In this document: positions 1 to 64,000 of the stretch, one piece after another
Layout of the letters: each line of letters opens with the position of its first letter
How positions within the stretch are numbered: the first letter of the stretch is position 1
Assembly: GCA_903813345.2 (NCBI GenBank)
Contig: CAIIXF020000009.1
Coordinates: forward strand, 186,001-250,000
Source: Owenia fusiformis
Lineage: Eukaryota; Annelida; Polychaeta; Sabellida; Oweniidae
Length of the DNA: 64,000 nucleotides
Reading direction: 5' to 3'
Made by a program: the position numbers and the translations under genes
The notes under the pieces: generated by a model
Told to the model about the DNA's origin: nothing
Database searches by the model: none
The model's input: only the letters and a program-made list of their open reading frames with translations

Positions 1-1490
1 AAAAACCATCATCACATTTTCTTCTTTTGAGGTCAATTCCAATACCTAAACACCCAGTTCTGGCTTTGAACTTCAATCTCTGTCCAACAAAATCATTACT
101 TGAAGTAAGGTAATTCTCCAGAAATGGGGTTTGTTTGATTGATTCATAAAATTCTAGTGAAGATTTCGAGGAACATTCAGATAGAAAATTACTTTTGTGT
201 TGTTGGGAGGATATGGTCAAAAAAGAATCATACCATTCATTGTCATCTCTAAACACAACGCCATGTTCAATTAAAATGTCTTGTATGTTTTCAAAATATG
301 GCCAACATGTTTTTACTCTTCCCTTGAAATTTTCAAACAGTTTATCAAAAATAGCATTATGTAGGCCGTTCCTCATGGAGAACTTAAGATATAGAAAATA
401 ATCAATTTGTCTTTTCTGGATAATGTTAATAATGCTTCTCCAGCCAAGGTCACCTAACATTGCTGCCTTGGCAGGGTTACATTTAAGTTGAAAAATTGAT
501 TTGGCCAATTTATATTGCATTGAAGAAAGGGTCTTTTCAGAGGTCTTGTCAAGAATTAGAACACCACATCCATGCAACAAAGCAGGGAGGTACTGGGAGT
601 AGTATAATGTATTACCAAATGATATTCTATTATAGTTAATATGCTTAGTTAGGGTTGTGCAACTAGATTTCTTAACTTCTTATCCTTTTCTTTTAAAACA
701 ACATTCACGTGGTAGTTATCTCTTAATTGCCTATTTAGATGGATGCCAAGATATTTGTAAGTATCAACTTCTTTGATTTCAAGGTCACCTAATACCCAAG
801 TTTTATTTTTATCTATTCGCTTGCCAATAACCATTACTTTAGATTTATTGGGGTCGAATTTGAATCCCCAGCAAGAACCAAACTGATCTGCAATTTTTAG
901 CATATGATTCAGTTGGCTCTCACTTTCAGCCATAAGAACAATGTCATCAGCAAAAAGTAATGTTGGGACTCTAATGTTATTAAATGGAATACCAAGGTTT
1001 TCTTTATTCAGTCTATCAACTAAGTCAGTCATGACTAGTGAGAATAGGGATGGGGATAAACAACAGCCCTGCTTTAATCCAGAAGTACTAGAATACCATG
1101 GAGAGGTAAAATTACCAAAAATAACTTTATTACAAACATCCCTGTAAGCCTCATGGAGCAACCGCCATATTTTTCCTTGAATACCCATTTCCCAAAGTTT
1201 CACAAATAACATATTGCGGTCAATAACATCAAAGGCCTTAGAAATATCCAAAAATGATAAAAATGTATTTTTCTTAGAGGATTTACGAAGTGAGCATAAA
1301 CCTTTTAGAGCAAAAATGTGTTTTTCAAGTCTAAGATTTTCCCTGAAAGCTCCCTGGGAATCACCAAGAAGGTCACATGACTCTGAGTTAAGTTTAATTT
1401 TACTATCAAGTAGACTAGTATAAATTTTATAAACATTGGAATTCATGGTGAGACCTCTGTAATTATTTAAGTCAATGTTTAAACCTTGTA
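1..1490 (-). mobile_element. 5'-truncated LINE (non-LTR retrotransposon) reverse transcriptase fragment
   Basis: On the minus strand 1446-649 reads as the fingers/palm of a LINE reverse transcriptase. It has an NYRGLT entry motif just upstream, LDISKAFD (first catalytic Asp), GLKQGCCLSPSLF, FADDIVL (catalytic DD) and YKYLGIHL. In another frame, from about 660 down to base 1, come the thumb and C-terminal part, including a Trp-rich segment and a TGCLGIGID-like end. One frameshift near 650-665 separates the two parts, so this copy is inactive. The 5' part is missing beyond about 1490 and the 3' end lies outside the window. The motif spelling fits the CR1/L2/Daphne-like LINE groups, but I cannot place it to clade by eye. 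Confidence 0.85.
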
Positions 1491-1499
1491 TTGATCTTT

Positions 1500-1904
1500 A
1501 TTTTATTACGTTCAATCTAGATCTTCCAATAACCATTTCGAGTAAATTCTGATATTAACAAAAAAATTTTTTACAGCAAGTTAAAGATGTTGAATTTGCC
1601 CATTTTTACCATATTTTCGCTAAAACTATGACGTCACGCTACCACTCCCCATACAAAGTGATTTTAAAACACGTTTTTTCTGGGGAAAGCTTATTTTTTA
1701 ACGTTGGGAATTCATTTTTTCGCTGTCTTACTCATAATAGTGTCATGCATAATATACCATTTCGAGTAAATTTGAGATCGTAAATTATCACACACTTTAT
1801 CTACTTTTAAAGTTTTCCTATAGTAATTTCCCATTGACAATAATCTGTGACGTCATATGTCAGAATTTATGTTAATGAGCAAATGACGTGATATTCTTGA
1901 TATG
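1500..1904. other. Intergenic stretch with no gene
   Basis: No coding frame or RNA gene is visible. A short motif, accatttcgagtaaatt, occurs twice (near 1532 and 1759), which suggests an old duplicated repeat. Confidence 0.4.
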
Positions 1905-2515
1905 TCCCGTTTTTTCCGAAATTTACCGTAAAAACTCCCGTTTTTTCCAAAATCTAAAGTAAAAACTCCCCTTTTTTCAATATCTACCGTAAAAACTCCC
2001 GTTTTTTTCCGAAATTTACCGTAAAAATTCCCCGTTTTTTCCCAAATCTACCGTAAAAACTCCCCTTTTTTCCGATATCTACCAGAAAAACTCCCGTTTT
2101 TCAGAATCTACCGTGAAAACTCCCGTTTTTCAGAAATCTACCGTAAAAACTCCCGTTTTTCAGAAATCTACCGTAAAAACTCCAGTTTTAAAAAGAAAAT
2201 CTACCGTAAAAACTCCCGTTTTTTCAAAACCTAGCGTAAAAACTCCCGTTTTTCAGAACCTACAGCAAAAACACCCGTTTTTTCTGAAATCTTCTGTAAA
2301 AAAGTCACGTTTTTTCAAAATCTCCCATAAAACTCCAGTTTTTTTAAATTTCCTGCAAAAACTCCCGTTTTTTAAATCTCCTGTAAAAACTACCGTTTTT
2401 TCAAAAATCTCCCGTAAAAACTCCCGCTTTTTTTAAAAAAACTCCCGCAAAAACTACCGGATTTTGTGAAAAACTAGAGTAAAAGTACCACAATTTTTTT
2501 AAATCTCCCGAAAAT
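1905..2515. repeat. Minisatellite, about 30-bp unit, ~20 degenerate copies
   Basis: The unit is close to ctaccgtaaaaactcccgtt followed by a T-run and cagaaat. Copies run head to tail with variation in the T-run and in the second half. An open frame of about 107 codons inside (2113-2436) only reflects the unit length being a multiple of three and shows no protein character. Confidence 0.9.
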
Positions 2516-2910
2516 TTTTCATTTTAGGTTGGCAAGTCTGTAAACCGATTATTGAAAACATTCTGTAAAAACATGGTCCTTTATGTAATGTTGACTGATT
2601 GGCAACAATTTAATGCAAAAATTATTTATATATATATTTATATAACTGTTTTTGTTAACATTTTTTGTTTTTAGTGCAATTGTTTTATGTTCCTTTCTAC
2701 CAATTCTTGAGAATGAAATAAAATGTCTTTCCGAAACTTGTTGAAACAGAATAGCATATACAACCAACATTTTGGTTTATTCAACAAAAAGTATGCAAAA
2801 ACTTAAAACAAAACCCCCCAAAATAGATAAAAAAAATTATTTCATTAACAAGATACTTTTCAAAAAGTTCACCATATCGATACCACTCCTTTGCAATCTT
2901 TCACGTATGT

Positions 2911-3060
2911 ATGCCATCTTTAAATCTTCTCATTGATTACGATGACACCAAACACTATTGTAAAATATTAGAAGGAACCTTTATGTCATTTCAGGAGAGC
3001 CCCACTACCCAAACAACTGATATCACTGATACAAGTTTAACCGACACCAGGCCAGAGCCG
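2911..3060 (+). CDS. Gene 1, first visible exon
   Basis: The frame ends ...DTRPEP at a gtatgc donor (3061). Two readings are possible: a first exon from ATG 2911 (50 codons), or an internal exon beginning at 2995 after tttatgtcatttcag (22 codons, ESPTTQTTDITD...). Both are phase 0. The TTQTTD motif resembles a dynein light chain LC8 binding site (inference). Confidence 0.6.
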
Positions 3061-6000
3061 GTATGCCTTTTCACAAACAAGAGGTCCATTGTCTTAAAAA
3101 AAAGATCCACTCTTATACAACCTTGTTTAGCCAATTAAAGAATTCAATCAAAATTATATTAATGCAATATAAGTACGAATAACTAAATAATATTTATCAT
3201 CACAATGAAGGGAAATATTGTTATGACCAGCTATGTCTACTATATATGGTTACACTTTTGTTTTGTCAACATGGATTGACCTTTTGTTAACATATATGTT
3301 TTGAGCGATACTGTTTCTTTCCAGAGCGTTTTCCAGATTTACCCAATCGATGTGTCTACAGCTATTGCCACTGATACTAACCCAACAAGAGACGATTCCG
3401 ACGAGCCAGCTTCAGTAAGTGAAAATGATCATGTTGAAATATGTTTTAAAATTCTGAATTGGCGAAGAGTAGTTTAGTATATTCTTAAGATTTGACACCA
3501 GGATAAACTTCTGACGTCGCTTTTGGAAAATGCTTTAAGAGTTCGCCGCAACATCCCATTATACTGTTCATTGATTCAGAAGATTTGGGTGGTAATGTAC
3601 ATGTAAGGTTTATTAGAACGGTCTACAGACCGATTCGTCGGCCAATGCCTGCCCGATTGGGTATTTTGTTAAAAATTGTACCATTTTGACCAGAATACTC
3701 AATCGGCCGGGCGCCAGCCGTTGAATCGGAGCAAAAGTGAACAGGCATTAGTGGCTGATTATTGATTTCAGCTCAGTGTCAATAGTGTAAGCGACCCCAA
3801 AGAAGACCTTAATGATTTGTTGAAGGAGCCGAAGGCTAAAGACGATAGAAGACAGGAAAAAGAAAACAAAGTACGAGAAGACGAAGATAAATTACGTAAA
3901 GATGCAGATGAAAGAAGAGCAAAAGAGGATGACATCCTTACTACCAGTCAGAAAAATATACACACAACTGCACAGAAGTTTATCAGTTATAATATTGAGG
4001 TTATTATTCTCAATTTCTCAATCAGTGTATAAATATTTTGCCTAATTTCATGAATATTGATGAAGTAAACATTTAAAATGCATTGATTTTATACTAGAAT
4101 GACATAGACTAATATTGTGTTAGTATAATTTCAGGTCGAAAGTCAAGAAGTTGAATGCCAGACCGATGCGCGAGATTTTGGGACAGAACTAGATAAGCGC
4201 GATCCGTCATTTAGTGTTACGCCATGCAATTATTTTCATTCTGACATTGGCACACGTATTAAAGAGGTTGAAGTAGACAAAAGCGGTTCGACTAAGAATG
4301 AGGTGATGCTTATTAATATTTTATTTCGTTCTTATCATTTAAAATTAAAAATCTAAGAGGTTTCATTTGGAGAATCGAGAACTTTTAATTTGTGGGCAAA
4401 TTAACGATAATTGATATTATTTTAAATTTCATGAATTCTGCTATTCTACCGCATCCTGCGCCATATGTATTGAGATCAGCGACACTATATATGTGCTATT
4501 GTGCTGTCAACACAACTGTTTACCATGACCATACAATATATATTGAAAATATTGCTTATTATTTCTTAAAAACAGCTTTAATGGTGATTTTAGAGGGTCA
4601 TATCTTTCACAAAGAGTACTTTCTGGGCATAAATACAATGTTTTTATTAAAACAATATGTTTTCTTTCAAGTGAAGTACCCATGATCATTAAAATATCAA
4701 TCGAACAATTCGAAAATGTTTGAATATGGACCCCATCTCAACATTTTTTTCAAAATATTGAACCTATTTACTCAAAAGAGGATCTCCCATTTCTGATTTT
4801 TATTGCATGAAAAGATTATTCAACAAGGGGCTAAAACATCTTGAAAAATATAATTGTATTGAAAGTCCAGTTTTGAAGATATCAATTTTCGATGACCAAA
4901 ATGATGCTGAAAACAATGGATAGCACGAGTTTTCCATATGGGGAAATAAAATGGGATATGTGGTTTTTAATTTTAATGCATTTCAATACACATCCCCTTT
5001 TCGGAAATTCATATAGTGTACAAGAAACTTTTGATATGTTTAAATTGAGAAAAGCAAGATCCTCTTTTTAGAAAATAAGCCTAACATTTTTTTTAAAATG
5101 CCAGGGTGGGGCCCTAATCCATAATTTTTCAGAGAGTTGGATTGATATTTTACTATCATGGGTACTTCACTCGAAAGAAAACACATTGTTTCAATAAAAC
5201 CATTGTTTTTATGGCCTGAAAGTACTCATGGTGAAAGATATGGCTGTCTAAAATCACTTGCCATACTGCACGTGGTCCTTTTGCTATGGAAACTCGGACA
5301 ACATAACAGATTATGCATCAAGTCCGTCGATGATTTCTAACTGGTTAATAAAATATGTTTCCCACCATCTCTCAAAGGGGTTGTTTGATATGTCGTTCTC
5401 ATTAAAAACTAACACGTTTTATAATGTCCATATGTTTTGTATCCTCCAACACATACTTAACATATTCAATTTACTAAAAAATCGAATTTATTGAGAATTT
5501 ATATAACAATCATTTAAATACTACATTGGATTAGTCTTCTGAAAATAATTGTTTGAAATAATAATGTGCATTCATTTAATCTTCATGTTTGGAGGATACA
5601 CAATATTAGACAGCAGAACCTAAATCCACCACAAAAATAACAATATTTTGCCCAATGTTTTCATTGTCTGTCATTTAAGAGGTAACCCAAAGGGCACTTT
5701 CTGGCGAAATCTCAAACAAATGATGCATCAGCAATGTTAATTTAAACAGTGTGTTGGAGGATACAAAATATTAGACAAATGGTATATGCATAGGGAAGGC
5801 ATTTCATTGCATGGGTTACACATCTAACATCGCCCTTTTAAGACCTGATGTCAAACATATTTTCTATATAGTATGAAAAAAATCAACGCAATCGATGCTC
5901 TGTATGTACTGTAATTCGGTTTTGTATCACCACAAACAAAACAAAACTTTGTTTTTGACAAAAAATCATCATTTAAGCTGTTTTGAGAAATAATAAGCAA

Positions 6001-9000
6001 TAATTTCAGTATACATCACATGATTATGATAACTAGTTGTGATGACTTTAAAATAGCACAGATCAACACACTACTATACCCCCCATACTGTATCCTGTAT
6101 TCCTTTAAAAGAAGTACAGGCTACAGGGAAGTTGCAAATGGAGGACGTTTGTTTATTTCCATAGTTCTGAATGTATACTAGATTTTACACAGTGTTCTAC
6201 TATACATTGTATAGATTCATCGAGCAGTTTGCAACGTATTATTACCAGAAAAGCCCAATGGACAAAGATAGAGAATACCCGCTCCATTTGCAACTTAACC
6301 GTACCCTGTATCATTTTTTAATGTGGCCACGTGGTAGGGTAGTGTGATCAAATGTACCTTGTATCAACACACACAGCACAGGCTTCAGTAAAACAACTGA
6401 TTTTGAAAATATCAATTATCGCAAAGGTCCATGTGCAGTATGGCAAGTGATTTTAGACAGCCATATCTTTCACCATGAGTACTTTCTGGATATACCATAC
6501 TTTTTCTTTTAAGTAAAGTCCCCATGATAGTAAAATATCAATTGTTTTAATGAAAACCACTGTATTTATGCCCAGAAAGTACTCATGGTGAAAGATATGA
6601 CCGTCTAAAATCACTTGCTGTACTGCACATGGACCTCTTGTACATGAACCCCCTTGTACATGAACAATATGTCAATGTGTTTATATTCGTTTGCTTTTTG
6701 ATGTTCTATAGATACATTTGATATTTTCGATTGTTGAATTTGTGATTATATTAAATCAATGTTGTATTCCATGCTGTCTTATTGGTCTATACGATACATG
6801 TGTACTGTGGCAAAAATAAAATACGTATTCATCGTCTAAGCAAAAGGTGTATTCGATAAAATAAAATATTTCATACTATTTTGGATGAAGACCTATTGAA
6901 CTTTCAATGATTGTGCAAGGTGTATGATCATTCGGGCTTGGGGAATTACGTTGCTAGAATCATTGAAAGATTTAGTTGTGATATCTGATATTGTGGCATG
7001 CCCAATGTTGGTAGATAATCGGTTTACTTGTCTTAATGCTACATATAAATCATTTTCGTATCACAAAGGACCTTATACACCCTCCATTGGGATCTCCCCA
7101 TGGGAAAAAAATAATTCATCTGATTTTTCAAAATGAGTATTCTGCTTTATGCACACTAGTATCTTGTTGACCTATATTCAGCACTGTATTGATGTATAGG
7201 CCACTTATTAGGGTCATAATTCAATCATGAAGTGTAGAGGCATAGATTCCAAACCAGGAAGTATTTTTGTGTCTGTCAAAATCCATTTACATCCTACACA
7301 TCCCTGCATCTTATCCATAATGACATATTATACTACATAATGACATATAATAGTATAATCTTTGGTTTTACAAACTTGTATGATATTTGATAAGTGTAAA
7401 AGTTGTTTTTGGAGCATTTTTCTATAGCCATTTTGTAGGGAAAAAATGATGAAAAAATGTATAATCTTTTAATTTTAAGTATGACCTGAATCGATTGCAA
7501 ACTTCATATTTGCACATTTGATGAGATAAACCATTTGTGTCGTATTGTGAAATTACTAAGTTTGCAATCGATTCAGGTCATAGTGTATTTTTGGTATTTC
7601 TGTGATAATCAATGGAAACCAATGGCCTCTATTGGGATCTGCTGATATCCTCATGTTAAGTCAATGGTGCACTGCCCCATGTAAGTCAATACAACCTTAC
7701 TGAACTAAATGTCCCTTATCTCAGCTTATGTGTGTCCGAGCACTTTAATATTTTCCAAAGTATTATATGACATTTTATTCTTCATGTTACACCTACGCAT
7801 GATTCATTTTGACCATAGGGATATTTGCCAATAATTGCACCTTGTCCTTTTTAACTTTCATTATTTTGTTTACTTTATATCATTTAGGCCAAGAATAATC
7901 AGTGTAGCAAGCCGGTGGAAAGGTTCAGAAAACCCTTGACTGAGACGGTTGATCTAATTGAATCCAAGATTGAGCAGTCCATGCAAGACGTAAACGAAGA
8001 AAAACAAGTATGTCTTTATTCTTGTGTTTTCCTTAAAGTCCCCGTCTAAAGTTTGAAAATATTTTTTTATCATTCATTTACTATTTGTTAGGACTTAAAA
8101 AGTGATTTTAGAGATTTTTGAACAAAAAACATTTTTTGAAAAAAAGTTGTGAGCATTTCATTTCTCAAATATTCAAATTTCCCGCCATTTTTCAAAAAAA
8201 GTTGAAATTTCTTAATTATCAAATATTTCTTAATGCATTTCAAAAAAGATTATCTTTTTAACACCAATGCAAAGATTGAACAAAAGACACACTATTTCAA
8301 TAATAAAATGTCATATTTAATGGGCCACTTCAATGTTTTAGCTTATCAAAAATATTTTGAAATATTAGTGATGTCACTAAGGTAACAAAAACTTTGAAAA
8401 AATTGAATTTTTTTTTCGATGTCAATCTTTTCTAAATATGCTAGACTTTCATAAAAAACAATGTTGATTGTCTAACCAGGTTAAAAGGAAGAATAAATTA
8501 TGTTTTAGATATCATTGTACCATTGGTTACTATGAAAACTAAAATTTTGAAACGCATTTTTCTCAGAACCATTTTCATGCACTGATAAGTTCATTTCTCG
8601 CTTGTTTATCAACCGATTTTCTTAATTTTTTCGGCAAAAAACATGGGAGGATGAATGCTATGCATTGGTATGAATTGTGGCTAATTAGAAGATATGAGTG
8701 ACCTCTAAAAGTTGGTTTTAAATAAATTCACAAATTTTGGAACAAAAAGTCTATCAAAAACCACTTTTTGAAATTAAAAAAAAAAATGTTTCACATATCA
8801 CACTTTGATAACATTGGGTAAGACTACAATATAAGCCAAAGTGGTTTAAACTTTACATGGGGCCTTTAAGATAAAAGACGGGGTGCAAACTTATTACCAC
8901 TTCTCCATGAAAAATATTAATTCATCTGATATTTCAAAATCAATATAATGCTTTCATTATTACATATTTGTGTAGACTTAGTAATTTGTTGACCGATATA

Positions 9001-12000
9001 ATTCAGCGCTGTAATCATGAATAGGGTCAGTACTGAATTTTAGTGTAAATGCTGAATTACTGTAAGCAAGCTTTTTTACCCATTTGCATCTTGCGCATCC
9101 CTACATCTTAATATCCTAATATATTACAATTTAATGAAATATAACAGCACAATATTTTCCATTTATTTTGATTATAAAGTTGGATAACATTTGATAAGTA
9201 TAAAAGTTGGTTTTGGAGCATTTTCATAGCCACATTATATGGAAATATAAAAAAGTATATTCTTTCAATTTGAAGTATGATCTGAATCAATTGCAAACTT
9301 CATATTTGCACATCCAATGTGGTATACCTTTTTGCTTGTGTCATATTGTCAATTAAGTTAGGGGTCTGTTCCGAAAAAATACTTGAATAGGAAGTTGATC
9401 ACTGATAAATCAAGATTTTGCTTTACCCAAAACATAATTTTACTGAGACTCAAGCTGTCATATAATCATGTAAGACTAAAGTTATTTTATTTTATTTTTT
9501 TTTAATTCATTTATTCATTCTTCATACATAGCACAGCAAATCATACAAAGAAAAGCTTGACAAGGCAAAGGGATCTTCTGATATGCCTAAAATAAGACTT
9601 GTTGAATGAAGTTGATTTGATTCAATTACTCAACACCACTGGATTTCCAGATAGATAGAGTCCTATATGATCGTCACAGTCTCAAAAAACATAGTCATTT
9701 AAACAAAAATCATTTGTATCCCTTAATTCATCTTGCTTGTTTCTTGTAATGAATTTGAAGGTTTGGCACATATTGTTAATTGTTTGTTCTAGAATTTGTC
9801 CATTATTTGTCCATCTCCATCACATAATCATAGGCATCCGAATCATACATATGTTCCACTCCCAATCCATCAATGAGGCGCATATATCTTTCCCTACATA
9901 TTGCGAGGTTGAAGTTGGTAATTGCTGCTACATCATGTGTTGAAATAGAATCAGTGTTTGTGAGTTTGGAATATTTTTCATTTTCGCATTGTGTTGATTT
10001 GTTGTCGGATTGTTTCTTGATGTTGACACTGCAACCTCTGTGTTTTTTATCCAAATTGTTTGTTTTAGTGGCGACATGTTGCACTTTTATTTCAGTTGCA
10101 CTTGATTGGTGTATTTTTTGTTTCACATCTGTTTGCATCCCAACATTCACTTTTTTTATTCTGTCTCCAGGATTTCGCAATTGCAATATTGAAGTAAATC
10201 CACTGTCATAGTCACCTTTTTTTGCTGTGTCAGTTTCATTGTTATTGTTTACAATTTCACTGTTTCCTTTAGTTCTGTTTTTAAACAAGTCTCTATTTAG
10301 TACAGGTGTAACAGGTGTTGACTGTTCATATAATCCTAATTCATTTTGTTCATGGTGTTTAGGTTCACTCAATAGTTTTTTGTTAGAATTGTAATCACTA
10401 ATCCTATTAGCATCTCTTATAAGTCTACTTGGTGACTTGGTACTGGTTTGTGACCTTGGGTTGCCAAAATGGTGTGCTTTATATTCCAATGTAATAGTAG
10501 TTCCATTGTTTGTTGAATTTATCTTGTATCCTCCTAGAATGCACCCTTCCTCTTGTAACTCACTAATCAGATGCTCAACAATCTTGGGAAACATTGTTTC
10601 TTTTTAATTTCTGCAATGTTCAATACATTTCACTGATTTTTACCTTTTTTCACGAGCACTTTTTTCCCCTGTTTAAGACTAAAGTTATAGTATCCCTTTA
10701 AATGTGATGTGACGTCATAGCCTCGTTCGGAATTCAATAAATGACTGATCAAGTAGAAACTGTTTCTGTTCGTGCTCTCTTACAACTCGGTATTTATTGT
10801 CTCATTACACAAGCGACCAGTGTTCTTCTGAGATAATAGTGACTATGATTATATCCCGATATTCCCACGATGAAGATATCGGGATATGATTATATCCCCA
10901 TGTTGGGTCAATACAAACTTACATTTAATGCCCAAAAAATTAATTCTGTCAATTGAGGTATTTTTCTCAAAATCTTATATTGCACCCCGTCCTTTATAAA
11001 ATAGTGTTTCTTTATTATTTGGGGTATATTTTTCTTTTAACTGGGTTCGCTCTGGTTTTGTTATTTTCATTTCTATTTGTAGTCATATTTATAAAGAATT
11101 GTTTTAATTCTAGGCGACAAATGAAACCACTGAACGAAAAGAGGTGCTCATAACAGGAGATACAGAAGTTAGGAAAGATCAAACAGAAGGTGAGTGGGCA
11201 GTATTACCCCCTATCGCACCAAACTAGTTCTTACCCGTTCTTACCAGTCCTACGAAAACGTCGTAAAACGGGCTCAATCTGGTAGTGGTCGGGAAATATG
11301 TCTAAAATAATTAGCTACTTCGTTCATAAGCAGTATTCGATACGTCCATCTCATTCCCAGATTGTTCAGATCGCACCACGTCGGTAAGCAACGTCGTATA
11401 ACACGTCCCTTAGTCTAGAAGGTCATCATGACCTGATTACAGAACGGTTTGGTCGCCATCGAATTTTGAATCGATCCAAAATTCTAAAATCACCTTCCCG
11501 TCTGAGAACATTCGTGAAGTTCGTAAATAGACAGTAAAAAAGTTTCAGCTACGTTCATTCCGTTCGCACCAGTTTTGAAGAACGCAGTGGCGACTTGTTT
11601 GGTGTGATACCTATATTTTTGCTAGCTCGTTCATAAGCAGTCTTAAATACGTTCTTAATCAGTTTAAACCCGTTTGCAATTAATTCTACCTCGTTCTCAA
11701 TACGTCCTCAGACAGTTCAACTCGTTGTTAAAACGTCCCTAGTAGGATTGAAGTACGACGGTTCCGTTCGTAGTACACGTATGTCCAGCTCGTCGTTAGT
11801 ACTTTGTCACTCGTTCTAAATGTAGAACGTATCGACCACGAGAACATTTTGAGCATGCATTAAGTTCTAGAGGACTTACCCTTTCGAATACGTTCGATGA
11901 ACTTTGTAAATAGACCCCAAACGGTTCTAAGTACTTCCAGTCCGTTCGTACACAGTTGAAGCCCGTTTTCGAGAACGTAGTGAAAACTAGTTTGGTGTGA

Positions 12001-15000
12001 TAGTAGGGTTAAAGACAACTTTCTGAACCTCCCGGTTGCTTATTAGACATAAGGCAAGTCACATCTATAGGGCTTGTTAATCGAATCCTTGTCCAACCAG
12101 CTAATAATGATGCTCGGTGGGATAGTATTTAAGTTCATAAACATAGCAAAGGCATATGTGATATATCATACATTACAGTCAGTGAACATGGACTGAATAG
12201 AGAGCATGCGATATAGGTTTTGTGCCAAACCTTTACTGCAACTTCCAACATTTAAATGACGTAAACACCAATGGAGAGGAAACCAGGAAAGTTTATTTTA
12301 TTAGAAAATGTTTCCTCGTTTCCTAATCAAGGAAATGGATTTGTATATATGCCAGCAATGGCAGAATTAATTTTGTTCTATCAGACTGGCCGAACATAAG
12401 ATATTAATTTATGTTTCCTGGTTACCTTTATTCTACTTTATAATATAAACACAGTTTCTTGATATTACGAGACTCAAAAGATACAGCTTTAAATCTGGAA
12501 TATGGCGACAGTGCTTCGCGGAAACATCCTGAACGAAAATACAATATGCATATACAGGTTCCGGGGCAAATCACACAACAAAGGACGATTCTCGGTTTGG
12601 AGAATGAAGTTCATCAATCTAAATGAGCATTATCCCTGCTTCGGACAAATTTGATTTTTTACATAATATAGATTTGAATGTCCTCTTTTGAATAGTCATA
12701 ATTTAATTTGGGTAATATTTCTAGATTTTTCGCAAAAATATATTAGCGCAGTACACTGATGAACTTCTTTCCCCAAAATCGAGACTTGTATTTTATTGAA
12801 TCGGTCTAATTGAGCGTTATCCCTGCTTCAGACCAATTTGTTATTTTTACATCTTGTAGATTTAAATGTCCTCTTTTGAAAATTCATAGTTTAATTTGGG
12901 TAATATTTCTATATTTTTCATGAAAAAAATTATAAGCCCAGGAGACTGTTCTCCAAACCGAGAATCGTCCTTTCTAAGTTGTAATCATATTGTCGCGTGC
13001 CAGACCACCGCCGAGGACCCATATGCTCCTTCAAAAATGGTATGGTTGCGATTGAGGTTAGACCAGAGTTAAACGTCTCCTTGCCACAGCTTCAAGCAGT
13101 GCTTCTTTTTTCCTGGAGTATCTGTGCTCTGAACATATACTGCACCTTCTGGAGTATCTCTGATCGGAATTAACACACACCTTCTGGAGTATCCCTGCTC
13201 TGAGATTAAAATACACACCTTTTGGAATATCTCTGCTCAGAGATATAAAACACACGCCTTCTGGAGTATCTCTGCTCAGAGATATAAAACACACACCTTC
13301 TGGAATTTCTTTCCTCGGAGATATATGTAATGACCTTCAATAACAAGTCGCTACTACAGTCTCAGCTGTAGTGGCTAGCCTTTATGGCTCAGGGGTAGAG
13401 CGTCTGACTCAAGAGCGGGAGGCCCTGGATTCGATTCCCGTACGAGGCATTTAATTTAGCACATTCTCTTTCGAGTCTAGTATCTGGCTCGGTACACTAC
13501 AGCTCCCCGACGAGCGTGCCCAAGGGTCGTTACATTGGTGTCAGAAGTGGGATTGCCCTTGTGAATCAGTTACGACGGGACGTCGTCTTCTAGGGGGGAT
13601 GTAGTAATGACCTTCGATAGCAAGTCGCTACTACAGTCTCAGCTCCCCGACGAGCGTGCCCAAGGGTCGTTACATATACATTTGTAAAACACACACCTTC
13701 TGGAGTATCTCTGCTCGTAGATATAAAACTCAGGAATGTAGATACATATGGAGATTAGACCAGAGTTGAATATCTCCTGGAAGTAATTTAAGATGGCAGA
13801 TCAAGAGGAATGCTGGGTAGAAGAAGAGTGACGTCAAAACATGGCTGCTTAACACTATGATCCAATATGGCGATCACACTGATCAAAATTACATCTCTAC
13901 ATTGTACACACGCGAGCAATTTAACTCTACGAGTCAACTGACTTTACATATAAAAAATGGCAAAATTAACAAATGAAATAATACAACAATTTTAGAATGA
14001 CATTGTCCGTGTTAAATGAAATAACCAAAGAAACACATTTTGCCACAGTATTTTGAAACTGGAACTTACAAGATACACTTGCCTCCCCAGTGCTTCACCT
14101 GACTTGTACAAGGACAAGCTTGCGTATACGTTTTTCAAATAACTTATATTGAAAGCTCTGTAATAACTTACATCGAATGCTCTCTAATGATAGTAATTGA
14201 CGAACATCTTTTAACAAAGAGTCTTTATATGTATATTTTGTTGTGCCTGTCACATAAGTTTTCCAATTGCTTTTTGTAAAGTAAATGTAGGCTTCCTCTT
14301 AATTTACAATTACAAGTAAATTTCTTTTTTTTGTAATTCATGTTCTAAATTCTGACATCTAAATTTGACATCATAAAGCAATTGCTTTTGGGATTATTTC
14401 AAGAATAAAATGTAAAAAGCAAACCCCATAAATCCGAAACCATGATCTAATGTGAAAAGTAACATTGGAGATTTTAAGCAATGCAAATAACATCGACATG
14501 TCAACCTGTACTTAAACAGGCGCTTTACAAATGCATGTAACATATTTGGAGCTAAAACCTAAATGATATTTATGATATTTTTTATCAGTATATTATTCAA
14601 AGGATATGAGTATAATTATTCCCCTTGACAACGTGCAAATCTCCCGTTCTAAACACATAACTGAGGCTTGTTTTTTACGCATGCTATACACATTACTGTA
14701 TTTATTAATTGACTTTGCATTTACGGTTATGTTGTGAAACCCCGCTAGTTTAAAGTCTCTATTGTCTAATACCCTCTTTCTCTACCATTCAATAAAGCGA
14801 CGTTCACACCAACGGCACTTTGATGGCGCTTTAAAGCCGCTTGTAAAGCGGCACCAAAGCGTAGCAAAGTTTGATTAAAGCGTCGGGGTCGTAATAGGTC
14901 GTAGAAAATGTTGGAGTAAAGTGGGATATTTGGCAAGAGCGCCAAAAAATTTTAAACAGTTTAAAAATTTTGGGTGCTCTGTTATGAATTAATTAAAGCG

Positions 15001-18000
15001 CAGAGAGCGTATCAAAGCTTAACAAACCGTAACAAAGCTCAGCAAAGCTTGACCAAAAGCCCAGGAAAGATTAACAGAGCTTGGTTCAAAGCAGGGACCC
15101 CAGTCTCTTCACGGTCTGTTACCATTTGACACGCTTCGTTAAGATGTCTCAAGATTTGCTATGATTTGGCATGAAGATCTGACAAGAGGTCAGATGCTTT
15201 CATCAATATTTGACACTCTTTGTTACGCTTTCATGAAGGACTCTCAAGCTGTCCAACGAAATGAAACGCTTAAATCAAGGATTGAAACGCTTTGTTAGGC
15301 TTTGTTACGCTTAAAAAGCTTCTTGACACTCTCTCACGCGGTGCGACAAACATCATGTCTTCTCCAGATAGGTCATGCTCTGATCCATTTGGAATTTCTG
15401 GATCTTGTTGTTCTGCCATCATGTTCTCGAGTCAAAGATGCAATGGTTTTATGGATCTTCTGCATCTTTATATAGCCGTTGAATCAAAAGTGGCATGAAA
15501 TCGGTGATCTCGACATTTTCCATTGGTGACAGAGCTCAACAGAGCATAACAATGCACAACAGAGCTTGGAAATCGTATCAGAGCCTGATCTAAAGCGTCA
15601 TTATGGCATCAAAGTGTAATAATATATATCAAAGCTTATCAAAGCATGATTTCAAGCGTAACAAAGCCTGGTCGAAGCGGGATCAAAGCGTGAGGAACCG
15701 TAACAAGTCGGGAAATCAGAGCTTATCGGCGCTTTGCTCGCCAATTCAAAGTGTGGCATTCGCCGTTGTAGTGAACATAGCTTAACCAATGTAACAATCT
15801 AAGACCACAACACCAATGACATTGCATTTATACTGACTTTATCACAAAACAAGTTAAAGATTAAATTCAAATGATGTGGAACAGGCAGACTCTGTGTATT
15901 CCAAACGTTGAAATATGATTGCAGATCAGATTTTGCAACACATTGAAGCAGACATTTTGATGAGGAATGGAACAGAAGAGAGAAGTAGAGATGTAAGTTA
16001 TTCAATATACTTTAATACATATTATGGACTCTAACATTTTTTGGAAGTTTGGAGCCATTAAACTTCATTTATAAAATATTATTGTAAGTTTTGTATCATT
16101 TAAAAAATTTAATAAAAGCCTAATAAGAAAGGAAGGGAAGTTTAGACAGATAAAACATAATATCTGTGTTTTATGTCTTTAGTATGTACAGCAAAAAGCT
16201 TATTTTGAATACAGATAACTTTCGATATCGATGAGCAATACGAGAACAAACTTAAAACGGTACTGAGCAAACTAAAGCATGAAGAAGACATACGACGGGA
16301 TGAAGAGGATGAGAGGCGGGAGGAGGAACGTATGAGGAGGGAAGATGAAGATAAAATAAGGCAAAACGAGGATGAAACTCATAATCAGAGGATGAGTAAT
16401 GAGGTAAATACAATTTACGTGTCATTCAATCTGTCATACGTAAGAACAATTTCTAAAAATGCATTATGCAGGGTGTGCATTATTTTCATTTCAATTGTTA
16501 TTTTTGTGTTTATTTGAATTGTCTATCAAATCATAGCATTGGTGATTCATTTTGTGTCAGTATCGTATCAATTGAATATAAACACAAAACACAGAACAAT
16601 GAAGGATTTTTCAAGAAAATTTAATCATCAAGAAGATCTGACAGTCTCACTGGCTAACTGTTTTCACAGAAAACTTGTTTTATATTAGTACTATTGGGCA
16701 TACTAGTTAAATAGCGCCCCCGAAGACCCCTTAGAAAAAAATGAAAAATGTCCTTAAAATACCCCCAAAAACAAAAAATAAGGAAAATACTTCAATTATA
16801 ATAAAATGCACCTTATTATCTAGTAAAAATAACCAAAATAATACGATAGAATAGATTAAAATTCGATATAGTTGAAAATACGTTAATATTCACTAGGAAG
16901 AAGTGTACTATATAACTAGTTAAATAGCGCCCCTCCTCCATAAATCCAATGGGAAATTAACACGTGGGGGCGCTATTTAACTAGTTATATATAGGAATCC
17001 AAACCTTTTCAATAATCATTTATTATCCACAAGGAAGAAGTGTACTATATAACTAGTTAAATAGCGCCCCTCCTCCATAAATCCAATGGGAAATTAACAC
17101 GTGGGGGCGCTATTTAACTAGTTATATATAGGAATCCAAACCTTTTCAATAATCATTTATTATCCACAAGGAAGAAGTGTACTATATAACCAGTTAAATA
17201 GCGCCCCTCCTCCATAAATCCAATGGGAAATTAACACGTGGGGGCGCTATTTAACTAGTTATATATAGGAATCCAAAACTTTTCCAAAATCATTTATTAT
17301 CCACTAGGAAGAAGTGTATTATATAACTAGTTAAATAGCGCCCCTCCTCTATAAACCCAATGGGAATTGAACACGTGGGGGCGCTATTTAACTAGTTATA
17401 TATAGGAATCCAAATCTTTTCCAAAATCATTTATTATCCACTAGGAAGAAGTGTATTATATAACTAGTTAAATAGCGCCCCTCCGCCATAAATCCAATGG
17501 GAATTTAACACGTGGGGGCGCTATTTAACTAGTTATATATAGGAATCCAAACCTTTTCAATAATCATTTATTATCCACTAGGAAGAAGTGTACTATATAA
17601 CTAGTTGAATAGCGCCCCTCCTCCATAAATCCAATGGGAAATTAACACATGGGGGCGCTATTTAACTAGTTATATATAGGAATCCAAACCTTTTCAATAA
17701 TCATTTATTATCCACTAGGAAGAAGTGTACTATATAACTAGTTAAATAGCGCCCCTCCTCCATAAATCCAATGGGAAATTAACACGTGGGGGCGCTATTT
17801 AACTAGTTATATATAGGAATCCAAACCTTTTCAATAATCATTTATTATCCACTAGGAAGAAGTGTACTATATAACTAGTTAAATAGCGCCCCTCCTCCAT
17901 AAATCCGATGGCAAATTAACACGTGGGGGCGCTATTTAACTAGTTATATAAGACACTCCTTTTAACAATTTATTATACAAAATTAAACAAAATTTAACTT

Positions 18001-21000
18001 ATTCTAATTTTTTGTTTCCAATATATTTATCAAATATATATTTTTATTACACACCCAACATTCATGCCTTGCATTCTAAAAGGGATTATTTTTGGGGCCT
18101 AATATAAAAAAAGGGGCAAGGTATTTTTGGGGGAAAGTTAAATAAAGTTAAGATTATTAAAAAGGGGCGCTATTTAATAGTGCCCCTTAATGCTAAAATC
18201 ATAATGTGAGGGGCGCTATTTAATAGTGCCCCTGAATGCTTAAATCATAATGTGAGGGGCACTATTTTATAATGCCCCTCATATTATGTTGTCAGCATCC
18301 AGGGTCACTATAAAATAATGCCCCCAAACATAAATTGAGGGCATGATAAAACATTTTGTTGGGTCATTACTTTATAGTGCCCCTGGATGCTGACATCATA
18401 ATGTGAGGGGCATTATAAAATAGTGCCCCTCACATTATGGTTTTAGCATTCAGGGGCACTATTAAATAGCGCCCCTTTTTAAGAATCTTAACTTAAATTT
18501 AACTTTCCCCCAAAAAATACCTTGCCCCTTTTTTATATTAGGCCCCAAAAATAAATCCCTTTTAGAATGCAAGGCAAGTATGTTGATTGTGTAATAAAAA
18601 ATATTTTGATAAATATATTGAAAATAAAAAAGTAGAATACGTTTTGTTTCATTTCGTATAATAGATTGGTAAAAGGAGTGTCTTATATAACTAGTTAAAT
18701 AGCGCCCCCACGTGTTATTTTGCCATTGGATTTATGGCGGAGGGGCGCTATTTAACTAGTTATATAATACACTTCTTCCTAGTGGATAATAAATGATTTT
18801 GGAAAAGATTTGGATTCCTATATATAACTAGTTAAATAGCGCCCCCACGTGTTAAATTCCCATTGGATTTATGGCGGAGGGGCGCTATTTAACTAGTTAT
18901 ATAATACACTTCTTCCTAGTGGAGAATAAATGATTTTGGAAAAGATTTGGATTCCTATATATAACTAGTTAAATAGCGCCCCTACGTGTTCAATTCCCAT
19001 TGGATTTATAGAGGAGGGGCGCTATTTAACTAGTTATATAATACACTTCTTCCTAGTGGATAATAAATGATTTTGGAAAAGTTTTGGATTCCTATATATA
19101 ACTAGTTAAATAGCGCCCCCACGTGTTAAATTCCCATTGGATTCATGGAGGAGGGGCGCTATTTAACTAGTTATATAATACACTTCTTCCTAGTGAATAA
19201 TAAATGATTTCGGAAAAGCTTTGGATTCCTATATATAACTAGTTAAATAGCGCCCCCACGTGTTAATTTCCCATTGGATTTATGGAGGAGGGGCGCTATT
19301 TAACTAGTTATATAGTACACTTCTTCCTAGTGAATATTAACGTATTTCCAACTAGATCTATATCAAATTCTAATCTATTCTATCGTATTATTTTGGTGAT
19401 TTTTACTAGATAATAAGGTGTATTTTATCATAATTAAAGTGTTTATCCTTATTTTTATGTTTTTGGGGGTATTTTAAGGATATTTTTCATTTTTTTCTAA
19501 GGGGTCTTCGGGGGCGCTATTTAACTAGTATGCCCTTTATTTTATTATCAAAAGAAATTATGAGAATATGTTCATCTTTTAGAAGTTGGGCCTAAACTGA
19601 TTTAAACATAAGCCTGATGGTCTGTCATGGTCAGTGACCATGACTGACCACTTACATAAGTATTTCGCCTTACGGCAAGGAATGTAAATTGGGAGATGGT
19701 ATTTTCTAATTCAAAAACAACATAGATTTTAACTATACCACACTCCCGACGTTTAAATCAAACGTCCACGTTTGATCGGAAATACAAACATTTTTACAGA
19801 GTAAAAATCAGATATAAAATTACATAAAACTACACAAAATATCATTACTCTCATGCATTATGAATGTTATACAGAAAATTGTAAAATACATATTTGTTTT
19901 AAATTTAGTCTAATGAGACTACCATTTACTATTTACTTAAAAGACACGTGTGTGTAGACATAGAAGTCATAACACTTTACAATTCATATATCAACTTAGA
20001 TCATTTTCAATTGTTTATATTTAAATAAAACAATACCTAGGTTCCTATTTTTTTTTTTATTTACATTTAAAAAAACATCATCGTTTACCATTCTAGTAAA
20101 ACAATCAGCAGTTCACATTGTTGTTCACAATTCTAGTTAAACAATCAACATTTTATTAATCTGACAAACGTTTTATGTTTGTCCTACAGCAAAATCTCAA
20201 ATATATTCTCTTCTTTTTAACTATACCACACACATATATTGCATGACAAGAATATGTACAGTTTATACAATCACAATTATGCTCCAGGGGAAGCATGGGC
20301 ATAACGTAATCATACAAACAAATATTTTACAATCATATTATACTAAAGGTTTACATATACAAAAGGTCACATGACAAACATTATCCTTGCCCATATATAA
20401 AATATTATGTACATGCATCTTGGGTTCTAAAATTAGCAAAACAAAAACGCAAAGGTCTAGTCTTGAGATAAAGATTTAACAAAATGTACCGGTGTTTTGA
20501 GCTTGGTACCATCTGGTCTTTTCAGATAGTAATTGTTACCGTCCCTCCGAACAAAAATGGACCATGATAATGTTTTGAAGTCAGTTTGAAATTCAAAAAC
20601 TTCTTCTTGACGGGATAGTGATAAAATACAACTTGATTGGTCACATTTCAATTCGGGTTTCATTTTTCGCTTTACTCGAACGCATGTGTTCTCTACTCAT
20701 TTCAAGGTTTTTCTGAGCACACTTTTGAGAAAATTCCACATTTGAAGCGATTTCTTTAATAAAGTCACCATATTTATTTGCCTTGGCTTGATCGCCATGA
20801 CCTAACTCGACATCTACCAGTAAGTTTGTTTCCCTCCCATGATACATGAAAAACGGGGTCATTTTGTGTGATATATGATGGGTAACTCTATAGCTGAAGA
20901 CTATCTGAGGTAGAATTTTATCCCAATTATCTTGACCTTCATTGATGTACATGGATATTGCATTATAAAGGTACTCATTGAATCTCTCGGTTAACCCAAC

Positions 21001-24000
21001 CGCTTTATGATTTCTCGGGACTGCTATTACATGATTAATCTTCAGCAATTCGCACATATGTTTTGTGATTATCGCGGTAAACGTACTCCCCCTATCAGAA
21101 ACAATATTTTCAGGTACACCCTTTCTGGTACATATTTAGATGATATCAGTTTGGATGTTGTCAGGGCTGTTGTATCTTTGGTTGGATAACACTCTGGATA
21201 TTTGGAATAATGGTCCATCCATATTAGCACATACTCTGACCCCGTATCTTTGCATTTGGGTAAAGGACCAATATAATCTACTATATCAGGTATTGATTGA
21301 TATGTGTACTATTGATGACATGCAAGGGAGCGTGTAATATCTCTAAAGTTTTTACGCTGTTGACATTCCCTACAGCTCAATGCATACTTTTCTAATTTGT
21401 TGTAAGCCCCTTTGAAATAATACTTCAGTCGCAACGCAGCGTAACTATGCGTGACGCCTTGATGACCAGCCATCATATGCTCATGAAAGTTTTCTAATAT
21501 TTTCCTTTCTAATGACTTGGGTACAACCAGTTGAAGCAACAATCTACTTTCTTGGTCACCCGTACCTGCATAAACAAACATCCTGAACAAAACCCCGGAA
21601 ACAATTACAAAGTTTTGAAACTGATTTTTGACGAAACTTTGCATAGACTGAGCAGTTGGTAACGTATCTTGCTTTATGTATTTTATTAGGCACCTACATA
21701 ACTCGTCGTTTGTCTGGGCTTTAATTGATTTCTCTCGAGAATGTTCATCTATTTGTGACTTTGCGTCTTCTAGGCACTGACGTTGGATTTTTCTATTTGT
21801 ATAATTTATTATGTCATTATCCCATCGAACGAAGTTCGGAGGGATATAGGGAACGCCTCCGTCCGTCCGTCCGTACGTACGTCCGTCCGTCCGGGCAATA
21901 ACTCAAATACCGTTGGCCCGATTTTATTCATATTTTGTACACATATACCCTATGGGGGTAGAAGTTCTGCTCGAAAGCCGATTTTCAAAATGGCCGCTCA
22001 TTTAAAAATGGCGGCCATTTTAGTGCCGATTTTACAGTAATTTAGGTGCAATATGTAAAACTGTAATAGCAATATGTTTTAAATGTAAAAAAAATTATAT
22101 AGGGCATTAATGAAGCTAGAAATGTAGATATTAAAAAAGCACATGGCAGCCATCTTGAAAAATGGCGGCCTTTACTCGTTATTTTACGATTTTTGCTATA
22201 ACTCGAAAAGTAGTGGAGCGATTTTGTTCATATTTGGTATGTGAATACTATAAGCATGGCACACTGTCTAATGACACTTTTGGTAGAAGGCGGCCATTTT
22301 GAAAAATGGTGGACATTTTGAAAAATGGTGGACATTTTGAAAAATGGCCGCCATTTTAACTTATTTTACTATAACTCTAAAAGTAGTGGAGCGATTTTGT
22401 TCATATTTGGTATGTGAATACGTATAAGCATGGCACACTGTCTAATGACACTTTTGGTAGAAGGTGGTCATATTTCAAAATGGCTGCCATTTTAACGTAT
22501 TTTACTATAACTCGAAAAGTAGTGGAGCGATTTTGTTCATATTCGGTATGTGAATACTATAAGCATGGCACACTGTCTAATGACACTTTTGGTAGAAGGC
22601 GGCCATTCTGAAAAATGGTGGACATTTTGAAAAATGGCTGCCATTTTGACTTATTTTACTATAACTCGAAAAGTAGTGGAGCGATTTTGCTCATATTTGG
22701 TATGTGAATATGTATAAGCATGACACACTGTCTAATGACACTTTTGGTAGAAGGTGGCGATTTTGAAAAATGGCCGCCATTTTAATGTATTTTACTATAA
22801 CTCGAAAAGTAGTGGAGCGATTTTGTTCATATTTGGTATGTGAATACTATAAGCATGGCACACTGTCTAATGAGACTTTTGGTAGAAGGCGGCCATTTTT
22901 AAAAATGGCCACCATTTTAACGTATTTTACTATAACTCGAAAAGTAGTGGAGCGATTTTGTTCATATTTGGTATGTGAATATTATAAGCATGGCACACTG
23001 TCTAATGACACTTTTGGTAGGTGCCCGTTTTGAAAAATGTTCGATGGGATTCGCTACGCTTTGGCGTTGCCGTTGTTCTGGTTTTTGTTGCCTTCGTTCA
23101 TAATCAATTTACGATTTTCACGCTTTATCACATTTATTCTCTTCAACTTTGAATCTTTGGGAATTCGATCAAGATTTACCACCAACGACCTCAACTCAAC
23201 ATCTTTTAGATCATTGAAAGGTGGTAAAAATTCATCATCATCATGAACCGGTTGTTTATTTTCGGGAATTTGATCATATGGTATACGACTCAAACCATCA
23301 ACATGCGCAATCGATTTTCCTGGCCGATATTCAAATTTGATGTTGAAATCCCTCAAAAACATGGACCACCTCATTATCCTGTTGTTATCTTGTATTTTCT
23401 TTTCAAACAAACTGGTGAGGGCTTTATGATCTGTATAAACTGTTACTTCATTTTGACCTATTATTGACTTACATTGTATCAAGGCATACATTACTCCCAG
23501 CCCTTCCCATTCAGTTGTCATCCATCTCGTTTCACACTCGGTCAACTGCCTACCCGCATAACATATAACCCTATCTTTTCCCATCTGTTCTTGCATTAAT
23601 TCGAATGCGATCGCACTACCACACGCATCAGTGAACATTTTAAAGGGCTTGTTATAATCGGGATAAGTAAGTATCGGAGTGGACATTAATTTCTCTTTGA
23701 GTGTATTGAATGCTTTTTCACAATCACTAGTCCATTCAAAACTTTGCTCCTTCTTTAAAAGTGAAAAGAGCACCGAACTGATTTTGCTGAAGTCATGTAT
23801 GAATTTTCTATAAAACCCGACCGTTCCAAGAAAAGATCTTAGTTTAGGCTTAGGATAATTTCGTATGATTTCAACCTTATCTTTGTCACAAGATATACCT
23901 CTAGATGACAGTTCATTGCCTAGACATGTGATCGATTTTTAAAAAAAGCTAGATTTTCTTGCTTTTATTCTCAGATTAGCATCTCTCATTCTTTGAAAAA

Positions 24001-27000
24001 TATTCTGTAAATCATGCATATGTGATTCAAAATCAGTGGAAAAAATTAATACATCGTCCAAATACGCTAACGCAGACTGATTAATCAATCCTGATAACGC
24101 TAAATCAATGCACTTTTGCATAGCAGAGCTATAACTGTTTAAGCCCATTGGTGTCACATTCCACTCATTGTCATCCCATCAAATGTTTTGAACGCAGTAT
24201 ATCGTTTACTATCTTCTGAAAGTGGTATTTCCCAAAAAGCATGAGCCAAATCAATTGAACTGAAATACATAGGGCATTTTTCACCTATAGAAGCAATTAC
24301 CGATTGATATTCAGGTAATGGATATTGATCTGATCTGATTTGCTTGTTTATTTGTCTAAAATCTTGAACAAGTCTACACTCTTTAGTTTTAGGCTTCAAA
24401 ACCAAAAGAATTGGGCTACTGTAATTACTTCTGGATGGTGAAATCACATTTTGTTCTGCTAACTCTTGCACTAGTTCGCTTTGTATCTTTCTTTGAGGAG
24501 GACTCAATGTATATTGCCTACACTGCACAGGAGGTGCATTCTTATCTTTCAATTGAATTTCATGTTCAAATAATGGACACCTGCCTCAGGTAGGATTCGT
24601 TTCAATGAATATGTCCTTATAATTATCGACAAGTTTCTGAAGTTGACTTTTTTTATCTTCTGATAAGTCTGATTGCGATACGTCTAAGGGGACATTGATT
24701 GGCTTAATAGCGTTGACATTACTACTCTGTGAATCATAAATTCTTTTTAACACGCAAGAGTCATTGGCCGGAAACGCTGAATTATCAACCTGCTTTATTC
24801 TAGTCAGAGAATGAAATGACCCCACATGCGTACCAGACCTGACAGTGATGGGAACACTTTTAGTATTCACAAATGTTGTTCGAATTTTACTTGCCTCACA
24901 TTGATCAATCGTTCTTGCCATATAAGCGGCTAACTTATTCAATTTGCTTGAACCTTCAATCAAACCACTAACATTTTTCTTTGAGCTAATTAGTGGCAAT
25001 TCTACCAATTTTTCAGATTTTGGCGGCAATATTATATCCGTTGCTAAAAATACCTTGCATGATTTCGGAATGCGTAACAACATTGTACCATTTGAATGAA
25101 ATCCCAGCTCGATAGAGTTATCGGACATGAAATCTCTACCTAATATTATTTTCTCTCATAAATTTGGTAATACATTTGAAAATCTCTAAAATCAAACTTT
25201 GGAGAAATTGCACATAATGGTTTCAGTACTTCACAATTTGCCACTTCGACTGAAGATGTAGTTACCGGGACAAGTTTTTCATATGACATGTACCTTTTAA
25301 ACACATTTTCGCTAATAAAGCTTTTGTCTGCCCCAGTGTCTATCAAAGCTTTGATTTGGTTCCCATTCACTGCAATAGTTATTTGACTGTTATTGTTTAT
25401 CTCGATTTCTTCATACATTCGTCTTCCCCGTTTTCTTGTTGATTTAACTATTGTCCCAGACATTGACTATTGACTTTCTAGGCATATGAGTGTCTTCCCC
25501 TCCATTCATATGCCTTAGTCGTTTAAATTTTTAGCATTGCACTGAAAACTTCTGTGCCCTGGCTGACTGCAGGCATAACAAACAATGGGCCTGGAGGAAT
25601 TTTGAAATCTGGGAAAATGGTTTTCATTACCTTTTGGTCTTGTGTCTCTGTGACTGTTCCTTTCATCTCCATATCGGAACCAGCAATCCGCTTCCCCGTG
25701 TCTAGATTTGGTACAAATTTGACACTTCGTAGATCTGGTGTCACTTCCGCTCTTTGCCCCCATCGCATTGGCACTTGTCCTGATGCAGTCACTGGCTGTA
25801 TGGCCTTCCCCTTACATGCTTGACAAACTATTCTACCCATCTTCGTCTTCGGCTTGGATAGATTGCCGGCTATCTTCAACGTTTCTTCTGCTATTCTTGC
25901 TGCATTTACCGCCGCCTGCCATGTCGTCACACTTTGTGGATAGACTATGTATTTTATTGGGTCTTATAAATTGCGCACAAACTGTCTCGTTTTGTCCTGC
26001 TCTGACCTGTCCAATCTATTTCCTAATGAATGGACTTTGGTTATGTAGTCCTCTAAAGATGCACAATCAGCCATCTTAAGGTCCGCCAATTTGTTCTCTA
26101 AAGACCACAATGCCTGGCAATCGCCAAAATGTTTAACAAAGCTGGCTTTAATTGAGGAAATATCCTTTTTGTCATCCTCCGACACCGTTCCGAACCAACT
26201 CTGACATTGAGCCGAAGGTCCCATTAAAAGCCTCAAAGAATGTACAATTTTGTCTGGTGTGTTAAATGTTTTATCATATATCGAGACCATGCTTTCGAAA
26301 TTCGCAAACCATAGCGCGCAATCCTCCTCAGAATGTCCATTAAATTTTCCTTGTCGCAAAGACATATCCACCATGATGTCCTGCTTGTCCTCCAGTAGTC
26401 TAGTTGAAATTTCGTGTAATTTTCTATTTCTCAAATCCATAAAAGTTCCATTGAGATTGTGTTAGAGGACGTGGGATCTTCGCTGCTCCACCATGTTACA
26501 AAGGGATATTATTCCCTTTATATTAAATAACTGACTATTTCATATTTTGCTTTATTCAAATACTTTATTTTATTATCAAGAGAAATTATGAGAATATGTT
26601 CATCTTTTAGAAGATGGGCCTAAACTGATTTAAATATAAGCCTGATGGACATGGTCAGTGACCATGACTGACCACTTACATAAGTATTTCGCCTTACGGC
26701 AAGGAATGTAAATTGGGAGATGGTATCTTTTAATTCAAAAATAACATAGATTTTAACTATACCACACTATCACTCATATTTCAATGTGATCTAAACAATT
26801 TATTAGGTCATTATGTTTAGTTTTAGAAAGTTTTGTACCTTACACCTACTATTTTGGGAATAAGATTTATTTATAATCAAAACAATTTTTTCCAATGCCA
26901 TATGTTGTGGCTGAAAACTAAACGACTAGATAACTATTAAAATACTTCTAGACTAATTGTAAATGTAAATCAGGGACCATTATCTGTCATTTATGCTATG

Positions 27001-30000
27001 CTTTTCTTTATTTCAATTAGAGAAATTGGGGATTCTCCTGCTGTTTTCGCAAAGCTTTGCATATAAGCCTACAAGATGCAAACGATTTAGCGATGAAAAA
27101 AAGGCGAAAAAATGAAAACAAAATACGTGAAGAGGAAGACATTCGAAGAAAGGAGGAAGATGAACGACGAGCCGCATATGACGCTGTAAGTTCTAATTTT
27201 AATTAATTGTGCTTATATGTTGTTTTGGAACAGGTGAGCTCAACAATCAAGGTAACATTTCACAAATCATTAAAACCAAGCTAGAACAATTGAATTAATT
27301 ACTCCAACTGTAGATAAGGAAACATAACCAAGCAAACCGGTGTGAATGAAATGATGGTCCCCCGGGTATTATGTTCTCCTTTCTTAACGGCCCTTACTGG
27401 CCCTGATTGCGTATAAGATAATGAGGGAAAGAGTTGCATTTAGGTCACCATATAAATCAATGGAGAGTAGGACAATAATTTGATAGGAACTCCTACCCTT
27501 TTACACCAGTCAATTATCAATCAGAAAAACACATTATTGTACTACGACGGCTAGTACGATACAGAAACTAATATCACTATTCAAAGCAAAACTAAAGTAT
27601 ATTTGGATTTGTAAATTAGCGAATTAATTCTGACTTCAGGTACAAGCAAAGTTTGGGACTGAAGGTAGTCTTAAAGATTTGGGGAAAAAACTACACCATG
27701 AAGAATTTTCAAGACGAGCAACTGAAGATAAGAGGCGAAATGATGAAGATCAAAGAAGAGAAAATGAGCTTCAAATGCGAAGCACAGATATCCTTAATCA
27801 GGTCATGTCTTATACAGGGCAAATGAAAAATAACGTTCTTTCATTCCAGCAAAATTTTTACTATTATTTTTGATGGAAAACCTTAATGTAAAGATCTTTT
27901 TTGCAATTGTTCCCGAAACGAATAAATAAATAGCTGTGTGAATAAGAGAGGATAAAAGACACAAGGGGTCTTACTGTAAAAATACACTACTCGGAATAGT
28001 TTTTGAAGCAACAATGTGGATATTCACAGAAACATGCAATCAATACATTCCCTTGTTTGTTTGTCAAAAAGACAAGTTCTTTAATGCATGGGCTAAACCT
28101 TACCGGTCTATAACCACAAATAAAATCATGCTTATTTACTTTTAAAGGCAACTCTTTACGATTGTGAACCACTAAAAACTTCATCAGAAATATGAAGTCA
28201 GTATATATCTTCTTCGTGGCAAATTGAATTTCAATTTCAGAAAATCAAATTATGTCATGATTTGTATATTATGCAGCAAAGGTTAATGAATGTTTGCGAA
28301 TTTGATTGCAACATGTACAGATTAAAAATATCTTACCTTTAGTCTTTTTATTGGTCAAAATCCGCTAAATAAACGAAGGATATCAGTGGCGGATCCAGAA
28401 ATTAACAATTGGGGAGATGTATAAGCAAATGGGGCACTAACCTTCAATTCATAGACACATATATTCTTACACAAAATTTTGGGGTACTTCTTTCTAATCT
28501 TTTTTTAATGTAAGAGTTATTTAATGTAAATATATTTAATACGTTCCAACATGTTAATCTATGTAAAAGCTTGCTCATAGCATAAATTGAAGCTATAAGG
28601 CCAATCATTTGTGTAAAGATAATATGTGCTTACAATTTACATTAATTTGTATTGAGCCATGCTGAATCAATAGAGGAATTTGGGTAGAAATAAGTACACT
28701 ATTGAATAGGCTGATGATTTAGGTACTAATCATACTGAAATATTTCTAGAGAAATTGAGATGTTCACTTTCTGTCGATTCTAAACTGCCTATTATATTTA
28801 ACAGAGATGTCCCTCATGCAGTGCATCTGTTTGCTTCTGTAAAACAGAAACAAGGGATTCAAACATCACTGCAATGAGAGAAAGGGAAGATAAAAGAAGA
28901 GAAGAAGATACAAGACGAAACATAGAAGATAAGAGGCGGGTTGCATACGATCGTGTGAGTACAACTATGCCATTTTCAACTTGGCATATAAAATCATAAA
29001 TGAGTAAGAAGTGTGTTAATTTTGATGCAATTTGGAAATAAAATCTGTTGATGTTGTATTGGAATGGCCAGATATTTGATTTTATTATAAGGTACAATGT
29101 ACACAGTGCGTATCAAAAAAAGCGCAACAGATTGTTATCTTGGAAAAGCACAAAACCAGTGATAACAGCATTAATTTCATTCAATGCACCATAAAGCCAT
29201 TTGTCTCCTCTTTACAATGATATATCATTCATTGATAGTTGGTCATGTTTGGGTGAGTAATCATTCCATTTGTAAAGTGGGCCAAAATTAGCTTCGGGTC
29301 AAGTTATAAACATTGCAAAAGTCAGTGCAATATTGGACGAAAACATAAAACCAATGCTGACTGCATCCTTTTAATTCAATGTACCAAAAAACTAAATTAC
29401 TCCTCTTTGCAATAGAATATCATTCATTCACAGGGAGTCCTCTCTGGCCGAATAATCATTAAATTTGCAAAGTGGGGCAAAATTCAGCTCCGACCCAAGT
29501 TTAAAACATTGCAAAAGTCAGTACAAGGGGCATAGGGGCTATTGGAAGAAGGTGTGGCAGGTATGGCAGAGACAGTAAAGTGTTCATATTAATACTCTTG
29601 CAAGAATGCATCCTTTACCCCTCCAAATTGCCACCACTTCCTTGCACTTAAAGATGCGCTCATCTGTCCACGTCATGCATGGTTCAGCCCTGAATCATTT
29701 CTGGGTTAAAGCAAAGAAAAGCAGCCCATGGGCAAATCTTTCTCGAGGTTTTGCAATATCTGATGGAGGAATTGTGAGCACAGATGCTCCTGAGATAGCT
29801 CCAAAAGAAAAAGTCACAACAATTCAAGTCAGGGGAACTTCCATTGGTAGCCCTTGCACTGATATTTTCAATATCTAAAACTTGGCGCAGAGCCGATTTT
29901 GGCCCACTGTGCAAATGGAAGGATTTCTCACCCAACCATCACCACATGTGAATGAATGACATATCATTGCAACGAGATGAGATATGGCTTTATGGTACAT

Positions 30001-33000
30001 TAAATGGAATTGATGTAGTCATCACTAGTTTTGTGATTTTACGAGATAACTACTTGTTGCGTTTTTTTATACACCCTATATATCATTTCAATTGCAGCTT
30101 TTTGAAGACATACCAGACCTCACTGAGTTACAACATATTAGAAACAAGACAGATAACCAAATCAAAATAGAACGCCTCAAAAGCGAGGAACAAAAATTCA
30201 CTGAAGAATTGAAAACAATTAGAATGATAAATAAACTACATAAAAATCACAAAAAACAATCACCAAATGATAAAAAAGAATGGAGGGAAAGTACACCAAA
30301 ACATGTTAAACTTCTTTGGAAAATAGGTAATATCCATCGTGAGATTGGTAGACTTGAAGGTGATCAATTTGAATATATAAAGGCGATTGGTATATACGAA
30401 TGCGCAATAGTGCACTGCCATCTTGTTAATGAAGAATTAAATACCACTGATACAATATCAGAAGACATCAGCGAAACATTAGTTCATTTAGAAAAAGGTA
30501 GAAGAAAGGCTTTGGACCTCTTTTTTCAACACTGTACAGGGAAGGGCACGCCAAACCAATACTTTAAGGATGAAGAGGAGAATAAAGAAGAATTAAAAGC
30601 CATCAGAAAAGAACTTAAATACAAAATCCAATCAATGGATAAGGAATCATTCTGGTTTGAGCCTAATCTACGGCCTGAGGAAAGAAAAATACGAGAGGAA
30701 AGTCAAATAAGAGAAAATGGGAAGATATTTGAATGGATCCAAGGCAAAATGAAAACGTTTGTGTCTCGTTTAGTGACGCAATGTAAGAAAATCCTAGACT
30801 TTTGCAAGAATGACTTTGCCTTCTTAGCATTCGGTTCATTGTCGAGAAAAGAAACAACTCCTTATTCCGATGTAGAATTTGCTGCAGTTCAGGATTCGAA
30901 TGACTCCGAGATGAATCCAGACTATAAGATGCGTCTTACAAATGTGATTATGACACTTCATCTCAAATTCCTATCATTTGGTGAAACAATTCTTCCAGCA
31001 ATGTACATAAGATCACTGAATGGTCCATATAGCAGTGAAGATTGGTACTTTGATCAAAGAAAATATGTTGTCACCAAGCAAGGAATATCGTTTGATGGCT
31101 TGATGCCTTGGGCGAATAAAACACCATATTTCACGATAGAATTAAAGAATGGAAAGAAGTTCTGCTTAACAAACACAAAAAGAGCTTTCATGCAGTTCTT
31201 CTGGGATAACGACAATGCAAAAATCGTGAAAAAATTGCTCTTTTTCTTCAAAGGCGATTTTACAACAATATTTGGAGACAAACAAATTGAGGCTGACATG
31301 AGGAAGTGTTTCATGAAATCTCCACAAAGGGAGCAAGTGATGAAGATGATTGTTGATGAGTTAGAGGACGATTTTGAAAAACACTCCAACGTGAAAAAGA
31401 TATATTATGCCAAGTACAAAAGGAAGCTAATTGAAAAGGATGAAATCCATGTGAAAAAGGAGCTCTACCGTCTCCCAAGTGTTGTTATCAATAACCTTCT
31501 TCATCTAATAGGCAACAACATAACATGTGCATGGGACATCACGGAAAACAATTCCAAAATACACAGTGATGTCATTCACAATTTAAAAATGATGTTATCA
31601 ACATCTGCAGAAATTCGATTACGATGTTACTCCAATGAAAATGGTCAAGTGGATGTAGAAAAGGGGGAACTATTACCAGATATCTTTGTTGGGACTGATG
31701 TAAATAAAGATGTCTTCGGGAAGAGTCTCATTCTACGCTATTTCCTTTCTGCCATCCCATTCGTACTTGCTATGGAGGAAGCAAAGGATAGAAAATCAAA
31801 CCCAAGAACTGCAGACAAGAAAGCAAAACAGGGACATGTTGCTCGAACTATTATAAGGAAAGAAAATCCGAGAGCTGGAAATATGGGAGACGCAGAGCGT
31901 AAAGCTAGAGATATAGATACTTTGCAGTATCGAGCAGTGCCAGGGCATGAAGAGGATAATAAACCTGGAGAATACATACTCAGGTCTCTAAAAAGTGCAA
32001 CACTGTATGATCCATCCCATTTGAACAAAGCAATGGCCTACATATTAATGAATGACAAAAGAAAAGCTGAGGAAGAAATGAATAAAGCAAACGAATGTAA
32101 AACATATGACACCTCACCGACACAACAAATAATGTACATTCTTTGCAATACTTTCATAGATAATGACAGTATAAGTAAACCATTTTTTGACAAGTGGAAA
32201 GATAAAGCACTTGTAAATGAGGAAATGGATATAGATGTCAAGAATGCATTGGGAAATACCCTACGGCAGAAAGGTAATGTTATGGAAGAAACGGAGGTGC
32301 TGGAAACAAGTGTAGACGATTCTCTCAAAGATCGTAGAAAAATAACATCAGTTACACTTCTTAACTATGCATATGAACAGGCCAACAATGAAACAAAGCT
32401 CCAGGAATTGCATGACAAATACCCAGAGATTAAGGAGGTGAGTAGTTGCCACTATTGCCAACATATAATGAATGCACCTAAGAAATATGTATAAAAATAT
32501 TTCCTACTTATTAATGGAACTTATAAATGGCAGTCATTTTCAGAAAACCAGTTCCCTTCAATCTAACCATCAATTGAAGTTACAAGTAATAATATGTCTA
32601 CAGAGACACAACATAGAATGATCAAACGCTAAAAGAAAAAAATGAACCTTTTTAAGTCTTTTTTCAAGTGCGACAAATGAAACAGAAGCCAACATTTTGT
32701 CCATTATTGTCTGCAACCTGGAGTCCTGAATTAGTTACCATATGAGTTATTATTACTTCTAGATTCAAAACATGAGGAACGAGCTAAAGACTCTGGAAGA
32801 TGAAAATGCTAAACATAAAGCAAAGGTAATTATGCTTTCATGATTTACAACATATTTGTATCAATACATCACACATCCATACTTTTTATTATTAAGATTA
32901 AGGTGGAAATTTGAAAATGTTCAAAGGATGGTGTCACTAAATTTAATGCTTAAAATGTAATGTGACATGTATAAAAGGTACAGGATAACAAAAACATTAC

Positions 33001-34801
33001 GCAAATAAATATCTATGATGGCATGGGAATATGATGATAGCCCCATGTTAAGGCCTTAGTGCATATCCTCATGTTAAGTCCTAGCTCAAATCCTCATGTT
33101 CTAAGTGAAAGTCTACGGTAGAGGGAAAAGCTGACATAACCAAGTGTAAACATATTGAACACAATGCTGTAGGCTAGTTATGGTCGAAATCTGGACAACT
33201 AATTCTTAGAAATTCCTAGCTCTTAGAAAAATCAGCCCAGGGACTAATGTATAAATGGCAGCAATTTTTTAAATGACTGCCCATCAGCTGAACTGTTATC
33301 GCAGTTTAATATTCTTCTTGAGCTCTAAAAATTCAACAAAATCACTATAATTACTTTTTCAGTTATAACAACAATGTAAAATAGGAAACATAAACATGAC
33401 CAATTTTTCAAAATGACCATTTACTAGCCAAATTGTCATTGGATAGTAATATGCTTTTGATTATTCACATATAACATTCAACAAAATGTTGTGTGTTATA
33501 TTTTACATTGTTGCTATGACTGAAATATTTCTGGGGCGATATTTAAAAAAAAATTATAAGCACTTTACTTCTTCGATCCAGTGAGACTTTGGAAAGTGAG
33601 GTACCATTTTGAAAAATGTTGGCCATTTTATGTTGTTTTACTGTTCAGATCTAAAAAATCCTAGTGTAGCGACTTTTCTTTAATAAAGGGCCACAGGATG
33701 TTTGTAGAATTAATAGGGGGAGTTTTTTCATGCATTTCGCTTGTGTTTTTCAACTTAAAAACATCAATACACTTTAAACATTTTATTGACGATAAGATTA
33801 CACCATATAATCCCCCCCCCAAAAAAAAATTCTCATTTTCAAAGATTATTTATTGATAACACCCAGGTATTTTTATTTTTCAAACTTCAGAAGGCTTGGA
33901 GAATATTCTAGGGATTAAAGAATGTGTACAGTTTACACAATTTGCGGAATTATTGGCATACATGAAATATATTTTAAACAGCATTCTACAAACAACTTGC
34001 GGTCGTTTCATATGTGAATACTAAGAAGAATATTAATCTTATGACAATTTTGCTAATTGGTTGTTATTTCCATGTACAGCTGTAGTTTGCTTCTAAATCT
34101 CACGAAATAATTTATATTTGGCTATAGGTAGAGAAGATTACCGAGCAGAATAGACAATATGAAAAAGAAATCAAAGAATTGCGGAGAAAGAGGGCATGTG
34201 ATTCGAGAAAAGTAAGATAGTAGCCTGGCCAGAACAAGTCATGCCTCTCTATTTTATCAATAACTTTCCCAATTTTGAATATTTTTTCATTTAATTTTCA
34301 CAGAATAAACTTTAAAGAATTCCTAACATACAAATTTTTTTATATGGTAAATACCCCATTAATTTCATTATTACAACCTTTTAAAAAATAATGTCATATT
34401 CTGTTGATGGGTCATCTTTGTCGCCGATTTAGCAATAAGCAGACAATACAGTGAATCATTGGAACAAGGAGAGGAAGAGGTAATGCGCATCTATACTTAA
34501 TATTAAACGCATGATTCATTTGATCAATCAAAACATTGATATTCCATATGCAAATTTAATAACGCCTGAACACACAGATGGAAGAACAAATGAACGAATG
34601 GATGGAGGGGGGTCTGATTCTGTATATTCGTCTCGAACTTTGTTCAATCATTAATTCTGTATAGAGCAAGGAGAAAACAATTGATTTTAAATTGTACTTG
34701 AAAAGTGTAAAAGGATAATATATTGGTCCTCTTAATAAGTCAAGACAGGGCAACAAATACTACTGGATATTGATTCTCGATTGGAGGAGAAAGGGGTGTA
34801 A
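2911..34801 (+). CDS. Multi-exon gene: charged heptad-helix exons + GlnD/DUF294-type nucleotidyltransferase + TPR-like/coiled coil
   Basis: The exon chain is 2911(or 2995)-3060, 3325-3414, 3772-3999, 4135-4302, 7888-8007, 11114-11189, 15925-15992, 16215-16403, 27021-27185, 27640-27801, 28805-28954, 30098-32437, 32763-32825, 34128-34211, 34745-34801. All exons have AG/GT borders. All joins are phase 0 except 11189/15925, which is phase 1 on both sides. If translation starts at ATG 2911 the product is about 1,369 residues; if 2995 is a true acceptor, the first exon lies outside the window. The domain order is a Thr/Asp-rich N-terminus with QTD motifs, about 300 residues of Arg/Glu/Asp-rich helix, TPR-like helices, a nucleotidyltransferase core, more TPR-like helices, and a coiled coil. 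No signal peptide or membrane segment is seen, so it is probably cytoplasmic. The substrate is unknown. Similar NTase-TPR combinations occur in invertebrate gene families without known function; a signalling or immune role is only a guess. Confidence 0.8.
3325..3414 (+). CDS. Gene 1, exon 2
   Basis: It runs 30 codons between a ctgtttctttccag acceptor and a gtaagt donor, phase 0 at both ends. It codes for SVFQIYPIDVSTAI... and an Asp-rich end. It is of low complexity and probably disordered. Confidence 0.7.
3772..3999 (+). CDS. Gene 1, exon 3: charged RR/ED helix
   Basis: It has 76 codons after a gatttcag acceptor. The donor (gag|gttatt) is weak, but it is the one that keeps phase 0. The middle carries REDEDKLRKDADERRAKEDD and then DIL, the same pattern as the exon at 27640. 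It is predicted to be a continuous charged helix. Confidence 0.7.
4135..4302 (+). CDS. Gene 1, exon 4
   Basis: It has 56 codons, an acceptor of taatttcag and a donor of gtgatg, phase 0. It contains ECQTDARDFGTE, a second QTD-type short linear motif, and ends Asp/Lys-rich. No domain is recognised. Confidence 0.75.
4570..5275. mobile_element. Inverted-repeat (TIR) element, non-autonomous
   Basis: The arm near 4577-4705 (attttagagggtcatatctt ... aagtgaagtacccatgatca) is repeated in inverse near 5130-5262. The two arms are diverged, with about 420 bases between them. The same arm sequence makes up the shorter element at 6420-6648. There is no coding capacity. Confidence 0.65.
6420..6648. mobile_element. 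Short palindromic MITE, same family as 4570-5275
   Basis: Two ~90-base arms face each other: aaaggtccatgtgcagtatg ... on the left and its inverse ending gtactgcacatggacctctt on the right. It would fold into one long hairpin. Confidence 0.75.
7065..7850. mobile_element. MITE family A, copy 1
   Basis: The diverged terminal inverted repeats begin aaaggaccttatacaccctc and end caccttgtccttt. Inside is a sub-palindrome (gaatcgattgcaaactt ... aagtttgcaatcgattc). It aligns end to end with the copy at 38295-39091 and with pieces of 8875-10999. It is non-coding and ends about 37 bases before the acceptor of the next exon. Confidence 0.85.
7888..8007 (+). CDS. Gene 1, exon 5
   Basis: It has 40 codons between a tatcatttag acceptor and a gtatgt donor, phase 0. 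It codes for AKNNQCSKPVERF... and an acidic helix ending DVNEEKQ. Confidence 0.75.
8031..8872. mobile_element. Non-autonomous TIR element, ~840 bp
   Basis: Terminal inverted repeats of about 23 bases are seen: cttaaagtccccgtctaaag at the left, and the imperfect inverse ending acatggggcctttaag at the right. The inside is A/T-rich with many A-runs and no frame. Confidence 0.65.
9486..10673 (-). mobile_element. LINE-mobilised retrocopy (processed cDNA) with 15-bp target duplication
   Basis: The 1188-base insert is flanked by perfect direct repeats taagactaaagttat (9471-9485 and 10674-10688). Read on the minus strand it starts with a 5' leader, holds one long open frame, then a 3' tail with gaatgaataaatgaatt (polyadenylation signal AATAAA) followed by an A-rich tail next to the target duplication. 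These are the hallmarks of target-primed reverse transcription of a polyadenylated RNA. There are no introns. It sits inside the LTR fragment. Confidence 0.88.
9803..10594 (-). CDS. Intact 263-residue frame of the retrocopy, function unknown
   Basis: The frame starts ATG about 79 bases into the retrocopy and is open to a stop before the 3' tail. The N-terminus (MFPKIVEHLISELQEEGCIL) is amphipathic and helical, followed by a GGYKINSTNNGTTITLEYK strand-like segment. Then comes a long polar, Asn/Ser/Lys-rich, probably disordered middle with two short TQ motifs (GMQTD, KSTQCE) that resemble LC8 dynein light chain sites, and a more ordered C-terminus (AICRERYMRLIDGLG...). I do not recognise a family. 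It may be a young retrogene, a processed pseudogene of a host gene, or the ORF1-like protein of a non-autonomous LINE. Confidence 0.65.
   Translation of the reverse strand: MFPKIVEHLISELQEEGCILGGYKINSTNNGTTITLEYKAHHFGNPRSQTSTKSPSRLIRDANRISDYNSNKKLLSEPKHHEQNELGLYEQSTPVTPVLNRDLFKNRTKGNSEIVNNNNETDTAKKGDYDSGFTSILQLRNPGDRIKKVNVGMQTDVKQKIHQSSATEIKVQHVATKTNNLDKKHRGCSVNIKKQSDNKSTQCENEKYSKLTNTDSISTHDVAAITNFNLAICRERYMRLIDGLGVEHMYDSDAYDYVMEMDK
10870..11113. other. MITE right end and intron tail before exon 6
   Basis: It contains the right part of MITE copy 3, preceded by a small palindrome (atatcccgatattcccacga / its inverse), and then the pyrimidine-rich acceptor ttttaattctag of exon 6. Confidence 0.5.
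11114..11189 (+). CDS. Gene 1, exon 6
   Basis: It has 76 bases and codes for ATNETTERKEVLITGDTEV... The donor gaag|gtgagt is strong and leaves one base of a codon (phase 1), which is completed by the exon at 15925. Confidence 0.75.
11200..12010. mobile_element. TIR element of two ~400-bp tandem halves
   Basis: The left end ccctatcgcaccaaactagt is inverted at the right end actagtttggtgtgatagta. A second, similar right-end copy (cttgtttggtgtgatacc) lies near 11597-11614, so the element looks like two related ~400-base units in tandem. It is full of gttc/gtac words and has no coding frame. It starts about 10 bases after the donor of exon 6. Confidence 0.7.
12580..12973. mobile_element. MITE with 25-bp TIRs and internal direct repeat
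   Basis: The ends are aaggacgattctcggtttgg and its near-perfect inverse at 12948-12973. Between them a ~190-base sequence containing gagc(a/g)ttatccctgcttc is repeated directly (about 12590-12770 and 12780-12965). Confidence 0.85.
13326..13674. mobile_element. TRIM-like miniature LTR element (fossil)
   Basis: The left LTR is 13326-13534 (209 bases) and the right LTR 13600-13674 (75 bases). Both begin TGTA, end gggtcgttaca and share cagtctcagct ... ccccgacgagcgtgcc. The 65-base interior starts with a primer-binding-like ttggtgtcagaagtgggat and ends with a purine tract. There is no protein gene. The left LTR is longer because it holds a 137-base tRNA-like insert. A related copy is at 37155-37321. 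Confidence 0.8.
13368..13504 (+). repeat. tRNA-like (SINE-like) insert inside the TRIM LTR
   Basis: It contains an A-box-like tggctcaggggtagagcg and a B-box-like ggattcgattcc at tRNA spacing, and the D-arm stem pairs perfectly (GCTC/GAGC). The acceptor and anticodon stems are imperfect, so this is not a good tRNA gene. It lies between two cagct copies. The copy at 37155 has the same downstream sequence at the same site, so the insert is older than either copy. Confidence 0.7.
14805..15785. mobile_element. Non-coding element built of inverted ~12-bp aaagcgtaacaaag words
   Basis: The left arm (about 14815-15090) is rich in words like aagcgtaacaaagcttgatc. The middle (15110-15350) carries the inverse (gctttgttacgctt), and 15540-15770 returns to the first orientation. 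The ends (ttcacaccaacggcactttg and ...gtggcattcgccgttgta) are imperfect inverses. It looks like a foldback/TIR element with sub-terminal repeats. Confidence 0.6.
15925..15992 (+). CDS. Gene 1, exon 7 (68 bases)
   Basis: The acceptor is atatgattgcag and the donor gat|gtaagt. It takes up phase 1 from exon 6 and ends in phase 0. It codes for (D)QILQHIEADILMRNGTEERSRD. It was found because exon 6 and exon 8 would otherwise be out of frame, and it restores the frame exactly. Confidence 0.75.
16215..16403 (+). CDS. Gene 1, exon 8: charged RR/ED helix
   Basis: It has 63 codons, an acceptor of ttgaatacag and a donor of gtaaat, phase 0. After ITFDIDEQYENKL it runs through about five heptads of the type EEDIRRD / EEDERRE / EERMRRE / DEDKIRQ. 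It is predicted to be a single charged helix or coiled coil. Confidence 0.8.
16696..19535. mobile_element. Foldback (FB/TU-like) element: inverted arrays of 137-bp units
   Basis: The ends are perfect inverses (gggcatactagttaaatagc ... gctatttaactagtatgccc). The left arm holds eight head-to-tail units of 137 bases (about 16905-17950) and the right arm about five units in the opposite direction (18675-19330). Each unit is itself a hairpin, aactagttaaatagcgcccc ... ggggcgctatttaactagtt, with an acacgtg core. The centre (about 17950-18670) is a further palindrome with shorter aggggcactatt(a/t)aa words. Long inverted arms made of tandem repeats are the defining feature of Drosophila FB and sea urchin TU elements. 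There is no coding sequence. It sits in the 10.6 kb intron of gene 1 and abuts the LTR at 19535. Confidence 0.9.
19535..26766 (-). mobile_element. Ty3/Gypsy LTR retrotransposon (fossil)
   Basis: The 5' LTR is 26494-26766 (273 bases, TG..CA). The 3' LTR (19535-19742) lacks its outer part where it meets the foldback element. A primer-binding-like tggtggagcagcg follows the 5' LTR. On the minus strand, in order, come gag (about 25.9-26.4 kb), a CCHC zinc knuckle (about 25.5-25.7 kb), aspartic protease (DTGAD, about 25.1-25.5 kb), reverse transcriptase (YLDD, about 23.9-24.6 kb), RNase H with tether (about 23.05-23.8 kb), and the integrase zinc domain and core (about 20.6-21.8 kb). It is broken in several places and holds a 1.2 kb insertion (21821-23048). 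The LTRs differ by roughly 3-4 per cent in the shared part, so it is moderately old. It lies inside the intron of gene 1, antisense to it. Confidence 0.9.
21821..23048. mobile_element. TIR element carrying a ~135-170-bp satellite, inserted in the Gypsy copy
   Basis: The ends are cccatcgaac and gttcgatggg (perfect 10-base inverse). After the left end comes a gtccgtccgtccgtacgtac run and a gggcaataactcaaataccg segment. Then six tandem copies with the core ttggtatgtgaatactataa ... gcacactgtctaatgacac follow, spaced 134-173 bases, linked by ttttgaaaaatggcggccat words. Short open frames in it are repeat artefacts. Degenerate relatives lie near 33250-33680. Confidence 0.8.
27021..27185 (+). CDS. 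Gene 1, exon 9: charged RR/ED helix, AYD type
   Basis: It has 55 codons, an acceptor of tttcaattag and a donor of gtaagt, phase 0. It starts RNWGFSCCFRKALHI and ends REEEDIRRKEEDERRAAYDA. It is clearly a paralogue of the exon at 28805 (shared cysteines, AM(K/R), heptads and the AYD end). Confidence 0.82.
27640..27801 (+). CDS. Gene 1, exon 10: charged RR/ED helix, DIL type
   Basis: It has 54 codons, an acceptor of tgacttcag and a donor of gtcatg, phase 0. The charged part (RRATEDKRRNDEDQRRENE) is followed by STDILNQ, parallel to the DIL of exon 3. Confidence 0.8.
27802..28804. other. Intron 10 of gene 1, no further feature
   Basis: It is AT-rich. I see no gene, no clear TIR pair and no tandem repeat. 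Confidence 0.4.
28805..28954 (+). CDS. Gene 1, exon 11: charged RR/ED helix, AYD type
   Basis: It has 50 codons, an acceptor of tatatttaacag and a donor of gtgagt, phase 0. It opens RCPSCSASVCFCK, a cysteine cluster (C-x2-C ... C-x-C) that could bind a metal, and ends REDKRREEDTRRNIEDKRRV with AYDR. It pairs with exon 9. Confidence 0.82.
29102..30078 (-). mobile_element. Decayed Tc1/mariner transposon next to the main exon
   Basis: The TIRs are cacagtgcgtatcaaaaaaa gcgcaaca at the left and ttgcgtttttttataca at the right, each next to a TA. On the minus strand a transposase remnant shows SSPDLNCCDFFFWSYL, the region around the third catalytic Asp of mariner transposases (usual form SPDLNPCDFFLWGYL); the rest is decayed by frameshifts and stops. 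The left half holds a ~190-base direct duplication (about 29140-29335 and 29345-29530). The right end stops 19 bases before the first base of the 30098 exon. Confidence 0.78.
30098..32437 (+). CDS. Gene 1, exon 12: GlnD/DUF294-type nucleotidyltransferase with TPR-like flanks
   Basis: This single exon has 780 codons, an acceptor of catttcaattgcag and a donor of gag|gtgagt, phase 0. Residues 1-60 continue the charged helix. About 68-150 form helical pairs with TPR-like spacing (LLWKIGNIHREIGRLEG...YIKAIGIYECAI). About 238-268 hold the nucleotidyltransferase signature FGSLSRKETTPYSDVEFAAV: the nucleotide-binding G-S, then two metal-binding carboxylates in a D-x-E pair instead of the D-x-D of bacterial GlnD. 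A third acidic strand is probable near residues 340-350 (YFTIELKNG). About 620-740 are again TPR-like (ATLYDPSHLNKAMAYILMND). The expected chemistry is transfer of a nucleotide to a protein, nucleotide or RNA end; the substrate cannot be read from sequence. An in-frame TTG at 30092 is part of the intron, not a start. Confidence 0.8.
32763..32825 (+). CDS. Gene 1, exon 13: coiled coil
   Basis: It has 21 codons, an acceptor of ttacttctag and a donor of gtaatt, phase 0. The sequence IQNMRNELKTLEDENAKHKAK fits heptad spacing. Confidence 0.75.
32826..34127. other. Intron 13 of gene 1 with degenerate satellite copies
   Basis: It is non-coding. Near 33250-33680 there are decayed relatives of the satellite in 21821-23048 (ccattttgaaaaatgttggc, agtgtagcgacttttctt). 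A C-run/A-run lies near 33812-33829. Confidence 0.5.
34128..34211 (+). CDS. Gene 1, exon 14: coiled coil
   Basis: It has 28 codons (VEKITEQNRQYEKEIKELRR...), an acceptor of atttggctatag and a donor of aaa|gtaaga, phase 0. If the donor is not used, translation stops two codons later (VR stop), so a shorter C-terminus is possible. Confidence 0.72.
34433..34479 (+). CDS. Possible alternative 47-base exon of gene 1
   Basis: It has an AG before and a gtaatg donor after. In one frame it reads ISRQYSESLEQGEEE, which has coiled-coil character, but that frame needs phase 1 and the exon before ends in phase 0. It is either a frame-changing alternative exon or not an exon. Confidence 0.25.
34745..34801 (+). 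CDS. Gene 1, terminal exon
   Basis: The acceptor ttaataagtcaag is followed in phase 0 by TGQQILLDIDSRLEEKGV and a TAA stop (34799-34801). It joins exon 14 in frame and prolongs the coiled coil. An AATAAA lies 36 bases after the stop, which supports a last exon. Confidence 0.55.
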   Translation, partial: TGQQILLDIDSRLEEKGV

Positions 34802-34836
34802 GACATTATTTCTTTTAACGTCAGATCATGATTTGG

Positions 34837-34842
34837 AATAAA
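34837..34842 (+). terminator. Polyadenylation signal AATAAA of gene 1
   Basis: A canonical AATAAA (ggaataaatatgg) lies 36 bases beyond the proposed stop codon. The 3' UTR would be short. Confidence 0.5.
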
Positions 34843-35179
34843 TATGGTCTACTTTTCTCATGACAGGTTTATACTTAGAGTTTGCTTTCCTTGCTAGGTT
34901 TCCTTACAGTTGTTGGCCTTTCCCATTGGCACCTGTGCTTGGATATCTATACAACACCATAGTATCTGCTGTTAACAAATATTTTATTACAGTTTGAAGA
35001 ATTATTTTTCAATTGTTCATTTTTTGACTTTCATGACTCCTTGAGAAATAATAACCGCATAAATGATCTTTGTTCTAAATTCAGAGTGGTCCTGTTACAG
35101 AAGTATAAATGGACTTACGGAGTGCAAGAAAACATGTCTACTTGCTGTAGCAAGATTGACAAAATTACTATTGCAAAAT

Positions 35180-35220
<41 letters not shown>

Positions 35221-35505
35221 ACGTTACTATATTATTATTATCAACCAACAATTATATACCAACAATTGATAAACAGACTTGTAGGTGATACAAACTTATC
35301 TTCAAATTAACTGAAATGCTGTGGGTGTAGGCCCTTACCATTTAGAAGGCTGCATCGGAGGGTTAGTTGGTGTCGGAGCACGTGGTTTTTTGTTGCATAA
35401 CTATGACCATTTGACCACTCCCAAGACTTCCTTAAATATTCCGGCTCATGCATCCTGCTGAAAATTGAGAAGACTGGAGAAAAGCTTTCTTTGAAAGAGC
35501 AGTTA
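34843..35505. other. Intergenic, with a (GA)n microsatellite at about 35184-35216
   Basis: No gene is seen. The GA run of about 16 dinucleotides gives a short RERERER frame that is an artefact. Confidence 0.6.
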
Positions 35506-36527
35506 ACAGGATCTTAAGAGGTTCTGGACAAATCATTTGATTCTGGACTTGTCATATTTTTTTTTCAACGAAATCACATCCAAGGGTTGAATTTTTATTA
35601 GCTATTTAGAGAGTGAGTCCTGCCTAGTATTAATTTCAATAGAAAAATTAAAATAGAACCCTATTTTAGAGTCAATCTAATACTTACATTACATTGATAA
35701 ATTAAGGCAAATCCTGAAATATTTTTTATGAAATATTATCCAGCAAGTATTTAGATGAAACGGTCTTATTTAAATACAAATCATAACATGATGATATTTT
35801 TCATTAAACATTTTTCAATGAAATTCAATTGAAGGGTCAAGATAAAACGAGCTAATTTAGGTGAAAACCCTTACATGATGATGTGTTTTCATAACTTCTT
35901 TCATAAAATTCCATCAAGGGGTGAAGATAAAATTATCGAATTTAAGTGATTAAGGATCACGAGGATATGTTTTCTTTGATATTTTCTATGAAATCCCATC
36001 CAATGGTCAAGGTAAAATTTTGATTTTGATTTGGTATTAGGTCACGTCTTCGAAAGATCCATATAAGGCCCATAGAACCATATAGGAACGTCATTTTGAA
36101 TGTCACGTGATAGATCCATATAAGGCTTTTAGAACCATGTATGGAAAGATGAGGGGAAGCCCCTGACACCTGTTTCACGATTTTATCCGAACGTTGTTCG
36201 GATCATTTCGGTTTTTATGCACTTCATTATTGTACCGAAGTTTCCCGATTCGATTCGTCGTATTTCGGAATCCTGGTGACAATTTTATACTCCATTGGAG
36301 TATTTTTGACCTACTTCTTATGACGGAAATTCCCGAACCTTGTTCGGATAAATCCGGATTTTCTGACCTACTTTATCTACCGAGATTTCACGAGTTAACA
36401 TTCGTCTCATTCCGGAATCCTGGTGACAATTTTATACTCCATTGGAGTATTTTTGATCTACTTTTTCTGGATTTTGCCCTACTTATTATATCTTGACAAC
36501 AAGCAAATCAAAAAGTTCGACATGAAC

Positions 36528-36600
36528 GGGTCTCGATCAACTAACCTAGACAATGGAAGCCAGGCACGCTAACCATGAGACCAACGAGCTACCGATATGA
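36528..36600 (-). repeat. tRNA-like segment in the left arm
   Basis: On the minus strand it reads tggtctcatggttagcgtgc (A-box-like) and gttgatcgagaccc (B-box-like) at tRNA distance. Its mirror copy is at 43650-43728 on the + strand. A second tRNA-like block with ggttcgtatccc lies at about 36690-36750 on the + strand. The stems are not good enough to call working tRNA genes. Confidence 0.55.
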
Positions 36601-36910
36601 AAGAACAAAAGTATTATATATTTATACCGAGCGTCAATTCAAAATGATCCTCACTTAAATACGACTCGTCAGTTGTATCCAGAATAGTAGAACGCCTATG
36701 GCGCTAGTGAATAACCAAGTCCCAGGTGAGTGGTTCGTATCCCTCCGTGATATACTATTTTTGTTTTATTAAATACGACAGAAGGGAGCAAGGTGTAGGT
36801 TGAAAACAAGACGTTAGTTTGTTTCAAAACAGTTTGGAAACATTAATCTCTGATAATTTAAGGTTTTCCACTCCTGAAGGGCCTCTAGATCTATGAAATT
36901 CAATAATCCA

Positions 36911-38061
36911 CTCAGTAAAAATACGATTTCTCTGCAACCTGATGTCCAATCAAGATCATTCAAATATATATGTGTTCCTGACACGTTTGGGCGTCCGGGA
37001 ATAAAATTGCTTGTGAAAACTGGCTTTGTATAAAAAACCTCCTACCTCATACCCACCTACCCACGTACGTGGGACATAATACAGTCTTTGAAGGGTTCAA
37101 TTTTAAAGATCTTAGTCTATTAAATCTAAATTTATGATGAATTATAGAAGCATTTGTAACGATCCTTGATAGCAAGTTGCTACTACATCCCAGCTGGGTT
37201 CAATTCCCACTCGGAGCATCGAATTTAGCACACTTTCTTTCAATTTCTTTTTCTGGCTTGTTGGACCTATGGTCGCAGTCGTTAGTTATTTATTCCCCCG
37301 GGGCGCCCTCGGATCATTACACATTAAAATGCATCCACATGCCTTTATTTATGGATCTCTCATCTGTCTAGTCATAAAACAAAGCCGGAATTGTAGAAAT
37401 GTTAATACTTTGAGCTATTTTGAGATTTAATAATCATTAAAATTGAACCCTTCAATGACTGTATCATGTTCCACGTAGGTGGGTATGAGGTAGGAGGTTT
37501 TTTATACAAAGCCGTGAAAACTATATACAAAAGTGTTCCAGAGACCTTTATCTACTTGGCTAAGGTTTTATTTGAAGATACATTGCCTTATTAAGCAGGT
37601 AGAGGGGCATACAGAACACGGAAGCAAATGCTATGTTGAAAATGTTCTATATTTCTATTTGAACCTGTGTTTACATGTCACGTAGGCCAGTGTTTTATAT
37701 GGGGATTATATGTACTTTACTTGTTTACATGAACGTAAATCATTACATGAAATCTGCATTCTTCTGGGTTTAATCTTGGTTTGTATTGTCTTATTGGGGC
37801 TTTTCGACTTTAAAACAAACCCTACCTAAATGGATTGTGTCTCGGGAACGTTTTTGTAAATAGTTATTATAAACAATTCTGAAAGAATATCACATATTTT
37901 TGTCTTCCCGATTTCAGTCATGAATTACGTCAATTTCTCGTGCAAACATTGGGTAGACGTTGTCATAACCGGATGCCCGAACGTGTCAGGAACATATAGA
38001 TACTCGAATGATGTTGATTGAACATCAGGGTGCAGAGAAATCGTAATTTTACTGAGTGGCT
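36911..38061. mobile_element. Nested inverted-repeat element
   Basis: The ends ccactcagtaaaaatacgat and tcgtaattttactgagtgg are inverse. The arms are about 200 and 170 bases in two blocks (36911-37110 versus 37430-37515 and 37965-38061), including cctcctacctcatacccacc and its inverse. A degenerate end piece recurs near 51030-51080. A TRIM copy sits inside. Confidence 0.75.
37155..37321. mobile_element. Solo TRIM-like LTR (fossil), tRNA-like insert partly kept
   Basis: It starts tgtaacgatccttgatagca and ends tcggatcattaca, parallel to the LTR at 13326-13534. After cagct it continues gggttcaattccc (B-box-like) and gaatttagcacactttcttt, the same insert as in the other copy. Confidence 0.65.
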
Positions 38062-38294
38062 TCACGAAAAAATAAGCAGCACTTTAGGCCACCTTAAATA
38101 CAACTCGTCAGTTGTATCCAGTTGGAATCCCAGCGTAATTTTTTTAAATTATATGGTTGTGCTTTGATTTTGCGCTGAAAACATTTATAACTACGTCAAC
38201 TTTATATTAAAACATTTATTATCTTTTCAGTTGTATTAAAATGTAAAATATGATATATGTCAGCTTATTGCTTTCTGGAGAACAGTCAATGTTT

Positions 38295-39091
38295 AAAGGA
38301 TCTTGTACACCTGCCATTATGATCTCCCCATGAACAAAAATAAATTCATCTGATTTTTCAAAATAAATATACTGCTTTTATTATTACATTTATATGTACA
38401 CTAGTATCTTGTTGACCTATATTCAGCACTGTATTGATGAATGGGCCACTTTTTAGGGCAATATTCAATCATAAAGTGTACAGGGGTAGAGATGCCAAAC
38501 CAGGAAGTCTTTTTGTGTCTGTCAAAATCCATTTGCATCCTACACATCCCTACATCTTATCAAAATATGTTATTAATTAATGAATCATAACAGTATAATC
38601 TTTGGATTTACAAAGTTGTATGGGATATCATAAGTGTAAAAGTTGCTTTTGAAGCATTTTTCTATAGCCATTTTGTAGGAAAAAAATGATGAAAAAAAGA
38701 ATAATCTTTTAATTTGAAGTATGACCTGAATCGATTGCAAACTTTATATTTGCACATCTGATCTGAAATACCATTTGTGTCATATTGTGAAATTATTTAA
38801 TTTGCAATCGATTCAGGTCATAGTGTATTTTAGGTATTTTTGTGAAAATCAATAGAAACCAATGGCCTCCATTGGAATCTGATGGTATCCACATGTTAAG
38901 TCAATAGAACACATCCAATGTCAAGTCAATACACCCTTCCTGAACTTAATGACCCCAACCTCAGCCCATGTGGGGCCAAACGCTTAAATATTTTCCAAAG
39001 TATTATGTAACATTGTATTCTTTATATTACACCTAAAAATGATTCATTTTGTTCATGGGGAGATCATAATGGCAGGTGTACAAGATCCTTT
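38295..39091. mobile_element. MITE family A, copy 2 (best preserved)
   Basis: The terminal inverted repeats are nearly perfect over about 40 bases (aaaggatcttgtacacctgc ... and the inverse ending gtacaagatccttt). The internal sub-palindrome around gaatcgattgcaaactt is kept. It is 797 bases long and non-coding. Confidence 0.9.
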
Positions 39092-39289
39092 GGTACAATG
39101 AATCGGACACTCATGTAAATCGACATGGTTATAACATTGAACTCAATGCAGTAAATTAGTTATTTCTTTGAATCACAGCGGGATTGATTTTATTTTATAT
39201 GATTGCCAACTCTGGCGTTTTTTTGTGAATGCTTTTGACCGCTGTAAATGTGAAAATGATACAGTATTATTCGATTGTTTTATGTCTTG

Positions 39290-39400
39290 GTCACATTTGC
39301 TCCGATTTTCACTACGGCACCCGGCCGATTGAGTATTGTGTTCAGAAATGTATTCAATTTTGAACAAAATACTCGCAGCAAATGTGATCCGGGCATTACA
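39290..39400. repeat. Short repeat with gtcacatttgctccgatt / ggccgattgagtatt words
   Basis: Relatives are at about 3610-3735 and 62755-62825. Inside there is an inverse pair (aatactcaatcgg / ccgattgagtatt type). This is probably a short MITE family. Confidence 0.5.
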
Positions 39401-39559
39401 CAGCGGTATTTCGAACATACTATTGTTGCTTAACCATGACCTAGCCAATTTTAAAATCATACTCCTTATTTAAATCCAACGATAGGAGCTCATGGAAAGT
39501 ATACATTTTAACTTTTATACATCTTTACAAATACTAGAAATCTACATGTTCGAGTGGAT

Positions 39560-40840
39560 CACGAAGGGTCCCCATATAGCAGCAGCCTCAATAAAATGCA
39601 AAATACCTGTATTGATAACTTGACTTTGACTGATTTTTGAATTGAGATGAACTTGTTGAAACCTCGTGAAACGCCAGATACTTGTACCTAGATGTGACCT
39701 TGAAATAACGTTGGCCAATACACATTGACTTTGACCTTAGGTCACCTAATCATGTGTCGTCAAGGGTCATTGTAGCCCTCAAGGTCCTTTCAACGCCAAA
39801 TACTTAGATATTAATTTTTGATCTTGAAACAAACTTGACCTAGTTACATTGGCCTTGAACTCAGTTCACCTAATCGTTGGTTGCCAAGGGTCACAGCAGC
39901 CGAAAGGACTTTAAATCACCAAATACATAGATATTGATATTTTACATAGGAATGACCTTGACTTCAGGTCACCTAATCATGCCTCATCAAGGGTCGAATC
40001 TCAGACCAATGGTAAAGAACGCGTAAACCCAGATATTGACATTTAAAGAGAGAATCGGATCTAGCAAGCAGTCTATCAAAAAAATTGTTTCAATTTTAGA
40101 ATATTTCTGGCTTACGTCATTCCTTTTCATGTCTATTATCTAAAAATCCCAAAACTGCACACTTTATTTCAGGAAAAGTAAATAGTTTACAACAATGACT
40201 TTTGTATATTTCTTCTATAAGAATGGTTACTTATCATTTACAATTTTGCACTTTTAATCTATTATAACTTCATCAATTTCTAACATATCGTAAATATTTT
40301 GTGAGATATTGTATTTGAGATTGTAAGGAATAGATAAGTACGTCAATTGTACATGTTGCTTGTAATTTTGTCACCTACATATATCTGATTCTGCCTTTAA
40401 CCTAGAATGACTTTGACATCTGACCTGAGTAGAACGCTCACTGGCCCATCAAGTATGAGGGCAAAAGGAGATGTCGAGACCTACTATAAAAGCCTGTTTG
40501 GTCTGTCTGTCATTTTGTCTGTCTGTCGGGACATCTCCTTCTACACCATTTAACCTTAGTAAGTTGGTCTCCGAAGGTCAGAGTTAAGTTCATTCAAAGG
40601 TAAACGATCAATGTCTAGGTATTTGGCGTTTGATGATACTATGGCCCTTGGCGAATTATGATTAGATGAACCGAGGTCAACATTTATGTTTCTTGTACAA
40701 GGTCATCCCAAGGTCAAAGATAAATATTTAGGTATTTTACGTTTCAAGACCTTTGGACAAATTCGATTCAATTCAAGAATCGGTCAAGGTCAAAAAATCA
40801 ATATACAGGTATTTTGTATTTTTTTGTAACGATGTATTAC
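39560..40840. repeat. Array of ~130-bp caaatacttagatattgat/ggtcacctaatcat units in two orientations
   Basis: On the left (about 39600-40030) three or four degenerate units repeat ggtcacctaatcat ... caagggtca ... ccaaatac. On the right (about 40550-40830) the same words occur in inverse. Between them lie aaggagatgtcgagacc and an inverse acatctcctt around a gtctgtctgtc run. The whole looks like a TIR element with tandem arms. Confidence 0.6.
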
Positions 40841-41589
40841 AGTTAAAATGTATACAGAGATAAAATAGGTTAGCTCCTATAGTTTCCTTGTGTATACGTT
40901 TATGTTTCTGCGTAATAACGCAGATGCGAGCAGGTAGTTACCAATCTCACCACAAGGTGGCTCGTTCGGGTCAGATAGCATGGCGGGTATGGTAGAAAGT
41001 TCCCTTTAACTTAAAGTACATCTGCTTTCGTGGTTCAATTTTCATATCACCCTTAAAATGTATCTAATAGCAATGCAAATTAAAACATGTCCAGTGAACG
41101 AAAATGCAATACAAGAATAGATATTTCACATGGGGTTATTTTTTGTATATGTAACATGGTCATTTTCACATTTTATATTATTACTGTTCATATTAATCAA
41201 TCCCTATTCATCTCAATATAACAGGTCCATAAGTAGGTTGTTTGCAGTTTTACTCTTTTAATACCATGTTCACTTTTCACCTTTTATTGAAACCAGTTAT
41301 TCAACTATGCAAACTGTGTCAGTTTTATATATCTATTGTTCCCTTATATGGTCTTTCTAACTCACATGTAGCTGAGTTTGCATTGGGTGTTGGCTTGTCA
41401 GTAGTTGTTGTAAGAGTTCATGTTGTACATTACAGAGCATTGTATTTTGAACATTGAAGTTTGAAATATACTATTTTATATATATTTTAATTTAAAGTTC
41501 GAGTTATGTTATTGCCACCCACGGGCCTTCCACACGCCCATTTATATATAACGCATTGAAACAACTTTAAAAAGTGAGCAATGTCAGTG

Positions 41590-42400
41590 TTGTGATAATA
41601 GAGAATTTCCGTTATAAGTTGTTTCACAAACTTATACGTATACTTATAGTTTAAAGGGTCTTGTCGAACTAAAATCAATTTAAATTGATTTTCATAATCT
41701 GTACCAAGTGGGGCATAACTATTCCCGATATAGCCAAGCTCCATCATCAACTAGGGACTGCGAATACAATGTCCTTTGCTAGTGTCAATTATGAACACGA
41801 TAAACTAAACTCTAGTTGACGGGTCCTTGTAGTGTACGATAAACAAGACCCTTTAAAGTGAATCACTACACGAACGAGTCGATCATTTCAAAGTTCTCAT
41901 GAAATTATAAGGTCAATTATTAAGTTTTTACGTATAAAAGGGCCTTCATACGCAGATTATAAACTTACAGAGTTGGATCTCCGCATAGTATATGTGTGGA
42001 CCTACTGGCCAGAATGGCTTATTAAAATTAATCGGCTGAATAGGCATAGTATCCAATCAAACAGCTCGACTTATTCATTAGCTGAACTAATTCTCCCTTC
42101 GTTATTTTTACAAGGTGATTCAAAACGATCATCTACAAAAAATATATTTGAGAGTAGATAAATCTGTAAAACCCGTGTGCTATATCAGCCTATTTGATTC
42201 TAGAAAACACATATGACACAACTAAACATGCTTTACATCAAGGGGGTATGGATGGTATGCCATTGGCCCTTTTATTACCGTCCTAGGAGATATTTCCCGA
42301 CGAATTAGGAAATTATGAAACACCTTGTTTATTGGGTTTATAAGTATAAGTATACGTATCAATTTTTAAAAAACTTATAACGAAAATTCTCTGATAACGC
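41590..42400. mobile_element. Inverted-repeat element with a nested 208-bp MITE (41650-41857)
   Basis: The outer arms are agagaatttccgttataagt ... and its inverse ...cttataacgaaaattctct, about 50 bases. The nested MITE has the ends tttaaagggtcttgt / acaagaccctttaaa. Confidence 0.65.
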
Positions 42401-43039
42401 CCCTCATACCTATTTATTACAGGTCGTGAAGACCATTGTTGCCTGATTTATAGCAAAACATTGACTTTTGCACGTTGATGATGATGATGATGCACCTTTT
42501 ATAATAGATCTCATATCTTAGAAGCGTATCAGTTCAAAAAAATACTAGAAGACCTAACATATTTTGCAATGCACTGCGCCTATTCATTTGGCAATTCAGT
42601 TGTAAATATCTTGAAAAAAATAAATCTTCCAAATTTGTTGAGTTTTCTTGCAGAAATCGCCTACCCCCCCCCCCCCCCTCCATCCATTTTGTATGATTTA
42701 AGCTGCTGATATTCTTCTTTAAACGAGTCGGATTTTCAAAATCTATAAGTTGGACTCCCTTTATAGAAGCTTTGAACTGAATTTGCACTGCTTAATGCTG
42801 AAATTTTATTGTTTATCCATACATTTTAAGAAAAAATGTATAAAAAAAGATGTTAAGCCAAATTTTGCCCTTAAAATTCAGAGAATGTAAAAAATTTCGA
42901 ATTTTCTATGTACAGGCCTTGTTGCCCCTTTCAGAAGCTTAATATGTAAATTATCTCATCAAACACTTCGTCCATCATTTTGAAACACTCTAATCAATCC
43001 AATCTGTGCTAGCGATTCATAGGGCGAGCCATTGGGATA

Positions 43040-43215
43040 TTTCCAGGGTTCGTACACACCTGGAAATGTCAGGGAAATTGACTTACTTGATTTCCAAGTG
43101 CTGGAAATGTCAGGTAATTTTAAAATTAGGTCAAAAGGGCCAAAGATGACCGGGAATATTGAAACGGTAGATATGTCAGGGAAATGTCAGAGAAATTTGT
43201 ATCAGTGTTGAAAAA
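43040..43215. repeat. Degenerate repeat of gaaatgtcagggaaat words
   Basis: It has four or more gg(g)aaatgtcaggg(a)aa copies, some separated by ttttaaaattag. Short repeats of this wording are common in marine invertebrate genomes (general knowledge). Confidence 0.4.
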
Positions 43216-43649
43216 ATAATGTTTCAAAAAAAAAATTAGGACTATGACAGGATATCAATGAAATCCAAAATGTAATATTTAGTTGATTCCACAGGCTAAA
43301 GTATGAAAACGTATTACATATATCTAAAAATTTTACACTGTCTTGATTAATGAATTTCATAGATCTAGAGGCCCTTCAGGAGTGGAAAACCTTAAATTAT
43401 CAGAGATTAATGTTTCCAAACTGTTTTGAAACAAACGAACGTCTTGTTTTCAACCTACACCTTGCTCCCTTCTGTCGTATTTAATAAAACAAAAATAGTA
43501 TATCACGGAGGGATACGAACCACTCACCTGGGACTTGGTTATTCACTAGCGCCATAGGCGTTCTACTATTTGGATACAACTGACGAGTCGTATTTAAGTG
43601 AGGATCATTTTGAATTGACGCTCGGTATAAATATATAATACTTTTGTTC

Positions 43650-43728
43650 TTTCATATCGGTAGCTCGTTGGTCTCATGGTTAGCGTGCCTGGCTTCCATT
43701 GTCTAGGTTAGTTGATCGAGACCCGGTC
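43650..43728 (+). repeat. tRNA-like segment in the right arm
   Basis: This is the mirror copy of 36528-36600, with A- and B-box-like words at tRNA spacing on the + strand. Confidence 0.55.
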
Positions 43729-45446
43729 ATGTCGAACTTTTTGATTTGCTTGTTGTCAAGATATGAAAAGTAGGGCAAAATCCAGAAAAAGTAGATCAAA
43801 AATACTCCAATGGAGTATAAAATTGTCACCAGGATTCCGGAATGAGACGAATGTTAACTCGTGAAATCTCGGTAGATAAAGTAGGTCAGAAAATCCGGAT
43901 TAATCCGAACAAGGTTCGGGAATTTCCGTCATAAGAAGTAGGTCAAAAATACTCCAATGGAGTATAAAATTGTCACCAGAATTCCGAAATACGACGAATC
44001 GAATCGGGAAACTTCGGTACAATAATGAAGTGCATAAAAACCGAAATGATCCGAACAACGTTCGGATAAAATCGTGAAACAGGTGTCAGGGGCTTCCCCT
44101 CATCTTTCCATACATGGTTCTAAAAGCCTTATATGGGTCTATCACGTGACATTCAAAATGACGTTCCTATATGGTTCTATGGGCCTTATATGCACTGGCA
44201 TGTAGCGATTATAGCGATACTGGATACTTTACTGAATTGTGTCGAAGTTAGACGTGTGGTGCGGAAGTTAATATGCAGATGACCATCATTTCAATGTTAT
44301 ATTGTTTGTAGGCAAATTGAGATTAGGCCATTGGAGTATTTGTTTCACGCATACATAAAGCATAACGCATTCAAGGGTCACATTTATCATTAAACCAATA
44401 ACTCAAACATATGACCTTGTACACCGACCACCTCTTGAAATCAATGCAGGCCGATTTCAACGAATGCAAACGGTGATATATAAAAGAAACATAATCAAGC
44501 ATGACCACGTCCTAACTTCTTTTGTTTTCTTTACAACTAAGCTATGACTGCAGTCTATTCAGTGTTGCGTATCGAACCTTGTTTATTATAAAAATAGTGC
44601 AACAACAAGCAGAATTCACACATTTACCTTATACTTATTCTCAACTGAAGACATTGAATTTATCTCTTAGGTTTTACATTATAAATATCTTAACATGCAG
44701 AATACGAAAATAGAGGCTTAGGCCCAACTTTGTATGGATTTTATGAGAATAATCTGATTTTAGAGAAATGAAAAGAAAAATGTCCACACCCTACACAAAA
44801 TATTTATGGTTCCCCGGGAATACGTATGTGTTGCTTGTATATTAGAATCGTATTCCAGTTACAGAAAGAAGTACATATCATGCTAAACTATATATATATA
44901 TTTATCGTCTATTATCCTTTGACAAGTAGAGTAGAGAATAAAAATAAAAAAATCAAAAAAATCAAAAAAGGAAATCAGATTAATTTTTTAGAAAACTACT
45001 TGGTATATGATAAAGCGGTCAGTTTGGATATGGGGTTTATCCCTCGTGAGATATGCACGTCTACCTTTGGTCCCTATGGTCCATCACTGACCATCAGGTA
45101 GATATAGAGATTATCCTATATGAGGTTCAGGATATTGGGATTACCCCGAGGCAAATATAATATATCTGTCCAAGGGCCGCAGGTCCCGAGGGAAAATATA
45201 TTTTATTCCATAATACTAATGTTTTCCCAGGGAAATATGAATGAATTAAAATCGTATTGTCCCCGGGAAAAAATCGTATTGGAGCGTATTACATGAAAAA
45301 ATCGTATTGTCCCCGTGAAAAAATCGTATTGGAGCGTATTGACCTATTTTTTAGTTTCCCGGTTATTTTATTTATTTATTTTATTTTTCAAATGTGCATT
45401 TATTAATATAACGTTTGCATTATCCAAATGTAACATTCTAGAGGGA

Positions 45447-45660
45447 TGTATTATGGAATAAATAGGTTATTTCCGGTCAGGATTGAATATGGGTTCTGTT
45501 CCTCGGAAAATATGGTATTGACCTTGGGCAATATGATATTGACACTCGGTCGCTGCGCTCCCTCAGTCAATATGATATTACCCTTCAGTCAATATCATAT
45601 TGTCCCTCGGAATAAAACCCACTATTCAATCCCTCCCAGTAAATAACCTATATGTATTCC
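45447..45660. repeat. ~200-base imperfect hairpin with ctgcgctccctcagtcaata words
   Basis: The left side ggaataaataggttatttcc, gattgaatatgggtt, cctcgg and tatgatattgacactcgg is mirrored by the right side ccctcagtcaatatgatatt ... aataaaacccactattcaat ... ggtaaataacctatatg-like sequence. Related gtcccttcggtccctcggg words occur near 45170 and 46330. Confidence 0.7.
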
Positions 45661-45775
45661 ATACCTGATGAGGTTTCAGGGGCATATCAACCGGGAATAT
45701 ATTCCATATCCGGCAAATATTTTTCGTATGCCCCGCTCCGACGGAGCTCCGGGACATATAAATCGTATGTCCGGC

Positions 45776-46176
45776 TCAAAAAAAAAATTTTAAATAAATT
45801 CTGGAAAAAAAATTGAAAAAAATTGTGGAAAAAAATGTTGTAAATAAATTTTGAAAAAAATTATGCCAAAAAAAGGTGAAAAAAAAGTTTGGAAAAAAAA
45901 TTTGAAAAAAATTCCTTTCATTTTTGAAAAAAATCTGAAAATAAAAACTTGAAAAAATTGTGAATTTTTTTTCATTGGAAAAAAATCTGAAAATAAAAAT
46001 TTGAAAAAAATGTGGAAAAAATTATGTAAAAAAATTTTGAAAAAAATTTGAAAAAAAAATTGTGAAAATATTCTGTAAAAAAAATAATGCAAAAAAATGT
46101 GAAAAAATGTTGAAAAAAAAATTTGGACAAAAAATTTGAAAAAAAACATTTGGAAAAAATTTGAATTTTTTTTGAA
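45776..46176. repeat. Low-complexity minisatellite, tttgaaaaaaattgtggaaa type
   Basis: It holds degenerate ~14-base units dominated by A-runs separated by tgtg/tttg. The Phe-rich frame on the minus strand across it is an artefact. Confidence 0.85.
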
Positions 46177-47022
46177 AATGATAACATATTTTGCAAGTAA
46201 CACACCAGAGCATATGGGATACATGCTTATTATTTCAAACCTCATCGGGTATGGAATACAACAGTTATGCACGGTCGGTTTGGATACGGGAAATATCCCT
46301 TGGGTTTTACAATACATCTTCCCTTGGTCCCTTCGGTCCCTCGGGAAGATATATTGTATATCCCTCGGGATATTCCCTGTATCCAAAACATCCCAGTGCA
46401 TAACCCCTATATATTGGCCAAGGGATAATCCCAATATCCTGAACCGACTATAGGATAATATGTTTATCCCATACCAATCTTGGCCATCTGGTTCACATTG
46501 TCAAATCGTGGAAATATTTTAGAATATTCATGTCCAGTTTTGTTTTCTTGGCCGTGGGAGGATTTTCATGTTCTCTCAAATATTCCCATATTTATTTTCT
46601 CGAATTTTGTATTGATTAAGTGGATGCTCCTTCCCTTTTTTAACCATCAAACAGACCCCGAGTGTCTGTGTTTTCTCCATTGCCGTTTACAGTCATTCCG
46701 CGAACGTTACAAATTATGAACAAATATGCGAGCGGCGATTATGACGTAGCGGCAGATATACTATATCTGCCCGCTCGGAGCGGGACGTAAAGCTTTATCC
46801 CATGGTTGCAATGATATAGATCGAATATCATATGATGATATATTTGATATGTGGATCAAGATATCATATTTTAGCAAACAATTTACAAACCATCGAATAT
46901 CACTTTTAAACTATCGAATATCACGTCTTAAAAAGTGATATTCGATGGTTTCGAATTTTTTCAAAAAATGAATTTTGAATATTTGATGACGTAAATCAAG
47001 ATAATTTCTACTCGCATCTTGT

Positions 47023-47205
47023 CTATTCCACAGGTTTGGGAAAGTGTACAGGAAAATCTCCATGTTCAATTGATGTATGATCAATATACGAATCGAATGT
47101 ATTCTCGTGTGCATTGCAATATCCACATTGAAACATCTTTGGCCTGCAATGGACGTATAATGAATTAGAATATGAGGCCGTGTTATCATTCAAATGTAAA
47201 GTCAT
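47023..47205 (-). CDS. Short frame with one C2H2-like zinc finger
   Basis: It has 60 codons on the minus strand inside the 3.4-kb TIR element. FQCGYCNAHENTFDSYIDH followed by TSIEH gives C-x2-C-x12-H-x4-H. It may be a piece of a transposon protein or chance. No further coding sequence joins it. Confidence 0.3.
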   Translation of the reverse strand: MTLHLNDNTASYSNSLYVHCRPKMFQCGYCNAHENTFDSYIDHTSIEHGDFPVHFPKPVE

Positions 47206-48184
47206 GGTATTGGGTTCAAGTTAATATCAGATTCAATGCAAATTAATCATTTAATATCAGATGCGCGATCAGTCCAATAATGTAATTTCAGGTCATCAGT
47301 TCGATATCTAGCAGTTGTTCTAACGACACGGTATTACTAGCCTATCATATTATAAGTACACACACATATAAATAAATCAAACTGGTACACGATATAAGCA
47401 CGACTGCTCTTTCAATTGAGTATACATGTGGATAAACTTATCCGGAAGCCAACACAGACACGTTTAGACGATGCTATTTTCAGTTCAGTGTAAGAGTAAA
47501 TGCCCGGATATCGAAGCTTTTTCGTGTAAAGTTTTAACCAAGCATGTAGAATCGGGTTATATTGCGTGTAGAATTTATCGATATCAGGGCCGCTACATGC
47601 CAGTGTATATGGATCTTTCGAAGACGTGACCTAATACCAAATCAAAATCAAAATTTTACCTTGACCATTGGATGGGATTTCATAGAAAATATCAAAGAAA
47701 ACATATCCTCGTGATCCTTAATCACTTAAATTCGATAATTTTATCTTAACCCCTTGATGGAATTTTATGAAAGAAGTTATGAAAACACATCATCGTGTAA
47801 GGGTTTTCACCTAAATTAGCTCGTTTTATTTTGACCCTTCAATTGAATTTCATTGAAAAATGTTTAATGAATAATATCATCATGTTATGATTTGTATTTA
47901 AATAAGACCGTTTCATCTAAATACTTGCTGGATAATATTTCATAAAAAAATGCACTTTAAAAATATTTCAGGATTTGCCTTAATTTATCAATGTAATGTA
48001 AGTATTAGATTGACTCTCAAATAGGGTTCTATTTTAACTTTTTTTATTGAAATTAATACTAGGCAGGACTCACTCTCTAAATAGCTAATAAAAATTCAAC
48101 CCTTGGATGTTATTTCGTTGAAAAAAAATATGACAAGTCCAGAATCAAATGATTTGTCCAGAACCTCTTAAGATCCTGTTAGTT

Positions 48185-48641
48185 CTATCTCCGTATCTTG
48201 TTCTCAAGGGGGTAAAGACTAAATATAAGATTAAATTCTTGTAGGGTGGTCAAATGAATATACAATCAATAATTTATGAAAAATAGTCATTGATGATACA
48301 TAGATGAATGATTGCTGTTTGCTTAGAGAATATTTGAAGTACTGTTATTTGTAACCAAACAATGAAATTCTATGTTAAGTGAGCTACAGCGATAGAAAGT
48401 ATTTTTACTTAAGTGCTGGGTTTACATCAATATTCATTTAAGCCATTTTGCTATACTTTTGGGTGGTTGTTCTCTTATTCAATATTTGAAGATATAGGCA
48501 ATTTCAAGCTATGTGACACATGTGACAATAAATACAGTTTAGAAGTTCGGAGATTTTTTACTAATAGTCCACGTTTTGTAACACCCTCTTTAGAAGAATG
48601 ATATGTTCCTTAAATCCTTCCAGATTTGGCAATTGTGTACA
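48185..48641. other. Intergenic, nothing recognised
   Basis: It is AT-rich, with no frame of note and no clear repeat. Confidence 0.4.
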
Positions 48642-50134
48642 CTGTTCCACAGCTGGATGACTCAAACTGCAGTTGGATTCATTCAAGATGGTTACCGAGA
48701 TTCTTTCGTTTTCGATAACCCTCCGATTTCAGCTAAACTAAGTTGAATCTTGATTACAAAAGTTTCGCCATGCAAATTAATAAAACTACGATTGTATTCA
48801 ACCACAAATATATGCCCAAACACCCGCAATATTAGAGAAAACGGTTTCACTTAGAATGACTCTAACTGAAGTTGATGATCTACGAGGCCCTATCAGAAAG
48901 TTTCTTGCCGAGTGCTCTCAATTTTTTTATTTCTTGAGATTTTAACATGAATTTTTTACAGGATATACCATTGGTACATACAACATTGCTTGTAAGATGA
49001 CATAAATTATTTATTAATTGAATGAGATTTACAAAAAAATACAGATGTTTCTGGATTTGAAATTACCTAGGGTGGAGCAGCTGTCACTGTTTGTAATGAG
49101 GGCGATTTCACGCCATTCCTTGATACTTGGGTCATAATGGAGGGTCTTTACATGCCTCACATGCCTTCAAAATAATCTCCCCCGAATGAGATACACTTCC
49201 TGCTTCTGGTGACATGATCTCTGAATACAAGATTTTCAATGGAATCAGATATTCTATAGAGGCTGCTATTGAAGGCTTCAACTATTGATTTATCGTCCTC
49301 AAATTTCAATCCGCGGAGAGGCTTTTTCGCCTCGTGAAACAAGTAGTAATCACATGGTGTCAAATCCTATCATGCCACTCATAAACAGCAGGACGGGACA
49401 TGGTTTCCTCTCCACATGCATTCTGTATCGTCTGTAGTGTCTCTTGTCTGCTTAACCGCAATTTTACGCAAAATTGTTTCACTTATTTTAAAAATCAATC
49501 AATCATCCATGAACAAAATGACTGCCAATCAAAGTAGGTGGGCATAACATACTATGACTAGAATATTATGACATCACTTAAGCAGTGTTACCATAGCAAC
49601 AATTCAGTTGAACACATCGGACATTCAAAACTATACAAAAAGTGATGATACAAGTGTGTATGTGGTTGCTAAAAGAGATAAAGTAGGTTAGGCTCAGCTA
49701 CAAAATAGAGCTGCTCCACCTTTCCTTGAATGTGGTTGCTATAGCAACATCTTAGTCAACAGTAAACATCGAATACCCAAATAATATGTGTAAACTAAAG
49801 GTAAATGGTGTATGTATATTCTGTAAAAAATTCAGGTTAAAATGTAAAGAAACAAAAAATGAGAGCATTTGGTAAGAAACTTTCTGATCGGGCCTCGTAT
49901 GTCATCATTATGTCATCATCAACTTCAGTTAGTGTCATTCTTAAGGAAGCCATTTCTTTAAAATTCTCCAATATCGCGGTTGTTTGAGCATTTATTTGTG
50001 GAATTACCATCGTAGCTTTATTAATTTGCGTGGCGAAAGTTTAGCTGAAACGGAGGTTTATCAAAAACGACAAAATGTCGGCAACCATCTTGAATGAAAC
50101 TAACTGCAGTTAGAGTCATCCAGCTGTGGAACAG
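48642..50134. mobile_element. Inverted-repeat element (~290-base arms) enclosing a deleted mariner
   Basis: The left arm 48642 to about 48928 (ctgttccacagctggatgac ...) is mirrored by about 49853-50134 (...gagtcatccagctgtggaacag). The 0.9 kb in the middle contains the mariner remnant 49071-49720. Confidence 0.75.
49071..49720 (-). mobile_element. Internally deleted mariner transposon
   Basis: The edges ggtggagcagct and agctgctccacc are inverse. On the minus strand, near 49370-49440, is a helix-turn-helix-like piece (ACGEETMSRPAVYEWHDR). Directly after it, at 49363-49157, is the C-terminal end with TPCDYYLFHEAKKPLRGLKF (third catalytic Asp region) and RKCISFGGDYFEG. The middle of the transposase is missing, so it is non-autonomous. 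Confidence 0.75.
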
Positions 50135-50404
50135 CGATGTAGTTCCGGTTTCAAAATGCGATTTCAACTTAGAAGTTGATACTGTAATTGCTTGAATTTT
50201 CACAAATCAATTCCCTCGATTAGGAAATGAGGGAATTAGTCTTCGAGAAATGTTCCTCCCTCGTGGTTTTTTTTTCATTTAAAAGTAGAAGTTGCAGAAT
50301 AAGTTCGCCTGAAAACCTTTACCGAAACCTCTCTCATATCGAAAGGCAAAACGTTATGTAGTCTTTAAAAGGTTTTTAATAGCAATAATAGCAATATAAT
50401 AGCA

Positions 50405-50595
50405 ATAGTCTTGTTTAAGGACCCCTATTCTTACTATTGAAAATGGATTCTACCAATACCCCCCCCCCCGTGTGAATCTACTTGTCGAGACTCTTAGAAG
50501 AACTCCAAGTTGATTGAGTCTCAACAAATAGATTCATATGAGAGTATTAGTAGAATTCGTTTTCAATAGAAAAAAGGCATTCTTAAACAGGACAT
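50405..50595. mobile_element. ~190-bp MITE
   Basis: The ends ttgtttaaggacccctattc and the imperfect inverse ...aaaaggcattcttaaacagg, with attgaaaatggattctacca mirrored by tagtagaattcgttttcaat. A run of C lies inside. Confidence 0.65.
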
Positions 50596-50599
50596 TAAA

Positions 50600-52060
50600 C
50601 TAAAGCCTTTTTGAAAAGTTTGGTTAGGTCTGATGGTTATAACACCTTTTACACTCCATGTATATATCACGAAGCTTTATAGGAAAAGGCATGTTGCATT
50701 GCAACAATAATTCTAGTAGAATACAGAAAGCACTGTGCAAGAGGTAAAGTTTGTAATGCAATTTAAATGTGACAATATAGCGACACCTTTTAGGCGACTT
50801 CCTTGAATTCCCTAGCAAATAAAAAACGAGTTAGTGTAGATTTCTTTCATAGTGAATGTCAACGAGCATTTCAAATTGCTCAATTTTGATTCAGGATAAA
50901 ATAGCAAAGATAAAAATTGTCTATTGTTGCCTTATTTTATGACTAGACAAATGTTAGATATATAAGACATACATGTAGCCTACGAGTGTATTTTGCATCT
51001 ACAATTCAACATAGATGGAGATTGAATAAAGACTGTATCATGCCCCACGTACGTTAGTAGAGTTTCTATACAAAGCCGTGCCAAACTTCTATCATACATC
51101 CTAATGTACAATGCACAATAGTTTCTGATCTCTTGAGAGATCACTAAAATAATTTTTTCTAGTGGCATTTGGCATATATTTTGAATGATATGCTACCTTT
51201 GATAGAAATGTGGATCAAATATCATATTGTATGAAATTAAGGAAATATTACAAAAGGGATAATCAAAACGCTAGATATTTACTGTAGTCTAACTTTGTAT
51301 TGTCCTGCATTGTACTACATCTTCATTATCGATCAAAGTGGAGATATATGCAAATGATATCATTCACAAAAGGTAAATTTATGTAAAATATAAATATCTG
51401 TTTTTAATGTTTATAATGTGTCAATTCAATAAAGGTAATTGTTCTATTTAACAAAGCAAAACAATGCTACATTTTTGTTCTTTTTTCTGATTGTATTTGA
51501 CCAGATTAAATGCTCTAAGAACGGGAAAAATTGACCCACAATTGACGGGCAGACTGCAGTCCTATATACCGAGCGAATAACCGCTCGTTAACCAACCAAA
51601 TCAAATAAGTCTCATCATGAATTTCTTGCTTAAAGTGATATTGCGATTTACTGTATAGACAATAAAATGGTTCAAAATAACGCTTTTTCTGGCTATAGAC
51701 ATACTAGACATGATGGTCTAACACTTTCTTTGGTGAACCTATTTTCAAAATATGCATGAGGATCCATTCAAAGTCGATGTATAACCCTTTAAAAATCCAA
51801 ATTTAGACTGATGACTAAAAAGTTCTAAAGACTTTTATTTTTCTCGGTAGACCGAAGTAAATTTACGAGTCGTGTAAATGGTGATACTGTTCTTTTATGA
51901 AGGGGGGAGTCAAAACAGTACTATTAGAATCCATAGTAAGCATTCGGAGATCATTTAGAAGCATTTAAATCGAGTCCATGGCAAAATTGAAATAACTGAA
52001 ATCTGTACACGTCTTCTTCTTTGTCTTCTTCGCGGACGTCACAGAATGTTACGCGGAATA
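50600..52060. other. Intergenic, only a fragment of the 36911 element
   Basis: Near 51030-51080 actgtatcatgccccacgta and a following tacaaagccgtg match the arm of the element at 36911-38061. Nothing else is recognised. Confidence 0.5.
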
Positions 52061-52069
52061 TGGCGTACA

Positions 52070-52700
52070 TTCATGGTTGCGCGGTATTTGTAAAGGGTGA
52101 ATATGCCATACTCACCTGCGGTATATGGCATATTTCGCAGGTCAGTATATTTCGCAGGTCAGATATTCCGCAGTGAATATGCGATACTTTGATTTCATTG
52201 AATACTCGATACTCACCTGCGGGATATGTCATACTCACTTGCGGAATATGCCATACACCGCAGGTGAATATGATATATACAGTAGGTGAACGTGAGGTGA
52301 GCGTGATACAGAAAGCCTTGATTTGATTGGTTGAGAGAATCGATTCTAAATGTAAAACTACGCTGGATTACCACTATAGTTAGTGCGTCGAGTACTAATA
52401 TATGAATCCTGGATTGATTGGGTAAGCTTATTACGTGAGATTGGTGAGTGATACTTCTGCATAAGTTGATATATTCGATACACTGTATTGTTGATTCAGT
52501 AATCATTATAATAATTTATAAAATTTTACTTGTTCGTTCAATCGATGCAATTGACAATTACGTACTTCCGTATCACGTTCTCATTGGTTAGTTTGTATGC
52601 CACATACCGCAGGTGAGTCCGCATACACCGCAAGTGAATATGCCATATTTGTTGCGGAATATGACATATTTTTGTATCTTGTTTACCGCATAACAGCAGA
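52070..52700. mobile_element. Foldback-like cluster of tatgccatactcacctgcgg words
   Basis: Short words (tatgccata, cacctgcgg, gaatatg, and their inverses) occur a dozen times in both directions at 52100-52290 and 52597-52690, around a ~300-base unique centre. Together they form an element with complex inverted ends. Confidence 0.6.
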
Positions 52701-52863
52701 ACACACTCCCGGTTTAGTAATCGATGATTTTATCGATCAAAAAATATTTCTCTATGAACTTGTCCGATATCTGCTTTCATGTGGTATGTATATTTGTGTT
52801 GATTATTAAATTACAAAATAAGTAGGGTAAAGAATGTGTCAAAGTCGTTAAATCTCGTCCCAG

Positions 52864-53101
52864 GTGCAATATTTTGTCATTACTGTCGCCTAGAATTCCT
52901 TTAATGATAATACGAGATGAATACTTATTGGAATTTAAAAAACTAGAGATTATGTGCTTACTGCACGTATACTCTTATGAAGGAAATCGTCCGAGAAATG
53001 TTTACATGGAGAAAACAAAATATCGTCGAGAATCTATCATTAGGAAACTGGCCATCCTGTTACAAAGACATGGTGTCTTTGTATTACGATATCCCCAGTG
53101 A
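52864..53101 (+). CDS. Possible terminal exon or small frame of unknown function
   Basis: From an AG (cgtcccag, 52863) one frame is open for about 79 codons to a TGA: ...IIRDEYLLEFKKLEIMCLLH ... RRESIIRKLAILLQRHGVFV, then LRYPQ. The composition is protein-like and helical. An in-frame GTG-type start at 52874 is not convincing, and no partner exon could be fixed. It may be chance. Confidence 0.25.
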
Positions 53102-53890
53102 AGACGGCTTTTCAAATACAAATGACTAGTCTTTTAGTATAAATAAGTTTTTTGGCCATGTTTTGCTTTCAAGCCATCATGCTAAAACATGTCATCCATC
53201 GTGTCATCTGTCAGTCGAAAAGGTTTGACTCAAATCTCTCAACGAAAATCAAAAGATCTCACCCATTGAATACGCCATCTATAAAAAATGATAAAACTGT
53301 CATGTTGATTTTGACAGTAGAAGGCAGGTCAAAAAGTCAACTTTTTCAAAGAAAATTTTCACTAATCACAACCCAGGTTTTAAAGTTCGTCCATACATAC
53401 ATTTTTTCATCCAAACTCTTACCAAAATTCAACTATGTTAATGTAAATAGGAACAATCGGAATTTGTAAATATGAATAAATGATTGAATTGTTAACCGGC
53501 ATGGTGTAAGTTTACCAAGTTTTGCCATATATACGAGTATCTTTATTACAATATACAAGACACAGCAATGCAATACAATGCGACATGCATCATAAAGCAC
53601 ATCACATTACAATACAATGTTAAATGAAAATACAGAATCTACGCTATTGTCCTCAGGCGTCACCCTTTAGACTTTCCAATTTTGGTAAACATCACGATTT
53701 AAAGTCAAGAAAAAGATAACCTTAGGCATAAGTGTTCGGTATCTCATCGTCAAGTAATTCTATTTTACGATGAGAAATATTTTTACAATAAATAAGTCTT
53801 GTAGTACAGAAGATAAAAATGTAAACTGTACTAAAATAGCTGACGTTTTCTGAGAATCAGAGTAATAAGATAACGATTGAAGTATACAAA

Positions 53891-54474
53891 ATGCCGAGAC
53901 TGACGAGACAGATCGGTAAGACTATTATGCAAAATATAACAATGAAAATATAATTGTGAAGTTGTAAAGTAATAGCATGTGGATTATACGGATTTGAAAA
54001 CTTTGAAAACTAAAACCGATCAAGAACTAAGAATATTTTTTCTACTGATTTAATCTGAGTTTATTTATTACAATGTCATTGAATCTATGTAGATACTATT
54101 TCTGTGTTCATTTTCTTTGTAAGTTACATTCATTTCAGCCATATTATCATGTCTCCTCACTGTGTGTTATTCTTCACGAGATGATGTTGGGACTGGTATT
54201 GTTAACGCTGATACGATAACTACCATGGCAACAGATAATACGACAGCAGCAAACACAACGTATAACTTTACAACAGCGAATAACACAATCAAAACTACGA
54301 CACTTCTACAAGATAACACAACATATGCAAGAACAAGACCTACAACGACACCTTACGCAACCACACTAGCCTCGACAAGCATCAATCGATCCACAAGCAC
54401 CGAACTTATTCAAACATCTAGCACAACTACTGCAGCCTTAGTAACACCTCCGCCAAGCATACCTCCCATTTTTA
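53891..54474 (+). CDS. Gene 2 (5' part): signal peptide + Thr-rich mucin-like stalk
   Basis: Exon 1 (53891-53915) starts ATGCCGAGACTG and ends at a gtaaga donor in phase 1. Exon 2 (54139-54474) follows a ttcatttcag acceptor and ends at ttta|gtaagt, again in phase 1. The joined N-terminus is MPRLTRQIAILSCLLTVCYS, a good signal peptide with likely cleavage after YS. About 100 residues of Thr/Ser/Ala/Pro-rich sequence follow, with several N-x-T/S sequons (NTT, NFT, NNT, NRS), typical of an O-glycosylated extracellular stalk. Phase 1-1 exons are usual for shuffled extracellular domains. Later exons are not found: the next 5 kb are an LTR element and the rest probably lies beyond the window. It may be a secreted mucin or the stalk of a receptor. 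Confidence 0.6.
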
Positions 54475-55133
54475 GTAAGTTTGAGCAATTCATTATTGTA
54501 ACTTTAAACCCTGTACCATGATTAACATAATGAAGAGGTACTGAAATTGCAGTGATATATCTTGAGGGAATATGCTTTTGAATAGTTTTGATTCTTCTTT
54601 TACGAAAGGCCGGATAGGTATCACTGTAAATATAGACCAGAACAAAATTTCCTGGAACAATACGTCCAATTGACTATATTTTTAGGTGATTTGGGCCAGT
54701 TGCTAGAACTGAACGTCTGAGTTGGACTATAAACCCAATATAATAGTCTGTTTATGTCCATTCCAGAGCATATTTTCTAGTGAAAAATGTTTTTGATGTG
54801 AAGCATATTAGCTTTATATGCTTTCCCAAAATAAAGGCAATGGGCGTAGTGATATCTATATTGTATCATTGTTGCAATAACATCATTTAGATAATAGATT
54901 AATATTTGGTTTCGAGAGATCTAAAACCAACTAAACCCAAACTGACATTGCGCGCGTTTACTTACAAAGCTTATGCATAGATTTTTAATTTTTTTTAGCT
55001 CAGTAGCTACTTTGTTGTAATACAGATTTTATTGGGAAAGATGTAGAAACTCCAAAAGTTTTGCAACCTTAACTCCGTCATTGAACTGCGTGTTAAAGCC
55101 TCTTTATGTTTGAATTTTTATTAATGCCTGGGT
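54475..55133. other. Intron of gene 2, nothing recognised
   Basis: It is AT-rich, with no frame and no clear repeat before the LTR begins. Confidence 0.4.
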
Positions 55134-58100
55134 TGTAATGAGACAATAAATACCGAGTTGTAACAGAACATAAACGGAAACAGTTTCTCCTTGATCAGTC
55201 ATTTATTGAATCCAGAACGAGGCTATGACGTCACATCACATTTAAAGGGATACTATAACTTTAGTATTACATAATTATATGACACCTCCCTTCAAGCATA
55301 TTGAGCACAATATAAGTAACTAAGATCAACTCAATATACCATAGTGGAGTAAGATCACTGTATCATTGAAGTATATATAATTGAAGTATATGTAATGTCC
55401 AGCTTGCAAATACAAAGTCTGATACTCTATATATGTTTCATAATCACTTTAAGTGTCTCTATTCCAATGTATGTCAATAAATCAGAATTATAGAAATGAT
55501 TTCTCAAGTTGAATGTCTTAATATAAACACAGTATGTATAACTATATGTATATAATGTAAATAAACAGAAGTCCATAGATGTAAATGACATCTATTAATG
55601 ATAACTAGTAATGTGTATGCTACAACTGTCACTGTCAGCACATTACTCTATGTTTAACACTTTATATATGAATCATAACTCCATCATATAGCACTATAAA
55701 TCATTCCTTAAATCTAGCTGGTTTATCTGCAACAATACCAGACTTAGAGCGAGTCTGTATTCCTGGTGGTGTAACCTTCACTGGTGAATTCACTATAACA
55801 GACCTATTCATAGGCTCATTAAATATAGGTGTAGGTATTGGTGGATCAACACCAGGCAAACTCAAAGTAGTAGTTGGTGCATTATGAACTGTAGCCTTCA
55901 TAGGGCTATTATTCAAGGATTGAGACACATCCGGTTTGATAGGAATATCTGGGATAAAGCTTGGTTCGGGGATAATATTTTTAGAGTAAGTGGAATCTGG
56001 CATTAAATGACGCTTATTACGCCTGATAATCCCTCCCTTCTCAGTCTTTATAAGATAAGATCTTGGACTATCTAGGGATTTAACAACGCCCTTAGTACTC
56101 CATACATTTTCCCGATCAGTTTTAACAAGCACACGTTCTCCCAGATTTAACTGTGTCAGTGGTCTTACACCGTGACGTCTATCATGATAATATTTCTGAG
56201 ATAATTTTGCATGATTGTCTGTTTTTGCAACTTGTTTCAAATTGGACCATTTTGGTTTTAATGTCTTTGGCAATGTCGGTATCGTAATTTTGATTTTTCT
56301 ACCCATTAGAAGCTGAGCTGGTGAAATCCCGGTGGACATATGTGGCGAACTACGATAGGCTAACAATCCCAAAAATGGATCCGACTGCGATAAAACGCGC
56401 TTTACGACTTGAACTCCGCGTTCAACGAGTCCATTTGATTGTGCGAAATGTGGCGAGGAAGTAACATGTACAAAATTGTATTTTTTCGCGAACGAAGCGA
56501 ATTCCTCACTTGCGAATTGCGGTCTGTTATCAGAATTGACGCAATCTGGTATGCCAAATCTTGCAAAAATATTTTTCATTTTATCAATGACATTCTTTGA
56601 AGTTGTATTCTTGTTAAGACACACGAGTTCAGGATATCGAGAAAAATAATCAACAACCACTAACCAGTGTTTGCTGTCATACTCACATAAGTCAGCTGCT
56701 AACAAACTCCATGGTCTGTCTGGCAATGTAGTAGGAATAAGTGATTCATGTCTCTGTGTATGGTTATATTTCTGACAGTGTTCACACTGATTAACTATTT
56801 TTGAGATATCTTTACTAATACCTGGCCACCATACTGACTGATTGGCACGTAGTCTACATTTGGTTATACCTAAGTGACCTTGGTGAATCTTGTCTAAAAT
56901 TTCAGAACGAAGTGACACAGGAACTAATATTCTAGAACCATGAGTAATCAAACCATTGTATAGGCTAAGCGACCCCTGTTCTGAAAAATATGGTTTTACA
57001 TCTGGTGGTACTGACTTAATACTGTCTGGCCAGCCAATGGCAATGTACTTACTTACCAACTGTAACTGTACATCCTGAGAAGTCATGTCACGTATACTCT
57101 CAAGTAGCTGATCTGATATGGGTCTATTTCTATCAACAGAACACAAGTACTGATTCATATCAGTATCATAAGCTGTATCATAGCTAGATCTAGTATCTGG
57201 TAATGGGTCACGACTCAAGGCATCAGCTATAGACATATCTTTACCTGGTACCCATTGAGCTTTACAATTGAATCGCATAAGACGTATCAGTAATCTTTGA
57301 CATCTGATAGGCACATTATCAATTGCCTTAGAATTGATCAAAGGAACAAGTGGTTTGTGATCTGTATCAATAATATACTCACCCAGTCCTGTCAGGAATT
57401 TACTAAAATGCTCAGAGGCCCACACAGAAGCTAGACACTCTTTCTCAATTTGAGCATAGTTTCTCTCAGTGTTTGATAAGGTACGAGAAGCAAAAGCAAC
57501 AGGTTTCCACTCAGATTCATGTTTCTGTAATAAACAAGCACCCAAACCAAAGCTAGAAGCATCTGCACTTACCTTAGTAGGTAGATCTACATTGTAAAAT
57601 GCGAGTACTGGTGCCTTACTTACACATTGTTTCAAATCAGTAAAAGCTTTCTTTTGTGCCTGCTCCCACACAAATGCAGTATCTTTACGAAGTAATTCAT
57701 ATAGCGGAGCAGCTACAGTAGACATGTGTGGTATAAACTTTGATAAGAAGTTTAGCATACCCAGAAATCTTCTCAATTCAGACACATTTGTAGGTTCATT
57801 TAAATTCATGATTGCTTTGACATGTTCAGCAGTAGGTGAAACACCCTCTTTTGATATAGTATTACCTACAAAAGTCACGCTTGGTTGCGAATATCGACAT
57901 TTCCGCTTGTTAAGCTTAATACCGGATTTTCGAATGATTTCCATAACGACTTTTAATCTTCGATCATGTTCTGCCTGATCTCGGCCATGTACAATGATAT
58001 CATCTATCACGATTTCAGCACCATCAACACCTCTGAATATTTCCGCCATGCGACGTTGATAACTTTCACTAGCGAAGTTCAACCCAAATGGCATTCTGTT

Positions 58101-60021
58101 AAATTTATATCTACCGAATGGTGTGATGAATGTAGTAAGGTATGACGATTCCTCATCTAAAGGAAGTCCGAGAAAACTGTTAGAAGCATCAAGAACTGAG
58201 AAAACAGTCGAACCATTAAGTTTGTGAAGAATTTCATCCGAAGTAGGAAGCATGTATTTCTCTTTTTTCACATTTTTATTCAACTGTCTCAAATCTACGC
58301 AGAGTCTAGGTTCCGAATCATTTTTCTTTTCAACGACCACGATCGGCGCGCAGTAATCCGTAGGCTTTGTAACTTTTGATATGACCCCTTGACTCCCAAG
58401 TTTCTCAAGTTTAGATTTCACTTTAGGAAGTAATGGTAAACTCACTCGACGCGATGTAGTAACAGCATAAGGCTTACATGTAAGATCATCCTTAAGTTCA
58501 ATATGTAAAGGTTCACACGTCAATTTACCAATCTCACCGAAACAGTCAGAGTATTTGTCTTGTATGTCAGAACCAGTCAATTTCTTAACAACAGAAGTTA
58601 GGCTACATAGACGCTTGATAAGTCCCATTGACACAGAACAACCCCGAGGTAGTAAATTAATCCCAGCGTGTGTATTAGCAACATGTATCTTTGCTTTGAA
58701 TCGTTTATTAGGCTGATCTGGTAAGGATAATGTAGTGGTAAACACTCCCAGACATTTGACAATACCCCCTGGGCTTGAAAGTTTAGTCTTGGAAGGGGAC
58801 AAACCTGGACGGTCTGGAATCTTTTTGTAATCAGAAAAGGACATAATAGTGACATCAGCACCTGAGTCTACTTTGAATGTACCTGTGAAAATACCACCTA
58901 CCTTCACACTGACAAGCCATGCCGGCTCATCTGGCACTGAAACACTATTAGAATCACACGATGAATCTGCATTTTCATGTAGTTGTCCCAGGAACGCATA
59001 GTCTGTAGTAGAGTCTGCATCCAAGTTGATATCATCACTGTGGGTATCACTGGTATCATGATCACTGTTGACTTCATGAATCTTTTTATTGTTTTTCTTG
59101 CGACAGGCTCTGCTAAAATGACCCAAACAGGAACAGAAATTGCACTTCTTGCACTTCTTGTTATATGCAGGACCATTCCTTGGCTTGTGAACAGTAAGAC
59201 AATTGCCACAAGGCGAATCAGATGATTTTGAATGTTCACCAGAAGATTTGGATTGTTCAAATTTCCTGTTTTTGAAAGTCTTACCTCGGCCACGCCCCTT
59301 TCTTGTCACGTGATCAATATTCTGTGGGGTCGACGAATTATTCCCAACGGCTTCCCCGATGCGTGCAAGCTCAACACATTTATGCAAAGTCAGCTTACTA
59401 TAATCCATGAGCTTGATTTTGTTTGTTAAATCCGAGTCCTTAAGACCATTCACGAACTGATGCATGATTTCAGTGTCCTTGTTAACGAATGCGCATATTT
59501 CCGCCTGTTCATAAAGTGAGCGCAAATAACAATCAACTGAACTGTCACCCTGTTCAATGCAGTGAAACTTTCGCTGTTCATCAATGACGTTGATTTTGGG
59601 CACGAAATACTCATCAAACTTGGCAATAACGTCTGCGTATTTGTCCTTACTCTCCGTATCAGAGTATGTAAACGTGTTGTATATAGTTTCTGACTTCGGC
59701 CCCATAATATACAGCAAAGCATTGACTTGATTTTCCTCCGATTCGTCGGAAAGTTTTGAAGCAGTTCTGAAGCGAGTGAATCGAGCTTTCCAGAATCTCC
59801 ACTCTTTTGGTTGTGTAGCGTCGAAATTCGGCGGTGGTTCTAACTTGTATGCCATCTTAATGTAGTTGATATTCTAGTCCTTAAGTTGACGTGAATTACT
59901 TTAATCTGACACCATGTAATGAGACAATAAATACCGAGTTGTAACAGAACATAAACGGAAACAGTTTCTCCTTGATCAGTCATTTATTGAATCCAGAACG
60001 AGGCTATGACGTCACATCACA
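55134..60021 (-). mobile_element. Mag-like Ty3/Gypsy LTR retrotransposon, looks whole (fossil or young copy)
   Basis: Two LTRs of only 107 bases (55134-55240 and 59915-60021) look identical by eye, beginning TGTGATG and ending ATTACA in element orientation. A primer-binding-like tggtgtcag follows the 5' LTR. A single long gag-pol frame runs 59855-55701 (1,384 codons) with, in order, gag, a CCHC knuckle, protease (DSGAD), reverse transcriptase (IDD), RNase H, integrase zinc domain and integrase core with a basic tail. A very short LTR plus one fused gag-pol frame is typical of the Mag lineage. I see no matching target duplication next to the LTRs (tgggt versus cactg). Identical LTRs suggest a recent insertion. 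It lies in an intron of gene 2, antisense. Confidence 0.9.
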
Positions 60022-60059
60022 CACTGTATAAAAAAACGAATATTGCTTGCAAATAACGT

Positions 60060-61105
60060 GCAATTCTGGTGTTTATTTGCTTCGAATTTCATGTTATAAA
60101 CAGTAATCACCACTGACAGAACGCAGACAATAACTGCATATATGGAACACAAATATATGCAGCTGCATATAACAAACATCCACAGAGAATACTGACTGAA
60201 TATACGGGTACTGTCACTGAGTATATTTGCTTATATTCAGACATACTTTGCATATTTGCTGTTTACTTGTGATTATATGCAGCGCAGAAACTGCATATAC
60301 CTGCGCTTATTTGGGATAGACAAATATAAGCAGTTGAGTATACTAGAGATATATAGAAATTGACACTGGTTATATTTGCATATCACTCCCCCCAGTTTTC
60401 TGCAAGTTAAAATGCTCAATTCTGCAAGTGAAATTAGTGAATTCTGCAAGAAGAAAGGGCTAATTCTGCAGAAATTCCGCGGATATTGGCGGCATTTTTT
60501 CGATCAATAACTTAATAATATAAATAACTGTTATTAATTTATGTCTTTGTTTAACTTTCTGACGAGAACCGAAAGAAAAACTAATGGTTTTCGAACCAGT
60601 AAACGGGAAAATATCGTGATAGTCAGGTAGTCAGTCACTACATACATGCTGCCATCTAATGGCAGAAATCAAACGATGGCGTTTAGAATTTTCACTTCGC
60701 ATAATTTGGGTTATTTCTGCAAGGGATTTGACTGAAAACGTGTCAAATTGTTACAGGTAAGACTGACTTTTTAAACTTTGGAAAATATATGGATTCTGCG
60801 GAAAATTCAGCGGAAATTGACCAAAATAGTTGATTCTGCAATTCCGCGGGCAGAGGCAAATTCCGTCCGCGCTCTGCAAACACGGAATCCTGGGGGCAGT
60901 GGCATATGATCTGCATATATGCCATTTTTCATGAGTATTCCTGCATATTTTGAGATAAGTGATATGCAGCATGTGATTATATTGAGACATGCACGAGAAT
61001 ATAAACTAACTACATTAGCATATATGGAGTCAAGATCGGTATATTTGACATTCCTTTATGATCATATGCAGCACAAGATATGCATATTTTTGCTTATTTA
61101 GGAGG
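60060..61105. mobile_element. Inverted atatgcag-rich element with a nested attctgcag element
   Basis: The outer parts (60120-60370 and 60900-61105) share words such as gcatatatg, catatgcagc and atttgcttatatt in opposite directions. Between them, about 60388-60905, is a second element with ends cactccccccagttttctgc and the inverse ...ggaatcctgggggcagtg, rich in aattctgcaa words. Confidence 0.55.
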
Positions 61106-63436
61106 ACTGGTAGACGCTGTTTTGTGAATTGGGCATTGACCCAGGCATAAACGGGAGTTAAAACTGAATATACACGTTAACATAAGTTTGAAAATAATTG
61201 CACACAAACAGCTTTTACGTTTTTTATAATTTATTTTAAATTTCTTTAGATGTGTATATACCAATGAAACGACCTCTATAAGTAATAACTTCAAATATAT
61301 AAACTAAATTATATACATCGGGAAACGGTTCAATACTAAAAAAAATATGATGAAACATTTTGATGGATATAAATAGGATTATTATGTTTTGGCCAAACCT
61401 GTATACTGCTAAACAAATATATTTACATTGCACTGTACATGATGTAACATTATATTTCTATCTTTAAAATGGTGTGAACTTATGCTCCAAATCAATGTAT
61501 GCATATTGCTCGATCTTGAAAACTGTTTTTGTAGTTAGATATGGCCTGTCTTCCGGTAGAAAATTCTCGAACGATACCGAATTCTGCTTTCCCCATTCAA
61601 GCTCCTTTCTTCTACAAGTTTCTCAATATCTATGTAAATCAGCTACATGATTTCTATTTTGTGAGAAATCTCACTGCACACAAATACACTGCTCTGAAAA
61701 TACATAGACACTACTGTGTATTTTTATCAATGATACAAAGACACCAGTTTATAGCATACTGTTCAGCCATACAGTATAATGGACCTTCCAAGACAATCAA
61801 TTAATTAAATTATCAAGATCAATGCCAAGTCTTATATTTACAACAATTTGCCAACTGTCTTTATTGTGTTTTTATTCATCGAACCTACTTATATCAAAAT
61901 TCAATCATCTATCCATTAAGAGAAATAAAAAGCAAGCTAAACTTTCACTTACAAGAGGCTTCGTCGTGTTCCTGGGTCTGGCGTGGAGCATACGACTGTC
62001 TGGCTAAATTGCGCCAATGTGTAGACATTCTCACCGTATGGCTTTATATTTATTGACTACTCGTAGAGCAAGCAAAGCAAGGCAAAATGTCAACCACCTT
62101 TGTGCGTGTCACGTACGATCATTACTTGTGCATCATAGCTCGGAGACATGCAGCTTGCTCAATATCCACCCTCCCCTCATCTTCAGTTATTCAATAACAA
62201 TAGATATTGTTAAAACATGAAAGACTAAATTCTGCAACATTTTGCTGCTATATTGAACAAACATAATACTGTATTGATGAACCCATGATTTGACATCTCT
62301 AATAAGTAATCTAAACATAAACAGTGCTAATTACCTGACACAATTGCACAATTGTGGCCGGATGTTTGGAGAAGCATTCGTGATTTGTATAGAATTACCT
62401 TTTCATTCTTGGCATTCAAAATACAAACTAATAATTCACTTTTTTATGTATTCAGTTTTAATTTCAAATAATAAGCTTATTCATAGGATTAAATCTGAAT
62501 GACATTCTGGTGATTTAAGAATTGTATTAATCTTGGACCCCCTCCCGACATAATATCTCTTTAATAATCTGCAATCAAGAAATTGATAGACAATATTTAA
62601 TCAGATAAATGGCTTATTTAGTTGTTAAGATTACTGATAAAGTGTTTGTTGGAACCCTTTAGGTTATTTAATAAGTGTGTAGGCCTTGATATATATCTTA
62701 TCTATTTAGGGATTCAGCAAGGGATTATTGGTCAAATGTATTTTCCTCGCTAATGCCTAGGTCACATTTGCTGCGATTCATCGGCCCGGTTGAGTATTTT
62801 GTTCCAAACTGAAATATGTGTTGCAATCAAATGTTTCGAAAGCCATTTACCATGATTTAAACAAAACATCATTAAAGCTCTTTTTCAGACATTCAATCAA
62901 TTTAAATCAAATAAGTTTAAATGCGATCTCGCATATATTGCATACATGTATTTGCAGATGTAGTGATTGTATCTTACTCACATTTTCACATAATAATAGC
63001 TGTCATTTGACATGTAATATTGAGTTTTCAATATTTTGATACATTTGTTTATTATTTTGCGATCATTAAAGCTTTAATCGGGGATAAAGATTTTGAATAA
63101 GCACACGTATATTACGTATTACAAGTCAAAAACCTTTTTTACTTTACATCATAATTTACTAGGAACCCAGATGCTAGAAGAAGCAGTAGAAAAAACTCAC
63201 ATCAAATAAGCTAGATGTAATTATAATATTGAAAGGGTTATTGGTATTAAAAATCTCAATATTTTATTTCAACAAATGCCTTGATCTCAGGTATTACTTT
63301 CCAATGGATTTAAAAATCACCCCACTAATTATAATTAAGTAACACCATTGAACACAAGCCGTCTGATTGCATTACTTGCTAAAATAACATCCTTAGAAGT
63401 GAACAATACAAACATCTGATAATAATCTAGCTAAGC
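61106..63436. other. Intergenic or intronic, no supported gene
   Basis: There are several short frames, none with protein character. A copy of the gtcacatttgctgcgattca repeat lies near 62755-62825. A C-run at 63436-63446 precedes the open frame below. Confidence 0.4.
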
Positions 63437-64000
63437 CCCCCCCCCCGTGGTATCCATGCCTGCCTTGTTATATTCTTAAAGATGTTGAACTACCTTTTGT
63501 ATTCCTTCAGAGATAATCGGTTAATTTCTGAATTTAACAGAAATTTAATTAAACAATGTAGCACGGGGACTATACAATCATTACATACATGTAAACTTAC
63601 CTTGCAAAATAATTTTATACGGAAATTAGAACCACCGGCTGTAGAAATTAATCCATATAATAACTATAACAAACGGATTAATATTAGTGAGAACTTAACT
63701 CATTTGCAAGAATTAAATAATAAGGGATTAAAGTTTTGTATATTGCTCCTGCTGGCATGTCAAAAGGTATTTTTTGTAAGTTTGCTCTACCATGCACAAA
63801 ACTTATTAATTGATCTGCCAAATGAAACAGTTGCAATAAATGTGCCCGTTTCTTTATCTTTATTATCAAATTATCAACTGAGCATACCGAATCTTTCAAA
63901 TTTCGTGAATATATTTGGAAATGAGAAACAAACCAAGACCCAATTCGAAATAGAAACAAGGCTATCTCTGATAAAATGCATAACAGAAAACATGTATTGT
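63437..64000 (+). CDS. Open frame running off the right edge, unrecognised
   Basis: One + strand frame is open from about 63437 to the last base (about 188 codons; first ATG at 63482). It reads MLNYLLYSFRDNRLISEFNR ... TLQNNFIRKLEPPAVEINPY ... IFGNEKQTKTQFEIETRLSL. This length is unusual in DNA this AT-rich. A 91-codon minus strand frame (63684-63959) overlaps it and cannot be ruled out. No motif is recognised; it could be an exon or a transposon piece. Confidence 0.35.

What the first reader, a model, noticed from the sequence alone, without database searches (positions are those of the whole stretch)
2911..34801. Animal gene joining a GlnD/DUF294-type nucleotidyltransferase to TPR-like helices and a long charged helix
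The sequence shows FGSLSRKETTPYSDVEF in a 780-codon exon and 13 further exons whose phases all fit. GlnD/DUF294-type enzymes are well known in bacteria (protein uridylylation); in animals their role is not established. The combination with about 300 residues of charged helix and a C-terminal coiled coil suggests a scaffolded or multimeric enzyme. A signalling or defence role is only an inference.
Basis: partly seen in the sequence, partly recalled or inferred. Interest (0 to 1): 0.75.

Follow-up and report, generated by a model that had tools for sequence, protein, structure and literature searches.

The report
Animal enzyme kin to bacterial effectors
This animal gene, one of about a hundred in its genome, appears to encode an enzyme that tags other proteins with a nucleotide, and its nearest relatives found outside that genome are host-manipulating proteins of bacteria that live inside cells.

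Summary
Window 30098-32437 is one open 780-codon exon with a G-X11-D-X-E active-site motif. Charged-helix exons lie upstream on the coding strand only; two exon types recur upstream of three paralogs.
The gene is one of about 100 loci in this 498-Mb animal genome. The six sister genes scanned outside its subfamily carry TPR arrays. The core is under purifying selection.
The only significant hit among 72,556 plasmids is a Neochlamydia plasmid, E 3e-20. Other relatives are MAGs of Chlamydiae, Rickettsiales, Amoebophilaceae and three others. Tested members of the Neochlamydia family NEX2 carry a type III secretion signal (PMC4209131 passages).
Most likely: a protein nucleotidylyltransferase aimed by helical and TPR parts, a class absent from the animal AMPylases named in two reviews (passages). 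Activity, substrate and direction of transfer are unproven.

The parts
2911..4302 (+). tentative 5' exons (about 2911-3061, about 3325-3418, 3772-3999, 4135-4302) with T-D-T / QTD motifs and one charged segment
   Evidence: 3772-3999 found by the charged-exon scan and related to exons 16215 and 27021; the others from reading the sequence; S/T-D-T repeats also precede the core in paralogs L026, L028-L030. Not confirmed by paralog alignment
15915..15992 (+). possible alternative first exon (ATG, 26 codons, phase 0, donor gtaagt)
   Evidence: sequence reading; no convincing paralog match, so tentative
16215..16403 (+). charged-helix exon, type X (63 aa)
   Evidence: matches L039 (43%, E 2e-10), L040 (43%, E 2e-9) and L012 upstream of paralog cores
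27021..27185 (+). charged-helix exon, type Y (55 aa)
   Evidence: matches L012, L011/L040 and L039
27640..27801 (+). charged-helix exon, type X copy 2 (54 aa)
   Evidence: 47% over 43 aa to exon 16215
28805..28954 (+). charged-helix exon, type Y copy 2 (50 aa)
   Evidence: 49% to exon 27021 over 42 aa
30098..32437 (+). 780-codon exon: N-terminal helices (residues 1-150), nucleotidyltransferase core with helical bundle (about 150-530), TPR-like C-terminal helices (about 620-780)
   Evidence: the C-terminal part of the model is of low confidence
30545..31687 (+). catalytic core used in the alignments (residues 150-530)
   Evidence: related bacterial cores
30833..30877 (+). G246-X11-D258-X-E260 active-site motif
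   Evidence: G246, D258 and E260 kept in 30 of 30 animal rows that cover it (31 rows aligned of about 100 loci, 1 row partial)
31094..31096 (+). D333, candidate third metal-binding acid
   Evidence: D in 29 of 31 animal rows (1 gap, 1 Ser) and 12 of 12 bacterial rows; the role is inferred
32763..32825 (+). C-terminal coiled-coil exon (21 aa)
   Evidence: paralog match in L032 (48%, E 9e-4)
34128..34211 (+). further C-terminal coiled-coil exon (28 aa), or the last exon with a stop just after 34217
   Evidence: no convincing paralog match

Best explanation
The gene encodes a multi-domain protein nucleotidylyltransferase of the GlnE/DrrA adenylyltransferase fold. The core binds a nucleoside triphosphate with metal through D258, E260 and probably D333, and transfers NMP (AMP is the first guess) to a hydroxyl side chain of a partner protein. 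The helices around the core (in the window's subfamily a long charged helix, a coiled coil and a short TPR-like end; in its sister genes TPR arrays) choose or hold the partner. The family is expanded to about 100 loci with a conserved core, and it shares its nearest kin outside the genome with effector-type proteins of intracellular bacteria. This fits a set of enzymes acting on proteins at a host-microbe interface. Shown: the exon, the family, the conserved active site, purifying selection, bacterial kin. Predicted: the fold. Inferred: catalysis, nucleotide, protein substrate, immune or symbiosis role.
Against: The window exon alone is below the Pfam DUF294 cut-off (19.6 against 21 bits), and its place is not among the 53 genome matches. 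The second acid is Glu, where DrrA has Asp112. The fold is predicted; parts of the model are poor (residues 309-325, 522-642 and 681-752 among others under pLDDT 50), and identity to DrrA is 12%. Foldseek's own rmsd for DrrA is large (13.5 and 13.2) and its query TM-scores are 0.28 and 0.41, so overall agreement rests on VIA-align. No substrate, expression or activity data. L007 has lost S247 and D333, so some members may be inactive. No dN/dS above 1 was seen, so there is no direct sign of an arms race; in L020/L022 the core is the least constrained part.
Confidence: 0.6

Rival explanations
1. The core is an active nucleotidyltransferase, but its substrate is not a protein: it adds nucleotides to RNA or a small molecule, or makes a nucleotide signal, like other pol-beta enzymes of immunity.
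For: Aminoglycoside nucleotidyltransferases, MNT antitoxins, TUTases and CD-NTases appear lower in the fold lists; invertebrate families of cGAS-like receptors are known (PMC9980059, search listing only).
Confidence: 0.2
2. The core is a pseudo-enzyme that serves only as a scaffold or nucleotide sensor.
For: Asp-to-Glu in the second acid position; L007 has lost two motif residues; no activity is known.
Against: G246, R250, E252, S257, D258 and E260 are kept in 30 of 30 animal rows covering them; the motif given for the family allows Glu (passage); the core is the most constrained part in 6 of the 8 pairs where parts could be compared.
Confidence: 0.13
3. The family is cargo of mobile elements or bacterial contamination in the assembly rather than host genes.
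For: Scattered relatives in intracellular bacteria; mostly single-exon cores; much mobile DNA around.
Against: Loci lie on 12 large contigs and 8 small ones, with introns and charged exons shared between paralogs; identity to the bacteria is only about 24-39%.
Confidence: 0.03
4. Direction of transfer: the bacterial genes were taken from animals or protists and turned into effectors, rather than animals taking the gene from bacteria.
For: Bacterial copies carry eukaryote-type partners (F-box in L058; a Ulp1-type peptidase match in L049, E 1e-5), and Domman et al. describe such domains as eukaryote-like (passage).
Against: Cores sit in long single open frames at most loci listed, whereas a metazoan control domain is split (29 nuclear-receptor matches, median open frame 111 aa by my hand count), which fits intronless arrival; the tree backbone is unresolved.
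Confidence: 0.4

Closest known systems
DrrA/SidM adenylyltransferase domain (Legionella), protein AMPylator of Rab1
   Different: 12% identity; second acid Glu, not Asp; the GEF and PI4P-binding parts described for DrrA (passage) are not in the Pfam list of the exon; charged helix and TPR-like helices instead; activity untested
GlnE, glutamine synthetase adenylyltransferase (both halves)
   Different: one NTase domain, where GlnE has two (passage); not a bacterial metabolic enzyme
NEX2 family of Neochlamydia (DUF294 + TPR, often F-box, sometimes OTU; PMC4209131, passages)
   Same: a plasmid of Neochlamydia holds the nearest relatives found outside the genome: window core 26% identity over 98%, E 3e-20, the only significant hit among 72,556 plasmids; same DUF294 + TPR order; also a large expanded family. 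That these plasmid genes are NEX2 is my reading of their layout
   Different: no F-box or OTU in the family lists shown for the animal members scanned; bacterial copies sit in a secreting bacterium
GlnD (PII uridylyltransferase)
   Same: same NTase superfamily; weak NCBIfam match at the motif (E 0.08); Pfam DUF294 relationship
   Different: no HD or ACT domain found; fold evidence points to GlnE/DrrA
FICD and SelO, the two metazoan AMPylase classes named in PMC8097203
   Same: animal enzymes that put AMP on proteins; FICD also has a TPR domain (PMC12409994, passage)
   Different: different catalytic folds (Fic, kinase-like)

Membership tests
GlnE/DrrA-type protein adenylyltransferase | G-X11-[DE]-X-[DE] motif | tested here: met
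   G246-X11-D258-X-E260; 30 of 30 animal rows covering it; motif as given in PMC8097203 (passage)
GlnE/DrrA-type protein adenylyltransferase | NTase sheet with the adenylyltransferase helical bundles | tested here: met
GlnE/DrrA-type protein adenylyltransferase | third metal-binding acid | tested here: inconclusive
   D333 is conserved, but its position in the site was not measured
GlnE/DrrA-type protein adenylyltransferase | transfers AMP to a protein | not testable with these tools
   needs an assay
Pfam DUF294 (PF03445) | score above the gathering cut-off of 21 bits | tested here: inconclusive
   window exon 19.6 bits, not met; 6 of 6 other animal family members score 22.7-43.1; 30 of 31 animal members match at E <= 0.01
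GlnD uridylyltransferase | NTase followed by HD and ACT domains (recalled) | tested here: not met
   neither domain in the Pfam list of the exon at E <= 10 nor in the lists shown for six family members at E <= 1 (one list cut at 25 rows); the other exons proposed are 76 aa or shorter
NEX2-type DUF294-TPR proteins | DUF294-type core followed by TPR | tested here: met
   TPR arrays in sister genes; in the window exon only one weak TPR_8 hit (20.7 of 25.7 bits) and helices in a low-confidence part of the model
NEX2-type DUF294-TPR proteins | N-terminal F-box in most members | tested here: not met
   none in the lists shown for the animal proteins scanned; present in Neochlamydia L058
cGAS/Mab21-like receptors | Mab-21 domain | tested here: inconclusive
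   no Mab-21 family in the list for the exon; absence from a list is not exclusion

The most novel reading that the evidence does not exclude
Animals of this lineage hold a third class of protein-NMPylating enzyme, unrelated to FICD and SelO, in about 100 copies. The same enzyme type serves as host-manipulating effector in bacteria that invade cells. Host and invader would then be using the same protein-tagging weapon, exchanged by gene transfer, the animal copies acting as an intracellular defence or symbiosis-control system whose coiled-coil and TPR parts choose the target.
Probability: 0.33. Interest if true: 0.93.

Novelty: new variant of a known kind. Interest (0 to 1): 0.8.

Why it matters
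[quoted passage not shown] If these proteins are active, they are a third class, with a bacterial-type catalytic fold, in a very large family. Kin found, as far as sampled, mostly in bacterial lineages that live inside cells make a testable case of gene exchange at the host-symbiont interface, and give a simple assay (NMP transfer, motif mutant) to settle it.

Tried and rejected
GlnD as the class: set aside on domain layout and fold, though NCBIfam lists [protein-PII] uridylyltransferase among weak short hits at the motif (E 0.08), beside ANT(4') (0.01), MntA (0.12) and HalB (0.14). phmmer of the exon against PDB gave nothing significant (best E 0.2). Viral contigs: two scans, no relative; phage records: none. 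COX1 in the assembly: none, so I name no species. Tree (52 rows): the window's subfamily is one group (22 rows, 100/100) on a long branch (2.44), but the backbone, and so the direction of transfer, is unresolved. The minus-strand ORF 9803-10603 as a second gene: it is a repeat with 51 matching pieces in the genome, many with stops. Positive selection: no ratio above 1.

Literature: DUF294, PF03445 or IPR005105 in 15 open papers, none of which by its title or abstract start is about an animal's own genes. In the listings, some cut to the first rows, I saw no report of this family in animals. Most subscription papers were not searchable.

The group samples include genomes already known to match: 10 of 190 in the phylum of G001 include 2 of them, 6 of 174 in the order of G003 include 3, and the 1 of 385 and 1 of 395 in the classes of G006 and G004 are the centres themselves. 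Rows left out of the tree: L056 (stop inside the match), second fetches of the same gene, L072 (a neighbouring copy in G004, left out by oversight), and cores covering under 230 model positions (53 of 62 kept, then L043 dropped as a duplicate of L003).

Full report
What is there. The window lies at G000:C9:186001-250000 of an unnamed 498-Mb assembly. That it is an animal is supported by 29 matches to the nuclear-receptor ligand domain, with none in 14 control genomes. The exon 30098-32437 is one open frame of 780 codons. Pfam gives DUF294 at 19.6 bits (cut-off 21) and one weak TPR. Relatives in the same genome pass the DUF294 cut-off: 6 of 6 other family members scanned score 22.7-43.1 bits, and 30 of 31 members match at E <= 0.01. 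The window's own place is not among the 53 DUF294 matches.

Gene model. Upstream, a scan for splice-bounded charged segments finds five clusters on the coding strand and none on the other strand or on either strand of 36000-63500 (thresholds set after seeing the exons). The four nearest the core are two copies each of two exon types, so the window's gene seems to have doubled a pair. The same types lie upstream of the cores of L010, L011 and L012 (with composition correction off), and L027 has a charged helix and the core in one frame. L013 shows none in the 1.4 kb held. This supports one protein; start, end and exon count stay open. The large introns hold an LTR-type element and another repeat.

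Family. Merging the places within 2.4 kb gives 100 distinct loci, on 12 large contigs and 8 small ones. The searches call their counts lower bounds; a locus may be a gene or a fragment, and a few carry in-frame stops. The window's subfamily has 22 loci and is one group in the tree (100/100). The six sister genes scanned (L001, L003/L043, L007, L038, L041, L042) carry TPR arrays, up to 16 TPR_12 stretches in L041. Three paralogs, L028-L030, have an M-G-N-x-x-S start near the head of the frame and S/T-D-T repeats before the core; L026 has 18 copies of a 78-nt unit.

Active site and selection. G246, D258 and E260 are kept in all 30 animal rows that cover them, out of 31 aligned from about 100 loci; D333 in 29 of 31 (one gap, one Ser). 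Core dN/dS runs from 0.13 to 0.43 in 12 pairs, one more being saturated. In three TPR-type pairs the TPR region's ratio is 1.7 to 2.9 times the core's; over the 8 pairs with parts to compare, the core is the most constrained in 6, the exceptions being L041/L042 (N-terminal part 0.15, core 0.16) and L020/L022 (core 0.43, C-terminal part 0.26).

Fold. AlphaFold with the window sequence and 12 bacterial cores gave pTM 0.63 for the whole exon and 0.75 for residues 90-570. VIA-align ranks DrrA and both halves of GlnE first: 24.3, 22.1 and 19.9 for the exon; 24.4, 19.4 and 18.6 for the core. The best unrelated chains score 10.4 and 7.8. Foldseek also puts DrrA first (E 4.9e-5 and 9.1e-6) with GlnE next, though with large rmsd and low TM-scores. 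The sequence-only profile search is weak (E 0.01). So the class rests mainly on predicted structure plus the motif.

Relatives outside. The window core finds one significant plasmid among 72,556, that of Neochlamydia sp. S13 (26% over 98%, E 3e-20; two other records at E 10). L038 and L003 find the same plasmid only at E <= 0.01. A scan of about 85,000 prokaryote species gave 14 loci, by record title: Parachlamydiaceae (1) and another Chlamydiae MAG (1), Midichloriaceae (3), Rickettsiaceae (4), Amoebophilaceae (2), other Alphaproteobacteria (2) and Cytophagales (1). Most are lineages known, from general knowledge, for life inside cells; for the last three loci I do not know it. Sampled groups show scatter: 10 of 190, 6 of 174, 1 of 385, 1 of 395, starting genomes included; three genomes of the first group show 10 matches each, the most that search scored. 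Four of the six bacterial proteins pass both DUF294 and TPR cut-offs (L044, L048, L051, L058); L045 shows TPR alone and L047 one weak TPR, the core there being seen by profile A2. Neochlamydia L058 adds an F-box and L049 a Ulp1-type peptidase match.

Literature. Domman et al. 2014 (PMC4209131, passages) describe NEX2: 50 Neochlamydia proteins with TPRs, mostly an F-box and DUF294, ten with OTU; only two were predicted to be secreted, but tested members carried a working type III signal in a heterologous assay. Two AMPylation reviews give the catalytic motif and name FICD and SelO as animal AMPylases (PMC12409994 passages; PMC8097203 passages). The listings showed no report of this family in animals; the library is open-access papers.

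Reading. The best account is a protein nucleotidylyltransferase aimed by helical and TPR parts, expanded in this animal, and sharing its origin with effectors of cell-dwelling bacteria. The enzyme class is fairly secure as a prediction (my estimate 0.85-0.9); AMP and protein as nucleotide and acceptor less so (about 0.6); a defence or symbiosis role is a guess (about 0.4). Which side gave the gene to the other is open.

Noticed in passing
window 19535-26768: About 97% identical direct repeats (about 19535-19744 and 26563-26768) flank minus-strand gag/pol-like ORFs: an LTR-type retroelement inside an intron of this gene. Described only; the ORF naming is mine.
   Followed up: partly
window 55701-59873: Single 1390-codon minus-strand ORF that reads like reverse transcriptase and integrase: a second, apparently uninterrupted Gypsy-type element (no family search made). 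Described only.
   Followed up: no
window 9803-10603: Minus-strand 266-codon ORF without any Pfam match at E <= 1; 51 matching pieces genome-wide, itself included, the others up to 97% identical, many with stops: an unclassified repeat family.
   Followed up: partly
window 13378-13449: tRNA-like stretch that passes Rfam's cut-off (30.6 against 29 bits) but is not called by ARAGORN; possibly a tRNA-derived repeat.
   Followed up: no
window 16738-19368: Two arrays of 137-nt tandem units, 8 and 6 copies in register (in the second, one copy lies 816 nt away from the rest).
   Followed up: no
L028, L029, L030: Paralogs whose open frames hold an M-G-N-x-x-S start, as in N-myristoylated proteins (recalled motif): possible membrane targeting of some family members.
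   Followed up: no
L026:3160-4581: 18 copies of a 78-nt unit (91% matches) giving 26-residue S/T-D-T..S/T-N-T repeats in front of the core.
   Followed up: partly
L007 (G000:C3:21842932-21846180): Family member with Ser for D333 and Asp for S247: a possible inactive or altered enzyme within the family.
   Followed up: no
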